64,000 nt of DNA from Antedon mediterranea. Lineage: Eukaryota > Echinodermata > Crinoidea > Comatulida > Antedonidae. A program made the translations under genes and the position numbers. Position 1 is the stretch's first letter. Each line of letters opens with the position of its first letter. The DNA lies in assembly GCF_964355755.1 (NCBI RefSeq), contig NC_092680.1, positions 4,565,001 to 4,629,000 on the forward strand, written 5' to 3'. Under the pieces are notes generated by a model. It had not been told where the DNA came from. It did not search any database and saw only the letters and a program-made list of their open reading frames with translations. Below, one piece after another: positions 1 to 64,000 of the stretch.

Positions 1-76
1 AAAAATCCTTTACAGGACTTAAACCCAGGACCCTTGGATTGGTAGCCAAGCCAACTCCGCTTCACTCTCCATAACC
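1..76 (-). repeat. SINE head, cut by window edge
   Basis: Read on the minus strand this stretch begins ATGGAGAGTGAAGCGGAG and contains AAGGGTCCTGGGTTTAAGTC, a B-box-like segment. It aligns with the better preserved SINE at 63294-63560, apart from a short deletion in the A-box region. The body would continue to the left of the window. It is a repeat-derived relic rather than a tRNA gene. Confidence 0.45.
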
Positions 77-375
77 TTGTTATAATGACTAGGTTATGAG
101 GTCAACCTAAGTGTTCAAGTTGCTATATTTTCAAATAGATATTTGTTAATTTTACAGAATATCAGAAGACAGACCGATGACGGAGTGACAGATGATGACA
201 CTAATATGAAAACTGACGATGAAGGAGCAAACCCTCACTGGGAAGATAACATGAGAAGATGGATAAACCGATAGATAAAAGATGACACTTAATTGCTTTG
301 AAATAACAGAAGGAGTCATCTTAATGTTCTGCCTCCTCTTCAGCAAATCCAAACCAAACCAACCCAAGATTAGAA
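77..375. other. Intergenic, nothing recognised
   Basis: AT-rich sequence with many stops in all frames. No coding, RNA or repeat signal is recognised. Confidence 0.4.
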
Positions 376-665
376 AGCTTATTATTATTATTTAATCTTT
401 ATACTGGGTAGCCTCTTTAGTCCAAGACCTCTCTCCCAGAGGGCCCAGTGTATAGTATGATGAGTTTGTGATCTGTGGCTGTGTGTGAACTAGTACACCG
501 GGGTAACCACTACTCGTCTGCAACGATGTACTAGGTTCTTTAAAGTAAACATGAGTTGTGTACACTGGAACTATGGTTTATAGACCTTATCCGAGAAGAC
601 TCATTCTACCACTAGAACCCTTGCCGATGTTACGGCTACGTATTACGGTTTCACTCTTCCCTGAT
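376..665 (-). repeat. SINE with a conserved central core
   Basis: On the minus strand the element runs from about 665 to a TAA-rich tail near 376. It contains GTCTTCTCGGATAAGG, then AAAGAACCTAGTACATCG, then GGTTACCCCGGTGTAC. That order resembles the conserved central domain shared by metazoan SINEs (Meta-type core: ctcggataagg, aaagaaccc, taccccggtg). The family assignment rests on recognition of this core. No target-site duplication was resolved. Confidence 0.5.
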
Positions 666-2648
666 ACAGATCATCTTTATACTTTGTTATTATAATTATA
701 ATTTTAAGTACTGTGAATACTATGTCATAATAATAAATACTTGAATACTTAATGTAATATATAAACTGCTAGTTCATACTGTATAGATGACCAGCCATAA
801 TATGAAATGTAAAAATGAATTACAATGTGTATATAAAATACAGTTAGATGATTAGTTACTGAATTGACAAAATAACTGTTGAATATAAAATGCTCTAAAT
901 TATAAATATGACTAGTGAGAAGATATATTTGTATAAATCTCATAATTTAATAATTATTGCTACTGTATTTTTGTCCTTATACCTTAATCATATTATATAA
1001 ATTCATAATTTGTACTGTTATACCTTAATTATATATATAGATTTCACCCGTTTGTTATACCGTAATTGTATTCATAATTTTATCTGTTTTTTTATATATG
1101 AATAAGTTTTAATTCGCAGAAAGCTGCTGCATAAAACAGAATCAATGGTCAATATAATTATAGTGTTATTTTGCATAAACAAGGTAGAATTAGCTACGTA
1201 AAATAATTAGAATATCCTTGTTGATGAATGCAGATAAAATGCTTGACCGACTATCAAAGTAAATTAAGTTTATAGGGATGACCTTATGGATTTCAGGCCA
1301 AAATATTTATTTATTACTTTAATTTTGTTGTTATCAACCACCTTTAGGGAGGATAACCCATACCGGTTTTCCAATATCATTGATAATAAGGGTTCTCTTT
1401 AAATTGAATTAAAATACAATAAGCAACAATATAAAAACTTTAAAACATTAACTATCAAACAAAGCATAGTGTAGGGCTAAAGAAAGCAATCGAAGTGTGG
1501 GTGATAAAAGATCATTATTAACTTTAGCATCTCTAAATTTACATTAAATCAATGGAGCATGAACTTAAGGCTGGGCTTATAAGCCAGGGCTGGGTAAACA
1601 AACAAATTACCATATTTTGCAATGATAATGATGAACCATGCTGTATGAGGACTGTCACTATTTCTATGGTAGGCAATCCCTTACTCGGATACAAATCAAA
1701 TGGAGTGTCTCCATCTGTGATAAAAGAAATCATAATCATAAGTTCAATAATATTCGACATAAGAACGCCTTTGTACTAAATATATACTTAAATTGTTTTG
1801 TTTTAACATCATTGTGTGTTTTTAGTTGTATATCTGTTTAGTGACTACATGTATGTTTTAAGGTTTGTTATTTTTTTGTTTATATTTTATGCAAGTGCTG
1901 AGTTTGTGTAAGCAGCTAGTATTAGTAATAGTGTGCTCTAAGTTGTAACAGCAATAATCGTTTTGATATTTTTTTAATCAGATACTAAAAAAAAGATGTA
2001 AATATCATTTCAGCTTCTGCCGAAAATGATCGGAATGTCATGTTATACGTGTTTATTATTAGTTTGAGAGCAAATGTACTGCTTTTGTTAAGTCCAATTT
2101 CATAATCATGGCTTTATAAATTAAATTTGTCAGATTTTATGCCTAGATATGATGACAAATTACTGATTAGGCGTTTAAAACAGTTGCCAACTAGGCATAA
2201 TAATAATGCAATTAAAAAATTTAATAAATTACCCAGTAGGTTATTATTAATGTACTTTTTTTTATTTATGAATTATCAAAGTAACCTTGAGACTAATAAA
2301 CGTTTTGTTTATTTGGAAATTTGTTGAGGAATGTAATACAATTGTAATTGTATAATACATACCAGCTTGTAACGAATAACTAATATTGAATTTAAACGGA
2401 ATTATACAGAAAGCAGATACCCATGTATAAATGTTGTACGAAGGGTGTTATTTGAATACATAGACGTAGGTCTATGATGTAGGACGCCAATTTAATTATC
2501 ATTATTTAATAAATCTGTGTACAGGACACATGTAAATATAATGTATTAAAATTGTGAATCTCAAGACAAATATTTCTTGATACTACTGAAATCTGGCCAT
2601 AAAAATGACCAAAATATCTTTCTTTTTTTTATATTTGTTTTTATATTA
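666..2648. other. Intergenic AT-rich DNA, no gene seen
   Basis: About 2 kb of AT-rich sequence. Short open frames exist (for example 1552-1779 on the plus strand) but show no recognisable domain, no splice context and no compositional signal of coding. No clear transposon ends were found. Confidence 0.4.
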
Positions 2649-2649
2649 T

Positions 2650-4470
2650 TATTTTATTTCTATAAGGTGATGATAACGCACTATACGTGCATATATGGCA
2701 ATAGTATAGTTTTGACATAAATGGTTACTATTGCATAATAAACATGCGCAGAGTCGATTAATGGGTTCTGCACATGTTAATTGTGCTATGTAACCAGTTT
2801 TATCGAAAAATAAAAAGTTAGAAAATTTGCCATTTTTTGGAAAAAATCCCTGTACAGGAAAATTTGTGAAAAATGGCCGATTTTCGACCCTTTTATATTT
2901 TGACATAAATGGTTTGTATACCACATTAAACATGTGTAGAGGCGACTAATGGGTTCTGTGCATGTCAATTGTGCTACAGTAACCAGTTTTGACATAAATG
3001 GTTACTATAGCATAATAAACATGCGCAGAGTCGATTAATGGGTTCTGCGCATGTCAATTGTGCTACAGTACCCAGTTTTGACATAAATGGTTACTAAAGC
3101 ATAATAAACATGCGCAGAGTCGATTAATGTGTTCTGCGCATGTTAATTGTGCTATAGTAACCAGTTTTATCGAAAAATAAAAAGAGCGAAAATTTGCCAT
3201 TTTTTTGGAAAAAATTCCTGTACTATAGTACAGGGAAATTTTCGAAAAATGGTCGATTTTCGACCCTTTTATTTTTTGACATAAATGGTTACTATAGCAC
3301 ATTAAACATGCGCAGAGGCGACTAATGGATTCTGCGCATGTCAATTGTGCTACAGTAACCAGTTTTGACATAAATGGTTACTATAGCATAATAAACATGC
3401 GCAGAGGCGACTAATGGGTTCTGCGCATTTCAATTGTGCTATCATAACCATATTTGACATAAATGGTTACTATAGCATAATAAACATGCGCAGAGAGGAA
3501 TAATGGGTTCTGCGCATGTCAATTGTGCTACAGTAACCAGTTTTGACATAAATGGTTACTATAGCATAATAAACATGCGCAGAGACGAATAATGGGTTCT
3601 GCGCATGTTAATTGTGCTATAGTAACCAGTTTTAACAAAAAATAAAGAGGTCGAAAATTTGCCATTTTTTCGAATAATTGTGCTATAGTAACCATTTATG
3701 TCAAATATGGTTATGATAGCACAAAAAATATAAGGGTCGAAAATCGGCCATTTTTTTTAAATTTCCCATTCAAAAATGGCCAAAAATATCGACTTTATAA
3801 AATTCAATTATCATGCAATACTATTGCCATATATGCACATATATTGAGTTATCATCATCTTATAGTCATAGTAACCAGTTTTGTCAAAAAATAAAAGGGT
3901 GGAAATTTTGTCATTTTTCGAAAATGTCCCTGTACTATAATAGTACAGGGATTTTTTCAAAAATAGCCAAAATATCGACTTTTAAAATTCAATTATTATG
4001 CAATAATATTGCCATATATACAGTACGCATATATTGCGTTATTCGTCATTTTTAGAAATTTTACCTGCGTACTGGACTCTATTAGATGATGATAACGCAG
4101 TATATACGCATATATGGCAACATTATTGCATACAAATTGAATTTAAAAAAACGATATTTTGGCCATTTTAAAAAAAAAACCGTCTAGATGACAATTTTCG
4201 ACCCTTTTATTTTATTGAAATAACTGCTTACTATATCATAATTCACATGCGCAGAGTCAACTAATGTGTCTTCGCATGTCAATCATAACTATATCTATAG
4301 TAACCAGTAAAAAAAATATGGAAAGGTCAAAAAATTGCCAATTTCGAAAATGATTTTTTTCAAATATTTTGTATAATTATTAGGCCTATTTGTACGTATA
4401 ACATTGTTATATTATCATCTTATAATGCCATTGACCATTTCAAGTCGACAAATAAAAAGGCAGAAATTCG
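2650..4470. repeat. 89-bp satellite array with palindromic half-sites
   Basis: The phrase GACATAAATGGTTACTATAG recurs. Its first base lies at 2991 and 3080, then at 3278, 3367, 3456 and 3545, giving an exact 89-bp period inside each block. Monomers also carry ACATGCGCAGAG and TTCTGCGCATGTCAATTGTG. The left half (GGTTACTATAG) is answered by its inverse (CTATAGTAACC) at the other end, so monomers are partly self-complementary. Higher-order units add an AAAAATGG/CCATTTTT segment with a CCTGTACTATAGTACAGG palindrome (near 3215 and 3930). Decay increases after about 3.6 kb. Confidence 0.8.
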
Positions 4471-4727
4471 GCCATTTTCGAAACCCCAGCAATGTATTTA
4501 GTCTCAACAAAATGAACCTATGGCAAGCCACGATAAGTGTATCACTTTTATTCTTATCTGGATATTATTGTAGTAGCCTACTCTCATTCATTGTAGGCCT
4601 ACGCCTAATTTATAACCTATTATATGAAACATGAATACATTGAAACAGAAAACAAGCGGTGCTATTAAATTAATCAAGCATATATTTACTCGAATTATGA
4701 TTTAAATTGATACAGATAATATTTACT

Positions 4728-4733
4728 TTTATT
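4728..4733 (-). other. Polyadenylation signal of the copper transporter
   Basis: AATAAA on the minus strand, about 70 bp beyond the stop codon at 4804. It is the first such hexamer after the stop and is well placed for 3' end formation. Confidence 0.5.
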
Positions 4734-4803
4734 TAAATACATTAATTATGTTTATAGTATTGGTAACATTTTAGTAAATCACCTATGATTTCATTCAACC
4801 AAA

Positions 4804-7028
4804 TTAGTTGCAATGTTCGTTGACGTCAGTTGTAGTCTTGCGTTTCCAGGCGAAGAGGAAATGTCCAAATCCTGCTCCGAGAACAACAGAAAGCCCGATC
4901 CAGACGTCAAACGTCATCACTAACAGCATTAACATGTAGCTCACAGTCACTTGTACGATATGAAGCAACGACTGTAGAAGGTTCCAAGCACTCCACATTG
5001 TTGACCTGTGTAAGAAGTAAAACGAAGAAAAATTTTTAGTGTATTGTTTTTATACTGTACAATCTATAGTTCATCACTAAAAGTCAGATCATATCTACAT
5101 ACATTCTCTCGAATTAAGAATAATATAGATCCGCTACGCAACATATTTCTAGTGTCGAATTTACAAAAGAAGAATAACCAATTCCTGAAACTTGTAGTAT
5201 AAATTGTAATTACGGTAATTACAATATTAAGAAAGACATAGAGTAAAAGTAGCCCTACAACGTACTTGACCAACATAATTTGACACAGGAATTAGGCCTA
5301 ACATACTTCAACCATGGAGTAAAGATTCTTTACTCCATGCTTCAACACGCAAAAGAGTTTCAAAATTAAAAGTGTAATTACTAATAATAAAGAGAATACG
5401 GTAGGCCTATAAAAAATGAATCGATAACCCAAATGAATTATCCAGATATTGATAATAAATCGATACTTACCCATATTCGTCATCCAATTGAGCAAGCGGG
5501 GTCATGCTTCCACTCTTTTCAAGATCGGTGGCTTCGTATCCACGTTGTTTTGAATAACGATGAATGAGTATTTCCCGGAAAACCTTCAAACCTTCGTAGA
5601 GAGCGGCAATTACAAAGATGACGACACATGCCGCGATAAAACCTACAACAAAACAAACATGTTTTGAACTTTAAAATAAAACAAAACTAAAAACAAGTAC
5701 ATCAGACCAATTGAGGAAATAAACAAAAATTTAAAATTGAATAGAACACAAATTGATATAAAAAACGTAAATTAGTTAATTGTCATATTGACATGTTTTA
5801 CATTTGTGTACAATCTTTCAATTACTGAACCAAATTATAGGATTTATCAGTACACGTAATGGCTGGCTTGGTTCATGTTCTATTGAACGTAATGGCTGCA
5901 GTATGATCCTGTTTAGTCTTTGTGTATTGTGGCTGCTGAAATAGAAATAATATTTTGAATTGTGAACGAGAATGCAAACAATTAAACAACGGCGTCCCTG
6001 GATGTTCGTGACGCTTATTGTTCAATGTTATATAGCATCACCATTTTAAATCAAGTTTTTAGTAGAAAGCTCAAGAAGAATTAATGAATAAAACGAATAA
6101 GATAGACTACTTACTTCCTATATCGTCCTCGATTACACTGAAATTTTGAAACAGCAAAATCACTTTCTCGCCAATGGTAAAATATCCCTGAATTATTCAA
6201 GAAAAATGGGAGTGAACATGAGATAAAAATATTATAAAATACAGTGGCCTATGTAAAATGTACACAATCGTGGCATGCATAAACAATTTTAAATAAGGAC
6301 ATAATTATTCCATGGCCACGCCACAGTTCGAGTCCAACCAGATAATACCTGCTAAAGCTATATGTCTACACTATCAAACTAGTTTAACATAAAAAAAAGG
6401 TGTGATGTGCCCAAATATGGTAGTTGATGCTCAAATATGGTACAGTAGTGATATGACATCATCATGTCCATATATGGGCACATCACATTTTTTTGTCACA
6501 TAAAGTTTGATAGTGTAGACAGAGATTAATAGTGTTCAGTACCTTACATGAGGTGAAAATATCGGGCCAATACAAATATGTGTTTTAATATTGTGAATAC
6601 TACTGTACATTAAAAGACATACACCATTCCGTCTATGCGCAATTAAACTGAGTTGTCTATAGTGAATCTTACATCTTTCTACAACTTTTTATTTAAGTCA
6701 CCAAACTGTTGCCACTAAACTGTCGACTGTCTTATTTAACTCGACTCCGCCTCGTTAGATACATTCAATCTTTTAAATCATAAAATATAAATATTCTCCA
6801 CAATCATTAACTCATAAGCTTTCATATTGTATGGTTACTTACATTGTGACCACCAGATGAATGATCAGAAGAACCGGGATCGTGAGACATATGATCCTCT
6901 GTGGCCATTCCCATGTGGTGGAGGTTGTGGTTGTGTGTCGTCATTGCATGGTGTCCACCATGTGCACCGTTCATCATGCCGGTGGTCATCATATTATGAT
7001 GTCCGGGTTCATCGGACATCATGTGCAT
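4804..7028 (-). CDS. slc31a1: High-affinity copper transporter, CTR1/SLC31A1 type, four coding exons
   Basis: A membrane permease that brings Cu(I) into the cell as a homotrimer. Coding exons on the minus strand are 7028-6843, 6187-6115, 5642-5471 and 5005-4804. Donors are GTAAGT, acceptors are AG, and phases 0, 1 and 2 join without a break to give 210 residues (human CTR1 has 190). Residues 1-62 are extracellular, rich in Met and His, with HHNMMTTGMMNGAHGGHHAM near the start. TM1 ends in ALYEGLKVFRE, a family hallmark. TM2 has the copper-selectivity MxxxM motif (MLLVM). TM3 has the GxxxG packing motif (GAGFG). The tail ends HCN, against HCH in the human protein. The start is the first ATG (MHMM) after an acceptor at 7047, so an upstream non-coding exon is likely but was not located. 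The MMMM run usual just before TM1 is replaced by HNGY. Confidence 0.93.
6364..6520. mobile_element. Short MITE, empty-site form, inside the copper transporter intron
   Basis: Terminal inverted repeats GTCTACACTATCAAACT and AGTTTGATAGTGTAGAC bound 157 bp. The core (CATATATGGGCACATCAC) is shared with the longer copies at 24009, 26839 and 33150. This copy lacks the CGGT-repeat element those copies carry, so it shows the uninterrupted form. It sits in the first coding intron of the CTR1 gene. Confidence 0.7.
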
Positions 7029-7046
7029 CGTCTCTGTCACCTTTTG

Positions 7047-9130
7047 CTGAAAAAGTTTTGAAGATATAAACCTGTAAGTTGGGTACTGGGTATTGGAATT
7101 TCGTACTACCAAACAATTGTCTTCATAATTATTCATAATTATTAATGAAATGCATCGTCGGAAAATTAACCACATGACAATGCAGATCACAAAAGTATTG
7201 TCTGCATTGTTTTGATGGCGCAATTTTTCGTTTTATTGTATTTTGTTAGACCTAACCGACCTGACTTTTTGTAACACAGCAGTGGCTCAGAAAATAAATA
7301 ATGGAAGTAAGAACTATACATAAACTCAAGTCTGATATATATTTAGTCTGAGTTGGTTAATGTAACATTTAGGTAAAATCCACATACAGTATTGTAAGCG
7401 TAACACTAAATGTAGCATTGTTGATTCAGCCATAAGGAAATGACCTGAGATCACGCACAGGCCTAAGATTTTAAAACAAACCTCATGAACTTCATACTTT
7501 AATAGAGTATTTTGATAGTTTCCAACTATTACTCAACTTACCATATTGTAGGTCTACTATCATGCGTAATCCAAATTGTTTAACTCTTGTTTTTAGGCTG
7601 TATGTTTCTTTAATAACAACTTGTTTTGAAGCTTAGTTTAAAATGCCTCAGTAATTCTAATACAAACAATGAAAGCACATACCGTGTCAAAACCTATACA
7701 ATTCGGCAGAAGCAACAGACAATGCGAGCACAATAATAGAACACCTAAATGTTAAGCAGTTGATAATGCTCACGTGATTTACTCTGACGTAAACAACAAC
7801 CTGTAGTTCTTCATTCTTTTATTGGTCTATTTATTTTTCTTCTTACATTTTATTTGCTTAATAAGCCTATATGTTCCCAGGTTAGTACCAGAGTAGTAGT
7901 AGAGTAATACTTTGAATAATTATGAAATTAGTTTCTTTTCATCTAATTCATTTAATGCCAAATTCTCACTTATTGTACCATTCGTCCCGCGGCTATATTA
8001 TACCTTTCATATTAAATAGAAAACGTTCTCGATACTTATGCGACCCAAACTTCCATCGGTCATTTCTGGTACTCCATTGGCAACTCCTTTACCGTATAGG
8101 TAAAGCGATGCATTTTCAATAAATTGAATACTAAAATATGAATAATTCATGTTTCATGAAAAAAAATAGAAGCATGTTTCATATTTCAATTGCGACGGAA
8201 TTGTACGAATGAAAAACATAAGGAATATAAGAACATTTTTGTTAAAACTCTTAAAGAAATATATCATGAACCGGATGGTAATATCGGAAATAGGTAGGAC
8301 TAACCAAACCAACCAAAAAATGCTGCATATATATTACAAAGAACAATCATAGTCGATGTCATGAAAAGGAAACCATTTTGACGAAGAGTTGATGACGACA
8401 AGTTTGTTTTGTTATTTAAAATATCTATTTACGGTATGTTATTTTCATAAAATGTTGTTTCTATTTTTTTATTACTGCGTATAAAGAGAGGGCGCAGTCA
8501 TTTAGCAGGTCGACTACAACCGAATATATTTACGTTTCGTGACAGGGTGGAAAGGCGAAGATTGACACCGATCAATATCTTCATATCGGTAAAGTATTCT
8601 CATAACCTTTATTGTAATAATTTAGTAAAAATTAACTTACGAATGTATGTTAGAGAATGGACCAGTTATTTAAAGTTATGTAGGCTTATTAGCATAGGTA
8701 TATTGATTGTTGAGTCCTCGAATATATCCGGTTAGGCCTACCTGTACAACAAGGAAGTAAATGTTCATCATTCGGGTCTGGTATTAAAAACTATTACAAT
8801 GTTTGTGTTGAATTCTGATGAATACATGAAAGAAGTATAATTTTATTTCTTTTGTAATATTATTATTGAAAAAAAAAGATATTTGAAAAAAAAGGAGTGT
8901 GGTCAGAATAAAATATTATCATTACTAAAGATATGAACCTAATATGCGGCCTACACTAAGTTTTTTTTTTGCAGATCATAACAATAATAATCTCTACATC
9001 AGGTCGTCGTAATTGCATTTACTGTAGGGTGTATAGAATATAGGCATATCAACTAATTAATTTCTTCTATAATAATTGAACTATGAACTTTTCTTTGTTT
9101 ATAGAAAGATATACATACAGTACCAGGAAA
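7047..9130. other. Intergenic between divergently oriented genes
   Basis: This stretch lies upstream of both the minus-strand copper transporter and the first plus-strand array gene, so it should hold both promoters and any 5' non-coding exons. GT donors on the minus strand (for example near 7544) could belong to a CTR1 leader exon but none is convincing. TTTGTTTATAG just before 9104 looks like a splice acceptor for array gene 1. No other gene was seen. Confidence 0.4.
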
Positions 9131-12100
9131 ATGGATAAAAAGGTGTTGAATTACTTGAAAGGATATGCTGAATCGTTCAAGCGGAGTTTTAACATGCGAG
9201 TTTTAGCAGAAGATACTGAGATTAAAGAAGCTTACAAAACAGCTCAAGAAAGAGGAAAAGTACCATTTAACAGAACAAAGCTTCTTATTATGGGTGATCA
9301 TGGTGCCGGGAAAACGTCAACCTGCAGGCGTTTACAAGGAAAAGACTTTCGACCAGAAGAGCCTAGTACAATCGAAATAGAAACAAACACTGTTACAGTG
9401 AACGTTAGTGATGTTAATAGTAAATGGTGTGAAGTGACCAGCACTCCACTTGAAGATTATGAAAGTTCAGCAGCGTGGTGGACAGTATCACGTGTGCTCA
9501 AACAGAGCAAACTTAAGACATCGAGGGCATTTGATTCGTCTGACACAAATACACTATCAATCCGGAAGCTACTGGAGGACGCTTGTTATCTAATGTTGTA
9601 TCTGATCCCTTTTACTGTCATACTATGTTTTGGTGGGTTTACATTCGGATTCGGGCCAGTTGTGTGGTTATACATCGTTTGTATTATGACAATATGTGAT
9701 GTCCACAGTGCATATCGCGTTGGTTGTGGATACACTATAGTGATGGTCCTTGTAGATAGCGCAACACAATTAAGCGAGCAGACTGAATATTTACAAAATA
9801 TGGAGTTAAATACATGGGTTTATTTTACAGCACCACTAATGATTGTTTGCTTGTGTGGATTGGGTTCGTTTATCGTCGGAGTGCTTATGAGTACAGGTGG
9901 TAGGACTGGTATCTGTTTAGCATTGTGCATCATGGTACATCCAAAACAATACATTATTTCTATGGACGTTTTTTTAGAAAAACTGTCATTTATTTGCGAA
10001 CTATATCTTAAATTCGTCATTTCTGCAGTCATTGTAACAGTAATTTATAGAAGAATTCACACACAAATATTTTCAATCAGTCGAAGAAAGTTTACTATTG
10101 TATTATTACTTAACATAATGATTATCATTGCAGCAACGTTTTATTTCGGAAGAAACCATTTTGTTGACATATGTATTTTATTTTGTTTTATTGCACTTAT
10201 ATTTTCGTTTACATGCGGGCTTATATTAGGAAGAAAGATTATGGCTTATGGGTATGTGCCTGAAAATTACCTTTTAAAGAAATCTTTTGGTTTTATAGCT
10301 GGAATATGTTTAGCAAAAATATGTGGCTGGAGATTTGGAAATGCAATCAATTTAATTAATGTAATTGATGGCCATAATCATTCAAAATCACGGTATTTTT
10401 TGGACTTGTTTTTATTTTTTGCACCAATTGTTGCTTTTATTGTCTATGAGTTATTCTCATATGTCAAAGTAAAAACTACGTCATCAATACCAATACCGCA
10501 TATCAGAAAATCAATGAAAGCGGATCTTCGAAATGAAACAAATATTGATGCGAGACTAAGTTTATGGGATTTTTCAGGACAAGAAATGTACTATAATACA
10601 CACCATCTATTTATGCCAAAGCAAGGCGTATACTTGGTTGTTTTCAACGCTGTAGAAGCGATTTCTAATCCTGATAGACACATTAAACGGCTACAATTCT
10701 GGTTACAATCTATTGCTATGCATGTTGATATTGAGAATGTTGTAGTGTTTCTTGTAGGAACAAGAAGAGGAAGTGTACGTGATGCAAATGCGTTTTCTAC
10801 TTTTGATAAATTTGTAAATGTACATCTTTATAAAAGGTTTTCACGATTGCTTGCTTTTCATCCAAGTGGACGACTTTGCTTTTTTATTGAAAACGCATTC
10901 CAAATTGATAAGGAGCTTACCATCTTACGAGAGAGGATATATAGTGAAGTTTCGAAATTGAAATACTTTTGTGAAAAGTTTTCTTTGAAATACTTATTAT
11001 TTAAAAACACGTTAAATGGATTTCGACATAGACATTCTGTTATTGTGAGTATAAAAGAAATTAAAAATGAATTAAAGTTAACAAGCAAAATCTTTGTGAA
11101 ATATGAAGTGCGTCAACTTTTAGATTTCTTTGATAAATCTGGAGATATTATATACAATAAACTCGATGAACTACTTCAGAATTATGTTGTTTGTGATCCT
11201 CAAGTATTAATAGACATTCTGAAATTATTGGTGAATGTACCTGAACCTCACAAAAGAAACAGAGCCGTGTCTGATCTTTGGCAGAGATTACTGGAAACCG
11301 GAATTGTTGATAGTAGACTATTGGAACACATTTGTAGAAACAAAGAAATTTGGAGAGTTTATCCTTATGTTATTCGGTACTTGGTCGGAACACAGTTGAT
11401 GTTTCCACTTACAATAACTAATCAAGTTGATCAAGTTGGAACATTCTGTCTTCCTTGCAAATTGCCCAAAATTGATTCAATGCAATTTGAAATGTATTAT
11501 AGTGATCATATTTCTGACACATTTTATTTCGATTTTAGTGAAGTTTTGATAGAATATATATTTCTTCGACTTATTGCAAAATGCTGTCAAGATTTTGATT
11601 GGACTAGAATATATTATAACTGTGCACATTTCAAAGCAAGTGAAACATTGTTTTTTCAAATAAACACTGAAACAGTTTCTTCAGGCAGTATTTTTCTATA
11701 CGATAGAAATCTCATCAAACTATCAGTTTCTAAAGAAATTCCGAGTCAATCAGTTAATATCTTACAGAAAATACATTCTTTCATTGAAGAAATAATTTTA
11801 CAGACATTTAATCCAGATTACTTTCGTGATCAGTATGTTTGTGGTCCAGTATGTGAAAGATGTAGTTCATTGGATGGAACGATGTGTTTGGTGAATCTTG
11901 TTGCAATAAGTACAGATGTTTCTGCATTGAATGAATACAGACCAGATGAACACCACAAAGTTTATCGTAAACCAGAGGTAACTATTAATACTTTTTGCTT
12001 GTTTTTACGCCATCTTTCAATGAATTTAATTACTGTATATGTGTGCCTAAACAGACAATAATTTGGATTTTTATTTTAAATGCTTTTTTCTTCTTTTTTC

Positions 12101-12132
12101 AGTTCTGTTTTACCTGCAGTAGAGACCAATAA
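9131..12132 (+). CDS. Array gene 1: ROCO-like GTPase split by a polytopic membrane region
   Basis: Exon 1 is 9131-11977 and exon 2 is 12103-12132 (125-bp intron, donor GAG/GTAACT, acceptor TTTTTTCAG), giving 958 residues. The start is the ATG matching every paralogue. An in-frame ATG at 9083 precedes a likely acceptor and is less plausible. Residues 1-50 carry the ROCO lead-in (EIKEAYKTAQERGKVPFNRT). The P-loop GDHGAGKTS is at 55-63 and G2-like STIEIET near 79-85, where other members have STIGIET. Eight to ten hydrophobic segments span roughly 150-445. G3 is DFSGQ at 480-484 (Ala to Ser), followed by VGTRRGS in the G4 place. A COR-like region follows (VVCDPQVLIDILK, then TFCLPCKLPK, then CGPVCERC). 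No LRR, ankyrin or kinase domain is encoded. A two-base insertion in the terminal exon changes the usual tail to FCFTCSRDQ. The assignment to Roc-COR rests on motif order. A role as a membrane-tethered GTPase is inferred. Confidence 0.88.
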
Positions 12133-14830
12133 GCGCCAATCAATAAACAGCCATGTATTTTCTATGCAATCAGTTATATACAGAGTAGATATCTAGGCCT
12201 ACATACAGGCGGTACTGTATAATAATTAGGGTGTAAGTGAATCAGTTTGCCCATTTTATGTCATTTGATACCGAATAATCAAATGTTTGAAAAAAAACTA
12301 ATATTAAATAGACTACTATAAAAATGTATTTTTGTTTCTTGGTCAAATAAAAGCACAGCGCATATTTATAGCTAAGCTTGGTATAGAATATACATTGTCG
12401 GGATTGTGTACTGCTGTGACTGCTGTTCTGTGCCCAATATAGTAATATCCAAATAATGAATGTTTACAGGCCTATAAGTTGGATGGCGGAGAATACTTCA
12501 TAAGTTCAAATATTGCTATATTTAACAAGGCGGAGCCGATTTGTATAATATCAACCTGATATTATATTGAGTCAATCTTTTAATTCATAAACATATTCTC
12601 CCCCCCCCCCCCATCCAACGAATACAAAACGTAGGCTACATTCATTATTTATTTTATACACACCTTTAACGTTAAAAGGTAAAAGGCAGATAAGCGATAC
12701 AAAAAGTCTCTATAGGCAATTGAAACTGATCTAAGCTCATTTTTTCCAACAGCTTCATGTCTTGTACAGTTGTTTTCATTAATTATTAAAAATCATACAA
12801 ACGACCTATAACTTAGTTTTTTGTTGGGATTTCCACCGTACGACTACGACAACAACAACAAATATAATAACACTAATAATGTTTTAAATATAATATGGCT
12901 AAGCAGCTGTTTTTTCATGAATCTCCATGTAGGCCTAGTGATATAGTGAAGTGGTAGTCAGTACTGTAGTAGGCTCGTTATAGTTGAATTCTTTATCAGA
13001 AACATTTGCTTCTGCCGTATTGTTTGATTTTATCGAAGCAGATTGCTTGTGAAATGTCTGTATGATGTTGTTGTCGACTTAACTTAACAGCGTATTCGCC
13101 ATCAAGAAGCCTTTGTTTATTTTATAACTTTGCGAGCGGTTTGTCGGCAGAAGGAATTGAACGTTTCATGTCAGACTGAAGCGTATCCTTATATTTTTAG
13201 TCCATGGTAAGATCTACTGCATGCTTATTAGAAAACGTTGAATAACAATACTAAAGAATTTAGGGCAATCTACTTTTGTCTGATAAAAAGCTTTCCTTTT
13301 GTAACTTTATACTATAGAGTATGGTACCTTTAAAAGGAGATTGTAGAGCATCGATTTTTGTATGAGTATTGAGTAAAGAATCAATTATATCAGCAACAAT
13401 CATACATTACAAACACTGAGATAGTAGCAAATAATAGCTAGCGTGACATGTTAAAAAATAATACAAGAATTAAATCATTACGATATGCGTTGAAATAGTG
13501 TGAGTCTGGGACTTGATATTAGTAAAAAGATAAATATTTTGGCATAATGGCGTTTCATACGTATACTATTTGAGCTTGTAAACTCCGTCTGGGCAAGCGC
13601 GTACAATTCACGTGATTTGACAACGAGAATTCTTGGTGCATACTCTTATCCGATTGACTAGTTTTAGCCGAAAATATTTGAATATGATTTTTTGGAAATT
13701 TCAAATATTTAACAAATAAGATGATGCGCATGCGTTATATTACGTTTTGACGATGTGGAGACACACACGTACTCCATGTCGTCTTCGCGAAATGACGATG
13801 TGATGATGAAAGTTTCTGTGAATGCTAGATATGGAAATGATTTTACGCCTAGTCTGGTAAATAGTTACAGAGAAAGGCATAATGGGACTTTCCCCAAGAA
13901 CAAGAACACTAACAGTGGGCAACACTCTTTCAATACCTGTCAAAATTTATATTTCAACAATTGTCTTATAAATACGTAATAACCTGTGTTTAGTCGGGTG
14001 ATTTTATTTAATACACCTTTACTATATTTTGTTTGTATTCATTTGTGTAAAGTAATGATCTACTGTATGTATCGATGTAAATTGGAGGAGGGGGGGGCGG
14101 GGGGTAGGATAGGGGTTGATAGTTGCTTTTGCCTTTTTACTTTTCTGTTAATTGTTATATTTTATATTGTTATTGTAAAGGATGCACCTTTGTGCTAAGT
14201 GTGCCACCGATCTAAAGGTGTAATTCCAAATAAATAAATATTGCCATTAGGCCTATGGTTATATGTTATACGATATACTGCATGTTTATTGGATAGCATT
14301 GGATTCCGATATTAGACTCTTTGTCTATAAGATTCTCCTCTGTAATTGTATACAAAACAACAATTTGTAAAACTTAGTTTCTAAAGATAAATTTTAAAGG
14401 CACTATCTTGAGCTTCTTTGTTACTTATGCTGGTATTAGCTTTATTGAGAGAGTACGTACGTAATTCTCATTGCGGAATTCAATAAAACTAAAGCAGTGT
14501 AAGACTGTTCTTTGTTCTATTGACTCGGAGTGTCTGTTATGTTTATAATGTATACAGATTATTTTTATAATACTGTAGTATACTGTAACACAAAAATGTA
14601 AAGCGAAAATCAGACGACTGTACTCGATCGTTTCCTAGAATAACTCTTGAAATCACTGAATCAGGAACTTAAAGAAGCAATCGATTACCAGTTCAAGTAA
14701 CATTATTGAAATACAATCTAGAGGTACTGACAATACAATACTGTCAAAGTAACACGGTAAGAACTACTAAATGCTAACTAATTATGATTGATAACACGTT
14801 AGCTGTTGTTAATGATATTTTATTGTGATA
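12133..14830. other. Intergenic, gene 1 to gene 2
   Basis: Contains a likely gene 1 polyadenylation signal (AATAAA near 12346), a poly-C run at 12601-12612 and a G-rich tract at 14084-14106. A retroelement-like tail ending AAATAAATAAAT lies at 14165-14241. No convincing coding region was seen; short frames at 13740-14198 lack any domain. Confidence 0.4.
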
Positions 14831-15108
14831 TTAACCCTTTGAAGACGTGGCCCATATCCCATACGGGGTAATTTACTGTCCCAGGACGCGAGGCCCGTAT
14901 ATGTTCAGGTTGACTTTTTGGAGTAACTGAATTGCACTTTTTGAGAATTTGACCATTGACCTAGGTAAAAAAAATGCTTTTTTTTTCGGAAGGCCAAAAC
15001 ATTTCACATCAAAATAAAATCAACAATTGCAGTTTTTTTAAATACCGGTACATTATTTAGCGTCAGTCACTTGGGGTAGAAACCTCGCGTCTTCCTTCAA
15101 AGGGTTAA
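14831..15108. mobile_element. piggyBac-like MITE upstream of array gene 2
   Basis: 278 bp bounded by TTAA on both sides. Inverted ends are CCCTTTGAAG at the left and CTTCAAAGGG at the right. A TTAA target duplication with ends beginning CCCTTTG is characteristic of piggyBac elements. There is no transposase frame, so it is non-autonomous. It lies about 50 bp from the conserved TATA block of gene 2 and is absent from the related upstream region of the 49299 locus. Confidence 0.75.
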
Positions 15109-15156
15109 AGATTGAAATATTGCTATTATTTGGTAATGTTAATGTGATACGGAATT

Positions 15157-15213
15157 ATTTTATATAGCATAATATTTGATGCTACTTAGCCAAGTTAGAG
15201 ATAGTCTGGTAAA
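15157..15213 (+). promoter_or_regulatory. Conserved proximal promoter of gene 2
   Basis: A TTATATAGCATAA TATA-like box is followed by TTGATGCTAC and GCCAAGTTAG, about 50 bp before the ATG. The same block stands before the 49299 and 63988 members at matching distance while surrounding sequence differs, which fits a core promoter and short leader. Confidence 0.55.
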
Positions 15214-18200
15214 ATGGAACAACAAGGATTGAATTACTTACGAGGATTTGCTGAATCGTTTAAGCGAAGTTTTAACATGCGAGTTTTAGCAGATGATACT
15301 GAGATTAAAGAAGCTTACAAAACAGCTCAAGAACGAGGAGAAGTATCTTTTAACAGAACAAAGCTTCTTATTCTGGGTGATCATGGTGCCGGGAAAACCT
15401 CGACTTGCAGGCGTTTTCGAGACAAAGATTTTCGGCCAGAAGAGCCTAGTACAATCGGAATAGAAACAAACACGGTTCAGGCAAAAGTCAGTGATGTTAA
15501 TAGTAAATGGTGCGAGGTAACAAACACTCCATTAGAAGACTATGAAAGTTCAGCAGCGTGGTGGACAGTATCACGTGTGCTTAAGCAAGGTAAAAATAAG
15601 CAACCAAAGACATGTAAACAATCTGAAAATGATGCAAATATGTCGATCCGAAAAATATTTGAGGACATACGTTACCTGCTGTTATATTATATTCCCATGA
15701 CTGTACTTTTCTGTTTTGGTGGACTTACTTTCGGGTTCGGACCGGTTGCATGGTTGTATATTATTTACCTTTCAAGAATTTGTGATGTTCACAGTGCCTA
15801 CCGCTTTGGTTGTGGGTACACTATATGTATGGTACTCATAGACAGTGCTACACAATTGAACGAACAGTTTTCTCAGCAACCTGTCGTTGAGTTCAATATT
15901 TGGCTTTATATGACTGCTGTTATAGTTGTTTTTTTGTATGAATTAGGATCATTCCTTGTTGGTGTACTTATGAGCGCAGGTGGAAGGACTGGTATTTGCT
16001 TAGCTTTTTGCCTCATGGTACATCCAAAACAGACTATTATTTCTATTGAAGTTTTTTTAGAAAAAATATCATTTATTCACAATATAATATACTTTGAGTT
16101 TGTAATTTCTGCAGTTATTTTAGTAGTTATTTTTAGACTTATGCATACCAAAATATTTTCGCTTAGTCGAAAAAAGTTATTCCTTGTATTTATACTAAAC
16201 ATAATGCTGATAATAACAGCAATATATTTCGAAAGGCAAAATTTTGTTGACATATTTACTTTGTTTTGCTTTATTTCATTCGTGTTTTTTGTACTGTGTG
16301 GAGTTTTTTTAGGAAGGCAATTTGTGGCGTATGGGTATTTCCCCAAACACTACATTTTAAAAAAGGTGATTGGGTTTATTGCTGGAATATATATTGGCAA
16401 AATGTGTGGTTGGAAATTTGACAATTTTAACCATCTCACTATCTTAGAGAAAGACCATAACCTTCCAAAATATTTGCTTAAAATGTTGTCATTTGTGGCA
16501 CCGATTTTGGGTTTTATTATCTACGAGTGGCATTCATATATGAAGGTAAAAAGTACGTCATCAATACCAATCGTGCATATTAGAAAATCAATGGAAGCAG
16601 ATCTACGAAACGAATGTTACATTGACGCCAGACTAAGTTTATGGGATTTTGCAGGACAAGAAATGTACTATAATACACACCATCTTTTTATGCCAAAGCA
16701 AGGCGTATACTTGGTTGTTTTCAACGCTGTAGAAGCGATTTCTAATCCTGATAGACACATTAAACGGCTACAATTCTGGTTACAATCTATTGCTATGCAT
16801 GTGGATATTGAGAATGTTATAGTGTTTCTTGTAGGAACAAGAAGAGGAAGTGTACGTGATGAAAAGGCGTTTTCAACCTTTGAGAGATTTGTAAATGCAC
16901 ATCTTTACAAAAGGTTTTCAAAATTGCTTGCTTTTCATCCAAGTGGACGACTTTGCTTTTTTATTGAAAACTCATTCAAAGTTGATAAGGAGCTTAACAT
17001 CTTACGAGAAAGGATATATATTGAAGTAAAGAAATTAGAATACTTTTGTGAAAAATTGTCTTTAAAATACTTATTATTTAAAAACACGTTGAATGGATTT
17101 CGTCATAGACAGTCAGTTATAACGAGTATAAAAGATATTGAAGATGAATTAAAGTTAACAAGCAAAAACGTTGTGATATTTGAGGTGCGTCAACTTTTGA
17201 ACATATTTGATAAATCTGGAGATATCATATACAATGAACTTGATGAACTACTTCAGAAATATGTTGTTTGTGATCCTCAGGTATTAATAGACATTCTGAA
17301 AGTATTAGTGAATGTACCTGAACCACACAGAAGAAACAGAACCGTGTCTGATCTTTGGCAGAGATTACAAGAATCAGGGATTTTAGACAGTAGAATAATG
17401 GAACACATTTGCCGAAATAAAGGAATTTGGAGAGTTTATCCTTATGTTATTCGGTACTTGGTGGGAGCACATATTATGTTTCCACTTACAATTACTGATA
17501 AAGTTGATCAAGTTGGAACATTTTGTCTTCCTTGCAAATTGCCCAAAATTGAGTTACAACAACGTGAACTTGATTATATTGATCGTACTTCTGACATATT
17601 TTATTTCGATTTTGGTGAGGTATTATTAGAATTTGTATTTCTTCGACTTGTTGCAAAATGCTGCAATGTGTTTGATTGGAATAATATATATTATAACTGT
17701 GCACGGTTTAGAGCAAGTGAAACATGTTTTTTTCAAATAAGCACTGACACAGTTTCTTCAGATAGTATTTTTTTATATGAGAGAAATATCATCAAACTTT
17801 CAGTTTCGAAAGAAATTCCGAGTCAGTCAGTAAATATCTTACAGAAAATGCTTATTTCGGTTGAAGAAATAATCAAACAGACATTTAATCCTGATTACTT
17901 TCGTGATCAGTATGTTTGTGGTCCAATATGTGAAATATGTAGTTCATTGGATGGAACGATGTGTTTGGTAAATCTGGTTGCAATAAGTAAAGCTGTTTCT
18001 GCTTTGAAGGAATACAGAGTAGATGAATACCACAAAGTTTATCGTGAACGAGAGGTAATTGTATTTATTTTAATTTGTGCAAAAGTTTTTTTTTAAGACC
18101 TCGTAGACCTAGTTATGGGAGCCTGTTAAGTTGAAACAGACATATTAAACATTTCATAATTTTGTTACTGTAGTAGGCTTTATTGTAAGTGAATGGAAAT

Positions 18201-18427
18201 ATTGGGGTTGGACACAGTAATGTTTTAGGTCTCAGTGACGTTTCTAATAACGTTTAAATAACAATTACACAAAGACTACTGAGGATGTACTGCTACAAGC
18301 AGTCTTCTGGTAAAATTTTGTAAAGTTCACACAATCAATACTTTATTTTAGCCATAAGCTAATTTAGTTTTAAAATGCTTTAATTTTGCAGTTCAGTTTT
18401 ACATGTAGCAGACCGATAACCACCTAG
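15214..18427 (+). CDS. Array gene 2: membrane-interrupted ROCO-like GTPase
   Basis: Exon 1 is 15214-18054 and exon 2 is 18392-18427 (337-bp intron), giving 958 residues. The N-terminus begins MEQQGLNYLRGF, which groups it with the 49299 pseudogene and the 63988 member. P-loop GDHGAGKTS is at 55-63 with RFRDKDFRPEE after it, where most paralogues have RLQGKDFRPEE. STIGIET, DFAGQE and VGTRRGS are intact for the family. The membrane region differs most in the loop after the third hydrophobic stretch (QFSQQPVVEFN). The C-terminal half has FDWNNIYYNCARFRASETC, a signature otherwise found only in the orphan 3' half at 52411. The terminal exon encodes FSFTCSRPITT. A piggyBac-like MITE sits just upstream. 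Confidence 0.88.
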
Positions 18428-19138
18428 TCAAGATTCGAGAATTAATGCCTAATTAAGTGTATTCAGATTGCTAGCTGGTACCTATCACTACTGTAGATAT
18501 GCGGTCAGTTGTATATCATACATACCGATTTTGATACATTGTATAGAATACGGTGAGTTAAGTGTTTTTTAAAAATGTATTTTTTTATTATATAAGGCCT
18601 ACATAGAAATAGATGTTACATTGTGTTCTAACCTGGTTTATCGCACATGGCATACCCTGAAAATCATGATAATGAGTAATATAGTTTGAACATCGCATCA
18701 AATTAGAAATACCTTGTTATTGAAACCAAAACATAGAAAGAAAAGGCCCCATATACATGACTGCAGTCGCGTGCTCAAGTTAGTGTTTATCGACCAACCG
18801 ACATTTATGGTGTCAGTTCCAATTATAGATTTATGTGTATATTCTAAATTGCACATAACCCTAACTTTTCCGATGTTTACTAACATAGTATTAATACATC
18901 TTCCATAACATACGCCGTGTACACTTATTTGATTGCAGTTACTTACCGTAGAGGGATTGTATGGATATTACAATCAATAATATGTCATTAATGATTTTAT
19001 CTTGTGAATGGTTACACACAAACGTATAGTTTATTTACTAAATACAACTTACTGTACACGTTATATAACAAGTGAATTTGAAAGAATAAATTTGAAAGGA
19101 TACATTTGAAGATAAATTAGTCAGGTGAGTGTAAAATG
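18428..19138. other. Intergenic, gene 2 to gene 3 (left part)
   Basis: AT-rich sequence with a partial minus-orientation CGGT-type element at 18742-18800 (CATGACTGCAGTCGCGTGCT, then ACCAACCGACAT). No gene was seen. Confidence 0.4.
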
Positions 19139-19640
19139 GAGGTTTATCTTACGAATACGATAACGAAAACGGATACGTAACGCACACGTATTCGTTTTTC
19201 GTAAGCCAGTAAAAATCTGTTTCGCATGGCAACGAAATATTGAGGGCGCCTTCCAAAATATGACTGCGGTAAATTTGAGCGAAGCGCAGGTACGTGTTGC
19301 TTGGTGCTTGGCTGCCTAGGCCTAGCGTAACAGCAAAGCGAGTGAGGACCTTAAAAACTGCTATTTATCAAAATCGACCTGGCATTTTAGTAAATTACTT
19401 TAGTAAATTACTTTCAATAAAAGTATAATTAAATTATAATCATGAATCATTCCTGATTCAAATGCAAAATGTGCAAAATAGATCAAAAACTATACTCGTT
19501 TTGTAGTTACGAATATGACTGGTGATATTCGTCAACACGAATACGCTTTACGAATATGAAATGGGGATCAGCTCAAAAGTTTCACAAATGTATGACGTAT
19601 CCGTTTTCGTTATCGTATTCGTAAGGTTGCGAAACCTCCC
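19139..19640. mobile_element. MITE with long inverted ends
   Basis: About 500 bp bounded by GGAGGTTT and AAACCTCC. Inside each end lies the long inverted segment TACGAATACGATAACGAAAA (left) and its complement near 19590-19622 (right). There is no coding capacity. The superfamily is not resolved because no target duplication is clear. Confidence 0.7.
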
Positions 19641-20212
19641 TAATGTATTTACTGTACGTTATTAGAATATTAGTCTTAGTGGAGAGAAATAGTGTGATTT
19701 ACAAACTTAACATATGCCTATCAAACCAAGATTTTGCTAAGGCAAATCAGTTTTCGATAAGTTACGTTGGAAAATGGAGAAGACATACGTGAAGGGAGGA
19801 AGTATTTTATATGCTTCATGTATGTTGTCAAGTTATATTCAATAGTATTATAAAACGATATACAGAATACAAAGAAGAACAAAAGTATACTTCACGGTCC
19901 TTGAATCACAGGTAGGATTAAAGCATTTTTCTTCAGGCAAGGTTATACTGAACTTTAAAAATACAATACTGATTTTGTTGATTACAAATAATACACACAG
20001 TACGATTATAATACAGAGTATAGACGATTGCATGTATGAATGGCAAAATCCGACTTATGAATTATTATGGCTGAGATACACAGTCAATTCTAAAACAAGC
20101 ACTAGTGTTATGCAGCTCAGTATTATTATAAAAGTGTATCCTTTTTTTATTTAAGCACGATTTCCGGCGAGCAGCAATCAATTTCATTCACATAATTTAA
20201 ATTAACCATAAG
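19641..20212. other. Upstream region of array gene 3
   Basis: About 570 bp of AT-rich DNA with no recognised element. It lacks the TTATATAGCATAA block seen before genes 2, 7 and 9. Confidence 0.35.
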
Positions 20213-23200
20213 ATGGATAGCAAAATATTGAAATATTGGAAAGGATATACTGAATCTTTCAAACGTAGTTTCAACTTGCGAGTTTTAGCAGATGATACTG
20301 AGATTAAAGAAACCTACAAACAAGCTCAAGAAAAAGGAAAAGTACCTTTTAACAGAACCAAAGTTCTTATACTGGGTGATCATGGTGCCGGAAAAACGTC
20401 AACTTGCAGACGTTTACAGGGAAAAGATTTCCGACCAGAAGAGCCTAGTACAATCGGAATAGAAACAAACACCGTTGAGGCGAAGGTTAGTGATGTTAAT
20501 AGTAAATGGTGTGAAGTGACCAGCACTCCACTTGAAGATTATGAAAGTTCAGCGGCGTGGTGGACAGTATCACGTGTGCTTAAACAGGGTAAAAATAAAT
20601 CAAGTGGTTTGGTAGAAAATAATGCACAAGGAAAGATCCGAAAAATATTGGAAGACACATTTTACTTATTGTTGTATATTGTTCCTTTTACTGTTATACT
20701 GTGTTTTGGAGGTTTTACCTTCGGCTTTGGGCCAGTCGTGTGGTTATACATCGTTTGTATTATGGGAATATGTGATTTCCATAGTGCATATCGCTTTGGT
20801 TGTGGATATTCAATATGTATGGTCCTTATAGACAGCGCTACACAATTAAATGAACTGTTTACAAATTTACAAAGCATACAGTACAATATATGGATTTACG
20901 TGACTGCTGTTACGGTCGTTTGCATGTATGGAATTGGTTCGTTCCTCACCGGTGTGATTATGGGTACGGGTGGAAGGACTGGTATCTGTTTAGCATTGTG
21001 CTTCATGGTACATCCAAAACAGACAACTATCTCACTTAAAGTTTTTTTGGAAAAACTATCGTTGATTTACAATATAAAATACCTTGAGTTGGTAATTTCT
21101 GGAGTTATTATATCTGCAATTTTTAGGAGCATTCACAAATATATATTTGTACTTAGTCGAAGGAAGTATATTATTGTATTAATAATTATCATAATCTGTA
21201 TCATTGCAGCAACATACTTAGGAAGAAACGATATAGTTAACATATGTATTATATTTTGTTTTACGGCAATAATCTTTCTATTAATATGCGGGCTTATAAC
21301 TGCTAGAAAGGTTTATGTTTACGGGTATGCACCTAGAAATTACTTTATAAAGAAATCGTTTGGCTTTATAACGGGATTGTGTTTATCAAAGATGTGTGGT
21401 TGGCGACTTGAAAATGTAAGAACATTAATTCATTTATGTGATAGAAATAATCTTTCCAAATCACTGTATTTATTTAACTTATTTTCATTTTTTGCGCCAA
21501 TCATTGCATTTATTATCTACGAGTTGTTATGTTACATTAAAGTAAAAACTACGTCATCAATACCAGTAGTGCATATCAAAAAATCAATACAAGCAGATCT
21601 TCGAAACGAATGTTACATTGATGCCAGGCTAAGTTTATGGGATTTTGCAGGACAAGAAATGTACTATAATACACACCATCTGTTTATGCCAAAGCAAGGC
21701 GTATACTTGGTTATTTTCAACGCTGTAGAAGCCATTTCTAATCCTGATAGATACATTAAACGGCTACAATTCTGGTTACAATCTATTGCTATGCATGTTG
21801 ATATTGAGAATGTTGTAGTGTTTCTTGTAGGAACAAGAAGAGGAAGTGTAGGTGATGAAAATGCGTTTTCTACTTTTGAGAAAATTGTAAATGCACATCT
21901 TTACAAAAGGTTTTCTAGGTTGCTTGCTTTTCATCCAAGTGGACGACTTTGCTTTTTTATTGAAAACTCACTCAATCTTGATAAAGAACTTAATTTCTTG
22001 CGAGAAAGAATATATAATGAATTTACGAAATTAAGATACTTTAGCGAAAACTTTTCTGTCAAATATCTTTTATTTAAAAACACCCTAAATGGATTTCGAC
22101 ATAGACAGTGCATTATTGTGAATATAAAAGATATTGAAGATGAATTAAATTTGACAAGCAAAATCTTTGTGAAATATGAGATGCGTCAACTTCTGAATTT
22201 CTTTGATAAATCTGGAGATATCATATACAATGAACTTGATGAACTACTTCGGAATTATGTTGTTTGTGATCCTCAGATATTAATAGACATTCTGAAATTA
22301 TTAGTGAATGTACCTGAACCACACAGAAGAAACAGAGCCGTGTCTGATCTTTGGCAGAGATTACAAGAAACAGGGATTATTGATAGCAGGTTATTAGAAC
22401 ACATTTGCCGAATGAAAGGAATTTGGAGAGTTTATCCTTATGTTATTCGGTACTTGGTTGGAACACAGTTGATGTTTCCACTTACAATAACTAATCAAGT
22501 TGATCAAGTTGGGACATTTTGTCTTCCTTGTAAATTTCCCAAAATTGATTTACAACAATGTGAATTTAATTATAATTATCATAATTCGGACATATTTTAT
22601 TTCGATTTTGGTGAATTTTTACTAGAGTTTATATTTCTTCGACTTCTTCCAAAATTCTGCGAAACCTTTGATTGGATAAGGATCTATTATAACTGTGCAC
22701 ATTTCAGAGCAAGTGAAACATGTTTGTTTCAAATAAACACTGAAACAATTTCTTCTGGCAGTATTTTCTTATATGATAGAAATCTATTAAAACTTTCAGT
22801 GTCCAAAGTAATCCCGAGTAAATCAGTCGATATCTTACGGAAAATGCATACTTTCATTGAAGAGATAATCAAACAAACATTTAATCCGGATTACTTTCAT
22901 GATCAGTATCTTTTTGGTCCAGTATGTGAAAGATGTAGTTCTTTGGATGGAACGATGTGTCTGGTGAATCTTGTTGGCTCAAGTAACAATGTTTCTCCAT
23001 TGAATGAATACAAAGTAGATGAATATCACACTGTGTATAGTAAATCAAAGGTAATATTTTGTTTATTGTTTTGCTTTAGTATTTTCTCTTTTGGTGAGAT
23101 TTAACACATCTTTTTTAATTAACCAGCCTATAAATCCAGAATAGGCGTACACAATATATTGTGTGTTATTTAATAATTTTATTTATGAATGTTAATTTTG

Positions 23201-23254
23201 CAGTTCAGTTTTACCTGCAGTAGACCAATCAGTTTCACCCAGACAAGTGTTTGA
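20213..23254 (+). CDS. Array gene 3: membrane-interrupted ROCO-like GTPase
   Basis: Exon 1 is 20213-23050 and exon 2 is 23204-23254 (153-bp intron), giving 962 residues ending FSFTCSRPISFTQTSV. It begins MDSKILKYWKGY. P-loop, STIGIET and DFAGQE are intact. The G4 place reads VGTRRGSVGDEN, where most others read VRDEN. The G3 block carries DRYIKRL instead of DRHIKRL. Its C-terminal third (LLKLSVSKVIPSKSV, DYFHDQYLFGPVCERC) and its 3' flank match gene 4 closely, while its 5' half is distinct, so the C-terminal third may have been homogenised with gene 4. Reading through the donor would add a hydrophobic tail (FCLLFCFSIFSFGEI), almost unchanged in gene 4. Confidence 0.88.
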
Positions 23255-25672
23255 GAAGTTGCTACAGCTTTTAATAGTTTATAATGTTAGTTATTTACTA
23301 TCTACACACATGTTCTATCGATATGCACATTGTTAATGGCAGATAATATTCAATAATCTAGAAAGTTTATGTTAAATAACATGCTTGATGATTCGTTCAA
23401 TATGGATATAATAGTGTTTATAATATAATGTATATGGTCAACGTAAGGATAGAGATTAATTTAATAATAAATTATATTTTGTATTGAAATTATTATAGAT
23501 TGCCATCGTCATAATATTGCATGGTTATCAAATGTTAAATCTATGTAGCAACTTATTACATTACATAAAAGAAGGTATCAGTTCAACCGAGTTGAATACA
23601 TATGTCAATAAAGATGCATAGAATGTAAAAGCAAATCAAATTAGTAATTAAAACAAAACTTATAATATTGAAATTGTGGAGTAAATTAATAAACAAAATT
23701 AATTGTGCGGTATTATTGTTATGTATGTGCCTACGTAATCATACATGTCTTTATGTAATTTACTACTTTCTATTGTAGAATAATATACAATGTATATATT
23801 ATTTACCGGTGATAATATTATTTAAAGTAAAATGTCCCTGTGAAAACGTTTGAACTACAAACCAATGACTGGGGCGGTACATCTGTCAAATGATAACGCA
23901 GGCGAGCTCAGCGAGGACGTAAACCTCGCGTAGAACAAAAGGGCAAGCTCGCTTTATTTTGATTTTCAATATGTTTAATGTGTAACAAAACTACCAAATG
24001 TTCCATCTGTCTACTATCAAAATATTTTGACAAAATATGGTATTGATATTTCGAAATATGGTAGTGATATGACATCATCATATCCATATATGGGCACATC
24101 ACATCACATCACATCACTCTACAGCTCACTATGTCGGTCGGTCGGTTGGTCGGTAAACACTAACTTGAGCACGCGACTGCAGCCATGTATATGGCCTTGT
24201 TGTCACATAAAGTTTGATAGTGTAGACAGAGCTTAAGGCGTTGTCTGCTTATCGTGAGAACGAATTCAGCAAGTTCACACATTTATTTTGCAATGTTGAC
24301 TATTAGCAATACTGTTGATTTTTCCTTTTGATTGCATTTGAATACATGATTCACAATAAGAAGTTACATTTTCTTTACTGTAAACACTATACGTTGGTGT
24401 ATAATTTATATTCTTTGTTTTAAAATGGCTGTTTGATACACAGTTTGATCGTATATATTATAATGAATATAGGGACCGAAAACAGAATATTATAAATCAC
24501 ATTGGCACTCGGATACCCTAAAAGGCCATTTATACAAACTAAACAGCAAATGAAAGTAAAACAAACAGAAGAATCTAAAAAGAAAGATACAATCAGGAAT
24601 ATAAACGGTTTGGTTATCCTACTTTCCTCGTCTTATCACAAAGAGTCAGAAAATATGTTAAAAGAATTTTGCATCAACACAACCAGTAATCACGCTATAA
24701 ACAGAAATGGGCATATAATAATTGACAAAAATCGAACACTTAAGATCGGATTATAGAAGAATATGTGGATCCGACAAAGAAGAAATGATATCACCCTAAA
24801 TTTAAACAGAATTGGCCCTCTAGAGGGCAATCTGTTTAGTGACAGAGAGTCATTCTTCTGAAGAGACTGTTAGTGAAAAGAACTAAACTGGAAAGGTAAC
24901 TTTTTAACCTCTTATATTTTTATATTTTCTTTTAAGATACTGTTTTGTTTTGTTTTTTTTTAACTAGTTATTTTAGTTGTTCTATGTCAATTAAAAAAAA
25001 TACTCAAAATGTTAAGGCAATCCAATTACGGTGTACATCAAATTGTGTATTGATTTAGAGAAAGAACAAAAATGATAACTTAAACACAAGGTATGTTTTA
25101 ACATTTTAACTCCATAACCTCAACGATGAAGAATATCGCGTTGCATGCGCCGCCGTGCAAATAGCAATGTCCTTTCGTATATTTTAGGTCTTAGATCTGT
25201 TCTTTCGAGGTCTTATTGTTAGTCATCAAACTTCAATAATTTAGGTGAGAATTAATGCGCATAATAGTTTTTTCTAAGGCATGAATTCATAAATCCGGTA
25301 CTCGATGAGAAAAATTGTATAGGGCCTACTGTTGTTGTATACTCGAGGTCTTACTAATCTAGGCCCGGTATCGCCCGGTAGGGTTTTATGATATTAAATG
25401 ATATCCCCAAGTAGGCCTACTCTAGTAACAAACCATGGTATAAATATAAATATAATATAAATACCTCCATGAACAAAACTACCCTCAATTAATGCTTTTA
25501 AAAGTCTATGTAACAGTGTGTTACATACATTTTCTGCACTGATATGCAACGTAAGTTTATATTAATTATTTTGTATAACAAACGCTATCTGCGTTTTCAA
25601 TTTCACTGTTACCACGTGAATAGAATCCTTTGTTCTGTGAAATTCCAAACATGAAAAGCATATTTTCTGTGG
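23255..25672. repeat. Flank duplication, copy A
   Basis: Sequence after gene 3 is colinear with that after gene 4 (copy C, 32383 on) and, from about 23757, with copy B (26585 on). It includes the interrupted MITE at 24009-24227 and a frame at 24502-24756 that recurs in copy B but has a shifted frame in copy C. That frame has no ATG at its head and no recognisable domain. Colinearity stops at about 25672, after TTTTCTGTGGTA. Confidence 0.8.
24009..24227. mobile_element. MITE carrying a nested CGGT element (copy A)
   Basis: Same outer ends as the element at 6364 (GTCTAC...TATCAA and TTTGATAGTGTAGAC). A second element has entered its core: CTACAGCTCACTATGTCGGT, CGGT repeats, then GCACGCGACTGCAGCC and ATGGCCTTGT. 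Two bases of the left end are lost in this copy. Confidence 0.7.
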
Positions 25673-26584
25673 TAGTCAGGTGGCTTAGCGACTAAAACGT
25701 TACACGGTGGACATAAGCACCACATTTGGCATGAGGCTTCTTTTAGACGTACTAATTGATTTTTGCCTAGGAGCCACCCGATCATCTTCCGATTTTCCAA
25801 GATGGCGGCCAAAATCCAAAATGGCTGCCAGTAAATTGGTATATCATATATCTCTGGCTGTAAAAGTTACAAATAGACAAATAATGTACTGAATAAAGAA
25901 TTTCTGAGGTCAGTAAAACCGATTCAGGAAATATTATATAAGGTGAGTTCCAAAATGGCGCCCAAAAATAAAAATGGTAGCCATTGAAATTCAAATACAT
26001 ATAATCGTATACAAAGTCACAAATAGTCCATTTCCTAATATAATTTAGCCTGCAAATCAGAAGGAAAGTGCAAGCATTGCATTTTATGAATTTTTTAACC
26101 ATGCTAGTTATAAAAATCCATGTTATCAAATTTCTAAAGTTTTCCCTTGACCTTTGACCTCAATTTGAATATTTTAATCCAATTGAAAACAAAATAACCA
26201 TATCTCCGCAACGCTTGCATTAAATTAAATAATTTTAGTGTCAAAATCTTTGGAAGATGCATATTAATATTCGTCCTAATGGAAACATTTGTCAAAAAAT
26301 GTCCGGAAGTATGATTTTTGGTGATTTTGACCTTTGACCTACATGTCATATAACTTGGTAACTAACAGTTGGACAAACTTGAAATATGTCTCAAATTAAT
26401 CAGAAGATGGATGTTTCTATTCAGTCTAATACAAACTTTTCCAAGAAAATGACCCAGATTCTTGTTATTGACCTTTGACCTGTACTGGTAGTACACATTT
26501 CTATATCTCGAAAACTAGTGGTCGTAAAAGTTTTTTTTATGAGAAATTGTTAGAAAAATATATATTTATATGTTTTATAATAAA
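25673..26584. repeat. Spacer with degenerate repeats and three DR1 motifs
   Basis: This 0.9-kb block separates flank copies A and B and has no counterpart between the other copies. It holds AAGATGGCGGCCAAAATCCA-type words and a degenerate repeat of about 140-180 bp. Each unit ends in TGACCTTTGACCT (26148, 26328, 26469). It looks like a transposon or satellite fragment of unknown class. Confidence 0.5.
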
Positions 26585-28514
26585 ATAATTTACTACTTTC
26601 TATTGTAGAATAATATACAATGTATATATTATTTACCGGTGATAATATTATTTAAAGTAAAATGTCCATGTGAAAACGTTTGAACTACAAACCAATGACT
26701 GGGGTGGTACATCTGTCAAATGATAACGCAGGTTAGCTCAGCGAGGACGGAAACCTCGCGTAGAACAAAAGGGCAAGCTCGCTTTATTTTGATTTTCAAT
26801 ATGTTTAGTGTGTAACAAAACTACCAAATGTTCCATCTGTCTACACTATCAAAATATTTTGACAAAATATGGTATTGATATTTCGAAATATGGTAGTGAT
26901 ATGACATCATCATATCCATATATGGGCACATTACATCACATCACTCTACAGCTCACTATGTCGGTCGGTCGGTTGGTCGGTAAACACTAACTTGAGCACG
27001 CGACTGCAGCCATGTGTATGGCCTTGTTGTCACATAAAGTTTGATAGTGTAGACAGAGCTTAAGGCGTTGTCTGCTTATCGTGAGAACGAATTCAGCAAG
27101 TTCACACATTTATTTTGCAATGTTGACTATTAGCAATACTGTTGATTTTTCCTTTTGATTGCATTTGAATACATGATTCACAATAAGAGGTTACATTTTC
27201 TTTACTGTAAACACTATACGTTGGTGTATAATTTATATTCTTTGTTTTAAAAAGGCTGTTTGATACACAGTTTGATCGTATATATTATAATGAATATAGG
27301 GACCGAAAACAGAATATTATAAATCACATTGGCACTCGGATACCCTAAAAGGCCATTTATACAAACTAAACAGCAAATGAAAGTAAAACAAACAGAAGAA
27401 TCTAAAAAGAAAGATACAATCAGGAATATAAACGGTTTGGTTATCCTACTTTCCTCGTCTTATCACAAAGAGTCAGAAAATATGTTAAAAGAATTTTGCA
27501 TCAACACAACCAGTAATCACGCTATAAACAGAAATGGGCATATAATAATTGACAAAAATCGAACACTTAAGATCGGATTATAGAAGAATATGTGGATCCG
27601 ACAAAGAAGAAATGATATCACCTTAAATTTAAACAGAATTGGCCCTCTAGAGGGCAATCTGTTTAGTGACAGAGAGTCATTCTTCTGAAGAGACTGTTAG
27701 TGAAAAGAACTAAACTGGAAAGGTAACTTTTTAACCTCTTATATTTTTATATTTTCTTTTAAGATACTGTTTTGTTTTGTTTTTTTTTAACTAGTTATTT
27801 TAGTTGTTCTATGTCAATTAAAAAAAATACTCAAAATGTTAAGGCAATCCAATTACGGTGTACATCAAAATGTGTACTGATTTAGAGAAAAAAAAATGAT
27901 AACATAAACACAAGGTATGTTTTAACATTGTAACTCCATAACCTCAACGATGAAGAATATCGCGTTGCATGCGCCGCCGTGCAAATAGCAATGTCCTTTC
28001 GTATATTTTAGGTCTTAGATCTGTTCTTTCGAGGTCTTATTGTTAGTCATCAAACTTCAATAATTTAGGTTAGAATTAATGCGCATAATAGTTTTTTTCT
28101 AAGGCATGAATTCATAAATCCGGTACTCGATGAGAAAAAATGTATAGGGCCTACTGTTGTTGTATACTCGAGGTCTTACTAATCTAGGCCCGGTATCGCC
28201 CGGTAGGGATTTATGATATTGAATGATATCCCCAAGTACTCTAGTGACACGCTAACAAACCATGGTATAAATATAAATATAATATAAATACCTCCATGAA
28301 CAAAGCTACCCTCAATTAATGCTTTTAAAAGTCTATGTAAAAGTGTGTTACATACATTTTCTGCACTGATATGCAACGTAAGTTTATATTAATTATTTTG
28401 TATAACAAACGCTATCTGCGTTTTTAATTTCACTGTTACCACCTCAATGTGAATAGAATCCTTTGTTCTGTGAAATTCCAAACATGAAAAGCATATTTTC
28501 TTTGGTAATTAACA
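26585..28514. repeat. Flank duplication, copy B
   Basis: Near-identical to 23757-25672 of copy A and to 32898-34800 of copy C, with scattered substitutions and small indels. It starts abruptly at TTTACTACTTTCTATTG after the spacer. Beyond the point where copy A ends it stays colinear with copy C, through the retroelement fragment and up to the start of gene 4. Confidence 0.8.
26839..27054. mobile_element. MITE carrying a nested CGGT element (copy B)
   Basis: Copy of the 24009-24227 composite, moved with the flank duplication. Both outer inverted ends (GTCTACACTATCAAA and TTTGATAGTGTAGAC) are complete here. Confidence 0.7.
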
Positions 28515-28626
28515 TGAAAATACCAACAATTTCCAATTCAAATCCAACATATTTGTTATTGAAATTACACAATCGTAATAGTACAGAATTATAATTGATC
28601 AGTGAACTTTAAAATGAGTTGGCTCT

Positions 28627-28896
28627 CGTCACAATTAGGCCATACAAAATCACCTGTCGGTGTCCTCCGCTCGAAGCAGATTGGCTGTCATTTATTTCCA
28701 TTCTTTCCTCAGCTGCGCCTTCGTCACACATTTCTCATAGCTCATTTTTGTCCATTCCTTTGTGTTGGTTGTCCATGTAAAACGTGGTCTACCTCTGCCT
28801 CTTTTCCCGTCTATTTTACCATCTAGTATTTCCTTTTGAAGACTTTCCTTCCTTATGAGATGACCACAAAATTCTAGCTTTCTTTTCTTGAATTGG
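28627..28896 (-). pseudogene. Non-LTR retrotransposon ORF2 fragment
   Basis: The minus strand reads KLEFCGHLIRKESLQKEILD, then GKRGRGRPRFTWTTNTKEWT, then RKEWK, a stop, and MTANLLRAEDT. This is the C-terminal end typical of non-LTR reverse transcriptases (GRGRPR...W..N..EW...ANLLR..DT). Only the last ~90 codons survive, with a stop inside. It is a dead fragment shared with 34917-35157. Confidence 0.75.
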
Positions 28897-29112
28897 CATT
28901 TAAATTGGAAACACTATGCATATAATTGCCATTGAGCAGAAAAATGTGAGTTCACATTATAAACTATTTCCTTATATATATACTGGTCTTACAATTTACG
29001 TGAATCAGTCACCAAAACTGTGTGTAATTATCAGACAAGTCCAAAATAGGAAAAGGGTAACTAAAATAATGGCAAGGTTACATAAACGTCATAAAGTGCT
29101 TTGTAAAATAAC

Positions 29113-29218
29113 AAGGCCATATACATGGCTGCAGTCGCGTGCTCAAATGTGAGCCGACTGACCATCCGACCGACCAACCGACCGACTATCCGACCAACCG
29201 ACATAGTGAACTGTAGAT
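29113..29218 (-). repeat. CGGT-type dispersed element
   Basis: Minus-orientation copy: CAAGGCCATATACATGGCTG, CAGTCGCGTGCTCAA, then ACCGACCAACCG repeats and ACATAGTGAACTGTAG. It lies about 130 bp upstream of gene 4. A longer version stands at the same place before gene 5. Confidence 0.65.
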
Positions 29219-29345
29219 ATGATTTTCAGATACGTGTTGTTAGAATTTATAATTGCTAAAATTTAAATTGTTCTGAATCTGATTGAATCTTCATATTTCA
29301 ATTATAGTGTATACATTGTAATGTTATAATAGAAGACCATATAAC

Positions 29346-32300
29346 ATGGAAAAAAAAGAACTGGATTACTTGAAAGGATATGCTGAATCCTACAAGCGAA
29401 GTTTCAACTTGCGAGTATTAGCAGATGATACTGAGATTAAAGAAGCTTACAAAACTGCTCGAGAAAGAGGAAAGTTACCTTTTAACAGAACTAAGGTTCT
29501 TATTCTGGGTGATCATGGTGCCGGGAAAACGTCAACCTGCAGGCGTTTACAAGGAAAAGATTTTCGTCCAGAAGAACCTAGTACAATTGGAATAGAAACA
29601 AACACTGTTGAGACGAAAGTCAGTGATGTTAATAGTAAATGGTGTGAGGTGACAAACACTCCATTAGAAGACTATGAAAGTTCAGCAGCGTGGTGGACAG
29701 TATCTCGTGTGCTTAAACAGGCAAAAAGGTTGTCAAAGGCACGTGGTTCGTCTGGCAATAAAACACATTTATTGATCCGAAAATTATTGGAGGACATATA
29801 TTACTTAATGTTGTATATTATCCCTTTTACTGTTATACAATGTTTTGGTGGGTTTACATTTGGGTTCGGGTCAGTTGTGTGGTTGTACATCTTTTGCATT
29901 ATGACAATATGTGACGTCCACACTGCATATCGCTTTGGTTGTGGATATGCTATAATGATGGTACTTGTAGATAGAGCTACACAAAATGAACAGTTTTCAA
30001 ACCTACAAAACATAGATATAAATACATGGATTTATTTCACTGTGGTTATGTTTGTTTGCATGTATGGAATTGGCTCATTCCTTGTCGGCATACTTATGGG
30101 CACAGGTGGAAGGACTGGTATCTGTTTAGCATTGTGTTTCATGGTACATCCAAATCAGACTGTTATTTCCATTGAAAGTTTTTTAGAAAAGCTATCATTT
30201 TTTTACAATATGATATATTATCTTAAATTCATATTTTCTGGAGTTATCCTAATAGTAATTTTTAGGAGCATTCACTCACAAATCTTTTCACTTAATCGAA
30301 GAAAGTTTATTACTTTGATAATAATTAACATCGTTTGTATCATTACAGCAATATACTTAGGAAGGAACAATTTTGTTGAAATATGTATTTTATTTTGCTT
30401 CATTGCAATTGTCTTTTCAATCATGTGTGGAGTTATATTAGGAAGAAAGATTGTAGCTTATGGCTATACACCTGGAAATTACTTTGTAAAGAAATCAGCA
30501 GGGTTTATTGTTGGAATATTTTTAGCAAAATTATGTGGTTGGAAATTTGGAAATGTGTCTAATTTAAGAGATGGTCATAACCATTCCAAGTCACAGTATA
30601 TATTTGACTTGATTTTATTTTTTGCCCCAATTACTGGTTTTATTATCTACGAATGGCATTCTTATACAAAAGTAAAAACTACATCGTCAATACCAATAGT
30701 GCATATCAGGAGGTCAATGGAAGCAGATATGCGAAACGAATGTTACATCGATGCCAGACTAAGTTTATGGGATTTTGCAGGACAAGAAATGTACTATAAT
30801 ACACACCACCTATTTATGCCAAAGCAAGGCGTATACTTGGTTGTTTTCAACGCTGTAGAAGCGATTTCTAATCCTGATAGACATATTAAACGGCTACAAT
30901 TCTGGTTACAATCTATTGCTATGCATGTTGATATTGAGAATGTTGTAGTGTTTCTTGTAGGAACAAGGAGAGAAAGTGTACGTGATGAAAATGCGTTTTC
31001 TACTTTTGGGAAATTTGTAACTGCACATCTTTACAAAAGATTTTCAAGATTGCTTGCTTTTCATCCAAGTGGACGACTTTGCTTTTTTATTGAAAACTCA
31101 TTTAATGTTGATAATGAGCTTTCCCTTTTGCGAGAAAGTATATATAATGAAGTTATGAAATTGAGATACTTTCGTGAACAATTTTCTGTAAAATATCTAC
31201 TATTTAAAGAAACGTTAAATGGATTTCGTCATAGACAGTGCGTTATTGCGAGTATAAAAGATATTGAAAACGAATTAGTGTTAACAAGTACCAACTTTGT
31301 GAAATATGAGGTGCGTCAACTTCTGAATTTCTTTGATAAATCTGGAGATATCATATACAATGAACTTGATGAACTACTTCAGAATTATGTTGTTTGTGAT
31401 CCTCAGGTATTAATAGACATTCTGAAATTATTAGTGAATGTACCTGAACCACACAAAAGAAACAGAGCCGTGTCTGATCTTTGGCAGAAATTACTGGAAA
31501 CAGGAATTGTAGACAGTAGACTATTGGAACACATTTGCCGAAACAAAGGAATTTGGAGAGTTTATCCTTACGTTATTCGGTATTTGGTCGGAACACAGTT
31601 AATGTTTCCACTTACAATAACTAACCGAGTTGATCAAGTTGGGACATTTTGTCTTCCTTGCAAATTGCCTAAAATTGAGTTGCAGCCACGTGAATTTAAT
31701 TACAGTTATCATACTTCTGACATATTTTATTTCGATTTTGGTGAAGTTTTACTAGAATTTATATTTCTTCGAATTATTGCAAAATGCTGTCAAGTGTTTG
31801 ATTGGATAAGGATCTATTATAACTGTGCGCATTTCAGAGCAAGTGAAACATGTTTTTTTCAAATAAACTCTGAGACAATTTGTGCAGATAGTATTTATGT
31901 ATATGATAGAAATCTATTAAAACTTTCAGTGTCCAAAGTAATCCCGAGTAAATCAGTCAATATCTTACGGAAAATGCATACTTTCATTGAAGAGATAATT
32001 CAACAAACATTTAATCCGGATTACTTTCACGATCAGTATCTTTTTGGTCCAGTATGTGAAAGATGTAGTTCTTTGGATGCAACGATGTGTTTGGTGAATC
32101 TTGTTGGCTTAAGTGACGATGTTTCTGCATTGAATGAATACAAAGTAGACGAATATCACACTGTGTATAGTAAATCAAAGGTAATATTTTGTTTATTGGT
32201 TTGCTTTAGTATTTTCTCTTTTGGTGAGATTTAACACATCTTTTTTAATTAACCAGCCTATAAATCCGGTATATGCGTACACAATATATTATTTGTTGTT

Positions 32301-32382
32301 TACTAATTTTATTTATGAATTAATTTTGCAGTTCAGTTTTACCTGCAGTAGACCAATCAATTTCACACAGACAAGTCTTTGA
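29346..32382 (+). CDS. Array gene 4: membrane-interrupted ROCO-like GTPase (reference copy for residue map)
   Basis: Exon 1 is 29346-32180 and exon 2 is 32332-32382 (151-bp intron), giving 961 residues ending FSFTCSRPINFTQTSL. Residue map: ROCO lead-in 30-50; P-loop 55-63; S79-T80 in the G2 place; W-rich link ESSAAWWTVSRVLKQ 111-125; hydrophobic segments near 152-172, 174-192, 228-252, 287-308, 321-338, 343-366 and 418-437, with weaker ones near 198-210, 256-268 and 384-399. G3 DFAGQ is 476-480, G4-like VGTRR 538-542, COR-like VVCDPQVLIDILK 682-694, TFCLPC 767-772, GPVCERCSSLDATMC 901-915. Both halves of the G domain must lie on one side of the membrane, so an even helix number is expected. 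It is a near twin of gene 5, flanks included. Confidence 0.9.
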
Positions 32383-34800
32383 GAAGTTGCTACAGCTTTT
32401 AATAGTTTATAATGTTAGTTATTTACTATCTACACACATATTCTATCGATATGCACATTGTTAATGGCAGATGATATTCAATAATCTAGAAAGTTTATGT
32501 TAAATAACATGCTTGATGATTCGTTGCATAACATCATCAATATGGATATAATAGCGTTTATAATATAATGTATATGGTCAACGTAAGGATAGAGATTAAT
32601 TTAAATAATACATTATATTTTTTATTGAGATTATTATAGATTGCCATCGTCATAATATTGCATGGTTATCAAATGTTAAATCTATGTAGTAACTTATTAC
32701 ATTACATAAAAGAAGGTATCAGTTCAACCGAGTTGAATACATATGTCAATAAAGGTGCATAGAATGTAAAAGCAAATCAAATTAGTAATTAAAACAAAAC
32801 TTATAATATTGAAATTGTAGAGTAAATTAATTTAAAAAAATAATTGTGCGGTATTATAGTTATGTATGTGCCTACGTAATCATACATGTCTTTATGTAAT
32901 TTACTACTTTCTATAGTAGAATAATATACAATGTATATATTATTTACCGGTGATAATATTATTTAAAGTAAAATGTCCCTGTGAAAACGTTTGAACTACA
33001 GACCAATGACTGGGGCGGTACATCTGTCAAATGATAACGCAGGCGAGCTCAGCGAGGACGCAAACCTCGCGTAGAACAAAAGGGCAAGCTCGCTTTATTT
33101 TGATTTTCAATATGTTTAATGTGTAACAAAACTACCAAATGTTCCATCTGTCTACACTATCAAAATATTTTGACAAAATATGGTATTGATATTTCGAAAT
33201 ATGGTAGTGATATGACATCATCATATCCATATATGGGCACATCACATCACATCACTCTACAGCTCACTATGTCGGTCGGTCGGTTGGTCGGTAAACACTA
33301 ACTTGAGCACGCGACTGCAGCCATGTATATGGCCTTGTTGTCACATAAAGTTTGATAGTGTAGACAGAGCTTAAGGCGTTGTCTGCTTATCGTGAGAACG
33401 AATTCAGCAAGTTCACACATTTATTTTGCAATGTTGACTATTAGCAATACTGTTTTTCTTTTGATTGCATTTGAATACATGATTCACAATGAGAGGTTAT
33501 ATTTTCTTTACTGTAAACACTATACGTTGGTGTATAATTTATATTCTTTGTTTTAAAATGGCTGTTTGATACACATTTTGATCGTATATATTATAATGAA
33601 TATAGGGACCGAAAAGGGAATATTATAAATCATATTGGCACTCGGATACCCTAAAAGGCCATTTATACAAACTAAACAGCAAATGAAAGTAAAACAAACA
33701 GAAGAATCTAAAAAGAAAGATACAATCAGGAATATAAACGGTTTGGTTATCCTACTTTCCTCGTCTTTTTCACAAAGAGTCAGAAAATATGTTAAAAGAA
33801 TTTTGCATCAACACAACCAGTAATCACGCTATAAACAGAAATGGGCATATAATAATTGACAAAAATCGAACACTTAAGATTGGATTATAGAAGAATATGT
33901 GGATCCGACAAAGAAGAAATGATATCACCCTAAATTTAAACAAAATTGGCCCTCTAGAGGTCAATCTATTTAGTGACAGAGAGTCATTCTTCTGAAGAGA
34001 CTGTTAGTGAAAAGAACTAAACTGGAAAGGTAACTTTTTAACCTCTTATATTTTTATATTTTCTTTTAAGATACTGTTTTTTTTTTTTTTAACTAGTTAT
34101 TTTAGTTGTTCTATATCAATTAAAAAAATACTCAAAATGTTAAGGCAATCCAATTACGGTGTACATCAAATTGTGTATTGATTTAGAGAAAGAACAAAAA
34201 TGATAACTTAAACACAAGGTATGTTTTAACATTTTAACTCCATAACCTCAACGATGAAGAATATCGCGTTGCATGCGCCGCCGTGCAAATAGCAATGTCC
34301 TTTCGTATATTTTAGGTCTTAGATCTGTTCTTTCGAGGTCTTATTGTTAGTCATCAAACTTCAATAATTTAGGTGAGAATTAATGCGCATAATAGTTTTT
34401 TCTAAGGCATGAATTCATAAATTCGGTACTCGATGAGAAAAATTGTATAGGGCCTACTGTTGTTGTATACTCGAGGTCTTACTAATCTAGGCCCGATATC
34501 GCCCGGTAGGGTTTTATAATATTAAATGATATCCCCAAGTACTCTAGTAACAAACCATGGTATAAATATAAATATAATATAAATACCTCCATGAACAAAA
34601 CTACCCTCAATTAATGCTTTTAAAAGTCTATGTAACAGTGTGTTACATACATTTTCTGCACTGATATGCAACGTAAGTTTATATTAATTATTTTGTATAA
34701 CAAACGCTATCTGCGTTTTCAATTTCACTGTTACCACGTGAATAGAATCCTTTGTTCTGTGAAATTCCAAACATGAAAAGCATATTTTCTGTGGTAATTA
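32383..34800. repeat. Flank duplication, copy C
   Basis: Colinear with copy A over its whole length and with copy B from about 32898. It contains the composite MITE at 33150-33365. The shared open frame (33635 on) is broken by extra T bases at about 33768, which argues that this frame is not under selection. Confidence 0.8.
33150..33365. mobile_element. MITE carrying a nested CGGT element (copy C)
   Basis: Third copy of the composite, with outer ends GTCTACACTATCAAA and TTTGATAGTGTAGAC. It descended with the flank block rather than by a separate insertion. Confidence 0.7.
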
Positions 34801-34916
34801 ACATAAAAATACCAACAATTTCCAATTCAAATCCAACATATTTGTTATTGAAATTACACAATCGCAATAGTACAGAATTATAATTGATCAGTGAACTTTA
34901 AAATGAGCTGGCTCTC

Positions 34917-35157
34917 GTCACAATTAGGCCATACAAAGCTGTCATGAATTTCTATTCTTTCCTCAGCTGCGCCTTCGTCACACATTTCTCATAGCTCATT
35001 TTTGTCCATTCCTTTGTGTTGGTTGTCCATGTAAAACGTGGTCTACCTCTGCCTCTTTTCCCGTCTATTTTACCATCTAGTATTTCCCTTTGAAGACTTT
35101 CCTTCCTTATGAGTTGACCAACAAATTCTAGCTTTCTTTTCTTGAATTGGCATTTAA
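34917..35157 (-). pseudogene. Non-LTR retrotransposon ORF2 fragment, second copy
   Basis: Same fragment as at 28627-28896, with the GKRGRGRPRFTWTTNTKEWT stretch preserved. It has a deletion of about 30 bp near its end that removes part of the MTANLLRAEDT region. Duplicated with gene and flank. Confidence 0.7.
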
Positions 35158-35371
35158 ATTGGAAACACTATGCATATGCCATTGATCAGAAAAATGTGAG
35201 TTCACATTATAAACTATTTCCTTATATATATACTGGTCTTACAATTTACGTGAATCAGTCACCAACACTTTGTTAAAGTGTAATTATCAGACAAGTTCAA
35301 AATAGGAAAAGGGTAACTAAAATAATAGCAAGGTTACATAAACGTCAAAAAGTGCTTTGTAAAATAACAAG

Positions 35372-35512
35372 GCCATATACATGGCTGCAGTCGCGTGCTC
35401 AAATGTGAGCCGACTGACCATCCGACCGACCAACCGACCAACCAACCGACCAACCGACCGACTATCCGACCAACATAGTGAACTGTAGAGTCGCGTTGAA
35501 CGCGACTAAAAT
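35372..35512 (-). repeat. CGGT-type dispersed element, longest copy
   Basis: CAAGGCCATATACATGGCTG, CAGTCGCGTGCTCAA, about ten CCGA/CCAA tetranucleotide units, then CATAGTGAACTGTAG and the hairpin AGTCGCGTTGAACGCGACT. Both ends are visible here, including the terminal hairpin that most copies lack. Confidence 0.7.
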
Positions 35513-35639
35513 ATGATTTTCTGATACGTGTTGTTAGAATTTATAATTGTTTAAATTTAAATTGTTCTGAATCTGATTGAATCTTCATATTTCAATTATA
35601 GTGTATACATTGTAATGTTATAATAGAAGACCATATAAC

Positions 35640-38600
35640 ATGGAAAAAAAAGAACTGGATTACTTGAAAGGATATGCTGAATCCTACAAGCGAAGTTTCA
35701 ACTTGCGTGTATTAGCAGATGATACTGAGATTAAAGAAGCTTACAAAACTGCTCGAGAAAGAGGAAAGTTACCTTTTAACAGAACTAAGGTTCTTATTCT
35801 GGGTGATCATGCTGCCGGGAAAACGTCAACCTGCAGGCGTTTACAAGGAAAAGATTTTCGTCCAGAAGAACCTAGTACAATTGGAATAGAAACAAACACT
35901 GTTGAGACGAAAGTCAGTGATGTTAATAGTAAATGGTGTGAGGTGACAAACACTCCATTAGAAGACTATGAAAGTTCAGCAGCGTGGTGGACAGTATCTC
36001 GTGTGCTTAAACAGGCAAAAAGGTTGTCAAAGGCACGTAGTTCATCTGGCAATAAAACACAATTATTGATCCGAAAATTGTTGGAGGACACATATTATTT
36101 AATGTTGTATATTATCCCTTTTACTGTTATACTATGTTTTGGTGGGTTGACATTTGGGTTTGGGCCAGTCGTGTGGTTGTACATCTTTTGCATTATGGCA
36201 ATATGTGACGTCCACACTGCATATCGCTTTGGTTGTGGATATGCTATAATAATGGTACTTGTAGATAGAGCTACACAATTAAATGAACAGTTTACAAACC
36301 TACAAAACATAGATTTAAATACATGGATTTATGTCACTGTGGTTATGTTTGTTTGCATGTATGGAATTGGATCATTCCTCGTCGGCATACTTATGGGCAC
36401 AGGAGGTAGGACTGGTATCTGTTTGGCATTGTGTTTCATGGTACATCCAAATCAGACTGTTATTTCCATTGAAAGTTTTTTAGAAAAACTATCATTTCTT
36501 TACAATATCATATATTATCTTCAATTCACAATTTTTGCAGTTATTATAATTGTAATTTTCAGGAGCGTTCACACACAAATATTTTCACTTAATCGACGAA
36601 AGTTTATTATTGTGATAATAATTAACAACGTTTGTATCATTACAGCAATATACTTAGGAAGGAACTATTTTGTTGAAATTTTTGTTTTATTTTGCTTCAT
36701 TGCAATTGTCTTTTCAATCATGTGTGGGGTTATATTAGGAAGAAAGATGGTAGCTTATGGCTATACACCTGGAAATTACTTTGTAAAGAAATCAGCAGGG
36801 TTTATTGCTGGAATATTTTTAGCAAAAGTATGTGGTTGGAAATTTGGAAGGAGTGTGTCAAATTTAAAAGATGGTCATAACCTTTCCAAGTCACAGTATA
36901 ATATATTTGACTTGATTTTATTTTTTGCCCCAATTACTGGTTTTATCATCTACGAATGGCATTCTTATATGAAAGTAAAAACTACGTCATCAATACCAAT
37001 AGTGCATATCAGAAAGTCAATGGAAGCAGATATGCGAAACGAATGTTACATTGATGCCAGACTAAGTTTATGGGATTTTGCAGGACAAGAAATGTACTAT
37101 AATACACACCATCTTTTTATGCCAAAGCAAGGCGTATACTTGGTTGTTTTTAACGCTGTAGAAGCGATTTCTAATCCTGGTAGACACATTAAACGGCTAC
37201 AATTCTGGTTACAATCTATTGCTATGCATGTTGATATTGAGAATGTTGTAGTGTTTCTTGTAGGAACAAGGAGAGAAAGTGTACGTGATGAAAATGCGTT
37301 TTCTACTTTTGGGAAATTTGTAACTGCACATCTTTACAAAAGATTTTCAAGATTACTTGCTTTTCATCCAAGTGGACGACTTTGCTTTTTTATTGAAAAC
37401 TCATTTAATGTTGATTATGAGCTTTTCCTTTTGCGAGAAAGTATATATAATGAAGTTATGAAATTGAGATACTTTCGTGAACAATTTTCTGTAAAATACC
37501 TATTATTTAAAGAAACATTAAATGGATTTCGTCATAGACAGTGCGTTATTGCGAGTATAAAAGATATTGAAAACGAATTATTGTTAATAAGTACAAACTT
37601 TGTGAAATATGAGGTGCGTCAACTTCTGAATTTCTTTGATAAATCTGGAGATATCATATACAATGAACTTGATGAACTACTTCAGAATTATGTTGTTTGT
37701 GATCCTCAGGTATTAGTAGACATTCTGACATTATTAGTGAATGTACCTGAACCACACAGAAGAAACAGAGCCGTTTCTGATCTTTGGCAGAGATTACTGG
37801 AAACAGGAGTTGTAGACAGTAGACTATTGGAACACATTTGCCGAATGAAAGGAATTTGGAGAGTTTATCCTTATGTTATTCGGTACTTGGTCGGAACACA
37901 GTTGATGTTTCCACTTACAATAACTAACCGAGTTGATCAAGTTGGGACATTTTGTCTTCCTTGCAAATTGCCTAAAATTGAGTTGCAACCACGTGAATTT
38001 AATTATAGTCATCATATTTCTGATATGTTTTATTTTGATTTTGGTGAAGTTTTACTAGAATTTATATTTCTTCGAATTATTGCAAAATGCTGTCAAGTGT
38101 TTGATTGGAGAAGGATCTATTATAACTGTGCGCATTTCAGAGCAAGTGAAACATGTTTTTTTCAAATAAACTCTGAGACAATTTGTGCAGATAGTATATA
38201 TGTATATGATAGAAATCTATTAAAACTGTCAGTGTCTAAAGTAATCCCGAGTGAATCAGTTAATATCTTACGGAAAATGCATACTTTCATTGAAGAAATA
38301 ATCCTACAAACATTTAATCCAGATTATTTTCACGATCAGTATCTTTTTGGTCCATTATGTGAAAGATGTAGTTCTTTGGATGGAACGATGTGTTTGGTGA
38401 ATCTTTTTGGCTTAAGTAACAATGTCTCCACATTGAATGAATACAAAGTAGATGAATATCACACAGTTTATTCTAAATCAAAGGTAACTGTTTAGTACTT
38501 ATATAGAATATATACTAAAATAGAATTTTGCTAAATATAATAATTGCTGTGTTTGGCAAAATATAATTTTTGTTTTTCTTTGTTTGTTAGCACTATAGCA

Positions 38601-39166
38601 TTTACTTTTTAAGATATCGTCCTACATTTTTTGTGGTTGTTAATAAGTATATACTTATTCAAATCTGACTTACCTGTTTATTTCACACGAGATATCAAAT
38701 AGCACACCCTCTGTATTCTTTTAATATGAGCCGAAATAATAAGCAGGTCATTTACTAGGCAGACCAATACAAAAATAGATTACTGAGACAAATAATAAAA
38801 AAATAATAGTACGAATAATAATAATAATATAAATTATTCTTATTATTCTGTGGCAATATTTTGCAAATACTTATGTATGTAGGCCTTATTTGTTATTAAA
38901 TGTGTATTCTTTTAACATGGCCTGAAATATCAACATGTGGCAATATTTTGCCAAGTACTTCACTCAGTTTCTGAGTGCTTTCTTTTTATATTGGTTGTAC
39001 TTTGAATTTTTTTCTTCAATTACCTATATTAGAATACAGTATAAAATGCGTACATATAGATGGTAATAATCTGTTATTATGTATACTAACTTATCATTTT
39101 TAATTTATTTTGCAGTTCAGTTTAACCTGCAGTAGACCAATAACCATCACCCAGACAACTGTTTGA
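35640..39166 (+). CDS. Array gene 5: membrane-interrupted ROCO-like GTPase with altered P-loop
   Basis: Exon 1 is 35640-38483 and exon 2 is 39116-39166, giving 964 residues ending FSLTCSRPITITQTTV. The 632-bp intron is the longest in the array. The first 130 residues equal gene 4 except for the P-loop, which reads GDHAAGKTS (Gly58 to Ala). Gly58 is a variable P-loop position, so binding may persist; the GK(T/S) core is intact. The switch region has SNPGRHIKRL where all other intact copies have SNPDRH, SNPDRY or SNPNKH. Its 3' flank does not match copies A-C but matches the flank of gene 6, placing a duplication breakpoint near the end of this gene. Confidence 0.88.
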
Positions 39167-39219
39167 TATTAAGTTTACTACAATACTTTACAAATTAAGC
39201 AAAAAGTGTTATGATATAA

Positions 39220-40075
39220 ATAATACGATAATTGTTTTTGATAGCTGAAAACCGGTTGAACAGCTCGAGTACAGAATAGGCCGATTTTCTTTAAAAAATA
39301 GTATTTTGATAGATTTAATATTATGTTTATATAAAATAATGTATTGATTTGCGATGAATGGAACATTCCAATCAGTGATTTAACACAAGTAGGTAAACTG
39401 TTGGGTCCTTGTGGATAAACCTAAAACCTTTAGATATAGTATTGCAATACTTTGACAATACTGTAAATATGTATTAACCATTTTTGGTCGCCATTTGAAT
39501 CTCAAATTTCTTACTGTTAGTGTGGATAATAAATATATAAAAACATATACAAATAAATATTTTTTTACTGTGAGTGTGGGTAGGCCCTACTGTTAGTTAT
39601 ATAAAAAATTATAAATAAATAAATAAACTTTATTACCGACAGTTCTCAACGTTTGTATTAATTAATAATTATAAAAATATAAACGTCGTATAGTAGTGGT
39701 GTATCGTTACATGTAGTTTACTATTTCAATCGACTATGACAGTAACAGTTTTAACAAAGTATTTCAAACATATTTCGTTACTAATTGGATAAAGAATATA
39801 TTTAAAAATTTCCTCTCTTTGTACTTCTCTTCCCCATCTCTCAACCCTAATGTTATATACAAAACACAAATTGGGTTTGTTTAAATGAGTCCACATCAAA
39901 CATTTTGACTCATTTTGTGACAAGTTTCCAGGGTACTAATTTTAGTTGACTACATACATCATCGTGTCTATTTATTCGTTTCTGTAAACGACAATGTATT
40001 ATATTCCTGCGGTACGTACTTTTAAAAAAAAAAACCGATTTTTTACGCTGAAATCAACACACGTTTGAACGATAT
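39220..40075. repeat. Post-gene flank block shared with gene 6
   Basis: TAGCTGAAAACCGGTTGAAC, GGCCGATTTTCTTTAAAAA, GCGATGAATGGAACATTCCA and CGTTTCTGTAAACGACAATG appear in the same order at 46945-47910 after gene 6, with indels. This is an older segmental duplication than copies A-C. Confidence 0.75.
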
Positions 40076-40163
40076 CAGTATTGTTAGTGTGCAGATAATA
40101 TGATTCAATAATTATAATCTAGTATGTTTTGGTAAATTTCAATCGTGTAAACATTGCCTTATA

Positions 40164-40195
40164 TAGCCGCATTTATAACGTTATAAATGCGGCTA
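40164..40195. repeat. Perfect 32-bp palindrome
   Basis: TAGCCGCATTTATAACG and its exact complement read without a spacer. It would form a 16-bp hairpin arm. No role is evident. Confidence 0.8.
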
Positions 40196-41511
40196 TTAAT
40201 TAATTTATATTATTAACAATAATATTCGAGTAAGTACTCCGTTAACTTGTAGCTTTACAAAAACGAAATTTGTCATCTATAATAATAATTTAATCAACTC
40301 AATAATTAATATGTGTTTCACCAATATTTAATATCAAATATTCATAAAAAAAAAAAAATTTCTAATTCCTTTTTTTTTTCTAATTGATTTTTCTGTCCAA
40401 TACCTTTTTTATAAACATAATTAATAATTGTTATAAACACCGAAGTGGATTCTTCTCATTTTATGGGAATTTTGATGGTCACGTGGTATTCAATAATAAA
40501 AGTGGTGAATATTTCATGAGTTGAAAGATTGACTAGGAATATGTTTCGGTTGTTGATAATTCACATAGAGGTGTGTTAAAAAACAAAGAATTCATGTTTT
40601 ACATTCGTTGAATTCAATCAAAAAATTGACTACTCGAATAGAGCAGTCACTTTTTTCAACTCATGAAATATTCTTACTATCCATCTCATAAGCATTTTGT
40701 TATAAACTTTATCAAATTTATATTACTATTGATAAATGTTTTCTTTTAGTTGTATTTTCCACTGTGATTGTTTATTATTATTTATATATAGATATTCTTG
40801 TTTTATATTTATTTGAGCTTGATTGTCAATATGCTGTGTTGGGTCAATGGTAAAGGTTAAATTTTAAAAAAGGTAAATAAATAAGATTTTGTTAACTAAT
40901 ATTGTTACGCGATTTGTTTTTTAAGAAGGTAAAAGATGGAATGTATATCAAATGGTTAACAAGGCCATATTCATGGCTGCAGTCGCGTGCTCAAATTTGA
41001 GTTTGAGTGTTTACCGACCAGCCGACCGACCGACCAACCGACCGACATAGTGACGAAAATGACGAAAACGTAAAATTAAACAGAAAAAGTAAAATATCAT
41101 TCTATACCCATTATATGGTATTTTTTATTTAGCTAAATATTTAAAAAATAGGTCTACTTAATTAATTCCATTGTTCTCTAAAAGTTCAAAATAAAACAAA
41201 TTTGATCTGAAACTGTGGGATTTAACTATTCTGTGATATTCACATTGCTACAAAGATAACCATATACGGTATACCTATTAGAACAATCTTCGGGTAAGTG
41301 TGTTCAGACTCCAGATAAATACGTTACGTTAAAAGGCAGCGATTCACACACACCCAACATACGTTACCTACAGGGGTTACCTAGTAGGTTACTCAATCCC
41401 AAAAATTAAGACAATTAGATTTAGAAGCACGTATATTCCATTAACTAATTTATTTGAAACCTCATACCACTACAAATTGTTATGTTGATTTCATTCATTC
41501 AACCATTTCGA
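40196..41511. other. Intergenic with a CGGT-type element
   Basis: AT-rich DNA holding a minus-orientation CGGT-type element at 40962-41054 (GGCTGCAGTCGCGTGCTCAA, then ACCGACCGACCAACC). No gene was seen. Confidence 0.4.
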
Positions 41512-41549
41512 GAGTCGCTATCTAATCGAGTTTGAACAATACCATGAAA

Positions 41550-41621
41550 GCCCCAGTGGTCTAATGGTTAGGGCAACTGCATATCAAGCAGACGGTCCGA
41601 GTTCGAGTCTTGGTTGGGGCG
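41550..41621 (+). tRNA. tRNA-like gene, apparent anticodon AUC, copy 1
   Basis: 72 nt fold as a cloverleaf. The acceptor stem GCCCCAG pairs with TTGGGGC, with discriminator G. The D arm is GTCTAATGGTTAGGGC. The anticodon loop is ATATCAA on a CTGC/GCAG stem with an A.A mismatch at its base. The T arm is CCGAGTTCGAGTCTTGG. A TTTTT Pol III terminator starts two bases after the discriminator. Anticodon AUC would read GAU (Asp), but animals use GUC for Asp, so this may be repeat-derived or non-functional. Confidence 0.6.
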
Positions 41622-41811
41622 ACTTTTTCTCATTCTCACAGATTTCCTCATCTTTATCGTTTCAAATTAATTAATTAAATTTCAGTATATCACCGGGCGG
41701 TTTAGAATTAATGTTCTTTGCCTACTGTGTTTATATATATATATATATACCGTACCACGCCGAGAATGTTAAAGAGTCGCTATCCAATCGAGTTCAAACA
41801 ATACCGTGAAA

Positions 41812-41883
41812 GCCCCAGTGGTCTAACGGTTAGGACATCTGCATATCAAGCAGGCGGTCCGAGTTCGAGTCTCGGTTGGGGCG
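41812..41883 (+). tRNA. tRNA-like gene, apparent anticodon AUC, copy 2
   Basis: Second copy with better pairing: T-arm stem CCGAG/CTCGG is fully Watson-Crick, and the anticodon stem base is T.G instead of A.A. Loop ATATCAA is unchanged. TTTTT follows. Compensated stems with an unchanged loop hint at past function. Confidence 0.65.
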
Positions 41884-41990
41884 ACTTTTTCTCATTCTCA
41901 CAGATTTCCTCATCTTTATCGTTTCAAATTAATTAATTAAATTTCAGTATATTACCGGGCGGTTTAGAATTAATGTTCTATGCCTGATTT

Positions 41991-41993
41991 GTT

Positions 41994-42030
<37 letters not shown>

Positions 42031-42351
42031 GGAAAAACCAATAATACAAAAATTGTTTAATGCATCATGCATGGATGACGTATTTTGCTATGGTCCGTGT
42101 ATTTTGTATGGTTAGTGTTATTCTCATCAATTTGAAAACGATACAATACAATGAAGGACAATGCATACTTATAATAATAAAGTATTTTTCATATTGCTAA
42201 GCTACGGGGAATTTTGTGCTGTTCTTTATTAAACAATTACAAATTTTAAAAAGCCATTCGTGTTTTTGAGTCACGAAGACAAATAATGAAAACATTTTGA
42301 ATCAAATCTTAGATCGCAAAAATCGGTAAGTGGATAATCGCAAATAGTGGA
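41991..42351. other. Upstream region of array gene 6
   Basis: Begins with a TA microsatellite (41993-42029), then AT-rich DNA to the start codon. No conserved TATA block like that of genes 2, 7 and 9 is present. Confidence 0.4.
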
Positions 42352-45300
42352 ATGGATAAACAAGGTTTAAATTACTTGAATGGATATAGTGAATCTTTCA
42401 AGCGAAGTTTTAACTTGCGAGTTTTAGCAGATGATACCGAGATTAAAAATACTTACAAAACTGCCGAGGAACAAGGAAAAGTACCTTTTAAAAGAACTAA
42501 GGTTCTTATTTTGGGTGATTATGGTGCCGGAAAAACATCGACTTGCAGGCGTTTACAAGGAAAAGATTTTCGACCAGAAGAGCCTAGTACAATTGGAATA
42601 GAAACAAACACCGTTGAGGCGAAAGTCAGTGATGTTAATAGTAAATGGTGTGAGGTGACAAACACTCCACTAGAAGATTATGAAAGTTCAGCAGCATGGT
42701 GGACAGTATCACGTGTGCTCAAACAGGGCAAACATAAGGTGCCGAATGCTCGTGGTTTGTCTGATAACAATAAACGAGTATCGATCAGAAAAGTACTGGA
42801 AGACACATGTTATTTAATGTTGTATATCATTCCTTTTACTGCTATACTATGTTTCGGTGGGCTTACATTCGGTTTTGGGCCAGTCGTGTGGTTATACACC
42901 GGTAGCATTATGGCAATATGTGATGTTCACACTGCTTATCGCTTTGGTTGTGGATTCTCTGTATGGATGGTACTCGTAGATAGTGTAACAACACTAAATG
43001 AACAATTCGAAAATGTACAAAGCATAGACTTATGGATTTACACAACAGCTGTTAGGGTTGTTTGCATGTATGGAATTGGTTCGTTCCTTATTGGTGTGCT
43101 TGTCAGTGCAGGTAGTAGGACTGGTATCTGTGTAGCATTGTGCTTTATGGTACATCCAAGACAAACTTCAATTGAAGACTTTTTAGAAAAACTGTCTTTT
43201 ATTGAAAATATAGTTTACTTTAAATTTGTAATTTCTGTCTGTATCATAACAGCAATATTTAGGAGCATTCACACCAAAATATTGCCACTTAGTCGAAGGA
43301 AGTTGATTATTATATTAATGATTAACTTAATTTGTATCATTACAGCAATATATTATTTCGGAAGTAATAATTTTGTCGAAATTTGCATTTCATTTTGCTT
43401 TATTGCGATTGCTTTTTCTATAACCTGTGGAATTATATTAGGAAGAACAATTGTAGCTTATGGGTATGTGCCTGAAAATTACTTTATTAAGAAATCTTTT
43501 GGGTTTTTAGCTGGGATATGTTTAGCCACACTGTGTGGTTGGGAATTTGAAAATGTAAAGAATTTAATTATTTTAAATGATGGCCATAGCCATTCAACGT
43601 CAAAGTATTTATTTAACTTGTTTCTATTTTTTGCGCCAATTACTGGGTTTATTATCTACGAGTTATTATCTTATGTTAAAGTAAAAACTACATCATTAAT
43701 ACCATTAAAGCAAATAAGGAAATCAATTAAAGCAGAAGTGCGTAACGAATGTTACATAGATGCCAGACTAAGTTTATGGGATTTTGCAGGACAACAAATG
43801 TACTATAATACACACCATCTGTTTATGCCAAAGCAAGGCGTATACTTGGTTGTTTTCAACGCTGTAGAAGCGATTTCTAATCCCGATAGACACATTAAAC
43901 GGCTACAATTCTGGTTACAATCTATTGCTATGCATGTTGATATTGAGAATGTTGTAGTGTTTCTTGTAGGAACAAGAAGAGAAAGTGTACGTGATGGAAA
44001 TGCGTTTTCTACTTTTGATAAATTTGTAAATGCACATATTTATAAAAGGTTTTCAAGATTGATTGCTTTTCATCCAAGTGGACGACTTTGCTTTTTTATT
44101 GAAAACTCATTTAATGTTGATAAGGAGCTTTACCTTTTGCGAGAAAGTATATATAATGAAGTTACAAAATTGAGATACTTTCTTGAAAAATGTTCTGTAA
44201 AATATCTACGATTTAAAGAAACGATAACTGGATTTTGTCATAGACAGTGCGTTATTGCGAGTATCAAAGATATTGAAAACGAATTGTTGTTAACAAGTAC
44301 CAACTTTGTGAAATATGAGGTGCGTCAACTTCTGAATTTCTTTAATAAATCTGGAGACATTATTTACAATGAACTTGATGAAGTACTTCACAATTATGCT
44401 GTTTGTGATCCTCAGGTATTAATAGACATTCTTACAGTATTAGTGAATGTACCTGAACCACACAAAAGAAACAAAGCCGTGTCTGATCTTTGGCAGAGAT
44501 TACAAGAAACTGGGATTGTTGATAGTAGACTGATGGAACACATTTGCCAAGACAAAAGAATTTGGAGAGTCTATCCTTTAGTAATTAAGTACTTGGTGGG
44601 AACACAGTTGATGATTCCAATTAAAATAACTAATCAAGTTGATCAAGTTGGAACATTTTGTATTCCTTGCAGATTGCCCAAAATTGATTTGGAAAAATTT
44701 GAATTTAATTATAGTGAACATATTTCTGACGTATTTTATTTCGATTTTGGTGAAGTTCTACAAGAATTTATATTTCTTCGACTTCTTGCAAAATGCTGCC
44801 AGGAGAAAGAGTTTGATTGGGTTAAGATATATTACAACTGTGCCCAATTCAGAGCGAGTGAAACATGTTTGTTTCAAATAAACTCTAAAACAATTTCTTC
44901 GGGCAGTGTTTTGTTATATGATAGAAATCTCATCAAACTGTCAGTGTCTAAAGAAATCCCGAGTCAATCAGTTAATATATTACAGAAACTGCACACTTTC
45001 ATTGAAGAAATAATTTTACAGACATTTAATCAGGATTACTTTCGTGATCAGTATGTTTGTGGTCCAGTATGTGAAATATGTAGTTCATTGAATGGAACGA
45101 TGTGTTTGGTGAATCTTGCTTCATTAAGTAACGATGTATCTGCATTGAAGGAATACAGGGTAGATCAATACCACACAGTTTATCGTGAAGGAAAGGTAAT
45201 TTGGTTTTATGATTTTTCTATTAGCAATGAAAATTTAAAGCCATATTTCATTGAATCAATTATATTGTATAATTCATTGTGTATACAAAGGTAAAACAAT

Positions 45301-45389
45301 AATTCATTAATTTTTATTTTATACTAATTTGATTTTTAAATGCTTTAATTTTCCAGTTTTCTTTAAGGTGTAGTCGACCAATAACCTAG
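42352..45389 (+). CDS. Array gene 6: divergent membrane-interrupted ROCO-like GTPase
   Basis: Exon 1 is 42352-45195 and exon 2 is 45357-45389 (161-bp intron, acceptor TTTTCCAG), giving 958 residues ending FSLRCSRPIT. It is the most diverged intact member. The P-loop reads GDYGAGKTS (His to Tyr). G3 reads DFAGQQMYY where others have GQEMYY. The pre-G3 link is SIKAEVRNECYIDARLS. The COR-like part has DKRIWRVYPLVIKYLVG, where others have YVIRYLVG, and an extra EKE before FDWVKIYYNCAQF. The membrane region has unusual words (GSIMAICDVHTAYRFGCGF, VSAGSRTGICVALC). All GTPase landmarks remain, so it is probably functional. Confidence 0.87.
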
Positions 45390-46940
45390 GCAATAATAAT
45401 CTCGTACCGCAGAAAGTGAACTCATACCACTGTTTTAAATGCATGTTATCTTGTATGCGGTCAGTATTTATGTATTTATGTCTTTATTTATTTATTTAAC
45501 AACATATTTATACAGGATTATACACAATCAAATATAAATATACTTGTTTTGCATTGTAGTCCTGTCGTCAGTTATACCATATGTAATATAAATCCAAAGG
45601 CAAATACTGAAAAAATGACAATGCTGTGGGTATCAATAGAGATACAAAATAAAACAAGCAAAAAGATAAATAAAACAGCAACGGCAACACTAGCCCTTCT
45701 TCAATGCAAGTGAGAGTCCTTGGACAAAATTGGGAATATGAAGAAGACAGGCGCTGCATGAGTGGACTGGGATGAAAATAAGAACAAAGGAAGCACAGGC
45801 TGGTGGTGGTGGTGGTGGTGGTGGAGAGAGCAAGATGTTATTCAATATAGTTATTTTTATACGTAATTTTTTTTTTATTGGTTATCAATATTATCTTGTA
45901 GGTAAATGGATTCATTTTGCACCATATTCTGATTTTCATTACACATGACTTTCACCTTGAAAATTAGGATAGTAAAATAGTTTGAACATCACCAATTATT
46001 TATTTTTAAACTAACAATTATTTATTCAAATAAAACTGAAAATTAACAATTAAATACAATTAGATTAATTGTAATTATATGTATAATAATGTAAACTGGT
46101 TTTTTTTTTTGGTGTATTTATATATTTTTCTCACTTTGTCTTTGTGTTTTACCTTTTCCACTTCTCACGATATTAAATATATGGCCCCAATTGGATAAAT
46201 CGGCCAAATAATTGTCGACTTAATGAATAGCTTACTCAATGGATATGAAATAAACTGAATACAGACCGATATTGTTTATTTAACAAATACTATAGTACTT
46301 TGAAGGTACGAAATACATAAAAAGATATTGAGAGTAGACCTTTGAATTTATTGAAAACGTCCAATGAAATCGAATAGAAATAGAATTAATTTCAAGAAAA
46401 TAATTATGCAATGAAAAAAGGAATATCTCCATTCGTGAACATCTTTCAAATGTACCTGATCTCGGAATATTGTGAGTAATACTAATATTTTTAAAACGAT
46501 AACCATTCTGCTGTAGACGCGGAACTGTTTCGCCTATTCAAAACTATAGCAATAGAGGCTATTATAAACTGAATTAACAAACGCAGCAGCATATTTTGGC
46601 ACCAGAAAACTTACATAAAGTGTAGTTTTTATCTATATATAAATTTACGTAAGGGCAAAATTCGATAAATCGCGGTTTATTTCTAGAATTTTTACTCGAT
46701 GGTATATAAAGTTGGTTCGTACTTTTGGTACTGATTTTAACCACCTGATGTAACCCTGTTTACTAATTAAATTGAGTTAGATAATTAGTTATTGACGATT
46801 AAAACGAATTTAGGTTCAACGATTTGCCCCAAATAGGGGTGTTTTCCGGTCGTGGTATACACTGTCAAATGGATGTCCAACTTGAAAAATACCCGCACAC
46901 AATAATACGAGGACGCTTCGCATTTTCCTATCTCCTCCTA
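45390..46940. other. Intergenic after gene 6
   Basis: Contains a GGT microsatellite at 45799-45823 and AT-rich DNA. No gene or recognisable transposon was seen. Confidence 0.4.
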
Positions 46941-46944
46941 CGAT

Positions 46945-47910
46945 AATTGTTTTTAATAGCTGAAAACCGGTTGAACTGCTCGAGAACAGCATCATAATGT
47001 TGAAGACAGGCCGATTTTCTTTAAAAATACTATTTTGATAGATTTAATTTACGTTTTTACAAATGTATATTTGCGATGAATGGAACATTCCAATCTCTCA
47101 GTCTGCCAGTTTGGTTTAACACAAGTAGGTAAATTTATGAGCCCTTGGAGAATAAACTTGCAATACTTTGACAATACAGTACTGCAAATACCTATTAACC
47201 ATTTTTGGTCGTCATTTGAATCGAACATTTCTTACTGTGAATACCGTACTGTTAGATGTAAACAAATATATACAAACATTTCTTTACTGTGAATACTGTT
47301 AGATGTAAACAAATATATACAAACATTTCTTTACTGTGAATACTGTTAGATGTAAAAAAATATATACAAACAAATACACTTTATTACTGTGATTATGGGT
47401 AGGCTCTACTGTTAGATATATAAACACGTAATATACAAATAAACTTTATTACTGACAGTTGCATCTCAACGTTTGCATTAATTAATAATTACAAAAAATA
47501 TAAACGTCGTAGTGGTGTATCGTTACATGTACTTTACTATTTCAATCGACTATGACAGTGACAGTTTTAACAAAGTATTAAATCGCAAATGTTTTACTAT
47601 ATTTAGTCACCGTTAGTGGTATATTATTTATAGGCCTATAAAAAATGAAAACAATATTTCGTTACTGACGTGGATAAAGAATATATTAAAAAATTGTTCC
47701 TCTTTGTACCTATCCTCTTTCCCATCCCTCAACCCTAATTGGGTTTCTTTAAATGAATAAACAATTTGGACTCATTTTGTGGTAAGTTTCTCTTTCGGAA
47801 GTAATTCCCAGGGTGCTAATTTTGGTTGACTACATAAATCATCGTGTCTACTTATTCGTTTCTGTAAACGACAATGTATTATAGTCCTGCGGTACGTGCA
47901 CTTAAAATCG
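46945..47910. repeat. Post-gene flank block shared with gene 5
   Basis: Counterpart of 39220-40075. It carries an internal tandem repeat of 46-47 bp (GTTAGATGTAAACAAATATA at 47251, 47298 and 47344), which the other copy lacks. Confidence 0.75.
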
Positions 47911-47966
47911 CCAGATTTTTTACCCTGAAATTACTGTGTATTCGAGAACCATCTGTGGGCACGACC

Positions 47967-48001
47967 TAGATGGTACGCGAGCGAAGCGAGCGTACCATCT
48001 A
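47967..48001. repeat. Hairpin with GAGCGAAGCGA loop
   Basis: CTAGATGGTACGC is inverted as GCGTACCATCTAG around a short GAGCGAAGCGA centre. It is GC-richer than its setting and may be a foldback element remnant. Confidence 0.6.
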
Positions 48002-49244
48002 GTCTTTATAATTCATACTGTGTTTTATCATTTTGTATTCTACCTTTCCTAAAAGACGCAATATTAATGAAACATGAAGTAAATTTACCTGCGGTTTTGA
48101 GCGCATCATGTAACTTCACTTATTGCTACAATACATGTTAAATCTAATGTATTTACTAAAATTGCCAGTTCAATCAGAATAAAAGGACGTTCACTTTATG
48201 TATTCACTCTAATAGTCAATTGGCATCTTCCATTATATAAGGGGTCAGTCTTTATGATAGCATAAAACCTTTCGAATTTTGGCATTTTTCACAATGGATG
48301 ATTCAGTTTATTTTAAGCAAATCGTCACAAGGAAAGAATTTAAGGTTTCTGTGAATATTTAGCCTTTTCTTATAACGAATTATAACCATGGTAACCAGAG
48401 TAAACAAAATTAAACACTGTAGGTTGAGTAGGTAAACATTTTTCAGTGGAAGTCATATCCCAGGGGGTATTAGGTATGTTCTGGTTGGGAGGTTGATGGT
48501 AGGCCTACTATATACATTTTTTTTATTGCCCAAGAGATTCAAACATTGATAAAACAATAAACACCACCTGGTACATACAGTATGAAATCAGGGACTGCTG
48601 ACTCTTGTAGTTACAGTAATCTTTCCCTGACCAATTTATCTCTGTATATTTTATCTTATGGTTTGTGGGTCAAATAAATAAATAAATGATGAAATCAGAG
48701 ACTGACATAAATTAGAGATAGTTGTGAAATCATCAGATCGATATCATAAAATGAGAAGTTTCTGATACCGGACTTATACATAAATATAAATTGCATCATG
48801 AGTATGATATCATAGTACGAGATATTTTTGATGGTATCTTGTTTATATCATGTCTTGACTTTTTTTAATCATTATTTTCATTTATATTTATAAATATTTG
48901 CATGTCATTGTATTTTAATGTGAGCGATTGTGCTTTCTTGAATTTCCGCAAGGACCAAATAAATCTGAATGTGAATCTGAAACCAGGAAGTCGCAAAGTA
49001 GGCCTACAGTAATGACTCACCGACCCGGAACCGCGTACGGCTGAACATAGTCTACCGCCAGTTTTCCATTGTGCTCGATGTCGTCAACAATAAACATCAT
49101 TTATATTTATAGATACAGATCAAGGGATCTGGACAATACAATAGTAACACTGTAAGTATGGAGATATCACCCGATCCTTGATCAGATATAGTAGAAGGAA
49201 CTACTAAATGTTAAATTTAACACTTGACAAGTGATATTGACAAT
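48002..49244. other. Intergenic with two retroelement tails
   Basis: A tail ending GGGTCAAATAAATAAATAAA lies at about 48590-48685. A second at about 48890-48990 (TTGAATTTCCGCAAGGACCA, then AAATAAATCTGAATGTG) resembles the 3' end of an L2/CR1-type LINE. No gene was seen. Confidence 0.4.
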
Positions 49245-49248
49245 TATC

Positions 49249-49298
49249 TTATATAGCATAAGAGTTGATGCTACTCAGCCAAGTTATATTCCAATAAG
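49249..49298 (+). promoter_or_regulatory. Conserved proximal promoter of the 49299 pseudogene
   Basis: TTATATAGCATAAGAGTTGA, then TGCTACTCAGCCAAGTTA, at the same distance from the ATG as in gene 2. Confidence 0.5.
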
Positions 49299-52291
49299 AT
49301 GGAACAAAACCATTTAAATTACTTGAAAGGATATGCTGAGTCTTTCCAGCGAAGTTTTAACATGCGAGTTTTAGCCGAAGATACTGAGATTAAAGAAGCT
49401 TACAAAACAGCTCAGGAAAGAGGACAAGTACCCTTTAACAGAACCAATGTTCTTATTCTGGGTGATCATGGTGCTGGGAAAACCTCGACTTGCAGACGTT
49501 TTCAAGACAAAGATTTTCGGCCTGAAGAGCCTAGTACAATCGGAATAGAAACAAACACTGTTGAGGCGAAGGTTAGTGATGTTAATAGTACAAATGGTGT
49601 GAGTTTACAAACACTCCTTTACAAGATTATGAAAGTTCAGCAGCGTGGTGGACAGTGTCACGTGTGCTTCAACAGGATAAAAATAAGTTGCCAAAGGCAC
49701 GTAATAAATCTGTCACTGATGTAAATGTGTCGATCCGACAAATATTTGAGGACATAATTTACATGCTGTTTCATATTATTCCAATGCCTGTAATTTTCTG
49801 TTTTGGTGGACTTACTTTCGGGTTCGGACCGGTTGCATGGTTATACATCTTTTACATTTCAAGAATTTGTGATGTTCACAGTGCCTATCGCTTTGGTTGT
49901 GCGTACACTTTATGTATGGCACTCGTAGACAGTGCTACTCAAGTTGCTCAGCAACCTGTCGTTGAGTTAAATATGTGGATTTATGTGACTGTTGTTATAG
50001 TTGTTTGCTTGTATGGGTTGGGTTCGTTCCTGGTTGGTGTGCTTATGAGTGCAGGTGGTAGGACTGGTATTTGCTTAGCTTTTTGTCTCATGGTACATCC
50101 AAAACATACCGTACTATTATTTCTATTGAAGTTTTCATAGAAAAAATATTATTCATTGACAATATAATATACATTGAGTTTGGTATTTTCTGCAGTTATT
50201 TTAATATTTGTTTTTAGAAGTATGCATACCAAAATATTTTCTCTTAGTCGAAGAAAGTTGGTCATTGTATTTATACTAAACATAATGCTTATAACAACAG
50301 CATTATATTTGGGAAGCCACAATTTTGTTGATATATTTACATCGTTTTGCTTTATTTCAATCGGATTTTTTTTGCAATTTGTGGAGTTCTTCTAGGAAAG
50401 CAATTTGGAGCGTATGGGTATTTCACTGAACACTACCTTGTAAAAAAGGCTATTGGGTTTATTGCTGGGATTTATATTGGCAGAATGTTTGGTTGGAAAT
50501 TTGAAAATTTTAACAATCTAACTATCTTAGAGAAAGAACTTTCACAATATTTGCTTAAAGTTGTGTCATTTGTTGCACCAGTTTTGGGTTTTATTATCTA
50601 CGAATGGTTTTCTTACATGAAAGTAAAATCGACGTCATCGATACCAATTGTGCATATCAGAAAATCAATGGAAGCAGATCTACGAAACGAATGTTACATT
50701 GATGCCAGACTAAGTTTATGGGATTTTGCAGGACAAGAAATGTACTATAATACACACCATCTATTTATGCCAAAGCAAGGCGTATACTTGGTCGTTTTCA
50801 ACGCTGGAGAAGCGATTTCTAATCCTGATAGACACATTAAACGGCTACAATTCTGGTTACAATCTATTGCTATGCATGTTGATATTGAGAATGTTGTAGT
50901 GTTTCTTGTAGGAACAAGAAGAGGAAGTGTACGTGATAAAAATGCGTTTTCTACTTTTGATAAATTTGTAAATGCACATCTTTACAAAAGGTTTTCAAAA
51001 TTGATTGCTTTTCATCCAAGTGGACGAATTTGCTTTTTTATTGAAAACGCATTCAATGTTGATAAGGAGCTTAACATCTTACGAGAAAGGATATATAATG
51101 AAGTAACGAAATTGAAATATGTTTGCGAAATGTTTTCTGTAAAATACCTATTATTTAAAAATACTTTAAATGGATTTCGACATAGACAATGTATTATTGC
51201 GAGTGTAAAAGGTATTGAAAATCAATTAAAGTTACCAAGCAAAATCTTTGTGAAATATGGAGTGCGTCAACTTTTGAATTTCTTTGATAAATCTGGAGAT
51301 ATCATATACAATGAACTTGATGAACTACTTCAGAATTATGTTGTTTGTGATCCTCAGGTATTAATAGACATTCTGAAAGTATTAGTGAATGTACCTGAAC
51401 CACACAAAAGAAACAGAGCCGTCTCTGATCTTTGGCAGAGATTACAAGAAATGGAATTGTTGATAGTAGACTGATGGAACACATTTGCCGAAACAAAGGA
51501 ATTTGGTCAGTTTATCCTTATGTTATTCGGTACTTGGTGGGAACAGAATTGATGTTTCCACTTACAATAACTAATCAAGTTGATCAAGTTGGAACATTTT
51601 GTCTTCCTTGCAAATTGCCCAAAATTAATTTACAACAAGGTGAATTTGATTCTAATACATACTTTTACTTCGATTTTGGTGAAGTTTTAGGCCTACTAGA
51701 ATTTATATTTCTTCGACTTTTTGGAAAATGCTGCCAAGTTTTTGATTGGCTTGAGGTCTATTATAACTTTGCACATTCCAGAGCAAGTGAAACATGTTTG
51801 TTTCAAATAAACACTGAAACAGTTTCTTCGGGCAGTATTTTTCTATACGATAGAAATCTCATCAAACTTTCAGTTTTAAAGGAAATCCCGAGTCAGTCAG
51901 TTAATATCTTACAGAAAATGCATACGTTCATTGAAGAAATAATCCTACAAACGTTTAATCCGGAATACTTTCATGATCAGTATCTTTTTGGTCCTGTGTG
52001 CGAAAGATGTAGTTCTTTCGATGGAACAATGTGTTTAGTGAATCAATAAGTAACGATGCATCAAATGAATACAGAGTAGATAAATATCACAAAGTGTATC
52101 ACAAACCAGAGGTAATTATATGGTTATTTTAGCTAAATGTGCTTTAATTAATTATCTTTGTTAGTAGTGAGTAACGCCATAGTTAATTGATTTAGTTTTT
52201 GTTTTTAATATTATTTATACTAATTTGCTTTATAAATTCTTTTTTTTTTTTGCAGTTCAGTTTTACCTGCTGTAAACCAACCTTCACCTAG
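49299..52291 (+). pseudogene. Array gene 7: frameshifted, chimeric ROCO-like copy
   Basis: The start (MEQNHLNYLKGY), promoter and membrane region follow gene 2, but the 3' part and 3' flank (about 51.4-52.41 kb) follow gene 8 (FDWLEVYYNFAHSRASETC, terminal exon FSFTCCKPTFT at 52256-52291). Against the paralogues the lesions are: two extra bases near 49592, inside the AGTAAATGG site; five extra bases near 50110 and one near 50187, which together restore frame; two extra bases in a T run near 50367; one base lost near 51451; and seven bases lost near 52043, giving an early stop at 52049. P-loop GDHGAGKTS and DFAGQE survive in separate frames. The splice donor (52111/52112) is intact. Confidence 0.85.
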
Positions 52292-52410
52292 ACAACTGTT
52301 TGATAAATTGATCAAATAAACAGGTTATGTAGTGTTGCATTAAATACAGGAGAACCCCAGGGGACACTACCGACATTTTCCGTTTAATATAGGTTTTTGC
52401 GCGGAAAAAC

Positions 52411-53274
<864 letters not shown>

Positions 53275-53716
53275 TATTGACTACAAGTTCATTTATTTAA
53301 TGGAAACTCATGTGTTAACAAGTTGGACATTTGTATCGTTTGTTTGAAACCATTAGATATCCAATTCGGATATAAACATATTGCTCTTGTTTGTAGACAA
53401 TTGATATCATACACAATTGCGACGAATTAGACTGTAAACATCACTTTTTAAGAGTCCCATAAATCAAAACAAAACGTATGGGCGATGCCAATTATTTTTA
53501 TTTGTAATTGTTGTCCCCCAAAAACATGAAAAATGAAGATTAATTAAATCAGACTTTGAATATGTTATTCTGTAGTTTTAATAAAGTTAATCACTTCAAT
53601 AGAAAAAAAACTAAAAAAAAAGTTTTCACTTATAAAATGACCAAAAATCCATTGCCTGGCAGCCAATTTGACCATTGTTTGCTTTATTTACATTTTTCAG
53701 GTAAATACATTTTTAG

Positions 53717-53832
53717 TCGCGTGGACGCAACTCTATAGTTCACTATGTCGGTCGGTCGGTCGGTCTGTCGGTCTGTCTGTCGGTCCGGTATCACTATGCG
53801 TTTTAGCACGCGACTTGTGGCTGTTGGCCTTG
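53717..53832 (+). repeat. CGGT-type dispersed element, plus orientation
   Basis: Begins with TAGTCGCGTGGACGCAACTC, the hairpin end, then AGTTCACTATGTCGGTCGGT and CGGT/CTGT units. It ends GCACGCGACTTGTGGC and TTGGCCTTGTT. The hairpin has one arm mutated. Confidence 0.65.
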
Positions 53833-55880
53833 TTTTTTCTCGATCCAATTGTTGGTCAAAGTGGAAAACTATTATGTTACATTAAAATGGAATATTCAAC
53901 AATTTCTTTAAAGAATTATTTTTTCAGGGGGACAATACATCTTTAAGTTATATTGTTTACATATGTATTGTTTAATATTTGTAAGTGTCTCTTACCGCAA
54001 TCTTCTATAGAACGTTTCGAATCAACTGGTAGTCGTAAATAACTATCAACAACCAAACATTAATTAATCGTATGCGCAGTCGGATTGCTGTATTTATATG
54101 CATCAAGGGTTTATTAACAAACATATTTATTATATTGCACTTGTCTTTAAGTTCCTTTTCTTACAGTTAGTACCTAATTACAATTATTAAAATACATTGT
54201 TCCGGAAAACTTTTTTTTTCTCTTTTGTGGGTATTTAAGTGATATTATATTATTATATTATTATATATTGTGTTGAAATCTAAATACGTATATAGAGAAA
54301 ATTTATATTACAGAGCTAAAACGATATAAAGATTGACATCAGTATTAAAAAATGAGATTCGGTATAATAATGATAAAAATGATATATTGCATTATAAGAT
54401 TGTGGTTTGTTTAAATACTTTGATAAAATTGTATAGTTTTTTTTTATAAATAAAAACATTTTGAACATAGTTATTGTTTTCAAGATTTACATGAATCATA
54501 TGATAAAATAACAACAAAGCTAAACCCAAACCGAAGAAGGCCTACGGGGATACGCCCTCGTCGCTAGACAGATCTATTTTTATAGTTTTAGTTGAAGTCC
54601 TGGCTGAAGATAAAGTTACGGAAATATATACCTATAAATAATACAGTAATTGCGTTTTTAATAGGCTGCGCTTTTGACTTGCAGATACTTTACGTTACTC
54701 CGCCGCATTTCAATGTTATTAGCGAGCTAGTTTTGGGACGGCAGACGATGACGCGATATCGTTCGATCAAGATCGATGTTTTGTATAAAACTACTTTCAC
54801 ATTAGTCGAAAACTCGTGCGCTTTTTTAATAGAAAATAGAGTAGGTCTATTCACAGTTGTATTACTAACATATTCCCAAGTTATGTTATGTAGGCCTAGG
54901 CCTGTACTCTCTTGTAAGGCTTCGATATATGTATCAGTATAAGGAAGTACATCTACTGTATCTGATTGATGGATTGTGAGTTAACCAAGGTAAGACTAGC
55001 AATAGTTACAAACGTATTTTTATTCTTTTCTTGTTTTGAAGAGCTAAAAACTATTTGTGGTTTAAGGGTCACTGTACCAGAAAATACGAATCTTCTGATT
55101 GCATTGTTTACTGCTCCTCGTTATCAATACAAAAGATAAGCATAACCTTAAATTGATCGTATATGGTACACTAATGCCAGGTAAATTTCCCTTTTCTTTC
55201 CTTATTCCCTTTTGTATTATGTTATTGTATTGTCTTCTTTAAGATCGGAAATAAATGAGAAAGTAACACAGTTAATAAACCATACTTCCTATTGTGTATG
55301 TTGTTAGGCAATAGGTACCGATAGTACAGTTGGGTTGTTGGTTTCCTGAATCTCGGATGCATCACAAGCAATCTTAGCTTATGTGCCTTCAATTCAAACC
55401 AAGGAACCGTTAAGTGAGTCAAATATAATGTAACCAGATACGGTTAACCCGGGAAGTGGGTTAAATTACAAGTAATGCTGCGAAATGATTTTTAGATGCA
55501 ATATGTCTTATTGAGAGACACTTCTAATTTTGGAAAATTAAAGTTCAGGTTCTGTCGAGGAAACGTAAAATAAATTGGAATCAAATTAACGTACTACTGC
55601 AGTGCGCGAAACCGTTTTAAACCACCGTGTTCTGCAGCTGCGCCTCGACGCGCCATTCACATATCCTTACGAGCTTAATTTTAAGTGCCGATGTTGTTCT
55701 TACCCTTACAATAAGAGTGTTACTTTCAAGAAATGTTTTATTTAATAATTTCACAATCTTTAATTGATAATCACGGTTGAAGAATTAAATGTCCTATTTT
55801 ATACAATTATCTTATATAGGAACAAATCTGATCCGCGATAAACAGGAATATATGGGGAAAAGTCAAAATCAGAAAACAAG
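53833..55880. other. Upstream region of array gene 8
   Basis: The last ~850 bp are the source or sister of a duplicated flank found again at 62800-63845 (shared words TTTAAGGGTCACTGTACC, then TCGGATGC, then AACAGGA before the ATG). A 116-codon frame at 54592-54942 has no recognisable domain and is not called a gene. Confidence 0.45.
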
Positions 55881-58865
55881 ATGGAACGGAAAGGATTGAA
55901 TTACTTGAGAGAATGTTCTGAATCTTATAAGCGAAGTTTTAACTTGCGAGTTTTAGCAGATGATTCCGAGATTAAAGAAACTTACAAAACAGCCCAAGAA
56001 AGAGGAAAAGTACCTTTTAACAGAACGAAGGTACTTATTTTGGGTGATCATGGTGCTGGAAAAACGTCAACCTGCAGGCGTTTGCAGAGTAAAGATTTTC
56101 GTCCAGAAGAGCCTAGTACAATCGGAATAGAAACAAACACTGTTGAGGCGAAAGTCAGTGATGTTAATAGTAAATGGCGTGAGGTGACAAACACTCCATT
56201 AGAAGACTATGAAAGTTCTGCAGCGTGGTGGACAGTATCTCGGGTGCTCAAACAGGATAAAACTAAGGATAAGTTAAAGGCAAATAATACGTCTGGAAAT
56301 AATACATATGCTTCGATCGGAAAAGTATTACAGGACACATACTACCTAATGTTTCATATTATGCCTATGACAGTAATGTTCTGTTTTGGTGGACTTACAT
56401 TTGGATTCGGGCCAGTTGCATGGTTTTATATAATTTGTCTTTCGGTATTTTGTGATTTTCACAGTGCTTATCGATTTGGCTGTGGTTATACTATATGTAT
56501 GGTACTCATAGATAGCGCTACACATTTTGGCCAGCAACATGTCATACAATTTAATTTACAGATGTACGTAATGACTATAACAATTGTCTGCATGTATGGA
56601 CTGGGGTCGTTCCTTGTTGGTGTGCTTATGACTACAGGTGGAAGGACTGGCATCTGTATAGCTTTGTGTTGCATGATACATCCAAGCCATACCACAATTT
56701 CTCTCGAAGTCTTACTAGAACACTTATCTAATATGTTTTACAGTATGAAATATTTAGAGTTCTCAATTTATGGAGTTACTATATTGACCATTTTTAAAAT
56801 CATTAACACTAGTCTAAGAAATGTGATAATTGTATTGGTACTTAATATCATGCTTATAACAGCAGCGATATATTTCGGAAGACACAATTTTGTTGACATT
56901 TGTACATTATTTTGTTTCATTTTTACCGTGTGTTTCTTGATTTGTGGGCTTATAATAGGAAGAAAATTAGTGGCGTATGGGTATGTCCCTCAATACTACC
57001 TTTTTAAACGGTTTATTGGGTTTATTGCTGGAATATATATTGGCAAAATGTGTGGTTGGGAAATTGGCAATTTTAACCATCTAAGTATATCAGAGAAAGA
57101 TCATAGCCTCTCTATGTCAAGTTTGTTGACATTTATTGCCCCAATTTGGGGGTTTATAATCTACGAATGGTTTTCTTACATGAAAGTAAAATCGACGTCA
57201 TCGATACCAATTGTGCATATCAGAAAATCAATGGAAGCAGATTTACGAAACGAATGTTATATTGACGCCAGACTAAGTTTATGGGATTTTGCAGGACAAG
57301 AAATGTACTATAATACACACCATCTATTTATGCCAAAGCAAGGCGTATACTTGGTTGTTTTCAACGCTGTAGAAGCGATTTCTAATCCTAATAAACACAT
57401 TAAACGGCTACAATTCTGGTTACAATCTATTGCTATGCATGTTGATATTGAGAATGTTGTAGTGTTTCTTGTAGGAACACAAAGAGGAAGTGTACGTGAT
57501 GAAAATGCGTTTTCTACTTTTGATAAATTTGTAAATGCACATCTTTACAAAAGGTTTTCAAGATTGCTTGCTTTTCATCCAAGTGGACGAATTTGCTTTT
57601 TTATTGAAAACGCATTCCATGTTGATAAGGAGCTTAACATCTTACGAGAAAGGATATATAATGAAGTAACGAAATTGAAATATTTTTGCGAAATGTTTTC
57701 TGTAAAATACCTATTATTTAAAAACACTTTAAATGGATTTCGACATAGACAATGTATTATTGCGAGTGTAAAAGATATTGAAAATCAATTAAAGTTAACA
57801 AGCAAAATCTTTGTGAAATATGAAGTGCGTCAACTTTTGAATTTCTTTGATAAATCTGGAGATATCATATACAATGAACTTGATGAACTACTTCAGAATT
57901 ATGTTGTTTGTGATCCTCAGGTATTAATAGACATTCTAAAATTATTAGTGAATGTACCTGAACCACACAGAAGAAACAGAGCCGTGTCTGATCTTTGGCA
58001 GAGATTACAAGAAACTGGGATTGTAGATAGTAGACTGATGGAACACATTTGCCGAAATAAAGGAATTTGGAGAGTTTATCCTTACGTTATTCGGTACTTG
58101 GTGGGAACAGAGTTGATGTTCCCACTTACAATAACTAATCAAGTTGATCAAGTTGGAACATTTTGTCTTCCTTCCAAATTGCCCAAAATGAATTTGCAAC
58201 AAGGTGAATTTGATTCTAATCATACTTCTAATATATTTTACTTCGATTTTGGTGAAGTTTTACTAGAATTTATATTTCTTCGACTTATTGCAAAATGCTG
58301 CCAAGTGTTTGATTGGCTTGAGGTCTATTATAACTTTGCACATTTCAGAGCAAGTGAAACATGTTTGTTTCAAATAAACACTGAAACAGTTTCTTCGGGC
58401 AGTATTTTTCTATACGATAGAAATCTCATCAAACTTTCAGTTTTAAAGGAAATCCCGAGTCAGTCAGTTAATATCTTACAGAAAATGCATACTTTCATTG
58501 AAGAAATAATCCTACAAACGTTTAATCCGGAATACTTCCATGATCAGTATCTTTTTGGTCCAGTATGTGAAAGATGTAGTTCTTTGGATGGAACAATGTG
58601 TTTGGTGAATCTTGTTGCAATAAGTAACAATGCATCGAATGAATACAGAGTAGATAAATATCACAAAGTATATCACAAACCAGAGGTAATTATATGGTTA
58701 TTTTACCTAAATGTGCTTTAATTAATTATCTTTGTTAGTAGTTAGTAGTAACGCCATAGTTAATTGATTTAGTTTTTGTTTTTAATATTATTTATACCAA
58801 TTTGCTTTTTAAATTCTTTTATTTTGCAGTTCAGTTTTACCTGCTGTAGACCAACCTTTACCTAG
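55881..58865 (+). CDS. Array gene 8: membrane-interrupted ROCO-like GTPase, shortest intact copy
   Basis: Exon 1 is 55881-58685 and exon 2 is 58830-58865 (144-bp intron), giving 946 residues ending FSFTCCRPTFT. It begins MERKGLNYLRECSESYKRSF. P-loop, STIGIET and DFAGQE are intact. The G4 place reads VGTQRGS, unlike VGTRR elsewhere, and the switch segment reads SNPNKHIKRL. The loop between the middle hydrophobic segments is shortened (INTSLRNVIIVLVLN lacks the SLSRRK words), which accounts for most of the missing length. CLPSKLPKM replaces CLPCKLPK, removing one conserved cysteine of the COR-like part. Its 3' portion and flank donated, or share origin with, the 3' part of gene 7. Confidence 0.88.
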
Positions 58866-60014
58866 ACAACTGTTTGATAAATTGATCAAACAAACGGGTT
58901 ATGTAGTGTTGCATTAAATACAGGAGAACCCTGGGGGACACTACCGAAATTTTCCCTTTCATAAAGGTTTTTGCGGAGAAAAAACTAATTTCAAAATGTG
59001 TACACTAAATTAATTGTTCTGGACAAGAAATGTTAAATAATGATTAAAACTGTATCTGTCAACGTTTCACCAATGAAAACTATCATTTCAGAGAAAGTAT
59101 CAAATTATTATGAGATCCGTTTTTGTATTAGTAATGCTATAAATTTGGTGTTTTGTTGTTTTGTGAGCTCTAGCTTGGTTTCGAATTTCTTTGGATTTTT
59201 TCTTTTAATTTGAAAGTGAGATATTTAGAGAGTTAAGTTAATTTAGGAAATAGGTAAGCTATCTTTGCGATTCCCACCGTCATAAATGCATAGTCAACTG
59301 TCATGATACATACATTAAATCACAGTAATCGCTATTTATTATAAGGGATGCCTCTTGCCACCGTAGGTATTTTGTCACCCGTGGCCTGTCACCGCCTTCT
59401 GTTACATCAAAAATGCACAAATCATCGGGGTTTCAAGTTCAAGAACATAACAAGGCCATATACATGGCTGCAGTCGCGTGCGCACATTTGAGTTAGTGTT
59501 TACCGACCGGTCAACATAGTGAGCTAAAGCTAAAAATGCTCGAATTAGCCTCAAAGAATTACGACTTCTTGCTATATACTGTACTTAGAACAGTTTTTAA
59601 GAAAGGAAAGTCTAGAAATAGTGTTCAATGTATGTAATATGTTACTAATAAAGAAAGAAATATCGTTAATCGATAGCGCGAACATTTGATTTGTAGCGCT
59701 TAACATTTTTTCATTTTTCATTTATATATTCGAAATCAAAAATGTCCTTGGATCTCAAAAGCAACAGACTTACCATAACAAGATATTTTCTGGGCCCCGT
59801 TAGAGTTGAAACTCCCTTCCCCGAGTTGTCGTAACGCGAAAAAATGAAAGAAACAAAATAACTTCTTTTATCGGATCTCAGACGATACCAATTGAAACTT
59901 TAAAAAGTCTCCTATCAATTCTAAGTAGCCCTAAATAAAAAATACTAAACTTGCCGACAGAGAGCCCACAATGTTACAAAATAAGCATAGTACATTTTAG
60001 TGGGGCATGCGCCG
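58866..60014. other. Intergenic after gene 8
   Basis: The first ~130 bp match the gene 7 flank (52292-52410) closely (AATACAGGAGAACCC, GACACTACCG). A minus-orientation CGGT-type element lies at 59452-59525. No gene was seen. Confidence 0.45.
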
Positions 60015-60170
60015 TTAAGTCGAATTTCCACTAGGTGAATTTGTTCGCGCGAATCGAAAGCGTCAGCTTATACGCATATTCATGTTTCCATCTTCCAAAT
60101 CCACACATGCTTATAAGCTGACGCTTTTGATTCGCGCGAAAAAATTCGTCTAATGGACAATAGGGTTTAA
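60015..60170. mobile_element. Small foldback MITE
   Basis: TTCGCGCGAATCGAAAGCGT plus CAGCTTATA on the left is inverted on the right as TATAAGCTGACGCTTTTGAT plus TCGCGCGAA, with looser outer ends (TCCACTAGGTGAATT against AATTCGTCTAATGGA). About 156 bp, without coding capacity. Confidence 0.65.
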
Positions 60171-60330
60171 GCTGTACGACGTACTTCGACAACATGCGTC
60201 ATAGCTATACGCGCGATGTGTCATCATTCACATCATATGCTTCTTTTGAAAATGGCAGAAGCAAACGTTAGTACATGGAGGAAAAGATATAGATTGCGGG
60301 AAAGTTGATGAAATAACAAACAAAAAATCG

Positions 60331-62330
60331 CGGCCGGGTAGATTTTTTTTTTTGTACATAAGGCCCTGTTCAGACCCATGGCGTTAGACCGTTTTAGCGT
60401 ACAACGTTACTAGCAAGGTCACGTTACAAACCGCAGAGAAAAAAACGAGGTGTTCAGACCCATAGCGTACGATTATCGTTACAACGGAAGTACGTCATTC
60501 AGGTTGTTTCTAGTTGCATATTCATGTGCTCTTACCCACGTGTTTTCATCATTATTTCCACTGTGTATAGGCCTAGATCTCAGCCCTACAATTATGACAA
60601 AATTTGCCGTAAATAAAACAACATACCTCAGCATTTATTTAAGAAAAATATAGTAAAGCCAAATTTCTGTTTCTATTGTTTTTATTTTGTATTAAAAAAC
60701 ATTTTCCCCAGGTTCTTGTGTTACGAAAATAAAGCAGGCCTCCTAATGATGAAGAAATTGATTGTGATTAGTCTATCCAGTCCAGTCAAAGATATATATT
60801 CTTTGTTCCAGTAGGTTTTAAATAACCCTTAACTTGCTAAATAAAAGGGACACAGCTCCCCTTGTTTGTTTACTGATTTTTTTTAGGAGTTAGGGGGTTT
60901 TCAGCATTAAACTTGTCCAGTCTAGTCTGCCTTGTATATGAATGAGTGACTTGATGTCTCACGCTAGTTTTTAGCTTGAATGAAATGCGTGAATGACTCT
61001 AGGCCTAGCTAGGCCTAAAAGCGGATGGGATCGTAGTCCCTATGTTTAAATACAAGGTGCATGTATTTATGTCATTTGTTAGAAAATATAATGGTAATCA
61101 GTTGATAGTAGTTTGTAGCCTTTGTAACAGTTGTATTTGTAGTGTAGTTAGGCCTTATTTATTCTGGCCTTTTTGTTATTGAAATCCATCTCACACATTG
61201 ACGATACAAGATGTCAGCCTAGGTCAAACCTTGTATCGCGTCATAACAGGAAACGTTCTGATTGGATACAACGTTGACTTACAGTAGCGTCGTACGCTAA
61301 AACGGTACTATCAACCGTTTTCCACTACAACGCTACAACCGTTGTACGACGCGTTGTACGCTAATCCCCAACTGTTCAGACACACATTCTTTTAGCGTCG
61401 TACGCTAAAACGGTCTAACGCCATGGGTCTGAACAGGGCCTAAGTTGGGGACCCCTCATGAAACGTCACAAAATAAACATGAATAATTCATCAGTTAAAT
61501 TTGTTATTCCGTGTGCACCCAAGCGCATAGCAACAAGAAGTGATTACACAACTGCGATACGATACTTTCTACAGTAGGCCTAGGATTCTAAGTCAATTCA
61601 CGTGATTGCCTTCGCGCACTCTTCTTCACACACACACATCACTATGCAAAATGTGTCGAGTCGAGGCTGATCGACAGCTAGGCAAGGCATTACACTAAGT
61701 AGTAATTCATTGGACATAGCCCAAAGAAAGCTTAGACCCACAAGAATAAAGAATGTGTATAATTTGTGTACTGTATTTTTTTAATTCTGCTATTTTATTA
61801 TCAAACAATATGCATGTACTGTACTCAAAGGAACTTTAAAAACTTCGCGTATATGAACACATGAGATGGGAAGATTAGACCCACGAGAATAAAAAATGTA
61901 TTTTTGTGCAATGTTTATTGTTTAATTTTGCTGACTGATTACTCGGATTGTGTCATACCTAACACACACACGTCACACGCACACCCACACAGCTACTACT
62001 AGAATAGACATGGGTTTAGAGACTAATAATTAGGCCTAATAGTATTAATAGAAATTATAATTTTAACACGTAATTCTTTAGTAATAAATTATATTAAAAA
62101 CACCATAAACTAAAGGCTGATTATTTCGACAATCCACACAAAACGCAGCTATTCGTCTATGAAATCGCACGCCGCAACAACAGCGGAGATAGGCCTAGAA
62201 TCGTACCGCAATACGCTTAGGTGCACACACGGAACAAGAAAATTTAACTGATGAATTATTCATGTTTATTTTGTGAAGTTTCATGAGGGGGTGCCCAACT
62301 TATGTACGAAAAAAAAAATCGCACCCCGGC
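60331..62330. mobile_element. Long-armed foldback element, interrupted by a MITE
   Basis: Left arm pieces (GATTTTTTTTTTTGTACATA, then TTGGGGACCCCTCATGAAAC and AATAAACATGAATAATTCAT up to about 61560) are inverted at 62200-62330. Arms exceed 100 bp. The left arm is split by the Harbinger-like MITE at 60362-61440. No transposase frame is visible. Confidence 0.65.
60362..61440. mobile_element. Harbinger-like non-autonomous element with TAA target duplication
   Basis: 1,079 bp with inverted ends beginning GGCCCTGTTCAGACCCATGG, perfect for about 41 bp. TAA flanks both sides (60359-60361 and 61441-61443). The other arm of the host foldback preserves the empty site as GTACATAAGTTGGG, so TAA is a duplicated target. 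A 3-bp TAA duplication and GG-starting ends fit the PIF/Harbinger group. Sub-terminal copies of TGTTCAGACCCATAGCGTAC occur inside. No long frame is present. Confidence 0.8.
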
Positions 62331-62799
62331 GTGTCTCCGGAGATCACTCCGGAGTTTTGGTGTGAAAGGGGTTTCCAAGTTATATACAGTATGCCTATTC
62401 TCTTGTTGGCCTTTGATAAGAAAGTACACCATTCTTTACCATGGGTTGTGAGTTGACTAACATAAAGATCCATACGATTTAGATATATGCATTTTGCCTA
62501 CATATAACAAAGAAATTAGACAGGTTTTCATCCTATAGGATAACCATTTATGCTGCCCTTGATATAAACAATATTTCACATGTCCAATCAAATGACGTCA
62601 TGATTGGTAAGTAAGAGTAATAATGTCGATGATGACGATAAGATAATCACGATACAAAGATTTCTTATTCTTATTGATCATGACGTGATTTGATTGGATT
62701 TAAAAACATTGTTTTATCATAATTTATTTAGATGTTTTATGTAAGTGTACCTTTTTAATCGTCGATCGTTAGTGAGCCTTTAGACTATCAATAGTTACG
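62331..62799. other. Intergenic, nothing recognised
   Basis: Short stretch between the foldback element and the duplicated gene 8-type flank. A GTCTCCGGAGATCACTCCGG palindromic run sits near its left edge. No gene was seen. Confidence 0.35.
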
Positions 62800-62932
62800 A
62801 AGTACAGGTATTCTTTCCTAGGACGTATTCATGAGCAAAACATTTATGTTTTAAGGGTCACTGTACCCGGAAATAAGAATCTTTTATACAGATTGAGGTA
62901 CAATGATGTAATAGTAATGTCAATCATAATGT

Positions 62933-63005
62933 GAATTTTCCGAGCACTTGCTTTATAACGAGCAGTAAATTACTGCTCGTTATAAAGCAAGTGCTCGGAA
63001 AATTC
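62933..63005. repeat. Perfect 73-nt palindrome
   Basis: Two 36-base arms (left arm starting GAATTTTCCGAGCACTTGCT) are exact complements around a single A. The corresponding place upstream of gene 8 (about 55175) lacks it, so it arose after duplication. Confidence 0.9.
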
Positions 63006-63293
63006 CCCCATTTCTTTTTATATTCCTTTATTTATTTTATGTTTCGTATTGTTCAGCTCTTTTAAGTGAAATAACTATTTACTGAGTTAGACAAAGTAAA
63101 AACTTTCGATTCATGTTAACAAAGGATGCATCGTACCATGTACATTATTGACAATGTAATCATTTTAGTACTTCATTGGTTGTTGGGTTTACTGTACCTC
63201 GGATGCGTCACCAGCAATCTCACTTGATTTGTAGTGTCTTCAAATAATTTCAATATAAGTTAAGGTGAGTTCACTTATAATTTAATCAGATAA

Positions 63294-63560
63294 GTGATGG
63301 AGTGGAGTTGTAGATTGGTGGTTATGATGCTTAGCTACCAATTTAAGGGTCCTGGGTTCAAGTTCTGTCATATGTCAGGATTTTTTCTCATGACAATTTA
63401 CAACTCCACTCCCAAAGACTTAATAATAAGTCTTTGTTTATATAGAGCATCTTGTGTATATGTTTCTCTTGTAAATGAGATTGCCACTTTTGAGAAGGAT
63501 AGTGAATGAATTCACTTGTGGTTATCCTTGGCAATTTGCCTAAAATGAGAATAAATCAAA
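63294..63560 (+). repeat. tRNA-derived SINE
   Basis: ATGGAGTGGAGTTGTAGATT, an A-box-like TAGATTGGTGG, then AAGGGTCCTGGGTTCAAGTT as B box. A unique body and a tail GAGAATAAATCAAATAAA follow. Same family as the fragment at 1-76. Confidence 0.6.
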
Positions 63561-63845
63561 TAAAAGTAAAGGAATATTTTACTACAATGTGAATAGAAAC
63601 AGGCAATAGAGTGGTGCTTTGATCATTTCTTTTGGTGTTTATTTTCTATTATTGGTCTTACGTATAAAAAAAATACTTAATGTTACTTTTATAAGCAATC
63701 TTTGATTTGTCAATTGTTACAAAACATTAAGTGAAATATTTCACGATTATAAAGACTTTTTGTTTTAGACAATAATCTTATAATTTCATAGATGTATATC
63801 TGATCTGCGATAAACAGGATTATGAGGTAAAGATAAGAAAACAAG

Positions 63846-63878
63846 ATCGAACGAAAAGCACTGAATTACTTGAGATGA
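63846..63878 (+). pseudogene. Decayed 5' stub of an array gene
   Basis: Aligned with the first codons of gene 8, the start is ATC instead of ATG, followed by codons for E-R-K-A-L-N-Y-L-R and then TGA. Gene 8 has E-R-K-G-L-N-Y-L-R. The similarity stops after about ten codons. It is a dead remnant that travelled with the duplicated flank. Confidence 0.8.
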
Positions 63879-63931
63879 AAAACTGTTTATATTAATATTT
63901 CTATTATTTGGTAAATTGAATTACCATTATA

Positions 63932-63987
63932 TTATATAGCATAAGAATTGATGCTACACAAGCAAGTTAGAAACAGTCCGACTAAAG
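63932..63987 (+). promoter_or_regulatory. Conserved proximal promoter of array gene 9
   Basis: TTATATAGCATAAGAATTGA, then TGCTACACAAGCAAGTTAG, as in genes 2 and 7. The upstream CTATTATTTGGTAA also matches gene 2. Confidence 0.55.
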
Positions 63988-64000
63988 ATGGAACAAGAAG
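63988..64000 (+). CDS. Array gene 9: start only, continues past the window
   Basis: ATG followed by codons for E-Q-E, at the same distance from the conserved TATA block as genes 2 and 7 (both MEQ starts). Only 13 bases are in the window, so intactness cannot be judged. Confidence 0.6.

Follow-up and report, generated by a model that had tools for sequence, protein, structure and literature searches.

A tandem array of ROCO-like genes in Antedon mediterranea with a predicted membrane module inside the Roc domain

The window analyzed here, a stretch of 64,000 nt from the genome of Antedon mediterranea, contains seven intact copies of a ROCO-like gene, all of which are located on the plus strand (Table 1). 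A further copy begins at the window edge (~63988), and a three-frame Pfam scan of the plus strand of positions 1-9000 gave no match. In the whole genome, 16 open copies were identified at several sites on C11 and on C4, of which copy n2 (C11, 19.24 Mb) is open through Roc and COR, with an apparent frame change within the ~15 last residues of exon 1. The chance probability of 945 open codons at the local base composition is 7.5e-33. Each gene had been predicted to consist of one uninterrupted exon, which was incorrect: exon 1 terminates at a GTAA donor in all seven intact window copies, and a phase-0 second coding exon of 9-29 residues (F.[FL].C...) was recovered by a pattern search behind 14 of the 16 open copies. 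The end point of the array in the original prediction, 58865, is the stop of exon 2 in gene 8.

Table 1. Positions of the ROCO-like genes and of the regions of the reference copy (gene 4) in the window.
Feature	Position	Strand	Description
Gene 1 exon 1	9131..11977	+	949 aa
Gene 1 exon 2	12103..12132	+	
Gene 2 exon 1	15214..18054	+	947 aa
Gene 2 exon 2	18392..18427	+	
Gene 3 exon 1	20213..23050	+	946 aa
Gene 3 exon 2	23204..23254	+	
Gene 4 exon 1 (reference copy)	29346..32180	+	945 aa; GTAA donor at 32181
Gene 4 Roc N-lobe, residues 48-96	29487..29633	+	P-loop GDHGAGKTS, switch I STIGIET, strand beta2; Roc profile 1-48, 35.1 bits
Gene 4 putative membrane module, residues 149-440	29790..30665	+	Ten hydrophobic segments: seven clear, one weak, two marginal
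Gene 4 Roc C-lobe, residues 469-610	30750..31175	+	DFAGQ, G4-like GTRRE, G5-like region
Gene 4 COR-like region, residues 611-890	31176..32015	+	Pfam COR-A 17.1 bits, cut-off 35.3
Gene 4 exon 2	32332..32382	+	FSFTCSRPINFTQTSL, then stop
Gene 5 exon 1	35640..38483	+	948 aa
Gene 5 exon 2	39116..39166	+	
Gene 6 exon 1	42352..45195	+	948 aa
Gene 6 exon 2	45357..45389	+	
Gene 7, broken eighth copy	about 49297..52111	+	Frame changes and stops
Partial duplicate of a 3' end, behind gene 7	52412..52992	+	
Gene 8 exon 1	55881..58685	+	935 aa
Gene 8 exon 2	58830..58865	+	

The prediction of a split Roc domain was borne out in the seven intact copies of the window and in the 16 open copies of the genome. 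The Pfam Roc profile is covered in two parts, with positions 1-48 matched by the N-terminal half and positions 47-117, approximately, by the C-terminal half. The first P-loop residue is number 54 or 55 in each of the 16 copies, and the distance from G1 to G3 (P-loop to LWDF[AS]GQ) is 413-424 residues in all of them. When the insert was omitted, gene 4 gave one Roc match (1-117) with a score of 84.2 bits, as compared to 35.1 bits for the N-lobe and 41.8 bits for the C-lobe separately. The N-lobes of three copies and the C-lobe of one copy (gene 4) scored above the Pfam Roc cut-off of 27 bits on their own, and the profile matched all 15 C-terminal halves scanned. In the Roc domain of LRRK2 (6oje), the matched stretches are 5 residues apart, as compared to 375 here, the N-terminal stretch of 6oje being a weak match by itself (i-Evalue 0.58), and an alignment to LRRK2 places the interruption between switch I and switch II. 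Since complementary parts of the profile are matched and a one-domain score is obtained once the insert is omitted, these results show, at the level of sequence, one Roc G domain that is encoded in two halves and interrupted at one point. Roc is not a single uninterrupted domain in any of the 16 copies, a variant of the ROCO layout that does not cancel the Roc homology. The two halves are predicted to fold into one G domain.

Motifs G1, G2 and DF[AS]GQ are intact in all 16 copies, including the GKT of the P-loop and the switch I threonine. The reported STIGIET motif is STIEIET in gene 1. The aspartate of G4 is replaced by G or E in 14 of the 16 copies (TRRG, TRRE or TQRG) and is present only in n1 and n2 (TRRD). 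Some match to COR-A was obtained for all 15 C-terminal halves scanned (best E 2.7e-4), with the scores shown (17.1-19.9 bits) falling under the cut-off. In a PDB search with the profile of the C-terminal half, the Roc part alone was matched, and the closest PDB matches by sequence were to LRRK2 Roc. The Arf profile scored below its cut-off for gene 4 as coded and above it for n1 (26.4 bits) and for the joined halves of gene 4 (23.5 bits). No match to LRR, ankyrin, kinase or WD40 domains was found in the three exon-1 proteins scanned, and the KAP profile was absent among the matches up to E 1 for three copies.

The insert is predicted to form a polytopic membrane bundle. Ten hydrophobic segments were scored over the 16 copies on a dG scale, of which seven are clear, one is weak (residues 381-401; mean dG 1.56, at or below 0 in none of the 16 copies) and two are marginal (mean dG 1.90 and 1.87). 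The original count of eight to ten segments is fair, but it includes the weak ones. The segments are mostly retained down to 36-40% identity. Seven of the 16 copies have a glycosylation sequon near residue 412. Both 25-residue flanks of the module are basic (mean K+R 6.3 and 5.4), and with the N-terminal side in the cytosol, the excess of K+R in even over odd loops amounts to 10.9 for eight crossings and 12.2 for ten, as compared to 0.6 and 1.9 for nine and 6.7 for seven. The basic flanks and the K/R counts thus favor an even-numbered set of crossings, which would leave the two halves of Roc on the cytosolic side. The predicted even number of helices and same-face placement of the halves agree best with the K/R distribution, but the evenness depends on counting the weak segment, because the clear segments are seven. 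The insert region was also searched against Pfam, as had been proposed, without a convincing match: the 16 members gave weak matches to eight families, each in one member (best E 0.0059, DUF679), so that the module could not be assigned to any family of known transporters, GPCRs or channels. No PDB chain was matched up to E 10. The insert is a distinct type of hydrophobic module, and it was encountered only within this ROCO-like family.

We compared the divergence of the different regions among 14 copies (91 pairs). The median dN/dS was 0.12 for the N-lobe, 0.33 for the module, 0.30 for the C-lobe and 0.29 for COR, with peaks in the linker on the N side of the module and near the last of the predicted outside loops; the module as a whole gave no sign of positive selection, none of the 91 pairs having w>1. 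Summed over the 21 pairs of the seven window copies, differences at fourfold sites accounted for 539 of 1362 sites in the module and 68 of 948 in the C-lobe, and this module excess was missing in 8 of the 91 pairs. The trees for the module and for the C-terminal half are in conflict, each data set rejecting the tree of the other (AU p 4.3e-8 and 1.2e-7), and all five disjoint pairs tested agreed with the discordance (Fisher p 3.1e-8 to 2.4e-4). Region-specific mutation as the source of the low divergence in the C-terminal half was rejected. The profile of n1 against the 14 other copies is flat (0.594-0.621 in four regions), but this control, at about 0.6 in all regions, is near saturation; it is on the discordant trees that the argument rests. 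Fourfold differences between n1 and n2 were 26/72 in the module, 10/45 in the C-lobe and 15/78 in COR. Judging from these patterns, the copies exchange their putatively cytosolic parts and the modules stay distinct. Such a combination of exchanged parts and distinct modules would be expected if differing sensors fed into a common output, which is the most likely way in which the array works.

Both COR and DxxGQ are missing from L059 and L060, two distant relatives. Their C-lobes have a significant match to the family. The module profile, however, did not establish a link of their membrane modules to the family, giving -4.7 and -6.4 bits, as compared to 4.2 bits for the best of 200 shuffles. 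In favor of such a link, positions 230 to 609 of the full-family profile align to L059 without a break, a score of 4.4 bits was obtained for the L060 P-loop part (best of 200 shuffles, 1.3), and some alignments in a genome search with L059 pass through the module. Other ROCO-like matches in the genome are located at C2 34.1-34.4 Mb and C3 22.7-24.6 Mb. Pattern searches of other genome contigs and of viral contigs gave 66 and 289 matches, respectively, of which none was confirmed as a relative.

The invariance of D190, R196, D209, R256 and H268 (gene 4 numbering) in the modules of all 16 copies, along with a conserved GGRTGIC...MVHP stretch of marginal hydrophobicity, would fit a module that acts as a transporter or channel with Roc-COR as its gate or regulator, instead of as a sensor for the GTPase. 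We consider this doubtful, given that Pfam returned weak single-member matches and PDB none, and that tandem, diverging modules with a shared output seem to fit sensing better. It is rather improbable that the G domain is degenerate and that the protein serves as a membrane-anchored scaffold, a pseudo-GTPase: the loss of the G4 aspartate in most copies and the absence of DxxGQ and COR from L059 and L060 are in line with this, but the P-loop GKT, the switch I threonine and DF[AS]GQ are retained throughout, and dN/dS is lower in the N-lobe than in any of the other regions.

Splicing within the long exon could remove the module and yield a soluble Roc. A GT is located at residue 97 (15 of 16 copies; GTAAAT in the six copies displayed), and its use with any of the AG dinucleotides near residues 460-461, each of which is likewise shared by 15 copies, would preserve the frame. 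Yet no pyrimidine tract was seen before those AGs in the short stretches inspected by eye, the GT is explicable by the conserved protein sequence NSKW, and the module has a median dN/dS of 0.33, all of which makes splicing-out unlikely, with only a slim chance of being correct. An artefact of the assembly or gene models, or chance frames, is barely conceivable; nothing speaks for it, and it is contradicted by the open copies on C11 and C4, by dN/dS values far under 1 in the N-lobe, module, C-lobe and COR, and by the conserved donor and second exon.

Our preferred interpretation, to which we assign a probability of roughly 55%, is a family of membrane-embedded ROCO-type GTPases in which an event at the membrane sets the switch, the array providing sensors with a shared output. 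Both halves of Roc would be located in the cytosol and folded as one G domain, suspended from the bundle via the beta2-beta3 (interswitch) hairpin. Displacement of the two stalks, whether by a ligand, a lipid or something else that happens in the membrane, would shift the interswitch and both switches, so that nucleotide loading or hydrolysis is set. Roc-COR would then relay the signal, probably by way of a COR dimer, which other ROCO proteins also form. More tentatively, and with clearly less confidence, the interswitch hairpin may itself be a transmembrane stalk through which a polytopic sensor bundle directly sets the nucleotide state without an exchange factor, in a repertoire of many sensors that is maintained by gene conversion and has one Roc-COR output; a GTPase integral to the membrane in this way would embody a new principle for receptors.

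Roc-COR proteins have been studied chiefly via LRRK2, the Parkinson's-disease protein, and to our knowledge it is an open question in the field how membrane contact sets its GTPase. The split layout could let a membrane event set a molecular switch directly. If the interpretation is correct, a natural protein with a G domain wired to a membrane bundle via the hairpin that links its switches would open the direct coupling of membrane and switch to experiment. Such a receptor family would have no described counterpart in the literature matches listed (the best 5-20 of up to 800 papers), among which no ROCO protein with a membrane module inside Roc was found, consistent with the original statement that no described ROCO protein of this layout is known to its author.

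The family resembles LRRK2 and the LRRK family in its Roc motifs and in the order of Roc followed by a COR-like region, but its Roc is interrupted by the hydrophobic module between switch I and switch II. The GTHLD of LRRK2 aligns to GTRRE. The cut site lies in the same interswitch hairpin as is displaced in Arf, which in contrast carries an amphipathic helix at its N terminus and is free of an insert. Interswitch displacement in Arf/Sar accompanies membrane association (PMC4140167). Brown-algal ROCO genes are diversifying and contain non-conserved insertions inside Roc, but their diversity resides in LRR exons and no membrane module inside Roc is reported in the excerpt (PMC11378527); in some ROCO proteins of Ectocarpus, the final region resembles transmembrane proteins (PMC4104024). 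Toll-like membrane receptors of Aplysia combine annotated Roc and COR domains within a single protein, but these are LRR and TIR receptors, for which the excerpt reports no membrane segments inside Roc (PMC9334734). The KAP NTPases (Kidins220/ARMS), which belong to another P-loop class and have fewer helices than here, share with the family the location of membrane helices within a P-loop NTPase domain, a likeness which here is based on layout and hydrophobicity. Transmembrane segments inserted within the KAP P-loop NTPase domain were reportedly the subject of Aravind (2004), as indicated by the title. The idea of placing membrane helices within a P-loop NTPase thus has a precedent in the KAP NTPases and is not new.

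Two separate stretches of the protein encoded by these tandem Roc-COR-like genes match the Pfam Roc profile, the N-lobe alone covering profile positions 1-48 (35.1 bits) and the C-lobe alone positions 55-117 (41.8 bits; cut-off 27 for both). With the insert omitted, a single Roc stretch was recovered (1-117, 84.2 bits), and the complementarity of the halves and the higher score of the joined match bear out the original prediction of one Roc domain split in two. The best match in PDB was the Roc domain of LRRK2 (6oje), for which the N-terminal stretch is weak on its own (i-Evalue 0.58). The matched stretches are 5 residues apart in LRRK2 (61 to 67), as compared to 375 residues in the window protein. 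The cut presumably falls between switch I and switch II, at the beta2-beta3 turn, which we take to be a hairpin tip where an insert would be tolerable for the fold and both stalks would exit on the same side. We consider this split-G-domain anatomy likely, with a probability of about 0.8. Between beta2 and the module, the stretch VSDVNSKWxEVTxTPLEDYESSAAWWTVSRVLK (residues 92-125 of gene 4, the reference copy, and equivalents) is near-invariant in the window copies and had no noteworthy family match. An LRRK-like gene on C9 (L053) has an apparent intron between VREW and FLLSTWDFAGQ, at the same Roc position as the module, and such an intron is a possible route for module insertion.

The motifs G1 (GD[HY].AGKTS), G2 (PST[IV].IET) and G3 (WDF[AS]GQ) are kept in all 16 open copies. 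The G4-like motif, aligned to GTHLD of LRRK2, is GTRRG, GTRRE or GTQRG in 14 of the 16, whereas n1 and n2, which form an outlying pair, have GTRRD. The base-specifying aspartate was therefore probably lost within the expanded clade. A sub-threshold COR-A match was obtained for all 15 C-halves (C-lobe plus COR) scanned, the open copy h10 being absent from that alignment.

Membrane segments were scored by dG over the 16 copies. Seven segments (151-172, 177-197, 229-251, 289-310, 319-340, 344-366 and 418-440) are spanning on average (mean dG <=0.02), although some single copies score short for several of them. A weak score was obtained for segment 381-401 (mean dG 1.56; no copy <=0, 11 of 16 <=2) and a marginal one for both 198-216 (1.90) and 255-272 (1.87), so that of the eight to ten hydrophobic segments originally noted, seven are clear. 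Seven is an odd number, at variance with the predicted even number of helices, but the charge pattern fits the latter: with the N side cytosolic, the K+R count of even loops exceeds that of odd loops by 10.9 if there are eight crossings and by 12.2 if there are ten, as compared to 0.6 and 1.9 with nine and 6.7 with seven. The 25-residue flanks of the module are both basic (mean K+R 6.3 and 5.4). An even crossing number is thus favoured. No PDB chain matched the module at E values up to 10, and Pfam gave eight weak hits, each confined to one of the 16 members (best E 0.0059).

The window (C11:4565001-4629000) contains a tandem array of a single gene on the + strand, seven copies being intact and one broken. 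The main exon of each intact copy comprises 935-949 codons and ends at a GTAA donor, which is present in 14 of the 16 open copies genome-wide; n1 has GTAC instead, and in n2 a stop is reached after a probable frame change within about the last 15 residues of exon 1. A pattern search identified a short second coding exon behind 14 of the 16 copies, which contradicts the suggestion of one uninterrupted exon per gene, and found none for the copies m3 and h10. DNA similarity between copies begins no more than a few bases from the ATG, and therefore no shared upstream coding exon is seen. Conserved cysteines near the C-terminus (gene 4 residues 902-919, PVCERCSSLDATMCLVNL) and in exon 2 could serve in metal binding or lipidation. 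An intergenic block of about 1.9 kb is present in three copies, with about 94-97% identity over the parts compared, and is perhaps a mobile element or a recent tandem duplication. A long TA microsatellite directly follows the donor of a partial 3' duplicate. A copper transporter gene of the Ctr type lies beside the array. Its exons match Pfam Ctr (E 2.4e-17 and 6.8e-7), and its N-terminus may be a His/Met-rich frame with no Pfam match. The presence of LRRK-like and Ctr genes points to an animal genome.

Positions of family members, relatives and neighbouring features (copy counts are lower bounds)
Feature	Contig position	Window or locus position	Strand	Detail
Open copies	C11 4.57-4.65 Mb			at least 9
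Open copies	C11 17.55-17.60 Mb			at least 4
Open copies	C11 19.24 Mb			at least 2
Open copies	C4 8.84 Mb			at least 1
Decayed copy	C5 15.885-15.889 Mb			long stretch separating its parts
L059	C3 1.707 Mb	locus 1354-2991	-	single frame, 546 residues
L060	C1 9.761 Mb	locus 1428-3041	-	single frame, 538 residues
LRRK-like gene L053	C9 6.236 Mb	locus 3624-4179	-	
Weak C-half matches	C2 34.1-34.4 Mb			E 0.01-0.1
Weak C-half matches	C3 22.7-24.6 Mb			E 0.01-0.1
Intergenic block		window 23756-25674, 26586-28507, 32897-34796		
TA microsatellite		window about 53010-53140		
Copper transporter exons		window 4807-5670	-	
His/Met-rich frame		window 6825-7232		

Searches of the genome (354 Mb, 18 contigs) score the best candidates, and all family counts are lower bounds. 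The module yielded at least 30 matches (E up to 0.1), comprising 16 open copies and 14 pieces of broken or partial copies, and the divergent n1 module yielded at least 36 (E up to 1), among them a hit on C2 that looks like chance (E 0.89) and some fragments immediately upstream of n2. Save for these last two, the matches adjoin Roc halves of the same family. Groups of weak C-half matches on C2 and C3 suggest further ROCO-like families. The distant relatives L059 and L060 have a P-loop-like stretch (GDSTSDKY and GDSRSGKY, respectively), a hydrophobic middle and a C-lobe-like end that lacks DxxGQ, and reach a stop without COR. Pfam Roc matched neither of them at E values up to 1. The C-lobe of both is homologous to that of the family (hhalign probability 98.3%), and their membrane parts do not score above shuffles against the module. 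They point to an origin of the layout before the expansion, without demonstrating it. These degenerate relatives, which lack COR and have their parts in a similar order, might have a regulatory role towards the intact proteins.

Estimates of dN/dS were obtained for 14 copies (91 pairs), with n1 and n2 omitted as too diverged. By region, the median was 0.12 (N-lobe), 0.33 (module), 0.30 (C-lobe), 0.29 (COR) and 0.67 (N-side linker); values above 1 were found in 25 of the 91 pairs for the linker and in none for the module. Divergence at fourfold sites among the seven window copies was 0.396 for the module, 0.072 for the C-lobe, 0.173 for COR and 0.251 for the N-lobe. Across the 14 copies, the module exceeded the C-half in 83 of the 91 non-independent pairs and did not in the other 8, and the excess was present in all five disjoint pairs tested. 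The module data reject the tree of the C-half and vice versa (AU 4.3e-8 and 1.2e-7). The simplest reading of these alignments is that the cytosolic parts have been exchanged or gene-converted, with distinct modules retained.

In agreement with the claim that the layout had not been described, no ROCO protein with membrane helices inside Roc was found among the matches listed from the open-access literature; an earlier report elsewhere is possible. The term "transmembrane" does not occur in excerpts of PMC6337361. Excerpts of PMC11378527, PMC8195603, PMC9334734, PMC7159879, PMC4632323, PMC9599734, PMC1420674 and PMC4104024 were also drawn on. The split Roc, the position of the hydrophobic module, the selection and the conflicting histories are established at the level of sequence. 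The full sensor mechanism is a tentative proposal, to which we give somewhat less than even odds; for anatomy and mechanism stated together, the balance tips slightly in favour. The hydrophobic module would insert in the membrane and act as a sensor, with the two Roc halves folding jointly in the cytosol. Coupling of the module to the switches could proceed via the interswitch, by analogy with Arf as presented in excerpts of PMC4140167, and the output would pass through a COR dimer, by analogy with the ROCO proteins covered in PMC11052575.
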